From: Siderastrea radians
Lineage: Eukaryota; Cnidaria; Anthozoa; Scleractinia; Rhizangiidae
Length of the DNA: 64,000 nucleotides
Assembly (NCBI GenBank): GCA_964017195.1
Contig: OZ024895.1
Coordinates: 16,162,034-16,226,033 of the forward strand
Reading direction: 5' to 3'
Shown here: one piece after another, positions 1 through 64,000 of the stretch
How the letters are laid out: every line of letters starts with the position of its first letter
How positions within the stretch are numbered: position 1 is the stretch's first letter
Translations under genes and position numbers: made by a program
Notes under the pieces: model-generated
Database searches by the model: none
Told to the model about the DNA's origin: nothing
What the model saw: the letters and a program-made list of their open reading frames with translations, nothing else

Positions 1-375
1 CACTTCCTGTCCACTGCCTTCGACCTTTCCCCGTTATCACACTCCGGAAAAATGTTAGATTCCAAAAATCGACCAAAAAGTTCAGAAGACAAAGCATAGT
101 GTGCTAAAATAAAAGTTTAAAAATTCACTGAGCTCAGTAACGAAATATATCACCACCACATCTTCCATAGTAAAAATATTTCTTTCCACACACGCCGAAT
201 AAATGTCAACGCTTGCTGATGAATTGCGAAATTCTTGTAGATTTGTGGATGTGGTGGATGTTTCAAGAGTCGTTACGCCTTGGCCATTTAAACATGGCTA
301 TGGCTTATTAGATTTTTCAGGTCTTCGAGAATAAAATTGCAAATTACTAAATGACGTGTATTAATTTAATACACG

Positions 376-412
376 TGTGACGTAATCAATTTCCGCTGAA
401 GCTATTCCGATG
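376..412 (+). promoter_or_regulatory. Cassette A conserved upstream block
   Basis: TGACGT at 378-383 is followed by TTCCGCT at 391-397 and then GAAGC. The same block, with nearly the same spacing, precedes the first exons of cassettes B and C and, in variant form, E to I. It lies about 210 bases before the cassette A ATG. TGACGT matches a CREB/ATF half site, and the reverse complement of the second element has an ETS-type GGAA core. Promoter function is inferred from conservation and position only. Confidence 0.45.
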
Positions 413-599
413 TGGAACAGAGTGCAGTTCCGCGTTTCGTAGAAATCTTTGAGTACAAGAGTAAATTACAAAACAAAATGGTCGGTCTACGTTGCCAATG
501 AAATATCGTTGAAATACGCATCACCTCTCGACTATTATCTCCAATGTATTGCAATTAGTAACAACATCGTTCGTCTCACCGTCCAACATCGCTGATGAG

Positions 600-668
600 A
601 TGGGTCTGGTAAAAACACGTATACAAGATGCTGTATTTTCTTAACGCTGGTGGTAATAACAGATACAG
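600..668 (+). pseudogene. Cassette A signal-peptide exon, frame broken
   Basis: This is homologous to the intact first exon of cassette C. It ends at a GTATGT donor and its 3' part can encode the same hydrophobic stretch (CCIFLTLVVI). The ATG at 600 is not in frame with that stretch: about 7 bases present in cassette C are missing, so the ATG frame reaches a stop after 14 codons. No other nearby ATG is in the correct frame. The downstream V and I exons of this cassette are open, so only the leader is damaged. Confidence 0.55.
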
Positions 669-797
669 GTATGTATACCTCTTGCTTCTCTACCTTGAAA
701 TTAGTTCAGTGCTTGTCCGATGCATGCGATAATCAGCAAAGTTATGTAAATGCTCTCATGCTGTCCTTTGTATATCTGCCGCGAAGTGGCCTGCGGA

Positions 798-1260
798 TTT
801 ACAGCTGATTTCACTGCTATGTGTAGACCCGGGTTTTTCAAGCATGATGTCATCTGCTATGATTCGCCCGTCTTGATTCTCTCGTAATCACAAAGCCACG
901 AAGGATATTAGTAAAACCTCTGCTTTTTTGTAATTGTTTATTTCGCAGGAAGTTAGCATTTCTTCTGTAAACTCACTTCATGGGCAAATTTCTAGAATTA
1001 TTTGGCGACCATGGGCAATCATGGCCTGAGGAGGCGAATTATGATTCGTCCAAGGTTACGAAATAATTCTGGAAATTTGCGAATTAAATTTGCTAACAGA
1101 AGAATTACACACTTCTCTGAGATATAAACAATCATAAAAAAGCAGAATATCTGCCAATTTCTCTCTTCGTTTTGTGATTATGAGAGAATCAAGACGGGCA
1201 AATCATAGCAGATCCTTGAAAAACCCGGGTCTAAACAAAACAGTGAAATCAGCTGTAAAG
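798..1260. mobile_element. Foldback inverted-repeat element in the cassette A intron
   Basis: The ends are inverted copies of each other: ATTTACAGCTGATTTCACTG at the left and its reverse complement near 1260. Further matching blocks lie inside, including an ACCCGGGTTTTTCAAG block, a GACGGG / CTCTC block and a GCAAATTT block. It contains no coding capacity. It looks like a non-autonomous inverted-repeat (MITE-like) element inserted between the first exon and the V exon. Confidence 0.65.
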
Positions 1261-2088
1261 TTAATAAAACCTGTGGTTTATCAAAGACGGGCCCTTACAA
1301 ACTGGAGTCATACAGTTGTGGGCACCTAGATTCACGATTTTGTTTTCTATTGGTGTATTATAAATAAGTCTTGCGTGATCTGTTTTGGAATTTGCAAAAA
1401 GTTCATATTGCAGAAATGAAAACCTTCAGCAAAAATATCATACCAGATCGTAGATGCTAGAATTAAACCTTTAACAGCTTCTACTTCCTTTGCATTTTCA
1501 GTATTTTTCAATACAGTAATAAATGGCATGCGTTTTATAAAATTGTGTTATCTGTATTTTTGCGTGATTACTTGCCCAAAGTTGCACGGGATTATGTTTG
1601 TTTTCACCGTTTTCAAAATGTTTTGGTGTAAATTCTAACGTTTTTTCCCCTCTTTAAATAAGCTAGATTTCAACTGCATGAACTGGCATACTTCTATGTA
1701 AGAATATATGCCTCATTTATCAGTTGCCGATATTTGGATGAGCCTTCTCCTTTTGGAAAATACTATATTCTGCCCTGGAATAATTAATTCGCTGTTTGAG
1801 CCCTTACTTTTTCAGGCCATTTGAATAGAGTCTACCAGAGCTCTCTCCCATTTGTTTTCACCTTTTAACTGGCAGGTCATGGTTCGTGATTCGTGCCTTA
1901 ATTTAATTAATACACTGTCGACGATCCTTAGGTGCATCTATGGTCTTCTTTAATACTCATTTGATTCCTAGTCCAATGGTTAGAGCTCTGCTCGCTGCAA
2001 TTCCCCTTTGCTACTCTAATATGGGGTCAGTGAAGGGCATTTCAAAATAAACACAGTGTTATTAACAGTTAATCAATTCTTTTTGCAG

Positions 2089-2484
2089 CAAGCCAATTCC
2101 AATTCACGTCAAGATATCGTGGGAAAACTATACCAGTATTGACGGGGTCCGCTGTGAATTTTACCTGGAGCTTTTCCGGTGGTTCTGATGGTGTTTCTGG
2201 TGTTACATGGGGAATAAAAAAGGATGATGGAATTGGCTTTATTAATAACGGGGTACTCGTATCTCTGAACCCATCAAGAAGCCGTGCATCTTTTCCAATT
2301 GCACTCCCTCAAGAATACAGTGGGCGTGTAGGTGGAAGTCTTACTGGGAGCAAATTCTCTGGTCAGGCCATCTTTACTCTAACTTCCATCAGGAAAACTG
2401 ACGAGAAATATTACGGCTGCAATTTGTCCCCAATCAGTGACTTTGAGCCTACATTTTTTGACAACTTATACTTGTTAGTTGAAG
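2089..2484 (+). CDS. Cassette A V-like Ig domain exon
   Basis: The exon is 396 bases, phase 1 to phase 1, preceded by TTTTTGCAG and followed by GTAAGC. It encodes one extracellular V-like Ig domain of about 130 residues. The B-strand motif is VNFTWSFSG, with Trp where Ig domains normally have the first disulfide Cys. It is followed by a VTWG core tryptophan, an EYSGRVGG strand and the F-strand motif DEKYYGC. The domain probably takes part in ligand or partner binding at the distal end of the receptor. It is fully open and flanked by a damaged leader exon upstream and an intact I exon downstream. Confidence 0.8.
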
Positions 2485-2574
2485 GTAAGCAACTTTATGC
2501 ACTCCAGTATTCAATTTATTGTTATATTTGTCTAACCCAGAAAGATAAAATGGGGAAGGAAGAGCGAATTCTCA

Positions 2575-2936
2575 TGGGAAAAGCAGTAGATTTCCCGATG
2601 ATATTTCCTGAACACAATGCAATGTAAAAGCTCACAGAAAGTACAACAGGCAGTATGCTTCGATATCTGTACCAGTGGAATAGTTCTTAAGCAAATAGAG
2701 CCGAAGATTTTAGGTTTTACTTGATGCGAACATGCTTTTTTGCCCATTAATCTCTAATTTTTTTTATTGGGAAAAGCAGTAGATTTCCCGATGATATTTC
2801 CTGAACACAATGCAATGTAAAAGCTCACAGAAAGTACAACAGGCAGTATGCTTCGATATCTGTACCAGTGGAATAGTTCTTAAGCAAATAGAGCCGAAGA
2901 TTTTAGGTTTTACTTGATGCGAACATGCTTTTTTGC
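2575..2936 (+). repeat. Perfect 169-base direct duplication in an intron
   Basis: Bases 2575-2743 and 2768-2936 appear identical as read, offset by 193 bases with 24 bases between. Both copies lie in the intron between the V and I exons of cassette A. The lack of divergence points to a recent duplication or an assembly artefact. Nothing coding is seen in it. Confidence 0.85.
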
Positions 2937-3022
2937 AATACCAAGCATTTTTCTTGAAAACTTAGAAACGATTCTACAAAATAAATAAATAAGTAGATAA
3001 AAAAGATTGTTTTGATCCACAG

Positions 3023-3280
3023 AGCCACCCAATATTACTATTCCAAATGCAGTTAATGCAAGTTACAGTGAGGGCAGTCCGGTTAATATCAACTGCAAAG
3101 CGACTGGAACACCTGACCCAGATGTCAGGTGGATCCATAATGGACAAGTGAAGGGTTTTGGATTCCAAACAACTCATCTCATTTTTAGCAAAATCAGTAA
3201 AGCAGATTCCGGACTATACACATGCTGGGCTAATAACTCTGTAGGAGAAACAAAGAAAGAACTATATCTTACAGTCACCT
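3023..3280 (+). CDS. Cassette A I-set-like Ig domain exon
   Basis: The exon is 258 bases, phase 1-1, acceptor CCACAG, donor GTAAGT. It encodes a canonical Ig domain with both disulfide cysteines (INCKATG and YTCWANNSVG), the core Trp in VRWIHNG and the DSGLYTC motif. This is the membrane-proximal half of the cassette A head. The last base starts a Cys/Tyr codon completed by the next exon, so it can join any downstream phase 1 exon, including the constant Ig exon at 23642. Confidence 0.85.
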
Positions 3281-3729
3281 GTAAGTACTATACTATGTTC
3301 AAGACATGCAGTTTATTAATGTCATATATTGCATTAAAAGGAAACAAACTTTATATCATTTATTCTTTTCCGAAATGGCTCACGTTTAACATTTTTTTGT
3401 GGGTTAATTTTTGCACGAAAATTTCAAGCTCTAAGCCTCAGGTTTCATGACTACTGTTATTAGTGACTACTGTTGTTAGTCGCATAGTTTAATACCGTAC
3501 ATGTTTTATTAATATTTACTAGCAGAAGTACACCTTTAGGTCACACCATATCTAGTGTGATCTTTCAGTGATGATCGTAAGCTTCTAAGAAATGATCCAA
3601 CCCACTGATCTGCCTTCTGATTAAAAAAAAATGCTGTACCCTCATATTTCACAAAGGTGCCTATCATTTAGTACTGTATTATTGGTATCGGGTGCGTGTT
3701 ATTTCCTCGACTTTGGTCCTCTGGACATC

Positions 3730-3757
3730 AGGTTTGTTTGTTTGTTTGTTTGTTTGT
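3730..3757 (+). repeat. TTTG microsatellite
   Basis: Short run of GTTT units in the spacer between cassettes A and B. The rest of 3281-4081 shows no coding feature. Confidence 0.8.
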
Positions 3758-4079
3758 TTTTTCATTACGTTAAAAAGCCTCTCCGTCCAAACACTAGGAA
3801 AAAGAATCGCAAAACCTACCCGATGATCTTAATCCTTAGTTAGGACAAAGATCAATTTACCAGCATTAACTGTGCCGCTTTGGAAAGTGCATGATGCCAT
3901 GGCACTTACATTTTTACATAATTGATAAAAGGTTGTGTCAACCCACCAAGTTCATGAACAAATTTCAACTATTATAAACTGTAGCATGACAGTTTTTTTA
4001 AGGGAAAACTGGGGTTTTTGTTTCGATCTTCTAAATAAATTTGCGAGTTATTATTTGCACAGTGCTTATTAAAGACAAA

Positions 4080-4112
4080 CGTGACGTTATAGTCAACTTC
4101 CGCTGAAGCCGT
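4080..4112 (+). promoter_or_regulatory. Cassette B conserved upstream block
   Basis: TGACGT (4082-4087) followed by ACTTCCGCT (4096-4104) and GAAGC, the same order as in cassettes A and C. It lies about 180 bases before the cassette B start codon. The second element read on the minus strand is AGCGGAAGT, a good ETS-type site. Function is inferred. Confidence 0.5.
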
Positions 4113-4274
4113 TGCATGAAGTTTTCCGCTTGACAGACCCAGACCTCTAGAGCCGTCCAAAACATGAATTTTAAAACAAGCCGTTCGTCTGCAGTATCTA
4201 CGTTTTCAGCATCTTCTGTTGCATCATTCACTGACAATTAATATCTCCCAACTGGTGCTCCAGCATCGACGTAG

Positions 4275-4356
4275 ATGATGAGTTTTGTTAACTCAGTTCC
4301 AACATGTGCTAAATGCTGTGTTTTCCTTACACTGCTGTTAATAATTCCGCAGACAG
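4275..4356 (+). CDS. Cassette B signal-peptide exon
   Basis: Two adjacent ATGs (4275, 4278) open a 27-codon exon ending in phase 1 at GTATGT. The peptide has a short polar start, then a hydrophobic core FLTLLLIIP and small residues near the end, as expected of a cleaved signal peptide. It feeds in phase into the V exon at 4525. This is the only cassette before the kinase with leader, V and I exons all intact, which makes it the best candidate for the functional 5' end of the receptor. Confidence 0.8.
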
Positions 4357-4524
4357 GTATGTATAAAGATGGTTTCTTCAACATCATATTACATTCGCGT
4401 ATCTGACTTCTTAATCGTAATGTGATTACTCTGTGACACTGAGCGAAGCAACGTGCATAATATTTCTTAGCCAGTGTAGTTCCTTTGTAACGATTTCTCT
4501 TATGGTTTCATAATACTGTTTCAG

Positions 4525-4899
4525 CGTTGATTTCGATAGAGTTTACATCACGATATGATGGAAAGACCGTGAAGGCATTACTCGGTTCTTCTGTGAACTT
4601 CACCTGGGGCCTTTCTGGTGATGTTGGAACTATTCACTGGGGACTAGCAAAAGCTGGTTTTAACGTCGTTGACACTAGACTTGTAAGCATAGGCCAGTTG
4701 GGTTTTGTGACATTAACAATGGCATCAGCATACGCTGGACGTGTGAATGGACGTCGTAGCGGTAACTCATCTTCCGGAAAGGTCATCTTCTCTCTAAATA
4801 ACATCACAAAAGACGATGAAAGAGGTTATGGCTGCATGATAAATCCAACTGTCCCTGTGGTGAGCTCATTAGTTGATGCAGTACATTTAGCCGTGGTTG
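4525..4899 (+). CDS. Cassette B V-like Ig domain exon
   Basis: The exon is 375 bases, phase 1-1, between TTTCAG and GTGAGT. It encodes a V-like Ig domain: SRYDGKTV at the N-terminus, VNFTWGLSG with Trp in place of the B-strand Cys, IHWGLAK with the core Trp, AYAGRVNG, and DDERGYGC in the F strand. It is open throughout. Similarity to the V exons of the other cassettes shows tandem duplication followed by divergence, mostly in the loops between these anchors. Confidence 0.85.
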
Positions 4900-5280
4900 G
4901 TGAGTATTATAACCATTTATCCATATAATAACAGGGTAATCTCTGAAGTTGAATTGACTCACTCGGATGATGTCATTTATCATGTGATATAGAGTCCGCT
5001 AATCGGTCGAGTTCTAAATTGAGCTCCAAAACAGTTCAGATTTTCGTGGCCAGAAACAAGAATCTCCTAAAAATGAATCACCTTTGTGAGCTAGAATGAA
5101 AAAAAAAGTGCACATGCAATACTGTGACAAAGATCGGAGCCGAAGGACAGTTTTAAAAGATACGCTTACGGAAATGTCTAAAATGATGCCGTCTATCAGC
5201 AGACCAAGAGTGTCAACCGTTGTTCACGAATGAATCTTCCATTGTGTAATTTTCGTCCCTATTTTGTTATTGCTTTGCAG

Positions 5281-5538
5281 AGGCACCTCTAATTACTCAT
5301 CTAACTACGTTAAATGCAAGTTACAATGAGGGCAATTTGATCAGCATTAGCTGTAGAGCCACAGGGACACCAGAACCAGATGTGAAGTGGATCCACAATG
5401 GACAAGTAACGAGTTCTGGGGTTAAAACAGTTCATTTTACTTTAAGTAACGTCAACCGGGTAGATTCAGGGGTTTACACATGTATGGCCAACAACTCTGT
5501 GGGAAGAACAGAGAAACATGTGAATCTTGTAGTTAACT
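5281..5538 (+). CDS. Cassette B I-set-like Ig domain exon
   Basis: The exon is 258 bases, phase 1-1, acceptor TTTGCAG, donor GTGAGT. Both Ig cysteines are present (ISCRATG; YTCMANNSVG), as are the core Trp of VKWIHNG and the DSGVYTC signature. It is open and very similar to the I exons of the other cassettes, differing mainly in the GQVTSSGVKT and NVNRV segments. It completes an intact two-Ig head together with the leader and V exons upstream. Confidence 0.88.
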
Positions 5539-5971
5539 GTGAGTAGTTTAAATTTCATGCTACTCAGTTGTATAAAAGTTGAATGAAATTAACTTTTTTT
5601 TTCCTTGCAGTCTTAGTCACCTTTGAATACTTAACTTACACGTAAATTTCCTCCGTGGAATATTTCATGTATTTTCTTTTAACGGAAATATTTTTACTTA
5701 CTTGCTGAAGCGGCTCGATTTCCCTCTGTCTTGTGAGGGGCCGGGTCGGGATTAACTCAACATAATGTAAACTCATGGATGGTTTTCGTGGGGAAAGAAT
5801 GTGCGTAACAATTCCAATGAATCGCGAAATTCTTGTAGATTTGTTCCTCGGTGGAAGTTTACAGAGTCGTTACATCTTTGTCATTTAAACATGACGCATA
5901 TGCTTAGAAGATTTTTGCTCTTCGAAAATAAAACTGCAAATTATTAATTAATTGTACTAGTTCAATGCACG

Positions 5972-6004
5972 TGTGACGTACTCAATTTCCGCTGAAGCTG
6001 TTTC
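5972..6004 (+). promoter_or_regulatory. Cassette C conserved upstream block
   Basis: TGACGT (5974-5979) and TTCCGCT (5987-5993) followed by GAAGC, with strong similarity to the cassette A flank continuing for over 150 bases. It lies about 185 bases before the cassette C ATG. Promoter role inferred. Confidence 0.5.
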
Positions 6005-6172
6005 CTGTGGAACAGATTTCAGTTCGGCGTTTCGTCTAAGTCTTAGAGTACAAAATGGTCGGTCCAAGTTATAAGTGATCGATGGCATACGCATCACCTC
6101 TCGACCATTATCTCTAATATATTGCACGTAGTGACAATATACTTCGTCTTACTGTTCAACATCGCTAATGAG

Positions 6173-6248
6173 ATGTGTCTTGTAAACCCAATACTAACGT
6201 ATACAGGATGCTGTATTTCCTTAACACTGGTGGTAATAACACATACAG
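6173..6248 (+). CDS. Cassette C signal-peptide exon
   Basis: An ATG at 6173 opens a 25-codon exon ending in phase 1 at GTATGT. The hydrophobic core is CCISLTLVVIT. It aligns with the cassette A leader, which has lost about 7 bases relative to this one. The leader is intact, but the V exon it would join (6858) is broken, so it could give a sound product only by joining another exon of the same phase, such as the I exon at 7981. Confidence 0.65.
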
Positions 6249-6857
6249 GTATGTATACCTCTTGCTCCACTGCCTTGACATTTGTTCAGTGCTTGTTCAA
6301 TGTATGTGATTAACTTATGCAAATGCCCCCATCTGCTACACCATACTGTTCACACCAAATCAAGTACCATCCGCAACTTTTATTTGTAGTAGTTTTATTC
6401 GGTGGTGTCTTTTATTTTCACCGAGAAGTGGCTGTCGGATTTAAACCTATACACTCATCTTCTTTAATCAACGCTTGAATACTGTATCATGTTCTTTCAA
6501 GCCGGCTGCTGAATAGTGATATACCTACTGGATAAAGTTCCTTTCAGCAACTTGGGCCTGTATTTAATAGAAAAGGATATTTTGTTTCAAATGCTTCTTT
6601 TTTCCATTAAACCTGATTAATCAACCAAAATCCGTCTCAAAAGAGTAAGACTTGTCATGATAAACGATTTTAGATTGTTTGGTTAATACTCATTGAATGT
6701 AAGAATCTTATTTTTATTTTTCTATCAACACTGGGCCATTAAAAAGCTCTCTCGCTTTTTGCATGTTATGCCTCAGGGATAAGGGAAAGGCATTGGAGAA
6801 TAACTGCAAAAAAGAAGACTACGCTTTTAATTACTAAAACCTCAATTCCTTTTACAG

Positions 6858-7263
6858 CAAGCCAATTTACGTCAAGATTTCGTGGAAAAACTGCAACAGT
6901 GTTGCCTGGGTCCTCTGCGAACTTCGCCCGGAGCCTTTCACCTGGTCTTCTTCATTTTATTATGAGAGGAGTTAAAGAAGATGGTAAAAATGATTATATT
7001 CCTAACGATTATATTCCTGATAGCTCTTCTCTTCCGTCCAGTGTCTTACAAAACTCTAGACGATAAAGCATACGATACAATGAATGCTATAAAGAATATC
7101 ATGGACGTGTTGGTGGAACTGTTACTGGCAACATATTCTCTGGTCAAGCCATCTTTACCATACGTTCTATCAGAAAATCTGATGAGCGATTTTACAGCTG
7201 CATTTTGTTCCCAAACCATGGCAATAAAAAATTACTTCGACAACTTCTACTTGCTAGTTGGAG
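6858..7263 (+). pseudogene. Cassette C V-like Ig exon, decayed
   Basis: Acceptor TTTACAG and donor GTAAGC are retained and the start reads as a V exon (SQFTSRFRGKT). The B-strand motif is changed to ANFARSLSP, the core WG region is lost, and a stop codon falls in frame after SRR near 7061. The second half is recognisable in other frames (HGRVGG, then SGQAIFTIRS, then FDNFYLLVGG), so there is at least one further frameshift near the A-run at 7229-7234. It is a dead exon unless it is skipped. Confidence 0.75.
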
Positions 7264-7590
7264 GTAAGCAACAGTATGTTCACTTAATTCTAATTTTTCT
7301 TTCGCCCAAGAAATTAAAATTAAAGTGCACTGTCACCAATTTTTAGGATTACTATTGAAGTGATATCAAAGGAAACCCCAAAATACTCAGTTTTGTTTAA
7401 AATTACCCTACCAGTTCTCTGAAACTATAATTAAGTAATTAAGTGCGTTTGGCAGCAGATCGCTGTGAGGGAAATGGATTAGGCTAATGTCTTAAGTTTC
7501 TCCTTTGTTTTGTTTTGTTTTGTGCTTTTTTTTTTTGGAAAAATCACCGGAAGTTGACCATGGTTTGTTCTCCCTTTGAGAAAATCATTA

Positions 7591-7628
7591 GATTCTTGTA
7601 TCTTAATTTTAATTAAGATACAAGAATC
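7591..7628. repeat. Perfect short palindrome
   Basis: GATTCTTGTATCTTAATT (7591-7608) and its exact reverse complement (7611-7628) are separated by two T residues. It lies in the intron between the cassette C V and I exons. It could form a cruciform or RNA hairpin; no function is evident. Confidence 0.8.
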
Positions 7629-7980
7629 ATTTCGTTTACGAGAAAAAGTATTTAATACAAATTTAGTCTGAACAGTCTTCACTCAAAAACGTAGCAATGC
7701 CCGTGATAGAGCCCCTTCAAGAGTGAATTCTCCAAGGGGAAGCTAGAGATTTCTCAGCCTTTAGTTTGTTAGCCACAATGTGAAATCAGTTCAACTAGTA
7801 ATCCGTTTCGATTTTTGTAATAGTCAATAGTTCCTGGGAAAACAGGACCATTGATTTTAGGTTTTGTTTCATGTTTATACTGTGCCTCACTTTGCCCGTA
7901 TATAACCGCTTAAACACAAAGCAGTGCCTTGGAAACCTTAAATATAATTATACAAAAAAGACACTTTTTTTAATCCACAG

Positions 7981-8247
7981 AGCCACCCAACATCACCACC
8001 ATCACCCAACCAATAGCAGTAAATGCAAGTTACAGCGAGGGGAGTCTGGTTAATATTAGCTGTACAGCAACAGGGAAGCCAGACCCGGATGTGAAGTGGA
8101 TCCACAATGGACAAGTGAAGGGTTTTGGGTTCAAAACAGCTCATCTCACTTTTAGCAAAATCAATAAAGCAGATTTAGTAACATACACATGCTTGGCCAA
8201 TCACTCTGTGGGAAGAACAGAGACACAACTATATCTCAAAGTCAACT
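7981..8247 (+). CDS. Cassette C I-set-like Ig domain exon
   Basis: The exon is 267 bases, phase 1-1, acceptor CCACAG, donor GTAAGT. It is a canonical I-type domain with ISCTATG, VKWIHNG and YTCLANHSVG, plus three extra codons near the start (a run of His/Thr/Ile codons from a CACCATCACC duplication). It is open. The DxGxYxC signature is altered to ADLVTYTC, losing the usual Gly. It is closest to the cassette A I exon (GQVKGFGF shared). Confidence 0.82.
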
Positions 8248-9835
8248 GTAAGTACTATGTTGAAGACTTGAAGCTTATTCAGATTATCTCACTGAGTGTA
8301 TTAAATGAAAGGAAAACCACTTGGACTGATTTCTGCACAATTGTTTCAAACGTTAGGTCTTAATTGTAATGACAACTGCGTGTTATTAGGGAGTCGCGTC
8401 ATGTAGTCTAAAAGTCGAAGCTGTTTATAAATTTAAGTGGAAATTTTTCTTTACAGAACTATACCTTCCGGTCACATCATCTCTGGTGTGATCTTTCAGT
8501 GACCGTAACCTTCCGAGAAATGACCTACCCGACTGATTACGACTTTCAATAAATAAAATGTTGTGTCACACATCTCTCAAACGCTCCTATATCATTTACA
8601 GCGCTTGGTATGGGGTAACGTTTACTTCGACTGCTTTTCTCTCGTTGGCTTAGAGACCTAACGATGTCTTTTGAACGGCAACTCCTATTATCCAAAACGT
8701 TACGATAATTCATAAATTTGAAGCTACATAAACGAGAAACATGTCACGTACGCTGATTATCGGAAGTTTATCGATTGCCTCATTTCTTGGAAGCTTAACT
8801 TCGCCCACATGAGTATTGCATGTGGTCGTTGTTATTGAGGAAACGTGTGTTTATGGGCTACACGATTTGCCCTCTTCTACAACTGAAAAACAAGCTGATC
8901 TGAACTATAAATAGATCTAGACATGGGTAATTTTGAAACCAACGGCGCACCATAGCGTGGTGTGGAAAACATATAGACTTAAAACCTGTGATTTCGTAAA
9001 AAGCGGAAGTGGACTTTTTATAGCTAAACGTTTAAAGACACGGCGTGTTGAATCCATGAAAATTGACCATTACAAATGAAACGTCAAATCCGCCAGCCCC
9101 AAAATTAAGAATTGCACATTTTGTAACGCAGGATTTGAGTCATATCCTGCAGATACGTTTTGCGGCTGTTTTTTGCCGTTTACACCATCACTGAAACGTG
9201 ATTTGTACTTTTACGATTAAGTATAAAATTAAGAATATTTTGTCTAAAAGATCAGAGTCTTTGAACCATTTGATTCCGCAGCCAATTGTCACTCCAATTT
9301 TAACGTTAAGCAGTATCAGTTGACCTAGCTACAAGCTGTCTCAGTTGTAAAAACAAATGTACAGGAACAAATTAAAACATTATCTGAACGGAACTTCAAA
9401 GTCACGAAATGACAATCTATCAAACTGCCATTCATGACGCGATGGGAATTAGTTTCCTTGTAGACTAATCACTAATCTTACACAACCTTAGTTAATTTCA
9501 CTCTAAGTTGTATTCATTGTTTTGAAGCATTTGGCTGTTGCACGGAGGAAAGGCTTTTATTTTCTTGAAACTGAGCTTCTTTTCTTCTCATAAATGGAAT
9601 GAAACACCGACATGACCTCGTAAAAAGCGACGTAACTTCGGCTTGAACTGGTCCTCGCTCGCATAGGATGAATTAATTCTCTGCATAACATCTAACATTT
9701 GACTTTGAAGAACAGCGCTAAGTATATCAAACAAAGTGGAAGCGAACCTTGGCTACAAAACCCAGTATTACATGTATTTAGTTTTCATAACCGTACACAG
9801 TTCAATTCGGTCAAAAGTAGAATGGGAAGATATTT
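8248..9835. other. Spacer between cassettes C and D, first part
   Basis: No exon with splice sites, conserved motif or repeat unit was recognised. Base composition is AT-rich and matches the introns. The short open frames here have no recognisable similarity. Confidence 0.5.
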
Positions 9836-11131
9836 GACCTTAAAGGATCCTAGTCACCCACAGTCCTTTGTGGGCATCGAGTGAGAAATCCGCCATTTTC
9901 CATGCCATCTAAAATCAGGATTTTTTCACAGTGAATTGAAATCCGGTTACATCCGCGCCAATACGGCCAGTTTGGGCCTTCATTCACTTTTTTGGCCTTA
10001 AAAAATTAATAGCGGTTACATCTGGCTGGTTATTTTGGTGTTGTTTGCTATTTTTCTCGTGAAATGTGCGAAACAACGCCAGGACTCTAAGCGGTTTATG
10101 CTTTCCTTCTCGTGGCAGTACCAAAACAGTCAAGCTTATGAAAGAAATCATTATTCAAGGACCTTCTTGGTCATTGCACTAGTCAGGCAAAAGGTATCCA
10201 ATAGATTGAAATGCTGGTCAAGCTTATTCGCTGACATTTTACTTCATTACGGTGCGCGTTCTTCACGCACTGAAATGTTTTGGTCTTCTAAATGTGACGG
10301 CGGGACTCGCTCTGCAGTGCCGGTAGCGACGCTAAAGCGACAGCTTCAAAACCTTCGATGCCTGAGAACAGCACTTCGATTTTTTCCATAAACTAATCCC
10401 TGGAATTGCAGAAAAGGAGGAGAAAGAATGGTTTGCGAACAGAATCTTTGTAAATCAGATCTGTTAGCCGCAGTCGACACCTTAGCTAGCTGCAGTACGT
10501 TTTGTTTTGATGGCAATTCATGTATTTTGAAAATTGAAATGAATATCCATCCTGTGCAATGATAACAAAGAAAACAAAAGCTATTAACAAAAGAGTTTCT
10601 TCTATTTGAAAGGAATGTGAAATGTTCTCCCTTTATACAGCGCTAATTAAAACTAAATGCGGTTCGGAGCGGTGGCCAGAGCGGCGTGATCGAGTGAGTT
10701 TTGGAAACATTTCTGCCCTCCGTGCATTCGCCTTTTGTGTTTTATGGTGATGGGAAAGTCAAGAATACCAAATTAAACAAGATTCCAAACCTTTATGATT
10801 CTAGATTCGCTTGTAAATCATATTCCGCGGGCGCTCGCTGAATATAGTTTGCTTTTGGGTTGGCGGACCGGGAGGCTGGCCGGCTTACGAACACAAGCAT
10901 TCTTTGAGTTCTAAGTTTTTGGACAGCCGCCAAAATGCGCTGAAAATAATCGAAAGCCCTTTTACTGGCACTGGAATAAAAAACAAGCGAGAAATTTCAG
11001 CTTCAGGCTACAATTTATATTTTCACCAGTGGAACTGTTGACGTTTTGTCACGTTCGACGAGTAATTTGATCGCAAATCTCAGATCAAAACAATAACAAA
11101 GGCGTGCCTGACTGGGATCCTTTAAGTCATG
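9836..11131. mobile_element. Possible 1.3 kb element with short inverted ends
   Basis: The sequence TTAAAGGATCC near 9840 followed by YAGTCA recurs in inverted orientation at about 11109-11124. Between them is a GC-richer stretch than the flanks, with an open frame of 118 codons (10035-10391) that I do not recognise. The inverted ends are only about 17 bases and centred on a self-complementary GGATCC, so chance cannot be excluded. Confidence 0.3.
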
Positions 11132-11504
11132 GCTCATGGACCTCAGTGCCGCTGAGTTCACATGTCCTTCGCCAGTTTAGTAGTATATAATAATATACTA
11201 TGGAAACATGGTATAATTGCTATCATCAGGGCTCAGTTATTTAGGAAACATATAAATAAGCTACATGTGTTTCAAGATTAGTAAACTTTGAATGTTAAAT
11301 CCAGCTTCATAGGGATTGTGTCTGCCAAAAATGTTTGCTCTTCATGCAGTTTCTACTGACTAATCTTATTATGTGAAATCGTTAAATAATTATATATAAT
11401 TATGTAGCAGTGAAAAAAAATTAAGAAACAAAATAGAAACCTTTGTTAAGATTTTATCCTTGCCTGCATGAGTCCTACTGCAGTTACCAATCACTACCAA
11501 GCAA

Positions 11505-12115
11505 CGTGTTCACTCGAAGTTTTCAAGCGTAGGAAAATTGCCGGCGAACGTCATGTTTACACGTGTTCACCACCTTCAACATAATATGGTTAGAAAACCT
11601 CCGACAAACACCGAGTTTACCAACTCCGGCAAACAACGGAAAACCATTTAGAAAAACAGCGTGTTCCCTCGGGGTTTTCGAGCGCAAGAAAATTGCTGGA
11701 GAATATCATGTTTTCCACGTGTTAACCTTCGATACAATACGGTTAGAAAACCTCGGACAAACACAGCGTTCAACCACTCAGGAAAACAACAGAAAACAAT
11801 TCAAGAACAACGTGTTCACTGGAGTTTTTCGAGAGCAGGAAAATTGCGGGCTAACGTTATGTTTTCCTTGTGTTATATAACCGTTAACAGATACAGTGAG
11901 AAAACTTACGAAAAAAGCGGCGTTCGCCCGGTCGCGAAAACGAAAGAAAATGTTGCCGAAAACAACGTATTCACTGCCGTTTTTCGAGCGCAGGAAAACA
12001 CTCGATGAACTTCACGTTTTTCAGGCGTTCACAGAAGGAAAACGCCGAATTCACCGGACGTTTTCCGAAGAGCAGAAAACGGATGGCAAATCGCAAATTT
12101 TCCTAAAATTCCCCT
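11505..12115. repeat. Four tandem units of about 151-155 bases
   Basis: Units start at 11505, 11660, 11811 and 11966, each beginning CGT(G/A)TTC and containing TTTTCGAGCGCAGGAAAA-like and GGAAAACAAC-like segments. They have diverged by point changes and small indels. The two overlapping open frames of just over 100 codons at 11563-12008 are by-products of the repeat. It lies immediately upstream of cassette D and seems to have replaced the conserved promoter block found before other cassettes. Confidence 0.75.
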
Positions 12116-12313
12116 GTTGGTAAATTACCGGTAAATGAGGGTTTTCTTGCCGTGGAAGTTTTCCGCGTTCAAGAGTGGCCAACTCGGTAAATGCGTTGAA
12201 AATAAATGGTATATCTACCGATCTGTATCGTTCATCTCTTTTTGGGAAAGCATCTTTCATAAATTGCATTCAGTGAAAAGACGTTCGTTGTCCATCGTAT
12301 TTGATCGCATTAT

Positions 12314-12370
12314 ATGTCTTTTGTACACAACTCTGTGTTTTCCTAGTGCTGTTGTTAATTCCACATACTG
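12314..12370 (+). pseudogene. Cassette D signal-peptide exon, frame broken
   Basis: The 3' half can encode a leader core (CVFLVLLLIP) ending in phase 1 at GTATGT, as in cassette B. The ATG at 12314 aligns with the cassette B start but reads one frame off and stops after SVFS. No in-frame upstream ATG was found close by. The V and I exons that follow are intact, so the damage is confined to the leader. Confidence 0.55.
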
Positions 12371-12753
12371 GTATGTACAGCAATTCTTTGCCTACCTTGA
12401 TGCTCGTTGTTTACATTAGAGAGACCGCCTGTTTGTTTCGTGTGCGTCTTTTTACATGAATATATCCTAGCTGATTGTGGACGTCATGCAGTGATGACTT
12501 ATTAAGTGGGAACTCGTTGTCTAGCAATTTTCATTATGCTGGGGTTCGCCAATTACTTAGCGATATTTGGGATGAAAATTACTTTGTGCGCATATGCAGA
12601 GACTTTCATCACAGAATTCGAAATGGCTTCTCGAAATAAAATTAATTTATAGAAAGATGTGTGATTTTTTCTATAGTGAAGGAAAAAGGAACTAAAAAGG
12701 GAAAAAACAACAAAAACCTTCCTTTAAACAGCTATTTTCTTTCTACATTGCAG

Positions 12754-13113
12754 CGAGTCAACTAAAATTCATATCACAGTATCAGGGGAAGGCTGTCAAA
12801 GGGCTTGTTGGGTCTTCTGTGAACTTAACCTGGTCCTTCTCTGGTGACCTTCGTAGAGTAAGATGGGGTCTAAAGAGTGCTCATATAAATGGCATCAGAA
12901 CGGTGCTAGTATCACTTGACAGCACTGGCTTATTACCAGTGCCAGTTCCACCAGCATGTTCTGGACGTGTGGCTGGTGTTCTATTATCTGGCCAGGCTAT
13001 CTTTACCCTTAGTGCCCTCGCAAAACAGGATGAAAACTTGTATGGTTGTGAAATTGAGTCAAGTAATCTTATCCCAATAAATCAAATTGACTTTGTGCGA
13101 TTGGTTGTTGAAG
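12754..13113 (+). CDS. Cassette D V-like Ig domain exon
   Basis: The exon is 360 bases, phase 1-1, acceptor TTGCAG, donor GTGAGT. It is open throughout. The motifs in order are SQYQGKAV, VNLTWSFSG (Trp for Cys), VRWGLKS, ACSGRVAG, SGQAIFTLSA, DENLYGC. It carries an extra Cys (PPACSGRV) where others have Tyr. Its shorter length than cassettes A and B comes from the loop before the last strand. Confidence 0.85.
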
Positions 13114-13568
13114 GTGAGTATTTTGCTTTTATCCGTAATTATTAGTTTTTGATATGGGAGTGCAAATTCATTACGGTTTGAATAAAACCTGAAAACTTTG
13201 CAATGTTTAGAGGAAGCAAAATGATTTGTCTAAGACCTTATCCTGCTTCCTCATTACCTTAAACAAGTGTGAACCAATTTTTCTCATTAGTGTTTTTAGT
13301 AAATTGATAGCATCATGGATGGACGAGGCCGTTTCACTAAGTTCAAAACGAGTATCCCTGTTACTTAGAGGTTAGCGCTTCCAGCCAGTATACACAAAGT
13401 CACTGGGTCTTTTCGGAGGCTCCCGTCCTGTCGTGTACCTGACTTTTTTTTTCTAGTCGTTGTGCTTTTAACAGAGGAATACAGTTTGTTTGTTTATTTA
13501 TACTTACTTTGAAAATATAAAAGCAAGGTATATTTTAACGTTGATTACTCTGCCCCTCACTGTTGTAG

Positions 13569-13826
13569 AAAGACCCTTAATCACTCATCTGACGAAAGTG
13601 AACTCAAGTTACATTGAGGGGAGTGCGTTTAATGTCAGTTGTAAAGCAACAGGCAAACCAGACGCAGATGTGAGGTGGATCCACAACGGACGAGTGAAGA
13701 GTTCTGGGATTAAAACAGCTCATCTCACATTACGTGCGATCAGCAAAGGAGATGCCGGGATATATACGTGCAGGGCCAACAATTCTGCTGGAATTACACA
13801 GAAACAACTTGAACTTGTAGTTAACT
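13569..13826 (+). CDS. Cassette D I-set-like Ig domain exon
   Basis: The exon is 258 bases, phase 1-1, acceptor GTTGTAG, donor GTGAGT. It is open, with VSCKATG, VRWIHNG, DAGIYTC and RANNSAG. It belongs to a subgroup with the cassette E I exon that has Ser-Ala-Gly rather than Ser-Val-Gly after the second Cys. It is a complete canonical Ig domain. Confidence 0.87.
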
Positions 13827-14641
13827 GTGAGTACGGAAAGTAATTCAATTTTTAATTTTAATTTATTTATACACAGTGCAAAATGCAGACGGTCTTCAGA
13901 ATCAAGGGTGCCATTAAGATTAAGTGGGTTATCGGTCTGATTACTTCATGTATAAAGTTCTAGATTCCAAGTTAATTGGCAAGGCTGGACAGCTGATGCT
14001 GATTTGCGATGCAAGTGACAAATGACTCTGGGTTGTCAGCACGCTTCATATTTTCGTATGGAAAGTGTACATCACGTACAGTACGTATCTGAAATAAGCT
14101 TGAGACTTCTGTTGCCCACTGACTCCAGCTGATTTCCTTTGTCAATTTTGGAACACTTCTTAACTTGTCAATTAAGGTAAAAATTTCTGAGAACACTGTA
14201 AATGAGTAAATGAGAAATTAAAGCTACAGAATGCATGGTTTGCCACAGGAAAACATCTCAAGGAAAGCTCAGTTGCTCCCTCTTGAATCCAGCGTAGAAA
14301 TTGTGTACACACTGAAAACTCCAAGGCTAAACTGATAAAATACATGCCAAACCTTCAGCAACAGTTTTCAGTTTTCTATCTTGTAAGCCGACCCCCTTTC
14401 CTTGACAGCACCCAACGGAGTTGTGATTTGCGAGTCGAAAAAATGATTAGAAAACAGAGAAACAAACAGACAAACAAACCAAAAAACAAAAAAAAGAACA
14501 AAGCGGGGAAACAAACTAAAAGTGTAACGATGAAAATAAATGTCGTTATAATATTAGAATCTAGAGGAGGCGATTATTTTTGGATTAACTGACGTTCAAA
14601 AGATTGTGTTACAAAAGTAGCACCGCAGGCATCTCCTTGTG
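13827..14641. other. Spacer between cassettes D and E
   Basis: AT-rich DNA with A-rich tracts around 14445-14520. No exon, conserved block or repeat family was recognised. Confidence 0.5.
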
Positions 14642-14705
14642 ATAACTTCCGCTCTCAGGTTACGTCACAAATGATATCGAAGTTTTCCGCGTTGAAGCAG
14701 TCGGT
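14642..14705 (+). promoter_or_regulatory. Cassette E conserved upstream block
   Basis: AACTTCCGCT at 14644-14653 followed by ACGTCA at 14662-14667, the same two elements as in cassettes A-C but with TGACGT inverted and downstream. A second shared motif, GTTTTCCGCGTTGAAG, follows at about 14682. The block is about 190 bases before the ATG. Confidence 0.42.
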
Positions 14706-14834
14706 TTGTACTTCGTCTAGAACCAAACAAACCTTACCATACATTACAGAGCAAATAACAACATGCTTGTTGTCGAAACTTTAATATCGCGCACATAGAC
14801 AAGAACTTACGAATCGCTGTCCAACGTCGCTAAC

Positions 14835-14910
14835 ATGCAATCTACAACGTCAGGAACAACTGCAGAATTTTTGATTTTATTCCTCAGACTGTTGTTATTT
14901 CAGCATGCAG
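14835..14910 (+). CDS. Cassette E signal-peptide exon
   Basis: An ATG at 14835 opens 25 codons ending in phase 1 at GTATGT. The core is FLILFLRLLLF, interrupted by an Arg, then QHAG at the junction, as in the leader of cassette H. The leader is intact, but the V exon it faces is disrupted by a triplication. Confidence 0.65.
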
Positions 14911-15545
14911 GTATGTATAACTTTTAACCCTATCGAGTTTCCATCTTATATTCCTTTACCAGACCTATTAGAAACCTTGTTAGGTTAGTGGACGATGCTA
15001 CTCGGTATCAGTATGGGTTTCTCTTGAAGGTCCCAAATATCTTGTGTGTTAATACCCACTTTGGTACTCTTCATTGCAGTTCTGACGTTCAATAAACAAA
15101 TTGTAAAATGATACAACGATTTCAAGACGTGACAAATTAAAAGTTAGGTTCTCACCACTAAACAAATTGTACCAAGATGCTGTGAAGAACGAAGAAATGT
15201 AGTCTGTCAGAGCGAAAAACAGTGCTTGGAATTCTACATAACGCGAAACTTTAATGAAGAAAATTAAGGGAAAGTAACTGAATTTCCTTTCTTCCGGCCG
15301 TGCAACCGGTGTGTTTCGGTTTCATTAGTGGTTTAGATTAAGGATAGAGTTTTGTTACAGGATCACAGACTTTTCTTCTAGAACCCAAGGACGAATAAAC
15401 TTGGCATAAAAATGACCTTTTAAAACAAGCAGCGGTTGAATTACATAAAAATGACACTTTTAATGTAACGAGAGAAATCCGACCTTTTGTAGCGTCAGAA
15501 CAGCAATTTTAAACCGCCCTTATTTTTAACTGCATATTATTGCAG

Positions 15546-15974
15546 CAAGTCAGCCATCGTTCACGTCAAGATATAAAGGAAAGACTGTCATGGGATTGCT
15601 TGGTTCTTCTGTGAACTTTACCTGCTTGGTTCTTCTGTGAACTTTACCTGCTTGGTTCTTCTGTGAACTTTACCTGGAGCTTCTCAGCTGATGTCGAATG
15701 GGTTGACTGGGGACTCAAGGAGAGCGGCGTTAAAGTTAAAGACATTAAAACGGAGGGACTCTAGTAGCACTGCGCCCAACTGGTCCCGTGCGCTTTTTCC
15801 CTGGAGTACCACCAGCGTATGCTGGACGTGTTAGCGGTATTTATTCTTCTCCAGGAGAAGCCATCTTTACACTCAGTTCCATTACGAAAAACGATGAAAA
15901 CGTTTATGGTTGTAAGATTCGATCAGGGTCTACCTTTGAGACAGAGTTTGATTATGCGCGATTGCTTGTCTTAG
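15546..15974 (+). pseudogene. Cassette E V-like Ig exon broken by a 26-base triplication
   Basis: Acceptor TTGCAG and donor GTGAGT are intact and the domain is recognisable (GKTVMGLLGSSVNFT, then WSFSAD and WGLKE, then AYAGRVSG and DENVYGC). A 26-base segment over the B strand occurs three times at 15599-15624, 15625-15650 and 15651-15676. The extra 52 bases shift the frame to an immediate TGA. Around 15761 two further bases appear inserted, which restores the original frame for the rest. Total exon length therefore remains phase 1-1, but the exon carries stops. Confidence 0.8.
15599..15676 (+). repeat. Three exact 26-base tandem units inside an exon
   Basis: Unit start CTTGGTTCTTCTGTGAAC, end TTTACCTG. 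The three copies appear identical, so the expansion is recent or an assembly artefact. It covers the B-strand motif that is most conserved among cassettes. Confidence 0.9.
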
Positions 15975-16336
15975 GTGAGTATGAGCACGAGCTTCATATC
16001 GTAGCTGCTTTAAAGAACGAAGGCCGAAGGCCAATGACAAGAAGATGTTAATACTTTTATACAGAAGAGTGATAAAGAAAATCACTCCAAGAATTTCTTA
16101 ACAAAGCCTACACTTTTTTAATAACAAGAAACTTAGTTTCAGTGCAAAGACAACGAGATTCGATAATCTTGTAATATCAATGTGTGCCGAAAATTACCTC
16201 AACATGTACAATATAGCACAATAATCTATACCGAAGCTTAGCTAAGCTTCGTATAGCTTCTATTCGTAGCCAAATCGTTAAAATTATAAAAGTTTACGTC
16301 TGTCCATTGCATTGACTAACTAAAGGGTGACACGAA

Positions 16337-16337
<1 letters not shown>

Positions 16338-16378
<41 letters not shown>
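16338..16378 (+). repeat. ATA trinucleotide microsatellite
   Basis: About 13 uninterrupted AAT/ATA units directly upstream of the acceptor of the cassette E I exon, within 45 bases of the splice site. Length changes here could affect recognition of the branch site. Confidence 0.9.
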
Positions 16379-16418
16379 TGTAAAACTTCATTGCTTATTT
16401 TGTTTTTTACATTTGCAG

Positions 16419-16676
16419 TGATGCCAGTAATTACTAACCTTACAGCAGTAAATGCAAGCTACAATGAGGGAAGTCATTTAAATATTAGCTGTGAAGCAAC
16501 TGGTAAGCCAGACCCAGAAGTATTGTGGATCCGCAATGGAAACGTAAAAAGCTATGGGTCTGGTGCAGCTCATCTTACTATTAATAAAATCAGCAAAGAA
16601 GATGCAGGAATGTACACATGCAGGGCCAACAACTCCGCAGGAATCAAGGAAAAATTATTGAATCTCGTGATAAACT
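16419..16676 (+). CDS. Cassette E I-set-like Ig domain exon
   Basis: The exon is 258 bases, phase 1-1, acceptor TTTGCAG, donor GTGAGT. It is open, with ISCEATG, VLWIRNG, DAGMYTC and RANNSAG. It is a canonical I-type Ig domain, most like that of cassette D and the remnant in cassette G. Confidence 0.87.
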
Positions 16677-16715
16677 GTGAGTCCTAAAAGTCCTCCCTGT
16701 TATGCACCTGTGTAA

Positions 16716-18296
16716 TACACGAATACAATAAGGGAAGTGGGGAAAACTATTATGAGGGGAGAGGAACGGTTTAGGGAGGAGGGAGAAACAGCCCAAAAAG
16801 TAGCTGGAGGAGGGAGAAAGGACGAACAAAAATAGGGAGAAGGGAGAACCAGCATGAAAAGGGAGAAGGGAGAATGTCTTAAAAAACATGACATGAGTCA
16901 TTAAAGCCTTAAATAGATCTTAATATAAGAAACTGTACAGATCTGTTCCCCGTTAATCAATTATATCGAGAGAAGACTGGGTGGACCCTGGGTATCCAAG
17001 ACTATTTTGAGCCCGTAAGCTCGGGTGCATGTTTGCGGTATTTTGAATGGTCTCTTTTGTTATACAATTTTCGCTAGAGGTCGCTAGGGAATTTCTCGCT
17101 TCATTGACATTCAGTTTGGCCATTTCAAGATATTCTGATTGACCGTGAGGGGGAGAGATCAAATCGGAAAATCGTGAGACGTTGAGTTAGTGTTCGTCAA
17201 AGCGTGAGATTTTGGAGGTCTGTGTGGCTCGAGGATCAGGGTCAAGGGCAGGGCCATGGTGAGTGCGAAATGTTTTGCCTTTCCAGTTTTCTGTCTTTTC
17301 GGAACTGCCTGTGTGTTTAGGTCTGTTTAGGCGTCACCAATAAAACGAGTTATGCTTTCCGATTCGGTGCTTCCATTAGGTCCCCAGAAATGTAAAACAA
17401 TACACAGCATCTTAATTTTAAACAAAATATTTTATTTTTGTCCTTGAAATCACTCTTTTGGCATTCATGTCATGGTCTGCCATCGATAACGGCGCCATGT
17501 TGTGATCTTTATAGCAATTTGGCTGTCACTCAAACCCTGACATGCTCCTGTTGTCTTTTTGGCACTGTGTCACGTAAAACTCCGAGGCCTTTTTGTGCAA
17601 AAATAATTCTACTGCAAATTGCTTAATAAGAATAATTTGAAGGGAAGTCAGTAAACTAGTAAACTAAACTGACTGACAATGTAATCGTATTTAACACATT
17701 TTTCGTTTTAAGAACTTTGTGGATTTCGTTGTTTACTGGTTGATGTTGCGTTACCTTGATGCTTTAATGTACAAATCCTAACTTTTTCCCGCTCATCAAA
17801 AGCAATATTAAAACATTTCTAGTTCAGCCACAAACAAAAAAGTTGCGATGTAGGCAAACCGGCTTAAGGCCACTAGAAAATTATCAAATTTACCGACCAA
17901 ATCCTTGGGATGTTGCTTTGCTAGAAAGTATGCAAAAGTAATTCTCATATTCCGTGTATTAATTTGCTGGCCTCGAACTGTATTCATAGGTAAGCTGGTA
18001 CTACATGTTAAATCTAGCAGTCTGTAGGTATTCAAAGTCTTGACAGTCTTCAAAGAGCACAAAGTTCTTTAGTAAAGTCACAACATTGGAAGGAATTTAG
18101 ACTGCAAGTGTAGTGTTACGTAATAATATAAACCCGTTAAAGCACGGCTAATTAGGGAGAAAGGTGAAAAATCAGGGAGGAGGGAGAAACGGCCAAAAAA
18201 ATTAGGGAGGAGTGAGAAAAATGAGTTTAAAAATAGGGAGATAAGATATTTACCTGCCCGTTCCTCTCCCCTCTATTATTAACTTGTATTATGTAA
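16716..18296. mobile_element. 1.6 kb element with inverted ends and purine-rich subterminal repeats
   Basis: The left end (about 16716-16768) contains GAGGGGAGAGGAACG, and the right end (18254-18296) its reverse complement, with further matching bases outward (AATACAA). Just inside each end are arrays of GGGAGAA-type units on the same strand (16775-16875 and 18151-18240). The interior shows no transposase; it looks like a non-autonomous DNA element inserted between cassettes E and F. Confidence 0.55.
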
Positions 18297-19380
18297 AGCG
18301 CAGATATAGCGAAGTATACTTCATTGTTTTGCGGGTATATAACGTCTTAGAAATGAAAGTGGAAAGATACCACAAACACCATAAATGTGTCCACTTGTGA
18401 TGAAAACGTCTGAGGTGTTTGATTCCGTCTCTTAAGGCCTAAAGCCTTAAATGTGCTTAGTTAGCCGAGCCAACCAGTCGCGGACGATTGAACTTCATCG
18501 AGTCTTCAATTCTATTAAGTATTCTGGCTCGGTATTTTTTGTGACGTTTTGCTTCAATTAAAAAATAAGTAATCTTCTTTAGACTAGAATTTCAGCTGGG
18601 CGTAACGCAAGTGGTGTAGTATAACGGAAGACAAACTGATAACAAAAATTGAAATTAAATTTGCGAAACATGTCTACTAAATGCGTCGTGCCTATGTTAG
18701 GCATTGCATAGATAGCTTTGATTTAACAAGTTCTTGAATTTCATGGAGACACTAGAAACCCGTTCGGTAGGCCTGATTGAGTGTTTTGACTGTATGCATT
18801 GCGAGAATTTGTTGAAATTATGCTCAGACTTTCTCAGACGTAATGTTGTAAAGCATTTTTCACACGATAAACATCTAACTAAAACGGTTGCGAGTCGCTC
18901 AACTGTGAAGCTTAAAACGCCTTATCGTGCAAGTAGTTGATACAATTTGTTTGCACAAATTTATGTCTTTCTGTAATGGAAAGAGGGAAAACGGGGCGAA
19001 ATATTGGAAATATTTTAAATTGTTTTGGTCGGTCAAAGAACTTGCAGTGGCATGACTCGACCGAGTGTTCGATAAAGAAACCTTCACTGAAGAAAACAAG
19101 ACGTGCATAGAAGTTTAAAAAAATAACGCGGCGGAGCGATGAAAGCGGATTTCCTTTTCAGTTCATCGCTTATGACTTATTTCGTGGGACATGAAATCTT
19201 TGAAGGACCGCCAAATTCTCAGTATCAAAGTTAAAGGATTACAGTCTTTTAGGCGTTCATAGAACGCAAAGCGGAGTTTACTTTTGCGTTTGCCATTTGT
19301 ATGATCTTGAGGTACTAAGTAGAGATAGGTACAAATGGTGAACACAAATCAACCCAAGGCGTGACCGCCTTGTATTCAAT
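18297..19380. other. Spacer between cassettes E and F
   Basis: No exon or repeat family recognised. The open frames at 18734-18940 and on the minus strand at 18899-19108 lack recognisable motifs. Confidence 0.45.
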
Positions 19381-19440
19381 TAACTTCCGCTTAAGCTACG
19401 TCAAACAGATGGAGGTCTCCGCGTTCCCAAGCGGTAAAAG
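19381..19440 (+). promoter_or_regulatory. Cassette F conserved upstream block
   Basis: ACTTCCGCT at 19383-19391, ACGTCA at 19398-19403 and GTCTCCGCGTTCCCAAG shortly after, the same arrangement as cassette E. It lies about 165 bases before the leader-like exon. Confidence 0.42.
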
Positions 19441-19544
19441 AGTTACAAAACGATTCGTGACTCTGTATCTAAGCTACCTTTCTTTATTGGATATATTGCG
19501 TCGAGAGTAAGGTGTTTCGACTCACCGTTCAAACTTCGTAATAG

Positions 19545-19619
19545 GCGTTTGGAGGCTTAGCTGCAGACCACCTACGAAAAGCTGTGTTTTTATTGCGCTG
19601 TTGTTAATTTCGCTTGTGG
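19545..19619 (+). pseudogene. Cassette F leader-like exon without ATG
   Basis: Before a GTATGT donor the sequence encodes a leader core SCVFIALLLISLVG in phase 1. The in-frame codon where the other cassettes have ATG reads ATA (in GTA ATA GGC). No other in-frame ATG is near. The leader is either dead or is initiated elsewhere. The left edge is approximate. Confidence 0.5.
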
Positions 19620-20172
19620 GTATGTGTAACGTTTTATTTATTTATTTTTTAACTTATGGCTTGTTATTGCCTAGATATTCCAATACATGTGAATGGCATT
19701 GTTGTTGCTGCCTTAATTTTAAGTTTTAAAAGTCTTATAACTACAAAACAGATTATTGGACCTGAGGAGAGATCGCGGTCACAAAACCGAGTCGAGGTAG
19801 AAAGCGATTAATGTGTTTGCCTGGGTTTACCCAAAGTCAGATAGACGATACTGTATACCAACCCTCAACTATGTGACAGTTAGAGTACAAACGTGTGAAG
19901 AACGTGTGAAATGAGTCGTTTTGTTATTGTGTTTTCGTTACCGCGCAAATTTTCTGTATATTTCGAAAATCCAAAGGAAAAGTGGTAAAAGTAGTCAAGT
20001 CAGATTGTGATAAATACAACGTAGGAGTGAACGCTGACCCTTTAGATACGTATAAGTAGTATAAATGACATCGTTCATTATGAAGTTTATTTGCAATGAT
20101 GAAAATTAATGTTTGCGGAATAGCTATGCTCTGCTTCACCTGATCATGACTTCACTTCTTTTCCGCATGAAG

Positions 20173-20525
20173 TCGGGTGCATATGGCATACAGATATCTT
20201 AGAGAGACTGTTACCGGAGTGCTAGGTTCATCTGTAAACTTCACCTGGAGTTTCTCTGGTATTGGCAATGTAGTCTGTGGACTCACACGTCCAGGTTACG
20301 ATGACGATCTTGGCGAAAGACTGATATCTATTGACAGAACTGGTAAATTTGTGGCATACGCTGGACGTGTTAGTGGAAGTCGTGACGGTAACTCGTCGTA
20401 TAGCCAGGTGACGTTAACCATCAGTAACATCAGCAGAGGGGATGAAAGAGATTATGTTTGCCACTTCAAGCCCTCTTACATGTGGGATCCTTCACCAATC
20501 GACTATTTCTTCTTAGCTGTTGAAG
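20173..20525 (+). CDS. Cassette F V-like Ig domain exon (5' edge doubtful)
   Basis: The frame is open from about 20177 and encodes VNFTWSFSG, VVCGLTRPG (the core Trp of other cassettes is Cys), AYAGRVSG, DERDYVC and a final FFLAVEG. The donor is a weaker GTCTGT. The nearest AG upstream (20171-20172) would give an incoming phase one base different from the other V exons, so it may not join a phase 1 leader. The N-terminal segment MAYRYLRETV is degenerate compared with SRYxGKTV. Possibly functional, possibly recently damaged. Confidence 0.6.
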
Positions 20526-20639
20526 GTCTGTAAATTTTTTATTCACAGTTCAAGGAATGCAGGAATCTACAGATCGATCATCCAGATCCAGTACCGTTCT
20601 GAAATAATTTTCGTCTTAACATCGATTATGCGTTTTCAG

Positions 20640-20897
20640 AGCCACCCATTATCACGTATCCGACTTTACAATACACAAATTACAATGAGGGAGATCCTGT
20701 TAACATGAGCTGCATGGCGGTGGGTAAACCAGACCCAGATGTAAGGTTGGTCTTCAACGGACAGGTGAAAAGTTCTGGTTATAGAACAGCTCAGCTCACT
20801 CAAAATCAAATCAGCGCGGATGATGCAGGAAAGTACATATGCAGGGCGAACAACTCTGTAGGAACCACAGAGAAACAGTTGAAACTGGTGGTAAACT
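20640..20897 (+). CDS. Cassette F I-set-like Ig domain exon
   Basis: The exon is 258 bases, phase 1-1, acceptor TTTCAG, donor GTAAGT. It is open, with MSCMAVG, DAGKYIC and RANNSVG. The core C-strand Trp is lost: VRLVFNG stands where the others have VRWIHNG. It is the last cassette exon before the constant part, 2.7 kb upstream of the constant Ig exon, and joins it in phase. Confidence 0.82.
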
Positions 20898-22744
20898 GTA
20901 AGTATTGAAGTCGCTGAAAGTGTACACTCAGCGTAATATTTCTGTCAGGCCAAAGTTGTCCATCATGATGGGATTCTTTAGTGCGGATTATACGTAGTTT
21001 GAACAAAAGGGAAAAAGAATCAAATATCATTTGTAAACATGTGATCTGTTAATAACAAATTTGTAAATACGGATTAAATGAAATAAGCATTAAAATTTGG
21101 ACTTAAAAACGTTGGTGTGTGGTTTGCAGTAGTTTACAACTTTGCTTAGGCCACGCCTGAAAGGCTTTCATTAGCAAGCATTTTGAGGCTGCATATGTTG
21201 CTAACAATTATCAAAATTTCTTCTTTAAATGCCAAACTTAAATCTGTGATCATCGACCATCTGGAAAAAATGTCTGGTTCAGTTGTCATTTATTGTTCCA
21301 TCAATTGACCATGTTTTGTCTCTTTTTGTGTTTGATTGTCCTTTTGTCATCCGCTAACTTTTTTTGTATATTTAAAAGGGCAGTGGTCATAGCAGCGTCA
21401 AGAGGTGCTGTATAACAAGTACCCACTCATAAGAAAGGCAATTAATTAGCCATTTGTTTATCATTAAAATATTCATGTATGCATTGATAAGGTAACGATC
21501 AGACCAGGTACATTTTTCCCAACAATCGCTTGTTGTTGTCGTTGCTGTTATTGGCTTATGCTATAGCCAATGATCAAGGTAGAATTATGTTTTCTCTTAG
21601 TTGTAGTTAAAAGTTCTAAATTTGGGTGGTGAGCACACTGTCGTTGTATACACGTTTATACATAAAGGATATTACATGGAGGCGCGAAAATTAAGAATTT
21701 TTATTTTCGAGTGGCTTTTAAATAGAAAGATTAGTTTGATTAGTTCGAAAACGTTTATCGCAACCGAAAGGTTGCCTATAAGAAGAGTGAAAATAAACAC
21801 TTATTTTACCCAATCTCGTACATTATCTCACAGAGAATATCCATTTATTATATATAAACATAAGTGTTTTAGTGAAAAATAGACCACTCGTAGAGTTCAT
21901 ACGAAACTACACCCAGGACCCGAGTGGCGTATTTCCATATCCTCACCAATAAGGATATCAATGACGTCATTTCCCGATTTGGAAAAACTATTCTTGTTTA
22001 TATAATAAAAATAAAGTTACACGGCGGCTTGAAGACGTGATTTATAAAACAAATATAAAAAATAACGTAAAAAGTAATCAGCACGTATACGCAAGTGGGG
22101 TATTTTTCCGCAGATATTATTTGTTCATTGGAGCGAAACTTTTAGCATCGAGGAGCAAATGGTATCCTATGGCAAATATTCGTGCAATATTTCCAAAGCC
22201 AAATAAAAGTCATTTTATTTATAACATATTTTCAAGGTCATATCTTTTAAATATTTTGCTGACAATATTTTAAGGGTCATGGAAGTATTTAAAGAATAAT
22301 CCAGTTGGTTTGGGCTGCGTGGGCGTCAAACCCATTTGCTTACGTACGTAGGGCATTGAATTTGTTAGGGCTTCCTAGTATCTTTCTATCAAAAAGCATT
22401 TTGATGCCCCCCTGAGAAAATGTCCATCATCTTCCATCATTTTGAAAACTGGCGATTTTAGTTGGGAAATATCTTTTAATATATCTCAGTTTTAATTGTG
22501 GTGTATTGTATACGTGAAGCATTAACTGAAGACTGTGCTAAAATCAAAAAAAGATTTTTGATTTATATTCCATGTATGACTAACTAGCATAATGCACCTT
22601 TGCCCTTATCTAATAGCTGTTTATAAGAAAATGTTATAAAGTAATTGATTCTGTTTATACCATGAATTGCACCAGTCACAAAGCCAGGGATGAAGATGAA
22701 AATTCCGCCGTATCTCACGAGTGGCACTTGCATTCCCGTGGTTG
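20898..22744. other. Intron between last cassette and constant part
   Basis: AT-rich sequence with no recognised exon. The 21640-22290 part is an AT-rich tract with several open frames that look like non-coding repeat; no domain was recognised. Confidence 0.45.
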
Positions 22745-22748
22745 TTAA

Positions 22749-23177
22749 AGTGCACCTAACCCCAAAATATTTTTTACGCTAATATAAATCTTTGCACCTA
22801 TTTTAAAAACATTTCGCCATTATTTGCAGTTTTTGACTTTTTTATGGGCTTCAAAACTTACGACAAACTAAGCACCATTTGTCGCACGACCGAGTTAGAA
22901 GGGGCATGGGTCTATTCTTGATTTGACGTCACAAACTGCTTTGCACGCATATTTACAAAGACTTAAGGAGATGCAAATCAGTTTCTGATGTCAAATCCAG
23001 AATAGACCCATGCCCTCACTAGCTCGGTCGTGTACCAGATGATGGCTAGATTTCGTAACTTTTACAGCCTATAAAAAGTCAAGACTGAGGGGGATTTCAT
23101 AAAAAAAGGCGTAATGCTTTTCGAACAGGTGCAAAGAGTTATTTTAGCGAAAAAAATATTTTGGGGTTAGGTGCACT
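22749..23177. mobile_element. 429-base inverted-repeat element flanked by TTAA
   Basis: The ends are AGTGCACCTAACCCC and its reverse complement, extended inward by an AAAATATTTTTT block and, further in, by inverted GACCGAGTTAG / CTAGCTCGGTC and GGGTCTATTCT / AGAATAGACCC segments. TTAA lies immediately outside on both sides (22745-22748 and 23178-23181). TTAA duplication is typical of piggyBac-type insertion, so it is probably a non-autonomous relative. Confidence 0.75.
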
Positions 23178-23641
23178 TTAAGTGTCGCATTGCATGATAT
23201 GACATGACTATTTAACTGAGTTTGTAATGAATTTGAAATCAAGCGCAATCGAAATATCTCTTGGGGAATCTTCAAAACTGGTCAAAGGCCAAGTTGGAAA
23301 TTAAAACCTTAAGAAAATGATCGCAAGCGTTCAAATCTTAGTTTCAATCTTCGTAAAATCGATGGAGTCTTGGAAATCATGGAAAAGTCTTCTAGGTCTG
23401 ACCAAAAACGTTTGAAGAACTTTGGGACAATCTTTAAAAGTGTTTGGAAAATTGTCAAACCTTCGAATTTCAATGCTTCCTGGTCTAATGCAAAATTTCT
23501 GAAGCTAAAAATTGACTTTCAATTGTTACTCACCTAAAGGTTCATGTGTATCCAGAATGGTTAAGTCACCGGTGGGAAATTTCATGGTTACCTAATTGAA
23601 GACATTGGTAAATAAACTGCTTCATTTGTTGTGATCAACAG

Positions 23642-23908
23642 ACACAGCTACCATAGAGAACATCACCACGTCCATGGCCAAGTCTTGGATTGGTCAGCTA
23701 GTAACGTTGAAGTGTGTGTCCGATGGTTTTCCTATCCCAGCCATCACATGGATCAAACCAGATGGAAATATAATAAAGAAAGTTAACTCCAAAGAGAACA
23801 CAGTGACTGTTGTAATGACTGCTGATCAGGATTTTGGATTTTTTAACTGCACGACAAACAATGGCGTAGGCGATGCTTCCACACGCACAGTGCAGGTGCA
23901 ACAAATAA
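23642..23908 (+). CDS. RTK constant part exon 1: Ig domain
   Basis: The exon is 267 bases, phase 1-1, acceptor CAACAG, donor GTAAGA. It encodes a canonical Ig domain unlike the cassette domains: VTLKCVSDGFPIPAITW for the first Cys and core Trp, and FGFFNCTTNNGVG for the second Cys. The first two bases complete the split codon left by any cassette I exon. It is the first domain of the invariant ectodomain. Confidence 0.88.
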
Positions 23909-24430
23909 GTAAGAGCATTATCCGGTGAATGGGTTGGTCTTTCATAATATACAACTATACAAGTTGCAAATAAAAACAAGACTATTATACTACGGCTGTT
24001 GCTTAGTTCTCTTAAAAGCTGCTGGTTCTTTTTCATATACACGCAGTCTTTCTTTAAGGAAAAGTATCGCTGCAGTACACTAAAAATAGATGAAAATAGA
24101 TTCTTGGATATCCCCGACACATTATGATACACTCATTTTCGTAATATGTTCCCTTTCCGCTTCAAATGGTTGAATTCAGGCAAATAGAAATGTCTACATA
24201 AGAATTTTCGACCAAGTGAAACGTTTTGCGAGTTTGATTTTGATTTGTTGTTAGACATGGCGTAACAAGAATTAAAATGTTCGACATTATTTCATCATTT
24301 CCATGGTCAATACAGCATAGCTAAGACCAGTCAATTTGCACAGGCAAAGGCCTGACTGATCAAAATTATTTCCATATAATCATGTTTATACTTTTAATTA
24401 AAGAATTGATAATGGTTTGTTTTTCTTCAG

Positions 24431-24724
24431 AGGCGCCTAGCTCACCGAGCATCACCTCGACTGCTGAAGACGTTCACGCCACTTCACTGACAGTAAAATG
24501 GGCTGCACCAGCTGATGATGGAGGGAGTCCTATCACTGCATACCGAGTAGTTGTACTACATTTAAGCACTGAGATAAGAAATGAGAATATTACTGACCCT
24601 GGTGCTAGACAGAAATTTATTGGAGGTCTAAGCAAAAATGCAAACTACAACTTGAAAGTCTATGCCAGGAATTATGTGTTCGAGGGAGATGCTAGTCAAA
24701 CGACTTTGAAGACAAATTTTGAAG
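24431..24724 (+). CDS. RTK constant part exon 2: fibronectin III domain 1
   Basis: The exon is 294 bases, phase 1-1, acceptor CTTCAG. The donor is GTGCGA, which is weak. FN3 hallmarks are APSSPSI at the start, LTVKWAAPADDGGSPITAYRV (B and C strands with conserved Trp and Tyr) and NLKVYARN in the F strand. An extracellular spacer domain, 97 residues. Confidence 0.87.
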
Positions 24725-25088
24725 GTGCGAATTTCTATCGTTTTCTTCACGAGATCTAATGTCAGATGTTTTATTACAGTAGATATACAAGTGATGACAG
24801 AGAATAGTTTTCCTTGTCTTGTGGACTTTAAATCACTAAATTTTCCATCGCTCAAGATTGTTGAAAGTACATTGTAAAAAAAAAAAAGAAATGAATGGAC
24901 GTAAAGACCAGAAGTATTACTTGGTGCCTTTGTAACTCCCTCCCCTGCCTTTTCCATTAACCTAAATACCAGATTTTTATAGCTCCCAAAACCTGAGCGA
25001 AAGTTAACATCACTTAGGGTGAAAGGAAGGTTAATAAATGGTTTGCATTCCATATCTCTTAAGTATTTTTTTGCATTCTTTAACTAAG

Positions 25089-25400
25089 GAGTACCAGAAG
25101 CAGCGGAGATTATAGGCCTACCCGCAAAAACGAAAGAAGCTCAAGTAACCATAAAATGGAATGAGCCACAGAACAATGGAGCGCCCGTTACACAGTACAC
25201 GGTGTACAAAAGAACTGTGAGAGATGATGGCACACTAGAAGAATGGACCAAACTAAAGGTCATAACTGATGTTTTAATTCGTTTTGTCACCGCTAAGTTG
25301 GAGAAGGGCAAGACATATGAATTTGTAGTAACTGCCACTAACAAGTTTGGTGAGAGCGTCAAAGAAGAGGAAATGATCAAGAGAATCAAGGTGCTTAGTG
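25089..25400 (+). CDS. RTK constant part exon 3: fibronectin III domain 2
   Basis: The exon is 312 bases, phase 1-1, acceptor ACTAAG, donor GTAAGT. It has VTIKWNEPQNNGAPVTQYTV, then YEFVVTATNKFGES, all FN3 hallmarks. It is clearly duplicated with exon 4 (shared VTQY/ITQY and ATNKFGES/ATNKYGES). Confidence 0.88.
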
Positions 25401-25688
25401 GTAAGTGCTAAGAAAGGTATGTTTTAATAATTAAGGACAAGGCCAGGAAAAGTGGCAATGTGTTTGAAGTCTTTATTTAATCTATATATTTAATACTTGG
25501 TGTCGCTATTCTATTTAGTCCGGAGCTGCATTAGCAAAACTTTCTCATTAAGTTATTTTTTCGAACTAAAATAACCATAGAAAGCTTCTTACAGACTCAC
25601 GAATCTATCAAAAAATCAAATCTTTAATAACAAAGGAAAAAAGCAACATCGGGGACAGTCAAATTTCTTCTTTTTTTATCTTTCACAG

Positions 25689-25970
25689 ATGTTCCCGAGA
25701 AAGTCAAACAGAAAGACATAAACGAGGCTGAAATAACACTGAAATGGGAAGAACCAGTTAACAATGGAGCAAACATCACGCAGTACTCTGTCTACCAACG
25801 AATTGCAAATGATGAGCGGTGGACAAAGCTGGCAATAGTGAATGATGTCTCCAAACGTGAACACGTTGTTACAGTGGAGAAAGACAAGCAGTATGAATTT
25901 GTCGTAACTGCGACAAACAAATATGGGGAAAGTCCAAAAGATGACATCAAGACTGTTATAGTATCAGAGG
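25689..25970 (+). CDS. RTK constant part exon 4: fibronectin III domain 3
   Basis: The exon is 282 bases, phase 1-1, acceptor TTCACAG, donor GTGAGT. It shows ITLKWEEPVNNGANITQYSV and YEFVVTATNKYGES. It is the third FN3 domain and lies nearest the membrane. Three consecutive FN3 domains before the membrane helix is the arrangement of Tie/TEK receptors. Confidence 0.88.
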
Positions 25971-26239
25971 GTGAGTCTCTTTTGCAGTAATACGTAAGGT
26001 GCTACGGATAGTATGGGTTTAGTTAAATCGTTTTGGCTGACTTTGTACTTTGTCGTTTGGTGCCAGCTAAATACAAAGCAACGTTAGCATTACTTCGTGT
26101 TAAATAATAATTTTAATGCCTAATGCTATAAATTGCCCAACGGTAAAAACATCAACAAAAATCTTTTTAATTAAGAAGTTCTATCAGTAGAGACTGGGTG
26201 CGAGAGTGGACGTGCGTTGATTTCTTACGCAAAGACAGA

Positions 26240-26990
26240 CGTAATAAAATCAGTACTCATTCATTTTATTTTATCTGGGGTTTAATTGGCCGAGAGTCCA
26301 TTACGTCACTGCAAATAACTGCCTACGGTATTTTGCTCAACCTCGTCAAATAATTGTTTATTATCATTCACGTTGTTTTATCCGGCGTTTTAATTGGCCG
26401 AGAGACCATTACGTCACTGCAAATAACTGCCTACGAATAATTGTCTGCTCATGCGCATTACGGTGCGAAGTTGTTTTGCTGCGAATAATTCTGCTCGTGC
26501 GCAGTTGAGTCACCTGTTCAGAGCTCAAACTCAAATGCGGACAAGTAAGCCATTAAAGTGCGGAACTTCTGCGATTTTTGACAAAAAAAATTTGGAGAAA
26601 AAATTGTGAATCTTCCTTTTGAACGTTGTACCTTTTGGCAAATCAGTTGATGTATTCGTTTTAAAGCAATTAATTATTGGCGAAAGCAGAATTTACTAAT
26701 GTTGTATTTTTTGTGCAGAATCAGTTAAAGTTTTGAACGAAATGAAAGCGCGCACTTGGTGTAGGAATAAATAATTGTGAAACAAGCGTGCTGGTGAAAT
26801 GCATAAACACATTGTCTTGTTGAATGATAAAACAATTATTGAACTCGATTTCGCAAAATATCGTGATTTGCCAGTGTCTCGCAGATCAATTATTTGCCTC
26901 TGCCTTCGGCATCGGCAAATAATTGATCTGCTCGCCACTGACAAATCACGATATTTTGCTCAACCTCATCCAATAATTGTTTATTAGTTA
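26240..26990. repeat. Intron repeats: direct pair and hairpin
   Basis: A segment starting TTTAATTGGCCGAGAG and containing ACGTCACTGCAAATAACTGC occurs twice at about 26280 and 26390. A hairpin at about 26824-26982 has arms containing AAAATATCGTGATTTG and AATCACGATATTTTG and an inner ATCAATTATTTGCC pair around a short loop near 26905. Non-coding mobile-element debris. Confidence 0.6.
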
Positions 26991-27225
26991 CAATGCCTAA
27001 ACATTAATAACTGACTTTAAAATAAATAAAAGAAATAAAATATGTACAATCCAATCTAGTATGTACAATCAAGTCTGAAAAAAAAAACCTTAAATGTAGT
27101 CTTTCTCCCATATGAATAAAAGTGTGATAAAAGTGTGTGAAATACAAACGTGCAGAATAAAATAACCGCCACACCTAATTCTCTTTGTCAACTAAGACCA
27201 CTTTTACTGTATTTGTATTTTTTAG

Positions 27226-27255
27226 TTTTCAAAGAGCCACCGAAGAGTAATTCAG
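27226..27255 (+). CDS. RTK constant part exon 5: 30-base micro-exon
   Basis: Acceptor TTTTTTAG, donor GTAAGA, phase 1-1, encoding about ten residues (FKEPPKSNS) between the last FN3 domain and the membrane segment. It is inferred from phase and splice sites only. Being symmetric, it could be skipped without a frame change. Confidence 0.6.
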
Positions 27256-27718
27256 GTAAGAAACAAGAATTGCATAGAACAAGGCTTTTACAAATGTCTT
27301 TCTTCTCACGATCAAAGAGCTTTTTATCTTAAAAACACATCACCATGGATAGACTGAAACTACAGCAATTATGTATTGCCATGAGATTCGAAGAAACGCT
27401 GCTTTTAGTTTCGCTACCACTTGTATTTTATTTTTGTCAGCGGTTTCGTTGTATAGAGGCATTGTAAAAGCAAGATCCTAGCATAAGGATGTTGGGCTAT
27501 GTATGAGTTCTCTGGATCCGCAGTTGCTCCATTACGAGCTATCGGCGTTGGTTGTTTGGACAAAGCCCATTGGACCTTTATTTCCCATACATTGTGGATA
27601 TCTCCTTAGTTGACAACTTTTGCTCTTAGGCCCTTCATGTATTTATTTAGTGACTAATTTTCGTAATTTGGTCTTTCTCGACTTAGATACTTCATAACAC
27701 CGAACGTTTTTGTTTCAG

Positions 27719-27835
27719 ATTCTGTGTTTGACAAGGAAACCATCCTTCACGCCGTTTACATCAGTGTCATCTTTGTGTTTTCGATAATTATTTTTACCCT
27801 GATTGCTGTGTTATGGAGAATAAGGCGACGTTTGG
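27719..27835 (+). CDS. RTK constant part exon 6: transmembrane segment
   Basis: The exon is 117 bases, phase 1-1, acceptor TTTCAG, donor GTAAGT. It encodes a short acidic stretch, a 22-23 residue hydrophobic helix (YISVIFVFSIIIFTLIAVLW) and the basic stop-transfer RIRRR. This fixes the topology: Ig and FN3 domains outside, kinase inside. Confidence 0.9.
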
Positions 27836-29077
27836 GTAAGTTTGGCTCACGTAAAATATGTAAAGGCGTCTGCCAAGAAACCTAGGAAAACACAGCAGAC
27901 TGAAGTAGGTTACACTGAGTAACAGGGGAAATTCACGTACCATACCTCGATTGTAGAAACTAGTTGAAAGTGATCAATGTACGTTACGCTCATAAATCTT
28001 TCGTTGCATTACACATTTTTATGTAGAAAACTTTGGGAATTTCAATAAGACACGTTTAACATCATAATAATATTTTTTTTAAAGTTTTGCAAACATTTCA
28101 TGAAAATCATCTTAAAAATGTCAACTTGCTTAATTAAAAAAATTCATACAATGTTATGAAAATCCACAATCAAATATGTAACTTACTTTACCGTTGAGAA
28201 GTACTTGAAAATCTAAACGAAAGTCCAGTGGACTCCTTTGCAGATGGTCGCTTTCCAGATCTCCGGTTTGAAAAGAAACAAGTAACTTCTTGTGTCCTCG
28301 AAGAAGCCAGGTTTCTTGCCTTCAAGCACTTCACTTTGTTTTACATGCGTCGTCGAGTTTAAAGCAATCCTTCAGGTGTTTTCCTTTTGATGATGAGCTA
28401 TTGAAGAATGTAGTTTCCAAAAATGTATCTAAAATTACCGTATTGCAAATCGAGCGTACGAGGAAGCAGCGGCCATATTGTTGACTTCAGAGCAAATTGC
28501 TCCTGTGATAACAGGCGATTCCAATTTTTTCTTGTCAGTGTTCAGTGAAGGTTATTGCTCCGACCTAAATGCGGTAAAATATCCATTAAAGTACATCCTT
28601 TTTACTTGAAGTCTCAAGAAAGGTGATTAGTGTTTAAGTTCGAGGGAATGCCGCCAAGTTTCATCGTCATGTACACGCGTGCGACTACTGAGACGCTTCG
28701 AAAATTTTACATCAGGCATGGTGCGATCTACGTCGCCGTGCGGTCGCGTGACGCCATCACCGACAAAATTGACTCGCTTGGTTATATATATTCAAATTTC
28801 TATGAGTATGTTCTTCCGCTCTGTTCGCCCTCGGTCGGCAAAGGACCTCCGCTACTAAAAAGTGGATAGTAGTTGAAAAAATTCAATAGTTCTTGCTTGG
28901 CAATTCTATCGAAGAAGAAACTAAGTAATGTATAAGGGTAGCTTATCAAATACATTCAAAATTTTAGTTAAAAAAAACAATGAAACAAACAAACAAACAA
29001 AAAACAATTAATTATTAACAAATTATCTACCGGTGCATTTACGCAACCAGTGAATTGATTTATCTATTATATTTCAG
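27836..29077. other. Intron after the transmembrane exon
   Basis: No recognised exon. An open frame of 79 codons at 28630-28869 lies here with a slightly higher GC content; it shows no known motif and is most likely chance or repeat-derived. Confidence 0.45.
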
Positions 29078-29098
29078 AGAAGTCAAAGGCATTAGGCG
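29078..29098 (+). CDS. RTK constant part exon 7: 21-base micro-exon
   Basis: Acceptor TTTCAG, donor GTAAGT, phase 1-1, seven residues (EKSKALG) in the juxtamembrane region. The call rests on splice-site quality and phase. It is symmetric and therefore skippable. Confidence 0.55.
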
Positions 29099-29384
29099 GT
29101 AAGTTGCACTTCGTATTAACATGACATGACATTCGAACGATTTTCTCAGTATAAAATCTGACGTCTAAATAAGGAATTTTTGCTTGTGCTTGAGGCGCTG
29201 AGAATACACGTCGTGCAATCTAATGTAAAGAAATTCTAATATCAAAATTCATTTATTGTGCTATCAACTAAAAATTGCAGCTTCTTTAAGCCTCTTCAGC
29301 TGAATCTGCTGCACGTCTCCAATTCTATCTAAAGGCAATCTCCAACTGTTTTACTAATTATATATCTTTTTTTTTTCTTCAGAG

Positions 29385-29422
29385 GACGTGAATCCGCAAC
29401 AGGCGAGGGTCTCATACCGATG
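29385..29422 (+). CDS. RTK constant part exon 8: juxtamembrane micro-exon
   Basis: With acceptor TTCAGAG the exon is 38 bases, entering in phase 1 and leaving in phase 0 (RESATGEGLIPM), which is the phase the next exon needs. The acceptor two bases upstream would break the frame. Donor GTAAGT. Confidence 0.55.
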
Positions 29423-29991
29423 GTAAGTAATTTCTCATATTTGACATCAACAATTGCTTCTTTTATGAGGCATACAATAATGGCTACCTAAAAAGTTACT
29501 GACATAATATCAGAAAAGGGTTTTTGTTTCGTGCACTGGTTTCTGGAAAGAATCTCAGCTCGAGTTTCTGAGAAGTCGATTTCGATTGACGTAATGTCAA
29601 AGATGTCTAAACCAGGGCCCGGTTGTTCGAAAGCCGGTTAACGCTAACCTGGGATTAAAATTTAACAAATGTTCCCGTTTCTATTAATCAAAAGAGTTTT
29701 CAAAGGAAATTCCAAGTGGCGGTTTCAAAGCAACCAAAGTCAAAATGTAGAGCAAAAATAGTTAACAAGAATCCGTGTCGTTTGGCTGTAAAATTGAATT
29801 CAAAATTAACGTTAATCCTGGGTCAGCTTGATCTTGCTTTGAACAACCGGGTCAGGTGACGATGTGATTACATTTCCTCATATGATTTAACTGGATAAAC
29901 CAATCCCATGACCATTACTTTTATTCAATGGGTATATTAGAATATCGATTGTTTGAAGGGATCAAAATAGTTTTATTTTTACTGTCAATAG

Positions 29992-30256
29992 CTTCCCATA
30001 CCTGTCCAGGGGGACACTAACACACAGCCCTCAGACGAGGGTCCCAGGGATGATCCACAGTATGCCACAGTGGCACCAGGAGGTAGAGATTACATGACGC
30101 TACATCCCTCAACAAGAAGTTGGGAAATTGATCGAGAACAAGTCAACATTATCAAAGTCATCGGCAAAGGAGCATTTTCTGAAGTTGCCAAGGCAACATT
30201 GAGGAACCCACGTGATGACCAGGAATGTACCACAGTGGCAGCCAAAATGCTGAAAG
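29992..30256 (+). CDS. RTK constant part exon 9: juxtamembrane and kinase glycine loop
   Basis: The exon is 265 bases, entering in phase 0 and leaving in phase 1, acceptor CAATAG, donor GTCTGA. It contains juxtamembrane tyrosines (DPQYATV, RDYMTL), then WEIDREQVNIIKVIGKGAFSEV, which is the start of the kinase with its GxGxFxxV ATP-binding loop, and VAAKMLK with the ATP-anchoring Lys. The WEI(D/P)R start is typical of FGFR/Tie-class kinases. Confidence 0.9.
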
Positions 30257-30502
30257 GTCTGATGGTTTTTGGTTCTAAAACAATAAAATCGTAGGGTGAA
30301 AATATAGTTACTGATGCAAAGAACCGTAGTTATAAAGCTTTTTTACACTGCCACGAGTACAGGACATTAAAGAAAAACTTGAGTTTTCGTTGGTGTCATG
30401 GGTTACGAATTAGAGGTAGAATTTTTGTTTTCAGTCCAAATCCAGTGACAAACTGAGTGTCGTTTGTTTACCCTGAACATGTTTCTTTTTCTTGTTTTGT
30501 AG

Positions 30503-30613
30503 CGAAGGCCCCTGAATCAGATAGAAAGGATTTGTTGTCGGAACTTGAGCTGATGACAAAACTGAAACCTCATCCTCATGTTATCAAGCTAATTGGATGC
30601 GTCACCGAAAGCG
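30503..30613 (+). CDS. RTK constant part exon 10: kinase alphaC helix
   Basis: The exon is 111 bases, phase 1-1, acceptor TTGTAG, donor GTAATG. It encodes DLLSELELMTKL with the alphaC Glu that pairs with the Lys of exon 9, then HPHVIKLIGCVTES (beta4-beta5). It matches the corresponding FGFR/Tie segment in pattern. Confidence 0.9.
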
Positions 30614-31169
30614 GTAATGCAAATGCTTCTTCGTGCGGATCACATTTCTAGACCAGACTTCTTTTTTTTTTTTACTTTGTTTTGCAGCAGCGTAAATTGG
30701 ATTTATCATAGGAAATATTGAGATACTGCGCATTGATTATATTAAAAACTGCAATAATTGTCTTAAAAGGAATAGCTGATTATAAAGGAAACCTATATGT
30801 TATAAAATTATAGTGAACGGCTAAATTTACGATCTCTTAAGGGTTTTGAATGGTAGAAGTCTATATGAGGCATTTTTCAAAGCTGGTGTCTTTTTCCAAT
30901 GAATTTTTTAGTTGATTTGATATGTTAAAGGGCTTCTATAATGGGACATAAAATCTTCCAACTTTTAATAATCCTCAGAAAGGACTTAACAATTCATTGA
31001 AGAAATATTAAAATACCTAATCACGTTTAAAGGACGTGCTTTCTAAACACATGAATTAAATGCTAAATATTTAATTGTTGCGTTCAGCTTTTGGTGGGCT
31101 GGCTCCTGGGCCTCTAGGTTAAAGAACACGTAAACGAGTAAATGATTGTTTTCGTTCCATATGTCATAG

Positions 31170-31361
31170 ATCCCCTTCTGGTTCTTATTGAGTATGTACC
31201 GTTTGGTGACCTTCTGGGATATTTGAGGAAGAGCCGAGGACTGAACGACACATACTTTAATGACCCGGATGTAAAGCCGCAGACCAGTCTAACTGCAGAT
31301 CAGTTAATGAAGTTCGCTTGGCAGGTTGCTGATGGAATGTGTTATCTGTCGTCCAAAAAAG
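31170..31361 (+). CDS. RTK constant part exon 11: kinase hinge and alphaE, frame problem at the 3' end
   Basis: Acceptor TCATAG, phase 1 entry. It contains LLVLIEYVPFGDLLGYLRKSRG (hinge, short kinase insert following) and MKFAWQVADGMCYLSSKK (alphaE). At the GTTTGC donor the exon leaves in phase 1, but the next exon must be entered in phase 0 to read [10 protein letters not shown]. One A fewer in the run of six A at 31355-31360 would give the right phase. As written, joining to 31820 yields a stop within a few codons. A donor about 15 bases downstream (ATT|GTGATA) would restore phase with five extra residues. Sequence error, null allele or alternative donor cannot be told apart here. Confidence 0.75.
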
Positions 31362-31819
31362 GTTTGCCCGATATTGTGATATGTGCCAAAAGAGTAATCG
31401 ATTTTAAATAAATAAATTATGTATAGTTTTAAATTCCCCGACATCTTTTATTTTAAATTGCAGGCTCTACTTGGCAAAGGTGTTATCTAAATGGCTGAAC
31501 GAAACGTATCCAAATATCAGTTATAGTGAAGACTAATAAAGGGACACACGAGATCGGAATACTAGTTTCTGGAAATTAATTTGACGTCACTGAAATGCCA
31601 GAAATCAATATTTGTGCCCAGAATTCATCGGGTAATTTACCAAACTTCGGTGCACATTAAAAAACCAAGGTTACCTCAAAAAGTACTGGCTTTCAAGTGA
31701 AGACAAAGTTGAACACGTTTAACAGTCAGTAAAGGAAAAGAATGTTTTGCCTAATTTTGGTTCAAAACAAGTTAGGAAAAGTAAAAGGCAATGGTAATAA
31801 ACTGTTCGGTTTGTTTTAG

Positions 31820-31942
31820 ATAATCCATCGTGACTTAGCAGCGAGGAATGTTCTTGTTGGTGAAGGAGAGAAGTGTAAGGTGACAGATTTTGGGATGGCG
31901 AGGAATTTGGATCAGGAAGATATTTACGCCAGAAAAAGTCGG
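31820..31942 (+). CDS. RTK constant part exon 12: catalytic and activation loops
   Basis: The exon is 123 bases, phase 0-0, acceptor TTTTAG, donor GTGAGT. It encodes [10 protein letters not shown] (catalytic Asp, with the AAR signature of receptor tyrosine kinases), VTDFGMAR (metal-binding DFG) and EDIYARKSR with the activation-loop Tyr. All catalytic residues are present. Confidence 0.92.
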
Positions 31943-32364
31943 GTGAGTGTTTAGAAAAGAAGTTGGTTTAATTGAGTGCCGTTTCTATCTTTATTTAACA
32001 GGGCAACGTCGTAGTTATTAAAAGCGATTCTTGCATATTGAAACTGCAATGCTTTACAGACAGGTTGCAACTTTTTTCTTAAATCGAGAATTCTTGCGTA
32101 CCTTGGAGAAATATCTCTCGCCCCCATTTTCTATCCCATAAATAATGATTTCAACATTCACGATAAATTAAACATGTTGTAGGGAGGTTTCGCAGAAGCA
32201 TACAATTCTCAAACTAATTAGTTGGAAGGGTGGAAAAGCAACAACAACAACAGTAGCAACAACAACAACTATAATGTTTGGTGGCCGTGAGACGCATTGT
32301 TAAAATTATACGCCGTGTTGTTTTTTTAATGGTGGACTCTCTTTTTGATTTGTTTTTTTTGAAG

Positions 32365-32435
32365 GGTCGTCTACCTGTTAAGTGGACTGCTTATGAGGCT
32401 TTGATGTTTGGAATATACACAACACAGAGTAATGT
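32365..32435 (+). CDS. RTK constant part exon 13: activation segment end
   Basis: The exon is 71 bases, phase 0 to 2, acceptor TTGAAG, donor GTAAGT. It encodes GRLPVKWTAYEAL, the P+1 loop of tyrosine kinases (with TAYE at the position of the usual APE), then TTQSNV leading into alphaF. Confidence 0.9.
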
Positions 32436-32688
32436 GTAAGTAATTTAAGTCGGAGCAAACAAGGGTGGTTTTCTAGTTTTTTTCCGGTGGTTTAATGCGT
32501 CAATGAAAAAGGCGTTACTTGTTGAAATCGGAAGCTGGTTCACTTGTATCCAAGTTTACGTAGAAATAATTTGAGCTGGGTACATTTTGCAAAAGCATGT
32601 AATTTGATTCAAATTTATCAGTTTCGGAGAACCACTTATGATACAAAGGAATGCAATGATTGAGTATTTCCTTCTCCCCTTCTTACAG

Positions 32689-32729
32689 CTGGAGTTATGG
32701 AATATTGCTCTACGAAATTATCACTGTGG
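32689..32729 (+). CDS. RTK constant part exon 14: alphaF
   Basis: The exon is 41 bases, phase 2 to 1, acceptor TTACAG, donor GTAAGT. It encodes WSYGILLYEIITVG, the alphaF segment whose preceding Asp is here Asn (SNVWSYG instead of the usual SDVWSYG). That Asp normally stabilises the catalytic loop, so the Asn is unusual. Confidence 0.88.
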
Positions 32730-32925
32730 GTAAGTAGGGTTTTTGACTTTTTGTTTATTTGGCACAATATACTTTTTGTTAAATAGTTATCAGGTAAAGA
32801 AAATGCTTTGCATAAAACCGTAAGCCCATACAACAAAACAGGAATTCTGCCTTAGTCAGTGTTTCAAAGAAACTGTATTTTTATCTTGCATCCATAATAA
32901 CAGCATGTAACTTCATCTCATCTAG

Positions 32926-33022
32926 GTGGAACTCCATATCCTGGTATAAATGCTCGCCAAATCGCCGGGAAACTTCAAGAGGGATATAGAATGCCAAAAC
33001 CAACTCACGTTGACAGTAAATT
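32926..33022 (+). CDS. RTK constant part exon 15: kinase C-lobe
   Basis: The exon is 97 bases, phase 1 to 2, acceptor ATCTAG, donor GTAAGT. It encodes GGTPYPGINARQI and GYRMPKP, the alphaG region typical of receptor tyrosine kinases. Confidence 0.9.
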
Positions 33023-33499
33023 GTAAGTTTACGCCTTATTGCTTGATCAATTTGTAAGCAAATCGTTTTCCAGACATAACAGCTCACAACGCTGCAACCC
33101 CAGAGTTCTTTTTCTTCCGAAACAGAACTTTTAAGTTCTAGGTTTGAAGTTTTAATTTGTGATTAAAATCACATTGTGCCTGTTCAGATGGAATTCAACA
33201 AAACTGTGGTCTAAATCAATTTCACTCTCGTGCCTTTTTAATGTTGTTTACTGTAAACAGTGTAACGAATGCTTATAGAACAGACTACAAAACCTATTTT
33301 CTACTTAAAATGACCCGGGCTCCTATGATGGCAGGATTTGAAAACTTAAAGCTTTTTTCATTACTGTATAAATGTACTTATGGATGTCGCGCATTTCACT
33401 GAAACAATATTTCATATTAAGGGAATGCTTATTCAGCTCCAGCTAGACTGTTCTTGCTGTTGCTTCTACTTAGATTATCACTTTACTTTTGTTTACTAG

Positions 33500-33599
33500 A
33501 TATGATGTTATGTTAAAATGTTGGGAAGAACAGCCAACTGATCGACCCACGTTTGAAACCCTGAGAATGACGATAAAGAAAATGGAAAGAAACCACAAG
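33500..33599 (+). CDS. RTK constant part exon 16: end of kinase domain
   Basis: The exon is 100 bases, phase 2 to 0, acceptor TTACTAG, donor GTAAGA. It encodes YDVMLKCWEEQPTDRPTF with the invariant CW and DRPTF motifs, then the alphaI helix. If the donor is not used, the frame continues to a stop at 33677, giving a receptor without the YxN tail. Confidence 0.9.
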
Positions 33600-33848
33600 G
33601 TAAGAAGAAGACTTTTAGAGACAATAAATTTTATTTGTGAAGAAAAAAAAAGTAATCCTGTTACAGTCAATCTTTGACTGTCTTTAAAATTGATTGGATC
33701 TTTTGATTTTGTGGTTAAGACCTACGATATGGCCAATCAAACAAATGCTTTAAGCTGGTACTTTTCTGTAGCGCTGTTTGTGTTTTCGTCGTTAGAAAAA
33801 CTACTGTTGATTATGTTTCCACAATTTTGTTTGTGTAGATTTTAGAAG

Positions 33849-34595
33849 TTAAGAGGCAATGTCCACTAAGACCGTGCGAAATCGAAAATATGTGGCACAT
33901 GATGAAAAATCAAAATTCTCCGTTTTTCGCCCAGAGATACCTTATGGTAGCTCTAGAAACGTGGTGGCATTTTTTGTTGAGAAACTATTTTTAAATTTCC
34001 AAAAAATTAAAAAACCGTTACCGCACTACGTGTCTCTACAAACACCCCGAATAAACGCGAATCATACCTTCTCGTAAACTTCGCTCTGTTTAATTCGCGT
34101 CGTGGAACAATCCTGTTTTGAGCTTAGAAATTGCTGTTGAAGAGTTTACAAGTAATTTGAGTCAAATTATTCTTTTGTGGATTAATTTTCAAGGTCATGG
34201 CAGGCTGCTGAAAAGCACTAAAATTCGCTTGCTTTGAATTCTCAATTTGGCACAGTTTTTCAAGAGAAAGTTTCCCTCACCGGTAAAGCACCGAAGCACT
34301 TGAAATTCAGAATTCTTGAAAGAAGAAATGCCGTTCTTAAACCAGGTTTAAACATTAGTGTTGGGCTTTTTATCAGCGCCGAGTACAAACGCTCTAAAAA
34401 TCCCGATAATTACAACATTAACACGTCAACAATTGGCACATACCTCCGACCAAATAACCGAAAATGTGGACATTTCTTCTATTTTGGGTGGTATTCGGTT
34501 GTAATCCACAGCAGAAAGGTAATGTCTGGCTCACCTGAATATGGTATTGTCTAAATATCAGGTTCTGTACTCATAATAACCATCTTGGCGTCCGG
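33849..34595 (+). repeat. Left arm of a 0.75 kb inverted pair in the last intron
   Basis: It matches, in inverted orientation, 38290-39061. Shared landmarks are AAGAGG..ATGTCCACTA at the outer ends, CATGATGAAAAAT, and an open segment beginning MNSQFGTVFQEKV present in both arms. The arms have diverged by substitutions and indels. Either two insertions of one element in opposite orientation or the ends of one large element. Confidence 0.75.
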
Positions 34596-34895
34596 GGTCA
34601 ACAACATCACTGAAGCATCGCGTATTGGCAATCAACCCAAATGACTTATTTCCATCCCGCCTCCTTTTGTTAAAATGAAGAACCTTCAGAAATAAAATGA
34701 TTTTTCCTTATCTGGACTTCAAAAGCGTTTTCTCCTATAAGACGTCTTTTCTTGATCTGTATTCATTGTAAAATTTCAAAACGATAGTTTCTTGCCGAAA
34801 GCTTACAAGCCTGTTTTGTTTGAGTCACGCAACAAAATGTCACGCACTTGATTTTACCTGACGTCGGGTTTGACTTGGAGGGGGAAATGCACAGG

Positions 34896-34975
34896 AAGCA
34901 AAAAAAAAAAACAACAACAACAACAACAACAACAGCAACAAGCAAGCAAAAAACAAACAAACAAAAACAAAGCAA
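34896..34975 (+). repeat. AAC-rich microsatellite
   Basis: A-tract followed by about ten AAC units and AAAC-type units in the last intron. The long Gln, Thr or Val runs in open frames here come only from this repeat. Confidence 0.85.
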
Positions 34976-35852
34976 TGAGAACTTTGAAAACCTGTGGACC
35001 CAAGGACCGATTACCGTCAACTGCCGCTTATAAGCCTTGGACTTATACAACTTTGTAAGGGGTTTTGGGTGGGCTTATAAACAGAAGGGCTTATATCCGG
35101 GGCGGGGGGGCTTATAAGTTTCGAAATGAGCCACAGCAGTGTTGATCGAAATACGTTTTTAATTTACCAGTTTTTAATTAACCTTTGAAACGTCACAATA
35201 AATCGAATTCATTTCAATTTTAATTTAACAACAAAATCAAAACTGTAACAACACGAACGTAACCGGGACGTAACAAAACAGAAGCTCAGAGTTCATCTTC
35301 GCAGTGTTCTGTGAGAGTGCTTAATATTAAGGAAACAGGGAAAACTAGAGGGCGACTTATATCCGGTGGAGCTTATACCGGATGTATTTTTTTGTTTACA
35401 GGTAGATGGGCCTATAACCGGGGGGGGGAGCAGTTAACGGTATTTATGTATTTATCAGTATCATTAGAGGCAGTGAAGCCTTGCCAAAACCTTGCCTGTT
35501 ACTAGGGCTTTGAAAAAGAAATTATTATTAGGTCTTTATGTATTGGTCTTCAAACGTTGGTCAAGACAGGAGTGAGAATGTAGAAATGTATGTTGAGTTT
35601 ACTCAAGCCCAAACCAGGGGTGTGGCCAGGGGTGCCGGAACCGTCCTTTTCGTTCTTTATAAGTTTGTGAAACCATTCTATGGCAAACCTAGCGGATTAC
35701 AATTTTATACATGAAACTCGAAATTAAGTTGAGTTTGAAACTCAACTCATCTTGAAACTCATCATGACAAGGAGTCCTAATGTTTGGGGCTCTTTGTCGC
35801 TTTCCGCCTGATCTTCTGAGCAGTGCAGGTGATGAAGGTGGAGAACCATCCT

Positions 35853-36012
35853 TGTGACGAATGGCTAACGCTCGAAACGTCAGCTTTCAATCTCTTCACG
35901 GTGGCTCAATTTACCTTATCAACTCAGTTGATAAATACAAAGTTTTGTGTTTCGCTTCCCCACCGATGCAGCACCACAGTTTCTCTAGAAACTAACCCCC
36001 TTGTTTGTCAAG
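35853..36012 (+). mobile_element. Fragment of a foldback element with a hammerhead-like core
   Basis: It is homologous to the arms of the element at 43783-44206: TGACGA, GGCTAACGCTCGAAACGTC, then TTATCAACTCAGTTGATAAA and a CTAACCCCCTTGTTTGTC end. The first base of the ribozyme CUGANGA box is G here, so the copy is probably inactive. It lies in the last kinase intron. Confidence 0.6.
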
Positions 36013-38289
36013 AGAAAGGTGGTTGTGCGATTTTTCTCCGTCTTCTCACGGTTGAGGAGAACGAGCTCGGTTTCGCTTAGAGCACTGCTATGGACGGTAG
36101 ACCATCAGATGACAGGGCCTTAGTTTTCAGCGCAGATATTGGTCTTATAGGTCCCACGCCATATGCTCTTCATACACGGACGGATCCCTTCTTTAGAAAA
36201 CTGTATATTCACACCATCGATCTTCCAAGTGGCAACTAAACGGCTTGCAATGGACGCGCACCGGATGACACTTACGGATGGTTCTCCACCGGGATCTTGA
36301 TATCGTGTCCGGAGTTTAGGAGGACAAATGTATCCGACTTAGTCTCCGCCGGCCTTGCGGTCGCAGGCTCCCTTCCCTCCATGGGGAGGGAAGGGAGCCA
36401 AGAGTTTGAACACCACGCCCAGCTCTGCTCCTAGTACTCCTGCGCAAACTATGGTGGCCCTGCAGGCCCTGCAGTGGTAGCAGCCAGCGCTGTCTTGCCG
36501 GAAGCTGACTGTCTTCAGGGCTGGTATGGTAGTGTTAATCTGCTTAATGACGTCTGCCATCACAGCGAGGAATGCACGAAAGTGGGTATGAGAAAAAAGT
36601 GTACTTACCAGAGCCAACTGGAGGGAAGACACCGATGTGTTGCAAAAAAGCTTTGGACTCCGACTTGCCATTTCCACGGTCTGCTTTTCTCACTTTCCCG
36701 TTCGAGGCATACTTAGCCCTGGTAGAGCTCAACGTGATCAACGTCGATTAGTTCCCTCTGCGCTATTCCCAGACAAGAGCGATGGGCTGGGCAAATGGTC
36801 CATGTTAAGAATACTAATTAAAAATACTTTTGCGCGTGCTAAAAGAAAACCAACGAAGCTCAACTTCTGAGTGGATATCGCTGATTCCAATACTGCAAGT
36901 GTGACCCGAAAAGTCTTTTTTTGCAACTGGAATAGCAACTGCTTGTTCATATCGCTTGCAAGAGGCGCAAACGCCTGCAACTAGTTTCTGAAAAGAATAA
37001 GTGACCTCTATTCGCAGCCAAGGGAGATAATGGTTTGATTGGCTATTGTACTCGGTGACAGGCGTCCTGACTGCGAGAACTCCAAAGAACCTATCCTTTT
37101 ACAATGGCGCGATATAGAGGAAGCGCTCTACAACTGCTGCGTGTTAAATCTGGCGTTTTCCTTTTTTTTCTTTTTTTTTAACGAAAATTATGAGTTTTTG
37201 AACATTTACTCAAAGCCGATCCGCACTTAAGACATTTGTCTAGTTTCCAATAATGCCGCACCTGAAATTCTGACACGCCTGATTTCCAACAAGAAAATTA
37301 TTTCCGCAAATGGCAGCTTCTCGAGGCGCCTTCCTCGACGCAACACTGGTGGTTTGCAAATAATATTGAAATCCTTCACCGTGAAATTAATTAGACTTGA
37401 AAAGTCGAACTCTGCATAAGATATAAAAAATATATCGACGTTTGCTATTTTAGACTATCGGAAGCTAATACTTTCTGCTCCTAGTGAACACGTGACAGTT
37501 TTTTCCTCTCGCCAGAGCGTCACAAAATGTACATCTATGTAATCTGCAACTAGTTTTGCACAGGTCAGAATTGTGTGGTGAAAAGTCCCGTCATATGTAG
37601 TATCACTCTATTTTACTAGTCGAAAGATATTTCAGGCATAACTTCGGCGGTGTAACATGACACCAAACAGGAGGACGGATTGTGAGTAAACAAACACAGT
37701 TGTAGCCAAGTGCTACGTATTGAAAACTTACGATTAGAGAGAAAAGTGAACTTAAAATTTTCAGGAAACTTGTAAAAAACAAATGGATGCCTTCTTTGTT
37801 AGCCTTCGATATGCTTTAGTTTAAATCATGGGAAAAAAATCAGTTTTCTCTGCGGTTTGTTTTTACATTGAGGTAGTCCGGCATCTGGGATGAAAACGGG
37901 AAACGGTCATTCCGGTCGAGTTGCTGAAACAAACGCCATCACTATTTACATCTCCTTCTGTCTTGTATAATTTCTTTCATAGCTTAAGTTATTTCAGACG
38001 TCCTAATCTTTCCATTTTTTTCCCATTTTTGCAATCCCATCACCAAAACCTATCCTGTGACTTGACCAGAACCCGTTGCGTGACAGACAAATTTAGTTAA
38101 ATCAGACCATAATAACAGTGCGGTTTCTGAGATGAATGTGGAGATCACTGCAAAGTTATTTAGTTTCTTCAGGGAATTAGCACTGGGAGATTTTAAAAAT
38201 TCATTTGCCATTCGTTAAGGGATGTGAATGTGTTGGCGGAGTCGTTATTCATTAGTTGAAAGTCAATCTGGAGATACCAGGAGATAACG
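36013..38289. other. Middle of the last kinase intron
   Basis: No exon recognised. It includes a perfect hairpin at 36366-36399 (15-base arms GGCTCCCTTCCCTCC, loop ATGG). Open frames at 36339-36980 overlap on both strands without recognisable motifs. Confidence 0.45.
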
Positions 38290-39061
38290 GTCGATTCCAC
38301 GCGTCAAGATGGCCCTTGGACAGTACACCTAAAACTTGACAAAACCTGGCATTTAGACAAAATCTTATTCAAGGTAAGCTAGATATGACCTTTATCCTGT
38401 ACTTTTCATCCAAATACCAAAGGAAGCAAGGAAAAAATTCCAAGTTTTCGGCTGTTCGGTCGGAGGCACGAGCCTATTGTTTGTACTGGTTGACAGGTTA
38501 ATGCTGTGATTATCGGGATTTTGAGAGCGTTTGTGCTCGGCGCTGATAAAAAGCCCGAAACTAATTTTTAAACCTGATGTTAGAATGGTATTTCGTCTTT
38601 CAAGAATTCTGAATTTCAAGTGATTTGGTGTTTTACCGGGGAGGAAAACTTTCTCTTGAAAAACTGTGCCAAATTGAGAATTCAAAGCAAGTGAATTTTA
38701 GCGATTTTCAGCAGCTTGCCATGACCTTGAAAATTAATTCACAGATCTAAAACAGGACTCAGTTACTTCCTACACACTTTAAAAGCAAACTTCCACGCTT
38801 AAAATGGGGGTTTTCTGGGGTGCAAATCAAACAGAGCGAAGTTTACGAGAAGGTATGATACACGTTTATTTCGCGTGTTTACAGGACACGTGTGGCGTAA
38901 ACATGTTAAATTTTTTTTTCGGGCTTAAAAAATTTTTTCAAGAAAAAAATGCCACCACGTTTCTTAGATTGCCGTAGGGTATCCGTGGAAAATTTATGAG
39001 GGAGTTTTATTTTTCATCATGTGCCGCCACTCGCTCGATGTTAGTGGACATCCCCTCTTAA
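38290..39061 (-). repeat. Right arm of the 0.75 kb inverted pair
   Basis: Reverse-complement counterpart of 33849-34595. The minus strand carries the open segment MNSQFGTVFQEKVFLPGK, similar to the plus-strand one in the left arm. The shared segment is conserved as protein more than expected of junk, but I recognise no family. Confidence 0.75.
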
Positions 39062-39410
39062 GGGGTGAATCCCTTTTTTTGGAAGCTAAATTCAACACAT
39101 TAAACGACAGCAAAAACAACACCAGCTACAAGAACAACAACAAAAGTGCTGCTCCTGGTTGGGTCTTGTAAACTGCCCTCTAGACTCTTTCAATCCGCTA
39201 AAGTTTCGTCTTTTAGCTGAATTCTTGAATAAGTTTTTTGCAAAAGGTTAATACTATAGAATTTTTAAGGATTTAACTCCAAGATGCCGTGTTTAAGATA
39301 AAATATCAACATAAATAATCAATAAAACAGTCTTTGTTCCACGGCATGAAAAGGCACATGTTGTCACACAGTTTCACCTAACGTATTTACAAGTTCATTT
39401 TCCTTTGCAG

Positions 39411-39479
39411 ACGTATGTCAACCTTAGTGAGTATGATGACAGCCAGTACGCCAATGTTAACGATTTGCAAGAAGAGTAG
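39411..39479 (+). CDS. RTK constant part exon 17: signalling tail and stop
   Basis: Acceptor TTTGCAG, phase 0 entry, 22 codons and TAG. It encodes TYVNLSEYDD and SQYANVNDLQEE. YVNL and YANV both fit the pYxN docking motif for Grb2-type SH2 domains. The tail resembles that of Tie receptors, which also begins KTYVN after the kinase. The exon lies 5.8 kb downstream of exon 16 but is well supported by phase, acceptor and motif. Confidence 0.8.
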   Translation, partial: TYVNLSEYDDSQYANVNDLQEE

Positions 39480-39510
39480 TTTAACAGATGCTTTAAATTC
39501 AGTGCCTTAA

Positions 39511-40377
39511 GGTGGCTTACTACAGTTTCCAGAAGAGAAAGATAACTTTTTCAAATCCTTAGTTTAAAGTCAGCAGGACTTTCGTTTTGGGACATTTTTT
39601 GCTACACTGGTTAAAAGAAATGATTTTATCCTGGAAAAGAAATGCGAGAAGCTCAGAAAATATCAAATACAACGGACCGAGCTCTAGAAGGGGACTGGAA
39701 ACTAGACATTTTCAGCGCTTTTTTCCCAAAATCTAGCCGTACGACACTACTTCAAATGTTCAGGATTTCAATAGTGCCTATAAATAAACACTTGTGCAAA
39801 GCAAAATGAAAATCTGTAAGGCAGACTTTCTGCTATTGTAGAAGATGTCGAATTTTAACCTTTTTGAGAATTACTAAAAATCTCTCTTACAGACTTTGCT
39901 AATATTTTGTCTACAAGTTTAAGTTACTACTATAAATTGATTCTAAAACTTTCACTGGGGGTTATACGGCCAGTTTTCGAGTAGATTGGACTCAAAGAGT
40001 CGATTTGCGATTTTTTTGCGACCTCCTTCGTGAGCGAAACTGAACATGCTTACAACTTAAGCGCGCGCCGAAATGGTGCAATATGGCGCGTGCGATAAAC
40101 ATAAGAGTTTTTTCAACAACTTCTCGGGGTTTTTGTTAAGGTTTTACGGATATTTTATACCAGTAGCGCTCTCTAACCGCGTGAAAACTTCATCCATTAA
40201 TGATAAAGAATGTTAACTGTACGCAACGAGCGATTTCTATAAGCTAGATCTTTCTCAGCTTTTTCTCGATGATGGCGTTAAGCATTGCACGCGCAAAAAA
40301 ATAATGACGTCACGCGAAGAGAATTTCTTAGCGCGCGCAATTGTGCATGTGTCTCAGAAAAACTGTAGTAAACCACC
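39511..40377. mobile_element. 867-base TTAA-flanked inverted-repeat element in the 3' UTR
   Basis: The ends are GGTGGCTTACTACAGTTT and, inverted, AAACTGTAGTAAACCACC. TTAA flanks both sides (39507-39510 and 40378-40381). It begins 31 bases after the kinase stop codon, so it supplies the 3' UTR. It contains an AATAAA at about 39783 that could serve as a polyadenylation signal. No transposase is encoded. Confidence 0.75.
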
Positions 40378-40668
40378 TTAATTCTGAAGTACAAAAACAC
40401 TGAAGTCAAATTACAAATGATAGCCTGATGTTAAAGGACTGGGACCCGTTTCTCGAAACCCCCAATACTCACCAGGCTCGAAAATAGCTTTTTTTTTCAG
40501 TTTTATGTACAGAATATCCTTCAATGTCGTAAAAAAGGTGGTTATTGTTCGTCGGGGTCAATACAATATAATAACGAAGTGCATATCCTTTGTAGGTCGC
40601 ATATCCTTTGAGTTGTAGGGCGCGACGTTTCGTCTGTTGACTGATTGTCTTCATCAGCCGATAAGGTC

Positions 40669-40868
40669 GACAACTTACGCGTCACCATAAAGTATCACAA
40701 TGGTCAGCTGTGACTGGTGGGTTTCGATGCTCATTGCCCCGTTGAGAAGTTGCTTCCTCAAATGGGACCTCTCAGGAAACAACTTCTACATTGGAGCAAT
40801 GAGTAACGAAACCCATCAATCACATCCGACTATCGTGATAATTATGGTAACGCGTAACCAGTCGACCT
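40669..40868. mobile_element. Foldback element
   Basis: Outer arms pair GTCGACAACTTACGCGT with ACGCGTAACCAGTCGAC, and inner arms pair GGGTTTCG / CGAAACCC and GCTCATTGC / GCAATGAG. Just outside, at 40622-40662 on the minus strand, CTGATGA and GAAACGTC occur with the spacing of a hammerhead core, but the intervening bases do not form a good stem II. Confidence 0.55.
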
Positions 40869-43426
40869 CCTCACCTGATTAAAATAATAATAATAATGAT
40901 AATGATAGTAATGATAAATAAAAAAAATTTAAAAGGTTTGAAAAATATTTATGGGACTGGCAATTTATCGGAAGTTTCGAGAAACGGTTCCCTTCCTTGA
41001 ACCACTAACGTTGAGATGAGATGATGGTCCAAGGCGCCAATCACTTGATTACCGTGCATTCAGAGACTTGTATGGAATTACATACAGTACATGGAGAGGC
41101 CATGAATCTACTAGAAACTACATCATGGCTCCTCAAAACCTCGTCTGACCAGCGTTAAACTATTTTCTATAAAGACCTAAAAATGGCTTATTGCAAAGTA
41201 AAAGAGACAAAATAATGTTAATCCACAATGTGGCTGCAATTTTAACAAATAAGCAAACCAACACATGGAAAAATAAACACGCAAATGGAAGCAAACAAAC
41301 CAATAAAGGTAAATATCTTAAATAAATAACCTTATGATCCACTTACTTCCGATAATACCCAGAGTTGCTCGTCCTAGCTCGCTTGGACGCTTTCATTTTA
41401 ATTTTGGACGACTGTTCAATTTCGTTTCTCAGTTTGTGTGCTTAAGGTGTTTCGATGCAGTTCTTTGGAGACCATACCTAACTTTTAAAATTTGCCTTTA
41501 GGCAGTCTTCCCCTTGTCAGATCAACATGAAATTATCGTTATCGAGTTTAACAAAATGTAAACCACGCTAAAGTCTGATCCAGTTATTTTGTAGTTGTTA
41601 TTCCAGAGCCGCCATGCCATCTCTTTTGGAGCTACTTATATATGAACTGGAAACTGGATGCCTATTTTTTTAAGAGTTCCAGCTTGCCTACTGGAGCAAA
41701 TGAGCCTAAGACGTTCTTTTTATAATTTCGCATTTTGATTTTTAATAGGAAGAGTTTTTAAATGATGGGTGACCAAATTTTATAACTTGTTTCAATTCGC
41801 CCCATATCCTAGTATTTTATAATTAAAATTATAAAATATACACTTGTGTTATTAAGATAGTCTGTATTGTGCTGTCAAAATATATTTGAAAACAAATATA
41901 TTCTAGAGAAATGATTTACAGAGAATTCAGTCTGAATAAAAAAAAATCTTGAATAATTCTGGTTCATTGGTTCTATTACATAATATAGAATAAATCTACA
42001 AGCGTTCTATCATCAATGCTGCAATTTAATTGGCTACCCTACTCGCTATCTATTCCGTGATAGGTAATGTAGCGAAAAGGAGAGCGGCAGGCGCAGTCTT
42101 ACACTTAAAAAAAAAAAACAAAACAAAAAAACAATGCAATGAAGTAAAACTCTTCGCTTTAGTGGAATATTAATCGAGTTTTATACTAAAACAATTAGAT
42201 TATTGGCTCTCGATTTCTAGGCGTAATAGTTGATTCGGGCTTCGCCCTCCTCAGTTATCACACGATAGAAAATGTCAAGCCCATAATCTAATTGTTAAAT
42301 AGACATTTTGAACGTGTACCCCTTTCATAGTGATAAAACAGTTTTTTTAAGTGCTACACAGAAGGCCATTTGTGCAGTTATTTATAGCCATCCAGCCTAA
42401 AGAAATTATCCTCTGTCTATGTTATCGACGTAATTTTTTTATTGCTTCTAGTTTGTTTTTCCATCCTTTGTTTTATCTTAGTGTGCATTGCGGTTGAATT
42501 GATCTGTTTCCTTGAAGTACGTAAGGCCGCGCAGATGGTGTAAGAGTGTCTGACGCAATTCCCATCGTCGGACAACGTCATTGCGTTCTAACTCAGGCGC
42601 CTGCTACGTATGGTAGGACACTGGAACCTTCCGTAATGTTGTCTCGCCCTCTTCCAAGAAAAAAATATCCCACAAAACACGACAAAAATAAACTAAGTGA
42701 ACATTAAGTGAAATTCCTACATTTTTGCTTCCGACATACGCACTGGTATCCCACAATACCTATGGAGATAGTCCAATATAAATGCCAACAGAATGAGTAA
42801 CACTAGACTTACAGACTTACACTAGTAACCCAAAAACCTAAGGATATAGCTGAAAATAAATGCCAACAAGATGAACAACAAATTCAGTAGACTTCCATAA
42901 TTACGTAGCATACGCCTTGCAGGTCTTTACAAATTTAAGGATTTTAATTGTTTCTTGTTTGTTTGTTTGTTTGTTAAAAATTGGCTCAATAAAAAATGAC
43001 AAAAAATATGTTACCCTGGGAGAATCTATAGTTTGTCCATAATGATACGGTAGGCTTGTACGCTTGCTTTTTCATTTCTCGTTCGGTCACAACGAATTCG
43101 GCACGTAATTATTAAACTTCGACGAAGGTTCCGAGTTTTGGGCAGTTTGGAATTTGAAATTATGGTTTCTCTGAGTTCATGTTGAATAGCACTCGAGTGT
43201 ATGTCCCCTTCATTACCAATCTGTAGCTATCTATACGCTAAGTTTTTATCGCCTAAGCGTCGCCATGAAAGACAATTACAATAACTTTATCCCGGCCTTT
43301 TTGCTTGCCGGAAAGTGTCAATTCATGACTACATGTAATGCAATCGGAAATCAACGCGAAGTTCAAAATTCACTTCAATGTGAGATGTCAAATCAAATGC
43401 TGCATAATTCCATGTCTAGCATATTG
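40869..43426. other. Intergenic stretch after the kinase gene
   Basis: AT-rich, with microsatellite-like runs near 40882-40925 and A-rich tracts near 42105. No exon, cassette or clear element recognised. Confidence 0.45.
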
Positions 43427-43660
43427 TGACGTAGTCAACTTTTGCTTAAGGAAAATTCTGATATGGATTCCGCGTTCCGAGAGGGTGATTGAGCACGAGA
43501 GTTATAAAGCGTCAATGGTCTGTCCAGTGTATCGATCGAATAAGCATCTTCCCTTGACATCTCTGATACATATTTTTTACTCGGACAAGGTCTCCCGTCT
43601 GGCTGTCCAACACTGATGAATGTGGTTAACTCAGCACTTGCATGTATAGCAAGTTTAATT
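43427..43660 (+). pseudogene. Cassette G promoter block and leader remnant
   Basis: TGACGT at 43427-43432 followed by CAACTTTTGCT, then GGATTCCGCGTTCC, matches the cassette upstream blocks. At 43616, 189 bases on, an ATG begins MNVVNSALA, similar to the cassette B leader start (MMSFVNSVP). The hydrophobic core and the expected GTATGT donor are not found in place, so the leader is truncated. Confidence 0.5.
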
Positions 43661-43782
43661 CTAGTTTGGAAGGGCCTCTCTTTGAAAAGCCACTGGCTTT
43701 CTTGTTTAATAACTTTTTGTGTAACTTTGCAGAGCATAAAGCATTGTTCTTAACACTGCAAAAAATTCAAGCTGCAATCAGA

Positions 43783-43803
43783 TGACAAACAAGGGGGTTA
43801 GTC

Positions 43804-43834
<31 letters not shown>

Positions 43835-44206
43835 GACGTGAAACACAAAATTTTGGATTTATCAACTGAGTTGATAAGGTAAATTGTCCACCGTAAAGAG
43901 ATTGAGAGCTGACGTTTCGAGCGTTAGCCCTTCGTCAGAGCGAATCCATAAAAATCTAGGATAAAAATTCATTTTCCAAATCGGCACGCTTAATCCCCAC
44001 ACTTTTCATTCAACTAATTTATTCTTGTTTTTCACGTTGCCATGTTCCTACCAATAGCGTAGCTCCACCACTCTCCAAATAAATGAAGTGCAACCCACAA
44101 TTCCCTGATTCGCTCTGACGAGGGGCTAACGCTCGAAACGTTAGCTCTCAATCTCTTTATGGTGGCCAAATTACCTTCTCAACTCAGTTGATAAATCCAA
44201 AATTTT
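43783..44206. mobile_element. Foldback element carrying two hammerhead-like cores
   Basis: Inverted arms 43847-43941 and 44112-44206 share ATCAACTGAGTTGATAA and the core CTGACGA / GGGCTAACGCTC / GAAACGT. Cores lie at 43911-43938 (minus) and 44115-44141 (plus; the final triplet reads GTT). An extra 64 bases at the left (43783-43846) match the end of the copy at 35853-36012. The right end abuts the cassette G Ig exon directly. Confidence 0.6.
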
Positions 44207-44420
44207 ACAATCAGATGAGCCTCGTTAATATAAGCTGTACTGCAACTTGTTAGCCAGACCCTGATGTTGTGAGGATCCTTAAAGGACGAGTGAAAAGTTC
44301 TGGGGTTACGACAGCTCATCTTACTTTTAGCGAAATCAGCAAAGAAGATGCGGGAATGTACTCATGTAAGGCTAACAACTCAGCTGGAACCGAAGAAAAA
44401 CTGCTGAGAATCGTAGTAAA
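44207..44420 (+). pseudogene. Cassette G I-set-like Ig exon, truncated and with a stop
   Basis: It reads NISCTATC, stop (TAG), PDPDV, then VRILKGRVKSSGVTTAHLTF, DAGMYSC, KANNSAG and a donor GTGAGT. The normal 5' edge is replaced by a foldback element, and the Gly-Lys codons of ATGKPD have become Cys-stop. The core WIHN is also altered to ILK. It is clearly derived from a cassette I exon of the D/E type. Confidence 0.8.
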
Positions 44421-45251
44421 CTGTGAGTATATATACGACGACTGTCATAAAGTGTAATCGTACCTTACATTGAAAAATGTAAATTTTTAGTATGTAACGG
44501 GAGTATTTGGTGTCCAATTTAAACTGAAATAACTGGATAAGGAAAATTCCGAGAACTCAGTTGGACGTGACCATTGACGGAGTCCAGTTTGGCAATTTTA
44601 CAATCCTCTTTCTCTTACAATTGTTTACAAACCTGCTTGTGTTAATTTGTTCTACTTTCTGAAGAAAAAGTGTTCACCAAATAAACTGACCTAAACACTC
44701 AAACACCATGATATACCGGACCGTTTACATTTTTCAAAACCTTTCGCGCCGTTGCAGAAAATACATGCTGGGTGCTGGTTGGATGAATTTTAATTCTATT
44801 GCATCTGCAGGTTTTTATTGGAGAACAAGCTGTTCAAATTAATTGGTACCGAATTGGTAATTTAGACAGCCGAGTTCTTCCTAGGCAAACATAGAACACT
44901 TTGGTGTCCTTATTCAGACAAAAAGGAAAAAGTAACAAGCAATTTATCCTAAAATTAAATAAAAGTAGTGCATGGATAGTGCACTTTTTGTTCTGTGTTT
45001 GTTTTGTTCATTTGAACTTATTTCATTTTCGTCTGAAGACCCCTAAACATTGTCTTCAAAAGGGCTAATTTCAATGCACTGTTAGCCACACAATCATAGC
45101 GTGGTACATCTGTGCTTACACGAGGCAAAATTTCGTGTCCAAAACACGCTTTTCCGACAACTGCGTTGTTGCTGCATTTATTAAATTATTTTTGGCTTGT
45201 TGTGTAAGTACAAATTCCGCCACTGATCGTTAATATTGTTTTTAAAAGTGT
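44421..45251. other. Spacer between cassettes G and H
   Basis: No exon, repeat or conserved block recognised. Confidence 0.45.
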
Positions 45252-45280
45252 TGTGATGTAAGATATTAATTTCCGCTCCA
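45252..45280 (+). promoter_or_regulatory. Cassette H conserved upstream block
   Basis: TGATGT (one base from TGACGT) followed by AATTTCCGCT at 45268-45277, 180 bases before the cassette H ATG, with GCGTTTTCCGCATTCCAG further on. Same arrangement as cassettes A-C. Confidence 0.4.
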
Positions 45281-45451
45281 GCTTGCTTCGTCGCATTGCG
45301 TTTTCCGCATTCCAGGGCGTCTGTAAAATACACAATAAACCACGGATTACTATATTATCGCTCAGAGCAACTGTATTTTCTCTTGGCTACATCGCCCTAT
45401 ACATCGCATTAACAGACAAGTTCTTTCGACTGATCATCCAGCATCGACGCG

Positions 45452-45524
45452 ATGCATTTTGTAGACTCAGTTCCATCTGCAGACTGGTGTATTTTTCTAG
45501 CGCTGTTGTTAATTCAGCATGCAG
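45452..45524 (+). CDS. Cassette H signal-peptide exon
   Basis: The ATG at 45452 opens 24 codons ending in phase 1 at GTATGT. The peptide has the FVDSVPSA start shared with cassette B and the core CIFLALLLIQHAG. It is intact, but the V exon after it is truncated. Confidence 0.6.
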
Positions 45525-45918
45525 GTATGTATGAATTTTGGCTACTTATTTGATGTATAATATAATAAGCTTCAGTTCTTATGTATGTATCATAAACTTT
45601 TGGATTATCAATAGGCCGTTTGATACGTACTACTATAGATTGTACTGTGCTAATTTATTGACGTTTTTTTTTTTTTACTTTAAACGTCGATTAACTGTCC
45701 TGAACTACATGTACACTCTTCCTCGTGTTTTATGAGCAATGGTCACCTTGGTTGCAATTCGTTGATTATTCGCTCATGCAAAACTCTTGTCTTGTAGCCG
45801 ATTATTAAAGATATACTTAGCTTAAGTTCAACTCAACCAGTAGCTGGAAAAATAACTATTTCAAAACGCCTTTGTAGCTAGTGCTTATCTAATTTCTATA
45901 TTATTTCTTGATTTGTAG

Positions 45919-46165
45919 GCATCTTTGGCCAGATACAGTTTACAACGAGATATGAAGGAAGAACCGTCACAGGATTAGTTGGGACTTCTGTGAACTTCAC
46001 CTGGAGCTTCTCTGGTGATATTTATATAGCTGATTGGGGACTCAAATTACCTGGTCTACATCACATTGATAATAATAAAAGACTAGTCTCTCTAACCAAG
46101 GCAGGCTCAGCAGTATTAGTAGTACCATCAGAATACACTGGACGTGTAAGCGGAAGTCGCATCGA
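45919..46165 (+). pseudogene. Cassette H V-like Ig exon, 3' truncated
   Basis: Acceptor TTGTAG. It is open for IQFTTRYEGRTVTGLVG, VNFTWSFSG, ADWGLKLPG, EYTGRVSGSR, then similarity ends abruptly near 46165 and a stop follows at 46208. The F strand with its YGC and the donor are missing, and no I exon follows. The sequence after it is repeat-like. Confidence 0.75.
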
Positions 46166-46399
46166 AAACTTGCTTGTATTGGTTGGCTTCACGATATGCG
46201 TTGCCTGAACAATGTCAATATCACTATCAAATCTGCCAGTTTGAGTGCGTGCAGAGAACAAAATACTATGCAAAGATATTGTCTAATACCCTAAAATTCA
46301 GTGTTTGCGCGCCCCTTTACTGAGTTTTTTATATGGCTGTGGATAAACCAGTTGATGCTTGTAGGCATGGTATCACGGCCAAAGAAAAAATAAAACAGA

Positions 46400-46860
46400 A
46401 AGCAACAATAACAACAATAACAACAAAAATAATCGGAAAAAAAAAAACCGGTTACAAAAAGAGTACATGTTTTACTTTAAGCAATTTTATGGTTGCAAGG
46501 TGGCGAAAAAAGAGAAAATGGTGAATTGACCATAGATGAACAATCGACGTAGCTGTGTGATTCAAAATCCCACTCAGGAATCTCTCAGAGTAAGCGGTGA
46601 AGCTTTGGATTATTTGGATGAGCCGACTTAAGAAGATTCAGAAGGAGCTAGAAAGCAGCAAAAACAACAACAAACAAAAACTCAATTAAAAAAAAACGAA
46701 CAAACAAGAAACAAAAAGAGCACGTCTCATTTTAAGCAATTTTATGCCGGTTATAAGGTGACGAGGAAATGTTTAATTGACAATAGATGAACACTTAACA
46801 TAGCTAGGTGATTGAAGATTTCACTGTGCCATCTCTCACAGTACGCCGGTTTATGATGAC
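46400..46860. repeat. Diverged direct repeat
   Basis: A unit containing ACAAAAAGAG, TTTAAGCAATTTTATG, AGGTG and ATAGATGAACA occurs at about 46440-46600 and again at 46700-46850. A-rich, non-coding. Confidence 0.55.
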
Positions 46861-47245
46861 TCACAAGCTAATAAACGGGCTCTGATGGACATCGAAAAAT
46901 GTTTCTGATCATTGAACTGTAACACCCAATTATTCGACGGTATATCTACGAAACTCTGGTAGGTGAAGATTACTTTCTTTACTTTACTACGTAAGCTCTC
47001 ATTAAGTCTTTTAAAACTTAAAAGTTTTGACAGAATCCCACAAACACATTCGGGCAACTTAAGATTAACATATTTCTCGAATATTGCAACTTGTGTTGTT
47101 GACATTTATAATATCAAGTGATGTTACCGATCACGAGGCACACCAGAGCTAGTCTAGAACTTCGAGATTCATTTTATGACCTTGTAAAAATTCAATACTC
47201 TGAGACGGCTTGCCAAGAAGATTTTATAGACCGACACTGCCTGGG

Positions 47246-47335
47246 CGAAAATTCGAGGCTCCGAGACTGCTTTGTCGAAAATTCGAGACTTCGAGACTGT
47301 TGTGCTAAAAAATCGAGACTCCGAGACGTAGAGAA
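47246..47335. repeat. Three 30-base tandem units
   Basis: CGAAAATTCGAG begins units at 47246 and 47276, and a diverged unit begins about 47305. Each contains CTCCGAGAC-like sequence. Open frames on both strands here are repetitive and not a gene. Confidence 0.65.
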
Positions 47336-47580
47336 TCGCTCTAAAAACGAGACTGCGAGACGTTTAAAAATAAGCCAAAATTTTGCGAGACCCTTATTTT
47401 TTGAAAGACCATTCGCCACCCCTAAACAAATAGCAGTAATATTGGCGACTACCTTGGGGCCTTGTCCGTTACTTCGGGACCAAAAAATTTGAAGAAAATG
47501 TTCCAATTCATTGCAATTTACATTCCGTTCAGTAATTTTGCGTATTTCTGTTTTTGCATTGAACTAATCCACGGAAAGCG

Positions 47581-47822
47581 TGACGTGCTCAGCGGAGGTC
47601 CGTTTAAGCTCGGCTATTCTAACAAAGGCAAGCCTTTCCGTGTTCCATAGAGGGTTTGAGAGTTACAAAACACACAGTCTATCTGCAAGTACATTTCATT
47701 CGCTGCCACGATCTTTCGACTGGCCGCCCGACATCGCTGAGATGCGTTTAGTAATCTCCATTCAGGCATTATAAAAGTGCAATAATGTGCTTTTCTTACA
47801 CTGCTTGTGTTTCCGGAAAGAG
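47581..47822 (+). pseudogene. Cassette I promoter block and leader remnant
   Basis: TGACGT at 47581-47586 near AGCGGAGG, then 161 bases on an ATG at 47742 (MRLVIS) and a leader-like 3' half before a GTATGT donor at 47823. The frame from the ATG hits a TAA, and the hydrophobic core is split between frames. No V or I exon follows before the repeats. Confidence 0.5.
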
Positions 47823-48204
47823 GTATGTATGAGTTTAGTTGATCTAGTCGGTTTGAGAAATATCCTAAGCTATACTGTACGAAATTAAAAGCAAGGAAAA
47901 CGCGATGTGCAATTCTGTCGATAATTTTAAACACCTTCAAAAACAACACCTTTGTCTTATTCATAACGTAAAGGACATGATTAGGTTGTCTACGTAGCGG
48001 TGTGGCGGGATTGTTTGCGAGATGTTTGAGCGCCGGGGCAGCCGGTTAAATTTCAGTTGAAGGTCGGATACAGTTTCCTTTTTTTATGCGACGGAACTGT
48101 TGTAAAAGGTTTAGTAAATTGCTTAATATTACAAGAGGCCCAGGTTAGTTTACAGAAAGGGACGTGGCAATCATTAGCGTTGCATTATCACCTGCAGAGC
48201 AACT

Positions 48205-48745
48205 AACATCACATAACATCACCTTTATTTCACCTCGGATTTACAAGGGTATCTGTATAGCTAATTTATCCGAGAAAGAAAAGACGAAGAAAAAAAATAG
48301 TATTAATAATAAAAATAAAAAATAAAATCATATCTTATATATACAGTACATTAAACTACTATTTACATAGGTAACAATTGCATTGATGTTCGAAAGAAAT
48401 TTGGCATATTTTAGTTTTGAACTCATTCAAGGACGTTAGTGACCTCAGGTCCTCTGTTAGTTTGTTCCACATGTTTGCAGTAGTGTATCTGAAGGAATGA
48501 AGACCGTAAGTGGTTGTGTTAACGTATAGGATAACAAGTTGCCTTGATCCTCGTAAGTTGCGTTCAGTATTCCTCATTTGAAAGAGACCACGCATGTACT
48601 TTGGCATCGTTTCGAACTGGATTGTCTTAAAAACTGTTTTCATCATGTCTTGGCATCTGATATTATACAGGTCACTAGAATTAAGAGCAGTTCTCTGAGA
48701 AAGTGTAGCAAAGTTGGAAATGAAAAATTTTAACCCTCTTCATTT
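48205..48745 (-). mobile_element. LINE-type retrotransposon 3' fragment
   Basis: On the minus strand the frame encodes the C-terminal signature of non-LTR retrotransposon ORF2 proteins: TTTYGLHSFRYTTANMWNKL, then LRSLTSLNEFKTKI, and upstream an FISNFATLSQRTALNSSD segment. It is truncated at its 5' end. The upstream 65-90 bases lie inside the large inverted repeat arm starting at 48681, so the arm and the LINE overlap. Confidence 0.75.
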
Positions 48746-50224
48746 TTTGTGTGAAGTTAGGTTGCCTGGGGGGATGAACGAAAACAGCCATATAAAGGTT
48801 AGCAGATGTGTCGTTGCCATGGTAACCGCAATCAATCATGCTACCCTCAAAGTCATATTTTGAGCAAACATTTTGCCCTTAAAAAGCAAAAATAAACTGG
48901 TCTGGTTCTCGGGTGAAGGTAAACCAATTAAAACAAAAATTCCCCAGGGAGAAGCTCCATTCCTCTAGTTTCTAAAACTTGATGTTTAAGTATATTGACT
49001 TTTATCAACGTGCTAAAATTGATCGCTGAACCAGGTTACCTTACGGCTATTTTGACAATCCGCCAAAACAAGCACAACCTTTTCCGCAATTTCTCCCAAA
49101 GTATTCTTTTCCCAGGATCGAAATTAGCATCAGAGTTTACATGGATACTAAAGATTCGAAACATCATAAAATCCTTTTGGGGAAAACTATATTATGGCCA
49201 TGGCCGTTGAACATATTTGAGGAAAATTTGAATGAATGTCAAAATTGGCCATTTTCAGGCTCCATTGTTTCGCTCAGAAAAGCTTTGGATAGACCTTTTA
49301 AGCTTCAAAGGTATTCTTTACAATCTTGTCTGTAAGCGTACTTTGATTTAAAAGGTTTTCGTTACACGAATTTGGATGAAATAGGAATTGATACAAAGCC
49401 TACCTTGTGAGTTTTGCCAATTTATACAGCAATTGATCGCGTACGTTTCTCCTTCGCTCGCTCCGTTTTCTTAACCCAATTCTAGCACAGCATCTTGCAT
49501 TCAGGTTAAATCTAACAGTTTACTCCATCCTACATCCACTAGTCGGTGATTTAAACCGCATATGATGGTGCATTTGTCCGCAGATGCTTGAAGTACCATT
49601 GAGCAGATCAAAACACAGTGATTATATTTGTGGTTTCTGCTGTCGAAGTACTGAAAATCGTCAACAAAATCCATCCAGGAAGCTAAACTATCGAATCACG
49701 AGTACTATACTCAGCAACTGCATGCCTGTAACAATCCAGTATATGTATCTGGCTATAATCGAGCAGGACATTGCGTTTGAGAAGCCATGAAGTTGTTGTT
49801 GACATCGACAAAACGTGTAGACCGGAAATGAGAGGGCAAGACTGCTGACCGGATGTACGAATTATTTTTATTTCATGCGTATGAAATGTTGATTTTCACC
49901 ATTGTAATAAATTCTATGGCGATTTTTACATTGGTGGTAAAAATAAAAGAATAGAATAAAGCATAAAGGAAATCTATTAGACCACAAATGATATCTAGAA
50001 GAAAACGCACCACAAGGTCGCACGAGGAATGTTACTTTTCCCACGGTGTGGAGCGTACTACGCAGTCCTCGTTATGGACAGGTATGATGCACTACAACTG
50101 ATCATAACGATTTTTACGTCTATTAAACAGAAATTGCCATTTTCTTTATTTTAGAAATATTTCTCAAATATTGTTAAGACCCAGTTTAGTTATCAATGTA
50201 TGGCCGAGACGTAAAGCACTACAG
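48681..50224 (+). repeat. Left arm of a 1.54 kb inverted repeat
   Basis: It matches the reverse complement of 53084-54632 with few differences (an estimate by eye, mid-90s per cent or better). It contains a small open frame (49584-49790, MLEVPLSRSKHSDYICGFC) also present in the right arm on the minus strand. No recognised protein domain. Confidence 0.88.
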
Positions 50225-51004
50225 GTTTTCGTTACACGAATTTGGATGAAATAGGAATTGATACAAAGCCTGCCTTGTGAGTTTTGCCAATTTATACAGC
50301 ATGCATTGACCGCGTGCGTTTCTCCTTCGCTCGCTCCATTTCTTTAAACCAATTCTAGCACGGCATCTTGCATTCAGGTTAAATCTAACAGTTTGCTCCA
50401 TCCTACATCCACTTGTCGGTGATTTAAACCACAGACGATGGCGCATTTGTCCGCAGATGCTTGATAAAGGACTATTGAGCAGATTAAAACACAGTGATTA
50501 TATTTGTGGTTTCTGCCGTCGAAGCACTGAAAACCGTCAACAAAATCCATCCATGAAGCTAAATTGTCGGAAAACGAATACTATACTCAGCAACTGTATG
50601 CCTGTAACGATCGAGTACATGTATCTGGCTATAATAAAGCGGGACATTGCGTTTTCTGAGAAGCCATGAAGTGGTTGTTGACAAAACGCGTAGATCGGGC
50701 TGTAGACCGGAAATGAGAGGGCAAGACTGCTGACCGGATGTATGATTTATTTTTATTTCAGCAAATGAAAATGTTGATTTTCAGCACTTTAATAAATGCT
50801 ATGGCGGTTTTTACATTGGCGGTAAAAAAAAAATGAAATAAAGCATAAAGGAAATGTATTAGACCACAAATGATATCTAGAAGAAAACGCACCACAACGC
50901 CGCTGGAGGAATGTTACTTTTTCCAGTGTGTGGAGCGTACTACACAGTCCCCATCATGGACAGGTATGATGCACTACAACTGATCATAACGAGTTTTACG
51001 TTAA
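50225..51004 (+). repeat. Second, diverged copy of part of the inverted-repeat unit
   Basis: It aligns with 49356-50110 in direct orientation, including the open frame (50457-50669, KHSDYICGFCRRSTENRQQN), with roughly one difference every ten bases. It is followed after a LINE insertion by a further copy of the unit end at 51395-51500. Confidence 0.75.
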
Positions 51005-51394
51005 CTTTACATAACATAACCTAACATAAACTTCATTTTTCTCGAATTTGAGAGTAGCTAGAAAGCTAATATTTCCGGAAAAGAACAACAAAATACATTA
51101 TAAAAATTCACAGAATATCAAATATATGAAAAGAGTCATATACAAAATTTACATTCTATTTGTATGATATATGTACTTAGGCCTGCATGTCAAGGTTAGC
51201 TAAAATTCTTTTAAGGTTAGCAAAATTGCTAGTCCTTACAGAGTCTGGCAGTAAGTTCCATTGTTTAGCATCACGGTAAGAAAAAGAATGAAGGCCGTAA
51301 GTAGTAGTTCTAGGCACAGGGGGTGTCAGAATATAATTACCGCGTAAATTAGAGGAAGCATCACAAAGAGTGAACAGTTTATTGAACTGTAGTT
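51005..51394 (-). mobile_element. LINE-type retrotransposon 3' fragment
   Basis: The minus strand encodes TTTYGLHSFSYRDAKQWNLL, then VRTSNFANLKRIL and a stop, the same ORF2 C-terminal signature as at 48359-48646 but a different subfamily. A short AACATAACATAACCT-type 3' end is at 51005-51030. It interrupts a copy of the local repeat unit. Confidence 0.75.
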
Positions 51395-51517
51395 GCCATT
51401 TTCTTCATTTTAGAATTATATCTCAAATATTGATAAAACTCAGTGTGGTTATCAATGTATGGTTGAGACATAAATCACTACAGTGGATTAAGTTTAGTGT
51501 TACCGTAAAATTAAATC

Positions 51518-52402
51518 TCAAGGGAGTATTTGGATGACGTCGTTGACACTAAAGGTTTCTATGATAACAAGAGGGCTCAAAAAGTTATAAATGAAGTTCC
51601 CCCGATCACAAATTTCAAGGACTCTTGGGTGTTTTAAACTTTGCCTCCTCTTTAGTTTGAAGAGGATGTACAAAAAGCCAATCCATACGTGAAAACACGT
51701 GAAAAAAAAAGTCACGTGAAGGCGCCTGCTTTAAGTAGATTGCGAGCAGTCGTTTTGTTTGCTTGTTTGTTTGTTCGTTTTTAGATTCTATCCGCAAAGG
51801 AGAATATATGAACCATGCGAGCCAACGCTAAAAACGAGGAGGGGTTGGGGAGAGGGACGAAAGATACGCTACATTGCTCGACTTTGTTTCACAGATGAGA
51901 CAATTTTAACAATGGTAAAATTTTGTTGTAAATGGGTACAATCAGTGTCAAGTTTCAGCAACTTAAATCTGAAGAAAGTATTTGGATGACGTCGTTGACA
52001 CTAAAGGCTTTTGTGATGAGACCTGATAACAAGGGGGCTCAAAAAGTTATAAATGAAGGGCCCCGATTACAAATTTCAAGAACTCTTGGGTTGAACTTCG
52101 TCGGCCTTTTTCAATTTGATGAGGGTAAACAAAAGGCTAAACCATTCTTCAAAAGTGAAGACGGACCTTTTGACAATCAATGATGGAAGACACCTGCTTT
52201 TAGTAGACTGCTTGCAATCGTCTTTCTTAGTTAAATTAAATTAAATTAGTTTTTCTTAGATCCTACGCGCAAACGGCAACGTATGAATCATGCAAACCAA
52301 CGGTATATCAAGAAGGGATTGGAGAGAGGAACCAAAGATACATCACATTGCTCCACTTTGTTTCAACGATTAATCGATGGTTATAACTTTGCCCTAAATG
52401 GA
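51518..52402. repeat. Diverged tandem duplication of about 447 bases
   Basis: Units at about 51518-51938 and 51965-52402 both contain TATTTGGATGACGTCGTTGA, CTCAAAAAGTTATAAATGAA, CAAATTTCAAG and a final TTGTTTCA segment. Fragments of open frame (VVDTKGF, AQKVINE) recur, but no protein family was recognised. Confidence 0.7.
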
Positions 52403-53083
52403 TATTGATTTTTATACTGGAAGAAATTCTCAGAGAGATCAAACTGACAGGTTTCTCATGGTAGCAAGTCTACCTTTAAACCGACAGGGAACATTCTACC
52501 CACGTCGTTATGGGAGCTTCAAGGGCTCACAGTTAATAATGCTATTAAGTATGGCGTTCAGGGCGTGTTGGGAAGGAAGAATGTGCCATACGTCGATTAC
52601 GATATGGAGATGTGTTCAAAGTTTTAACACCTAAGATGGCATCGACGTAAGACTTCTTCTTTCCTCCTGACACGCCCCTGAAACGCCGTACTTGATACCT
52701 TTTTTTTTTTTTAGGTTTGACAGTCGTAGATTGGCCCTAAGCTCATATCTCTTCATCAGTGCAACACAATATCATTCTCTTGTATTTGCAGCAGCAGTTT
52801 TCCACCTCTAGATCTGCCACGGATTGCCACGCTCCCGGCTCTGCGGGTAGCCTAGCCGTTATTTCTACCCTTGCTTCTTTCCCACCGAGTTTCTAGCTCT
52901 ATCTCAGATATTTAGCCGCTTGGGAGAAAAACGTGAGAAATATGAGGAGATCTGTTGTGGCGTTAAGACGTTGTCGACGGTAAATGACCGTTTGCCATCC
53001 TGAACACGAGTTTGCCACATCTTCTTGGCCACATACTGAATCTCATGCATACTGGATTTTACGGTAACACTAAACTTAATCCA
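52403..53083. other. Spacer of the large inverted repeat, right part
   Basis: No feature recognised. The last 40 bases (TTTACGGTAACACTAAACTT) match, inverted, 51485-51510, extending the repeat unit beyond the arm. Confidence 0.45.
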
Positions 53084-54632
53084 CTGTAGTGCTTTACGTC
53101 TCGGCCATACATTGATAACTAAACTGGGTCTTAACAATATTTGAGAAATATTTCTAAAATAAAGAAAATGGCAATTTCTGTTTAATAGACGTAAAAATCG
53201 TTATGATCAGTTGTAGTGCATCATACCTGTCCATAACGAGGACTGCGTAGTACGCTCCACACCGTGGGAAAAGTAACATTCCTCGTGCGACCTTGTGGTG
53301 CGTTTTCTTCTAGATATCATTTGTGGTCTAATAGATTTCCTTTATGCTTTATTCTATTCTTTTATTTTTACCACCAATGTAAAAATCGCCATAGAATTTA
53401 TTACAATGGTGAAAATCAACATTTCATACGCATGAAATAAAAATAATTCGTACATCCGGTCAGCAGTCTTGCCCTCTCATTTCCGGTCTACACGTTTTGT
53501 CGATGTCAACAACAACTTCATGGCTTCTCAAACGCAATGTCCTGCTCGATTATAGCCAGATACATATACTGGATTGTTACAGGCATGCAGTTGCTGAGTA
53601 TAGTACTCGTGATTCGATAGTTTAGCTTCCTGGATGGATTTTGTTGACGATTTTCAGTACTTCGACAGCAGAAACCACAAATATAATCACTGTGTTTTGA
53701 TCTGCTCAATGGTACTTCAAGCATCTGCGGACAAATGCACCATCATATGCGGTTTAAATCACCGACTAGTGGATGTAGGATGGAGTAAACTGTTAGATTT
53801 AACCTGAATGCAAGATGCTGTGCTAGAATTGGGTTAAGAAAACGGAGCGAGCGAAGGAGAAACGTACGCGATCAATTGCTGTATAAATTGGCAAAACTCA
53901 CAAGGTAGGCTTTGTATCAATTCCTATTTCATCCAAATTCGTGTAACGAAAACCTTTTAAATCAAAGTACGCTTACAGACAAGATTGTAAAGAATACCTT
54001 TGAAGCTTAAAAGGTCTATCCAAAGCTTTTCTGAGCGAAACAATGGAGCCTGAAAATGGCCAATTTTGACATTCATTCAAATTTTCCTCAAATATGTTCA
54101 ACGGCCATGGCCATAATATAGTTTTCCCCAAAAAGATTTTATAATGTTTAGAATCTTTAGTATCCATGTAAACTCTGATGCTAATTTCGTTTCTGGGAAA
54201 AGAATACTTTGGGAGAAATTACGAAAAAGGTTGTGCTTGTTTTGGCGGATTGTCAAAATGGCCGAAAGGTAACCTGGGTCAGCGATTAATTTTAGCGCGC
54301 ACGTTGATAAAAGTCAAAATACTTTATCACCAAGTTTTAGAAACTAGAGGAATGGAGCTTCTCCCTGGGGAATTTTTGTTTTAATTGGTTTACCTTCACC
54401 CGAGAACCAGACCAGTTTATTTTTGCTTTTTAAGGGCAAAATGTTTGCTCAAAATATGACTTTGAGGGTAGCATAATTGATTGCGGTTACCATGGCAACG
54501 ACACATCTGCTAACCTTTATATGGCTGTTTTCGTTCATCCCCCCAGGCAACCTAACTTCACACAAAAAATGAAGGGGGATTAAAATTTTTCATTTCCAAC
54601 TTTGCTACACTTTCTCAGAGAACTGCTCTTAA
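53084..54632 (-). repeat. Right arm of the 1.54 kb inverted repeat
   Basis: Reverse complement of 48681-50224. It ends 109 bases before the cassette J ATG and seems to have displaced the conserved promoter block expected there. Confidence 0.88.
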
Positions 54633-54740
54633 GTGGGAAAAAAATTACCAACGAACAGTGTAACTACTATCAATAAATGTATATCTTTCATATATATTGC
54701 ATCGGATAAAAAGCTTTCGGGGAAACTGTTCATCCTCGAT

Positions 54741-54822
54741 ATGATGCGTTTGGCAGGCTTCGTAATGGCATCTACACAATGCTGTATTTTCCTTCTACTG
54801 TTGCGGATAACACCGAATACAG
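54741..54822 (+). CDS. Cassette J signal-peptide exon
   Basis: Two near-adjacent ATGs (54741, 54744) open 27 codons ending in phase 1 at GTATAT. The core is CCIFLLLLRITP, the same length and phase as the cassette B leader. The leader is intact, but its V and I exons are broken and the upstream promoter block is missing. Confidence 0.6.
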
Positions 54823-55878
54823 GTATATATTTCGTTTAAAGCTTCCCCTTAGTTACCCTGAATGTTTATTCTCCACAAAATCCCTTGTTAAGTATCTGTA
54901 TTCTTGTTTGAGTTTTAATGCTTTACGACTTACTTCAGTTCTTCGGAGAAATTTCCTTGTTGCAGCAAATTAAGATAACTGAATAATCGATAATAGGTGT
55001 CGTTTTTCGACTGAAGCGTTAATACGCGACCCGTATGTCGCTAATACAAATTCTCCCACTGGTCTCAATTATTACTACTTGAACATCAAGACAATTCGAC
55101 TTTGGTGATCATTTTGCTCATTCTCATGACGGCTTTGTGTATTTGTAATTAATGCATGAAAACCGGTATGGCGCAGGGGAAATAACTTCTTACGCGTTCG
55201 ATGTCACGCATGCATAGCCGGTATGTTTTGTGGAGTTATGATCAATATCCGGTGTTGACTGGTTGATGCTCTGGTCTTGTATGGTTCAACGATATGTTAA
55301 CTGGGGCTGGCACATGTCGCTAAATAAATAAGTTAACTTACTATTTGAACAAGTGTTTTTAAAGAAAAGTAATAAGCTGAGTATAGTTTGTATTCCTAGT
55401 TTTTTTTTTGTCTCAGTGCTTAGCGAAATGGAAACTCTTAGCCCAAAATAAAAGGTTGTTGAAATACAATAGAAAACACACCTTAGCTTGCAAAAATACC
55501 CTGGTTTCAAATGGCTTTTCTCGGGCGCGAAGGCATGCGAACTTTAGTGTCTGACGCCACTCGATGACCTGCCGGATGTCGGCCTTCGGCCCAAAACCAT
55601 TCTTTGAAAGAGCACGAGGGAAACCCCTCAGTTACCCAGAGTATCCATTGCAGATAACAATTTGAAAACATCTTTTTTTAATAAAAAAAAAAAGAAAACC
55701 TAACAAACAAACAAAACCATGAGATCTCACCCGTGGGCAGTTATAATCGAGGTGTGAATAAGTACTCGGTGCACTTGGTGTTTTAAAAATATGCAGAAAA
55801 GTACAACAATAGCCAAAATGTTGTAACTAGTGTAGTTTGCATGTCATGAATAGCCTCTTAAATTTGTTTCTGTTGAAG
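54823..55878. other. Cassette J first intron
   Basis: AT-rich intron-like sequence; an A-rich tract lies near 55680-55710. No feature recognised. Confidence 0.45.
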
Positions 55879-56248
55879 TTATTCAATTTAAAACACCGTA
55901 TGAAGGAAAGTGTGTAAGAGGATTGGTTGGGTCTTCTTTGAACTTTACCTGGAGCTTCTCCGGTGACATAAGAACTGTTCAATGGGGACTCAAGAGAGCT
56001 GATATTGAAGACATAAATTCCAGCGCAATACTAGCAGGATTAGACCAGTCTCAGGCCCACAGCCAGTAACAGTCCTTCTGCGTACGCTGGACGCGTGATT
56101 GGTAATGGTGACATATCTTCTGGTCGGGCTATGTTCACCCTTAAGTCCATTACACCAAGGGATGAAAACATATATGGCTGCAAGCTGACAGACACAGCTG
56201 TTCTTTTCCCAGCTACTAAATTTGGCTCCGTGGTATTGGTTGTTGAAG
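55879..56248 (+). pseudogene. Cassette J V-like Ig exon, frameshifted
   Basis: Acceptor TTGAAG and donor GTGAGC retained. It reads LNFTWSFSG, VQWGLKRAD in one frame, then AYAGRVIGNG, SGRAMFTLKS, DENIYGC and VVLVVEG in another. The exon length of 370 bases is one base off the phase 1-1 length, so a single indel between about 56020 and 56080 accounts for the break. Confidence 0.78.
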
Positions 56249-56899
56249 GTGAGCTCTTGACATACAAATTTATATCTAAATATAGCTATGATTTATTGCC
56301 TAAATTTGATTCTATCCTACATAGTACCCTGGACAAAAAAAATTCAGGATCGGTTTACGTTATATGATCGTAAATTTTAAATGCTTTTCCTTAATTCCAC
56401 AACAGCAGCAAAATTGAGAAGAAAAATTGCGCAATTTCACTCATGGAAACTTTTTTAAATTCTTCAGTCTTCCCATAAGGCAGTGAAAAAAGCGGGGGAG
56501 TATTTGCGACCAATACGTTTTTGTGCCAAAAAATTCGTACTGCTTCTGCAATGTTTGTTTCCTTCACCTTTTTTTTTCATAGACGGAGTCATTTTGCACC
56601 AAACAGATATATGTGTAGAAACGTTCCTTTGCCAGATCTCTCAACTAACATTACTTAGTTGCTCGTTACCTGTTTCAAACAAATTCTACCGTGAAGCAAA
56701 CTGAAGGGCTTAATACTGAGGACGTTTACTAGAAGAACTGACGTGGTCACGCCTGTTTCCTCGCCCTTTCGTAAACGCTCATGTATTTCAAGAAATTTCG
56801 ATTATGTTGCCATTTTTATGGAATTTAAGTAAATAATTTGAAAGTTAAAATCGTTCAACCCAACCCTGAATTGTTTTGTCGAGGGCACCATCTGCATAC

Positions 56900-57005
56900 A
56901 GATGCATACAGTTGCATACAGATGTGAGATGGATCCGAAACGGAAAAATGAAGAGTTATGGGTATAAAACAACTCATTTCACTTTACGAAAATCCGCAAA
57001 GCAGA
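56900..57005 (+). pseudogene. Cassette J I-set-like Ig remnant
   Basis: Only the middle of the domain is left: DVRWIRNGKMKSYGYKTTHF, then a degraded LRKSAKQ. The first part, with its Cys, is replaced by three CATACAG-type short repeats, and the part with the second Cys is replaced by AT-rich sequence leading into the minisatellite. Confidence 0.7.
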
Positions 57006-57399
57006 CGCAGCACTGGAAAATCTGGACCATTTACAGACTTAATGAAATGTCTATAAATCCTAAATTTACAGACATTTTATAAGAGTTCAAATCTTGCCTA
57101 CTTTTTCATATGGAATACAGAATGTTTGTAAAATCACTTTTGCAGACATTTCATACAGTTTTCGTGATGTTTTCTTTCTAGAATCTTTATAAAATAATTA
57201 TGAATTTTAACTGCTGAAATAAGCCGCAAAAATAAAAAATTTACAGACTTCCACAAAATCTCTGAAGAATGCTTGTAAATCTAACATTTACGATAATTTT
57301 CTATGGTTATTTTATCGTCTAAAATGTCTGTAAAAAAGCTGCACTGAATTTTCAAAACGAAATCTCTGTAAACTGACGCATAAAATCTCTGCAAACTGC

Positions 57400-57902
57400 A
57401 AATTGACGTACACAGGGCATCATAAAATCTCTGGAAATTGACGCTAACAGGGCATCATAAAATCTCTGGAAATTGACACAAACAGGGCATCATAAAATCT
57501 CTATAAATTGACGCAAACAGGGCATCATAAAATCTCTGTAAATTGACGCAGACAGGGCATCATAAAATCTCTGTAAATTGACGCAAACAGGGCATCATAA
57601 AATCTCTGTAAATTGACGCAAACAGGACATCATAAAATCTCTGTAAATTGACGCAAACAGGGCATCATAAAATCTCTGGAAATTGACACAAACAGGGCAT
57701 CATAAAATCTCTATAAATTGACGCAAACAGGGCATCATAAAATCTCTGTAAATTGACGCAGACAGGGCATCATAAAATCTCTGTAAATTGACGCAAACAG
57801 GGCATCGTAAAATCTCTGTAAATGGACGCAAACAGGGCATCATAAAATCTCTGTAAATTGGCACAAGCAGGGCATTATGAAATCTCTGTAAATTGACACA
57901 AG
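57400..57902. repeat. 35-base minisatellite, about 14 units
   Basis: The unit is AATTGACGCAAACAGGGCAT followed by CATAAAATCTCTGTA. Variants (CTGGA, ACACA, GCAGA) recur in the same order 210 bases apart (57471 and 57681), so a six-unit block was itself duplicated. Open frames across it, including the 116-codon one on the minus strand, are repeat by-products. Confidence 0.92.
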
Positions 57903-58995
57903 ACAAGTCTACCCAACATTGTGAGTTGAAACAACTCAGTTTGAATAAATCTAGCACTGAACAAAAAGTTAATTTACCGCAAGTTTTAGTCGAGCAAATT
58001 TGTTGTAGATTTAGAGTACTGATGTTGCTATTTTCGTGATGTACCACCAAATTTTATTACTAGAACTGTTCTCGTCGATTCCGGTTTGGCCGAGTGACCT
58101 TGGGTACGAATTGAACATGCGCAAAGTTTTTTCCCTTCGCGACGTGCTTTTCGCAGTTTTGGCGCCTGTTTCAACAATCTTCGGTTGAGTTCATCGTTTG
58201 AGGTATAAATTTCTGTCGTCTTGGAGAGATGGCTTGTGAACTATTCCTTTTTCTTGCTTCACGGTCTCTGGAAAGCTGCCAACAATCTTCTTACAGCGGA
58301 TTAACGATCGGTGGGAATGTTTTTCTGCCATTAATCAAGCTTCATCGAGTCAAGTTTGAACGCCATGCATGGTTGCTTTTGTGATTGTCAAGGTATAGTT
58401 TGGACTGTAAAACATAAGTTTATGCTTAGGCTTTGATATATCCAAATATTCTTGCCTACGTTTGAGCGAATTCCCCCGCACTTGAAGTGTTCTTGATGAC
58501 ATTTTCTTAGGGACTTCAAACGTAATTTATATGTGGCTCATTTCTGAGGGCCCGCAACTGATAGCTTCTGATCAAGATTCCAATAAATGTTCTTTGTTTT
58601 GAATTTATATCATGTTTGCACTTTTTTTCCCATAGTGTGAGATCTTTATGCTTGGTACAGTTTGCAAGTGACGGCCTTTTTGTACCATTCCGAGTGACTA
58701 CATTGACTCTGATTGAATATGGATTTTGCCTTTGTTCTGAATAATCATGTTTGTACTGTAACATGTAAATCCCATAATGTGAGATCTTTTAAAACGCTTG
58801 GTATCTTCCCCTAACTTAATATGATTGCTTTGTTATTGTTGTCGTTTTGCTATGTTTTAAGATGGTTTTAATCTTGCTGCACTGGAAAAGAAGACAATCA
58901 GTTGTCAAGAAACTCAATACCGTCGTTTCTCAATTAAACGCCCCCGGTGTTTATTTTAAATTTGGCATGGTGGACCCGGTATTTCTTACCCTGCT
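57903..58995. other. Non-coding stretch after the minisatellite
   Basis: No gene recognised. Two related segments with TGTGAGATCTTT occur near 58640 and 58785. Confidence 0.45.
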
Positions 58996-59407
58996 AGCAG
59001 AGGTTTTTTATCTTGCCCCTTCTTTGTCGTGGTCTTTTTATGGCTGCCCTTACCGTTGTTGTTTTCTTCCACAGCGAGAAAAACCTCTGCCATGATACGA
59101 ATCCTTTCCCTGTTTAGCATGCTCTGTTGTTGCTACAGAAACGACTAACTTAAAACGTGTCTTGTCTGTGATTGGCCAAATGATAACCTGCCTGTCAGTC
59201 AAACTACACAGCACGGGGAATGGTTGGCCAATCACAGACAAGATACGTGTCTTAAGTTAGTCATTTCTGAAGTAACGACAAAGCATGCTCAACAGGGAAA
59301 GGAATTGTATCGTGGCAAAGGTTTCTCTTGTGGTGGAAGAAAACAACAACGGTAAAGACAGCCGTAAAAAGTCTATGAAAAGAAGCGGCAAGATAAAAAC
59401 CTCTGCT
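58996..59407. mobile_element. Foldback element of about 412 bases
   Basis: The left end AGCAGAGGTTTTTTATCTTG and the right end, its inverted counterpart with one change, are followed inward by a GTTGTTGTTTTCTTCCA pair, a CATGCT pair and a strong inner pair around GTCTGTGATTGGCCAA. The whole can fold on itself. No coding sequence. Confidence 0.75.
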
Positions 59408-60278
59408 ATTAAAGTAGGCATTTCTTTCAATCAGCAGTTTATTTGGGCCCGCCATTTTTTAAGAAAGCGTCATTATTCATTTTTCTTGGCAACCGTGTAT
59501 CTTGCCCTTACAACTTAAGTTTATTATACAAAAAATAAATGTCTAACGGGCTTATCTACAATTTGATGTTTATACCTGGCATTTATTTCGGGCCCGGCAT
59601 TTAATCAAGAAAATATGGTACTTTTTATTCATACATAAAATACTTTTTTTATTCATAGCCTTTGGAAAATTCTATATGTGCACACCCTAAAACCACCTTA
59701 TCAATGTATGAAAAGGAGCATTAAAAGAGTATGGAGGAAAACAGCCTTGAGTTGCTAAAAAATGAAGTGGTAAGTAAATGCAGTTTTAAGCAAAGATGAC
59801 AATAGGAATGACAGTGATTACCAAATAATGTAAAATGGAATAATTATTTACAAATAATTTGGTCATTTTGGCAGTTTTTTATGTCTAAATTCTACTAGTG
59901 CTTTTCAATTCATGGTTTATACTCAAAGGGAAGCCATACAGGTCACTTTGATAATTATCCAGCACATCTGTGCCATGTATGAGTGACCTGTACTGGGTCC
60001 TTCCTGGCAATCCCTGGCTACCATAGTTCCTTGAACAATAGCCGACCTTCGAATAATCGCTGCACTCGAATAATCCCTCCCTCCCTTGAATAATGGCCCC
60101 CTTTTGAAGCACAGGAAAAGAATAATCTCCCCCAGCTATTATTTGAGGAAATTCAATGTTTGATTTTATAAAGCTCCAGTATTGACCAGACTAGGAAAAA
60201 TTTCATCCCTGGCATTGGACGCACTAAGTAGAATAAATTGGCATTAAAGATGTGTTTATTGTTCATCGTGGTGTAAGA
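59408..60278. other. Non-coding stretch
   Basis: No gene recognised. Around 60045-60120 there is a short run of GAATAAT-type motifs. Confidence 0.4.
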
Positions 60279-60708
60279 TAGGAAAGATGAACGTTTATTC
60301 GTTTGTCTCGCGATGGAATTGCTTTGAGTTGTTGATCGCGACATTTCGACTGAAATACTGCTTTTTTATTGTGGGTATTCAAGCGTCAGGAATTTCGAGA
60401 GTTGTAGAGAATTATAGAGATACATGTAGTGGAATCGAAATTCCTGGAGCTTGGATACCCATAGTCAAAAAGCACAACAGCCGATCAACCCCAAAGCGGA
60501 CCTGTGAGGGAACAACATCTAATAGTCGGAATAATGATGAGGATTGAAATGCACCAATAGCAGCGAACCAACATGCTACAAATAGCGACACGTAAACAGT
60601 CGACCTCATCGCCTGATGAAGACTAGCAGTATTGCAGTCGAAACGTCGAGATCAACAAATCAAAGCGATTCCATCATGAGACAATCTGATAAACGTTCAT
60701 CTTTCCTA
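60279..60708. mobile_element. Non-autonomous element with inverted arms and a hammerhead-like core
   Basis: The 84-base arms 60279-60362 and 60625-60708 are inverted copies (AGGAAAGATGAACGTTTAT, GTTGATC, TTTCGACTG). The plus strand at 60613-60647 holds CTGATGA, a foldable AGACT..AGTC segment and GAAACGTC, matching a hammerhead core. It is probably related to Penelope-like element ends. An 86-codon open frame across it is of unknown value. Confidence 0.6.
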
Positions 60709-61206
60709 GAATAAATTGCTTTGCATGCTTTCATAGTGGATATTTTTGTTCTAAGGAAAAAGTAAAAAGGCTCAGTCAAACAAAACACGCTGTTACAGCT
60801 ACACATACAGTGTGTACACATGCATGTAGCACTGTTGCTTTAGCTGCGAAGCTGGTTTCATCCAGTTGCTAACCAGGAATGTTATGCAGTGTACATTTAT
60901 TTGCATATGTATTGTACAGTTACCAGAAAGTGGTATTTAAATTAAGCAACATTTTGTATTTCTAACATAGTGTGTTTGCTCTTGGTCACTTAGATACCCC
61001 AAAACATGGCAACCAACGATCTCAAGGTGGTAACAAAGACGAGCTGACATCACTCAGAGTAAGATTGCCCAGTGGTCAGTCATATAGTAGAGAGCAGATG
61101 GTGCTCCTTTTAGGCAAAGAACTCTGCTAAGGGGAAAGTAAAGAGGAAGGATTCAGGAAAAGTAATTACTAAAGACAATCTTGTCCTAGTTAACTGGGCA
61201 GGGCAA

Positions 61207-61208
<2 letters not shown>

Positions 61209-61242
<34 letters not shown>
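61209..61242. repeat. TA microsatellite at left of the Penelope-like element
   Basis: About 17 TA units with one C. A matching run lies directly right of the element (63531-63555), suggesting insertion into, or generation of, TA repeats. Confidence 0.85.
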
Positions 61243-61344
61243 ACTTCAAATTTCTTGTGTGGAACGGTTTTCAGAGAGCGCTCAACTTTTTAGGAGCAGT
61301 ATTAAATTATTCAAAAAGGTTCCACTGGCTTCAAAAGTATTTCA

Positions 61345-61413
61345 TCGATTTAATGCGACAGGTCTGTTTCGTATAGTCAATGGATGACCACACTCTTCAG
61401 GCAATTTTATCGA
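61345..61413 (-). ncRNA. Hammerhead ribozyme, left arm
   Basis: Inverted counterpart of the ribozyme at 63424-63492, with the same core: CTGAAGA, an 8-pair stem II, GAAA, a short stem III and GTC. The predicted cleavage is between 61357 and 61356 on the minus strand. Confidence 0.75.
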
Positions 61414-61619
61414 ATGACCGTTAATTTAAATGCTGGCGGTTAAATACAAGATATAAGACATAAGATATACAAAATGTGGTTGCTAGGTAGCAGTTGTGAA
61501 GATTACGTTACTTTAAGGTTTTTGAGTACAAATCTGTTTCTATGGGGGCATGAACTCGCTAATTCGTTACGTTTGTTTAAGCTGCAAAGATCTTTTTTAC
61601 AGATAATAATAAACTTTTC

Positions 61620-63334
61620 ATGGAGACAAAGGTTACATTTCTTGCAGACCCAAATGTACCAAAAGAGATCTCTTCAAAAGACAAACAGATTGCGCAAACG
61701 CTCAAGCTTGACGATCGTATTGAAGTTACAGCATGCAGGGATTCTTTCATAACATTGAAAGATCATAAACCGGATTTCAAGAACAACCCGACCTGCAGAC
61801 TTCTTAACCCAAGCAAATCTGAAATCGGCATTGTAAGCAAAAATATTTTAGATAATATCAACACAAAAGTCATCCAAGCAACCAAAGTAAATCTCTGGAG
61901 AAGCACTAGCAACGCAATTGAGTGGTTCAAAACGATACCAAATAAGCAAAAGCAGGCATTTATCACATTTGACGTGTGCGACTTTTACCCATCCGTCTCC
62001 GAAGAACTCTTAATTAAGGCCCTCAATTACGCTTCACAATTCACCACTGTCACCCAGGAAGACCGTGAAATCATCATCCACGCAAAAAGATCACTCCTGT
62101 ACCATCAAAACTCTCCATGGACAAAAAGAGACAGTGACAGTATGTTTGACGTGACAATGGGCTCATACGACGGAGCAGAAACTTGTGAGCTGATCGGAGC
62201 GTATATGCTATCCCTCATCGCGCCTAAATTCAAACATGAAATAGGCCTCTACCGTGACGACGGCATCGCCGTATGTAGAGCTACACCCAGAGAAATTGAA
62301 AAGATTAAGCAAGAAGTCAGCAACGCATTCAAAGCAAATGGGCTTAAAATCACAATCGACGCAAACAAAAAGATCGTTGACTTTTTAGACGTGACCTTCG
62401 ACCTCGCAAGTGGCAGCTACAAACCTTACATGAAACCTAACAATAAATTGCTGTACGTCCACCGACAGAGTAACCATCCCCCCGCATTACTAAAGAACAT
62501 ACCGCTGAATATTAACAAAAGATTAACAAATATTTCATCTAGCAAAGAAGTTTTCGACGCAGCCATCCCTCCCTACCAAAAAGCACTTCAAGAAAGCGGA
62601 TATGATCACAAGCTTACTTACCACCCAGAAGCACAACAAACAACGAGAAATAAGAGAAAGCGAAAACGAAACATAACATGGTACAACCCGCCATGGAATT
62701 CAAATCTGAAAACCAACCTTGGAAGAAAGTTTCTGTGTATTGTTGGCAAATGCTTCCCCAAGATCCACCCACTACACAAGATCTTCAACAGACACACGCT
62801 CAAGCTCAGCTACTCATGCATGCCAAACATGAAATCCACTATCGCATCGCATAACAAAAGCATCCTCTCAAATGTCACACCAGCGCCTACTCAGCAATCA
62901 CGCGATGGGTGCAACTGTAGAAAAAAGAATGAATGTCCCCTAGAAGGCCAATGCCTCCAAACCAATGTTGTCTACCAAGCAACGGTGACAAGCGAAGCTT
63001 CCACAGAATCGTACGTAGGACTAGCAACAAACTTTAAAGAACGCTACAGAAACCACAACGCATCCTTTCGGCACAGCAACAAAAGAAACGAAACTGAACT
63101 TTCTAAACACATTTGGACTCTAAAAGACGCGAAAAAAGCCTTTCAAATTAAATGGAAACTGCTAAAAAATGTCAACCTTACAATAATATCAGCAAGAAAT
63201 GTAACCTTTGTCTCCATGAAAAGTTTATTATTATCTGTAAAAAAGATCTTTGCAGCTTAAACAAACGTAACGAATTAGCGAGTTCATGCCCCCATAGAAA
63301 CAGATTTGTACTCAAAAACCTTAAAGTAACGTAA
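61620..63334 (+). pseudogene. Penelope-like reverse transcriptase / GIY-YIG protein, frameshifted and 5' truncated
   Basis: The first frame runs 61620-63260 (546 codons). RT motifs: ITLKDHKP (44-51) with NPTCRLLNPSKSEIG, FDVCDFYPS (117-125, catalytic Asp) and YRDD (211-214, in place of the usual YxDD/FADD). A basic linker (KRKRKR) and a Cys cluster CNCRKKNECPLEGQC (431-445) precede the GIY-YIG endonuclease start (VYQATV, SYVGLAT). At the A-run 63164-63169 the frame shifts: the natural C-terminal part (CNLCLHEKF, SLNKRNEL) continues in another frame to 63334. The first 8-9 codons come from the inverted arm, not the original N-terminus. Confidence 0.85.
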
Positions 63335-63423
63335 TCTTCACAACTGCTACCTAGCAACTACATTTTGTATATCTTATGTCTTATATCTTGTATTTAACCG
63401 CCAGCATTTAAATTAACGGTCAT

Positions 63424-63492
63424 TCGAGAAAATTGCCTGAAGAGTGTGGTCATCCATTGACTATACGAAACAGACCTGTCGCATTAAATCGA
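63424..63492 (+). ncRNA. Hammerhead ribozyme, right arm
   Basis: The core CTGAAGA starts at 63437. Stem II pairs GTGTGGTC with GACTATAC (8 pairs including two G-U) around a 7-base loop. GAAA follows, then stem III ACAG/CTGT with a 2-base loop, and the GTC cleavage triplet ending at 63480. Stem I starts GCA/TGC and has an outer TCGA/TCGA pair. All conserved hammerhead positions are met. Hammerheads are known from Penelope-like element ends. Confidence 0.82.
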
Positions 63493-63530
63493 TGAAATAC
63501 TTTTGAAGCCTGGAACCTTTTTGAATAATT

Positions 63531-63555
63531 ATATATATATATATATATATATATT
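63531..63555. repeat. TA microsatellite at right of the Penelope-like element
   Basis: About 12 AT units immediately after the right arm; pairs with the run at 61209-61242. Confidence 0.85.
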
Positions 63556-63787
63556 TATAGCTACTGGGACAAATACAACTCCTGAAGTAGTGATGTCACT
63601 AGATGAGGTAAACATACTGTACATGTACTGCATACAGATTTTATTGGAATAATATTTAAAGAGCACTTTGATACTCCAGTGTGTTTGCAGAACATGTATG
63701 TTTTTTGCTAAGTTTTTTTTGTGCCCTGACCAGTTCATGTGCCTGTGTTTGAAAATGGTGAAAAAGGGGAACATTGGACAAAAGAGT

Positions 63788-63964
63788 AATAAGCCATTTC
63801 CAAGTTCCTTGTACCTCTTTTTGAAAGCGAGTCTTGGTGCATAGCCTTTCATATGAAAATGAGTTTCCATTCACCTGCAGATAAAACTCATTTTCATATG
63901 AAAGGTTTTGCACGAGGTCTCGCTTTGAAAAAGAGGCACAAGACAATTCGAAAATGGCCTATTA
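63788..63964. mobile_element. Long hairpin / foldback element
   Basis: The arms share TTTCATATGAAAATGAGTTT and its inverse, then GTGCA, AAGCGAG, CCTCTTTTT and AATGGC..TATTA segments outward, around a spacer of about 20 bases near 63870-63890. Non-coding. It extends close to the window end. Confidence 0.7.
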
Positions 63965-64000
63965 CATGATGCGATGCATTATACAGGGTCGGCCAGGGTT

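Follow-up and report, generated by a model that had tools for sequence, protein, structure and literature searches.

Anatomy of the array

The DNA analysed here (the window) is a 64,000-nucleotide stretch of the Siderastrea radians genome (assembly GCA_964017195.1, contig OZ024895.1, positions 16,162,034 to 16,226,033). Its plus strand carries six pairs of V and I Ig exons (cassettes A-F), each preceded by a leader-like exon whose donor reads GTATG, and these pairs are followed by one body. The order within every cassette is leader, V, I, and all six lie on the same strand 5' of a single Ig-FN3x3-TM-tyrosine-kinase body. The cassette exons are as follows.

599-668, plus strand: leader-like exon A; lacks an in-frame ATG, with a gap of 7 nt against C
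2089-2484, plus strand: V exon A; open
3023-3280, plus strand: I exon A; open
4275-4356, plus strand: leader exon B; intact, ATG, phase 1 donor
4525-4899, plus strand: V exon B; intact, predicted V-set fold
5281-5538, plus strand: I exon B; intact
6173-6248, plus strand: leader exon C; intact, ATG
6858-7263, plus strand: V exon C; broken by frameshifts and an internal stop
7981-8247, plus strand: I exon C; open
12277-12370, plus strand: leader-like exon D; no in-frame ATG
12754-13113, plus strand: V exon D; open
13569-13826, plus strand: I exon D; open
14835-14910, plus strand: leader exon E; intact, ATG
15546-15974, plus strand: V exon E; broken by a 26-bp unit repeated 3.1 times (15597-15676) and by another shift
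16419-16676, plus strand: I exon E; open
19511-19619, plus strand: leader-like exon F; no in-frame ATG
20173-20525, plus strand: V-like exon F; one frame open, no phase-1 acceptor, weak GTCTGT donor
20640-20897, plus strand: I exon F; open

The V and I exons recur far more than chance would allow: a query with I exon A or B retrieves the I exons of the remaining five cassettes with E values of 2e-40 to 3e-28, and V exons A, B and D retrieve the remaining V exons (E 5e-25 to 6e-7). Each of the six I exons finishes with a T in phase 1, as is needed to join the exon at 23642, so that each cassette would form the identical Tyr codon with that exon; the original prediction, which had every I exon ending in this phase and fitting 23642, was correct on this point. 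All six I exons, and V exons A, B and D as well, are bounded in phase 1 and span a multiple of three nucleotides.

The V exon of cassette B is predicted to adopt a V-set fold. The usual disulfide of V-set Ig domains joins the B-strand to the F-strand, and this bond is absent in the 17 aligned rows, where the B strand (23-30) carries an invariant W27 and the F strand (99-106) an invariant C103. Pfam did not recognize V exons A and D when these were taken singly.

The receptor kinase body

The exons shared by all cassettes extend from the constant Ig exon to a distant last coding exon.

23642-23908, plus strand: constant Ig exon; phase 1 in, phase 1 out
24431-24724, 25089-25400 and 25689-25970, plus strand: three FN3 exons; fn3 matches on the translations
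27226-29422, plus strand: stalk, transmembrane (27719-27835) and juxtamembrane (29078-29098, 29385-29422) exons; exon model
29992-33599, plus strand: eight exons encoding the tyrosine kinase; frame shifted by one base where 31361 meets 31820, SDVW changed to SNVW
39411-39479, plus strand: last coding exon (TYVNLSEYDDSQYANVNDLQEE, stop); end of the body

The joined exon translations match the Pfam family PK_Tyr_Ser-Thr (E 1.9e-88) as well as fn3 and Ig families, and the leader and TM exons are hydrophobic as judged by eye. With a signal peptide, extracellular domains, one TM and a tyrosine kinase domain, the body would, from its sequence, be classed as a receptor tyrosine kinase. Tie receptors have EGF-like repeats between their Ig domains, and no EGF family occurs among the 20 Pfam matches (E up to 0.1) of the model that joins cassette B to the body. 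FGFRs have three Ig domains and no FN3, and the same model has three fn3 stretches.

The kinase retains DFG and a further 12-residue stretch, alongside the one-base shift and the SNVW motif. The Asp replaced by Asn in that motif is conserved, being present in all 39 relatives that have the motif among those listed. Because of the one-base shift at the kinase exon border (31361/31820), cassette B plus the body reads to a stop after 885 codons. An apparent frame break in the juxtamembrane region was rejected when the second AG of the CAGAG acceptor (29385) was seen to restore the frame; likewise, a stretch at 33839 is not the last exon and the kinase tail is not missing, as it sits at 39411-39479.

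A shared element upstream of the leaders

A short element precedes most of the leader-like exons, including one behind the kinase.

388-402, plus strand: element of cassette A (AATTTCCGCTGAAGC); 281 bp 5' of the leader donor
4095-4109, plus strand: element of cassette B (AACTTCCGCTGAAGC); motif comparison
5984-5998, plus strand: element of cassette C; motif comparison
12106-12120, plus strand: element of cassette D; degenerate, 5 of 15 positions mismatched, no match to AAYTTCCGCT
14644-14653, plus strand: element of cassette E (AACTTCCGCT); ten-base core only, the next five bases differing from B
19382-19396, plus strand: element of cassette F; motif comparison
45268-45277, plus strand: element of unit G, behind the kinase; motif comparison

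The core AAYTTCCGCT has exactly six matches on both strands of the whole window, and all six are followed, 238-281 bp further on, by the donor of a leader (A, B, C, E, F and G). Shuffled windows gave a mean of 0.33 matches and a maximum of 2, and none of 100 reached six. In a separate comparison, with B as reference, C, E, F and G as targets, and A, D and H left out, the best 12-mer had 6 mismatches in total, against a minimum of 10 across 60 shuffles. The element is conserved among paralogues, so shared descent accounts for part of its conservation. Cassettes A and C are 78% identical over 219-730 (upstream region and leader) and again 78% identical around the I exon, with introns that are mostly unalignable.

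Further head remnants lie 3' of the kinase, and the leader of unit G was discovered from the position of the element, 5' of a V relic at about 45930.

44206-44424, plus strand: I-exon relic, truncated and joined to repeat DNA; similarity to I exons
45452-45524, plus strand: leader exon G; intact ATG, located where the upstream element pointed
45919-46169 (ends approximate), plus strand: truncated V relic G; similarity to V exons
54741-54822, plus strand: leader-like exon H; ATG, GTATAT donor
55881-57001, plus strand: relic H; frameshifted V (55881-56250) and cut I (56919-57001)

A scan of the window found no upstream element for unit H and only the degenerate copy for cassette D. With a leader-like exon and the element at a near-constant distance in five of the six cassettes, the cassettes look like former starts of transcription units. 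The original prediction had suggested that each head might have its own promoter; the upstream element, conserved in five of the six cassettes and degenerate in D, may mark such promoters.

Decay and constraint

Only one of the six cassettes (B) is intact: an in-frame ATG is lacking in the leaders of A, D and F, the V exons of C and E are broken, and the V exon of F has acceptor and donor faults. Among A-F, an ATG is found only in the leaders at 4275 (B), 6173 (C) and 14835 (E), which are exactly the three singled out for testing at the outset. Two lesions, in the V exon of E and at 31361, are changes in A runs and could be assembly errors, and the 26-bp repeat in the V exon of E is a 100% match and hence either very young or an artefact. 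The missing start codons of A, D and F, the rearranged V exon of C and the lost acceptor of F are not of the homopolymer type.

The I exons, all six of which are open, have dN/dS values of 0.12-0.36 over all 15 pairs, at synonymous distances of 0.53-2.05 (dS being near saturation for many pairs), which argues that the copies were constrained long after duplication. For V exons A, B, D and F, dN/dS is 0.34-0.51 over 6 pairs.

Relatives in other corals

Relatives were taken from a protein listing with one representative per 90% cluster, so that isoforms may be missing, and all counts below are among the matches listed. Coral Ig-FN3 receptor tyrosine kinases of Oculina, Stylophora, Pocillopora and Porites, named "Tie-1-like", "FGFR-like" or uncharacterised, have the same domain order as the present locus: leader, V, I, two extra Ig domains in some, constant Ig, FN3, TM and kinase. 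P0002, P0006, P0007 and P0013 are 54-61% identical to the query across 75-98% of its length. The coral relatives with a V domain are mostly one-headed, whereas here a leader precedes every V-I pair. By profile scan, 55 of the 60 V-bearing models have a single V domain, and 5 of the 85 models listed have more than one: P0124 (six), P0132 and P0183 (three each), and P0001 and P0135 (two each). A motif scan missed copies and gave two multi-V models.

The annotated isoforms X1 and X2 of Oculina LOC144662794 have 807 identical residues behind different leader-plus-V heads, which agree at 37 of 136 aligned positions. Also in Oculina, ACROYT_G028474 is a V1-V2-V1 string, and its V2 corresponds exactly to the head attached by NCBI to ACROYT_G028473, a kinase that otherwise has no head. 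Among the matches listed there are five isoform-like sets, of which one swaps heads and four retain the head and differ by 173-175 residues; no kinase domain is listed for these four. P0002 and P0003, which have 410 N-terminal and 233 C-terminal residues in common and differ in the middle, were left out of this count; their names differ, as they do within three of the counted pairs too. Pocillopora P0032, P0126, P0127 and P0130, which share scattered exact blocks of at most 73 residues except for one of 218 (P0032/P0130), were also left out. A protein search with the head only yielded 3 unrelated Ig proteins out of 1433 candidates, and, at the DNA level, viral contigs had 44 pattern matches and yielded no relative. 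The one-V rule and the head swap of LOC144662794 support, at the level of predicted proteins, the notion that this coral kinase family has alternative heads.

Alternative explanations

The best reading, which we hold as evenly poised between right and wrong, is that promoter-leader-V-I cassettes in front of a coral receptor kinase form an array shaped by birth and death, most of which has decayed at this locus. A receptor tyrosine kinase of the coral type would, at its 5' end, have had its ligand-binding head encoded by tandemly duplicated units, each originally equipped with its own promoter and with exons for a signal peptide, a V-set domain and an I-set domain. In a functioning array, transcription from one unit's promoter would be followed by splicing of that unit's phase-1 I exon past the other units to 23642, giving a head of one V and one I domain on the common FN3-TM-kinase body, and tandem duplication and decay would add and remove units. 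Transcripts might still start at C and E, while the V-I pairs of A and D would be usable only by splicing from another unit's leader. Since B is the only complete head, the main product, if there is one, would be B plus the body.

A serious competitor, to which we give somewhat less credence, is that these are ordinary decaying tandem duplicates of a 5' end (promoter to I exon) that never served as alternative heads, so that only B or nothing is expressed and the entire locus may represent a gene that is dying. Five disabled cassettes, the relic state of G, H and the I piece at 44206, and the kinase itself, with its one-base shift and its change from SDVW to SNVW, all favour this account. It does not readily explain six open I exons with such low dN/dS at such large synonymous distances, the conservation of the upstream elements as well, or the head arrays and the head swap among relatives. 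At the other extreme stands the full claim of the original prediction, that one kinase has six interchangeable heads, all of them working at present. Every cassette does have a leader-like exon and an open I exon, and the A-run lesions and the repeat in E could be discounted as assembly errors or artefact, but this does not apply to the start codons of A, D and F, the rearranged V exon of C or the acceptor of F. With disabling lesions in five cassettes, six interchangeable heads are unsupported at this locus, and we consider the claim very improbable; what survives of it is the single kinase body behind six V-I pairs and, in the wider family, the evidence for alternative heads.

We think it equally improbable that the locus encodes one long multi-Ig receptor concatenating several V-I pairs. 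Such a chain would keep its frame, since the intact exons are phase 1-1, and a few relatives do have more than one V domain. Leader remnants stand 5' of every V-I pair, however, and nearly all V-bearing relatives listed have one V. Among the exceptions, P0001, in which V to kinase is repeated, and P0124, with a piece of kinase tail between V domains, resemble chained predictions, and P0183 has unrelated sequence between its V domains. In four of the five multi-V models the extra V domains are consecutive, with no I between them, and P0001 repeats the entire gene. P0006, which comes from a JGI contig of 3.7 kb, contains a single V and a single I.

Relation to known systems and significance

Clustered protocadherin and UGT1A loci place tandem variable first exons on a shared constant part. 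Hydractinia Alr allorecognition proteins are cnidarian molecules with V-set and I-set heads, in a tandem family not known to have a kinase domain; by their general description they resemble the present heads. In the UGT1 and clustered protocadherin loci, the variable first exons (in UGT1 including the signal peptide) have their own promoters, shared constant exons and a birth-and-death history with pseudogene exons, and UGT1 has a conserved motif at a similar position 5' of each exon (excerpts of PMC1885805). Those clusters have one large variable exon per unit and here there are three small ones; they encode vertebrate enzymes (UGT1) and cadherins rather than a coral receptor kinase. Several intact variable units, as in clusters of that kind, are not found at this locus. 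The alternative starts of such clusters, all spliced to a single constant exon, have a counterpart in the annotated isoforms of one Oculina gene, LOC144662794.

A closer likeness in arrangement is provided by chelicerate sDscam-alpha and -beta, in which tandem 5' cassettes (Ig1 or Ig1+2), with a promoter before each, are spliced to one constant Ig-FN3-TM part; the frame is kept when cassette exons are skipped or repeated, cassette expansion is species-specific, and experiments with RT-PCR, RACE and reporters addressed the promoters and the splicing (excerpts of PMC4835542 and PMC5775551). The likeness lies only in the layout, a row of 5' Ig cassettes leading to a single constant part, known here from sequence and with most cassettes damaged. 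The beta type, with two Ig domains per cassette, resembles the Siderastrea window, and the alpha type, with one, the Oculina X1/X2 swap. The sDscams are derived from Dscam and belong to arthropods, whereas the body here is a kinase; the word "kinase" does not occur in PMC5775551, nor "tyrosine kinase" in PMC10236652, PMC12314368 and PMC12005167. In the literature searched, which covered few subscription papers, no account of a kinase with head cassettes was found.

A broader proposal is offered tentatively, and we are inclined to doubt it more than to accept it: that stony corals independently invented promoter-selected receptor heads, with tandem promoter-leader-V(-I) cassettes, the V-set domain lacking its usual disulfide, spliced to shared receptor tyrosine kinases so that the cell chooses what the kinase recognises, and that the present locus is one ageing member of this repertoire. 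Adhesion molecules (protocadherins, sDscam) and enzymes (UGT1) already provide examples of alternative-promoter cassette arrays. If the proposal is true, the design arose again on signalling kinases in an early-branching, colonial and symbiotic animal, tying recognition straight to signalling. For a colonial animal, which has to sort self, non-self and symbionts, such a varied set of recognition heads signalling directly through kinases would then offer a concrete candidate family for self/non-self or symbiont recognition in corals.

Anatomy of the array and receptor body

Six tandem heads (cassettes A to F), each with a leader, a V exon and an I exon, had been described in front of a single receptor kinase, and this anatomy was borne out. 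Six V-like and six I-like exons are paired on the + strand at 2089-20897, every V-I pair is preceded by a leader-like exon with a GTATG donor, and one body lies downstream, with the following parts:

23642-23908, constant Ig exon
three FN3 exons, after the constant Ig exon
stalk, between the FN3 exons and the TM
27719-27835, TM
juxtamembrane exons, between the TM and the kinase exons
29992-33599, eight kinase exons
39411-39479, last exon, located by tblastn with relatives

A search of the window with two kinase exon queries gave no match to a second kinase. The last intron of the body, almost 6 kb long, holds two similar open frames in opposed orientation (34222-34554, + strand, and 38392-38697, - strand), which are probably copies of a mobile element.

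The top protein matches to a query of 1012 residues, assembled from exon translations, came from Oculina patagonica, Porites, Stylophora and Pocillopora, along with a few JGI proteins; the genome is that of an animal, with stony-coral receptor kinases as its nearest proteins. The receptor differs from Tie, which has EGF repeats where the window receptor has none, and from FGFR, which is without the FN3 domains found here. The anatomy of the array is unusual, and searches of open papers, an incomplete part of the literature, turned up no kinase described with head cassettes.

Decay of the cassettes and state of the kinase body

Cassette B is complete from the ATG through the I donor. The leader-like exons of A, D and F have no in-frame ATG, and that of A has a 7-nt gap relative to its near copy C. 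The V exon of C, when aligned with that of A, has three frame-changing gaps and an internal stop, in an alignment that is partly uncertain, while the V exon of E contains a 26-bp unit repeated 3.1 times with a 100% match and an additional frame shift. The V exon of F has one open frame, with no acceptor in the phase required by the leader and with a GTCTGT donor. The I exon is open, with normal splice sites, in all six cassettes, and since each of them ends on T and the constant Ig exon begins with AC, each junction would encode Tyr. Within the V-I intron of cassette A, a 193-bp unit is tandemly duplicated with a 100% match (2575-2936), a very recent event within the array.

The I exons gave dN/dS values of 0.12-0.36 in all 15 pairs (dS 0.53-2.05), and the V exons of A, B, D and F gave 0.34-0.51 in six pairs (dS 0.98-1.60). 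Many of these dS values are close to saturation. Even so, the ratios indicate prolonged constraint on the copies after duplication, and the cassette lesions are comparatively late. The values are silent on which transcripts carried the copies.

When B is translated together with the body, the first stop comes after 885 codons, four codons beyond the 31361/31820 junction, at which a one-base frame shift sits beside an A6 run, with the frame open on both sides. The kinase motif SDVW is also changed to SNVW, the Asp being present in each of the 39 relatives that yielded the motif. Given the one-base shift and the altered motif, the body may be damaged as well, or the assembly may contain a homopolymer error.

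Head relics, G (a leader and truncated V) and H (a leader, frameshifted V and cut I), lie behind the kinase. H is adjoined by a minisatellite at 57396-57901 (35-bp unit, 14.5 copies, 93% match). At 44100-44210, an I-exon relic at 44206 is joined to repeat DNA that is also present near 35850 and 43900, and it seems to have been cut by a mobile element. A 559-codon open frame on the + strand at 61581-63260 has a weak GIY-YIG match in Pfam, below the cut-off, and resembles a Penelope-type retroelement.

A conserved element upstream of the leaders

With both strands counted, the window contains six copies of the sequence AAYTTCCGCT, against a mean of 0.33 and a maximum of 2 in shuffles of the window (none of 100 had six). 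Every copy is on the + strand and lies 238-281 bp upstream of a leader donor, those of A, B, C, E, F and G being the ones so preceded; the element is degenerate in D and absent in H, and in E the match is limited to the ten-base core. A 12-mer comparison of B, the reference, with the targets C, E, F and G gave a best total of 6 mismatches, compared with at least 10 in 60 dinucleotide shuffles. The copy at 45268 indicated the expected leader site for a V relic identified beforehand at 45930, behind the kinase, and an intact leader was found at 45452-45524.

Cassettes A and C are 78% identical across 219-730, which covers the upstream region and leader, and around the I exons, while their introns are mostly unalignable. 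Such conservation is partly explained by shared descent, because the cassettes are paralogues. Shared descent notwithstanding, the conserved upstream regions still have the look that would be expected of separate promoters. A conserved motif at a similar position upstream of each exon is reported for UGT1 (PMC1885805).

Heads and isoforms among relatives

Annotated models of 85 related proteins, obtained from searches, were compared pairwise, and isoform sets were called where models had isoform labels and were identical over long stretches. A head swap was detected in one of the five isoform-like sets. Isoforms X1 and X2 of Oculina LOC144662794 are identical over their last 807 residues and have unlike heads, different in both leader and V domain, with 37 of 136 aligned residues identical; X3 is X2 minus the leader, and X4 joins the X1 head to a different end. 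The other four sets are pairs of kinase-less relatives from Pocillopora, Stylophora and Montipora (P0046/P0049, P0054/P0056, P0134/P0137 and P0139/P0141), with no kinase domain listed and with product names that differ in three of the four. The two members of a pair have the same head and differ by 173-175 residues after it, an optional segment lying past the I domain and ahead of the next Ig. The Oculina proteins P0002 and P0003 share their first 410 and last 233 residues and differ in the middle, so that body modules might possibly be swapped as well as heads.

In a profile scan of the 85 relatives, 55 had a single V domain, 25 lacked one and 5 had several (six in P0124, three each in P0132 and P0183, two each in P0001 and P0135). 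In the Stylophora models P0124 and P0132, both from contigs 285074 in length, the V domains are arranged in series, which in P0124 leads into a single I-Ig-FN3-kinase part; P0124 also contains a piece of kinase tail and is in part a prediction artefact. The order in P0132 is V2-V1-V2, another run of tandem V exons. Oculina ACROYT_G028474 has V1-V2-V1 in series, and the NCBI model LOC144664191 is exactly its middle V2 plus the kinase that is left headless in the other annotation (P0030). Tandem V exons upstream of a receptor part thus recur in the annotated models of relatives, through either alternative splicing or chaining by prediction.

Proposed choice of heads

Transcription would most likely begin at one unit, whose I exon would bypass the later units and join 23642. 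Start-and-skip splicing of this kind to a constant exon has been shown for sDscam, where cap-proximal and downstream cassettes are both able to join the constant exon (PMC4835542). With head choice of this sort, the array would resemble the sDscam-beta, protocadherin and UGT1 clusters in its working, and it stands outside those kinds because its body is a kinase.

The original prediction of six interchangeable heads, each with its own promoter, is unsupported at this locus as regards the six heads: only B would be able to reach 23642 unaided, and the leaders of C and E would be usable for other units only if their own broken V exons were skipped. The weaker proposition, that a family of coral kinases has an array of alternative heads and that this locus is a mostly decayed member of it, has good but indirect evidence behind it.
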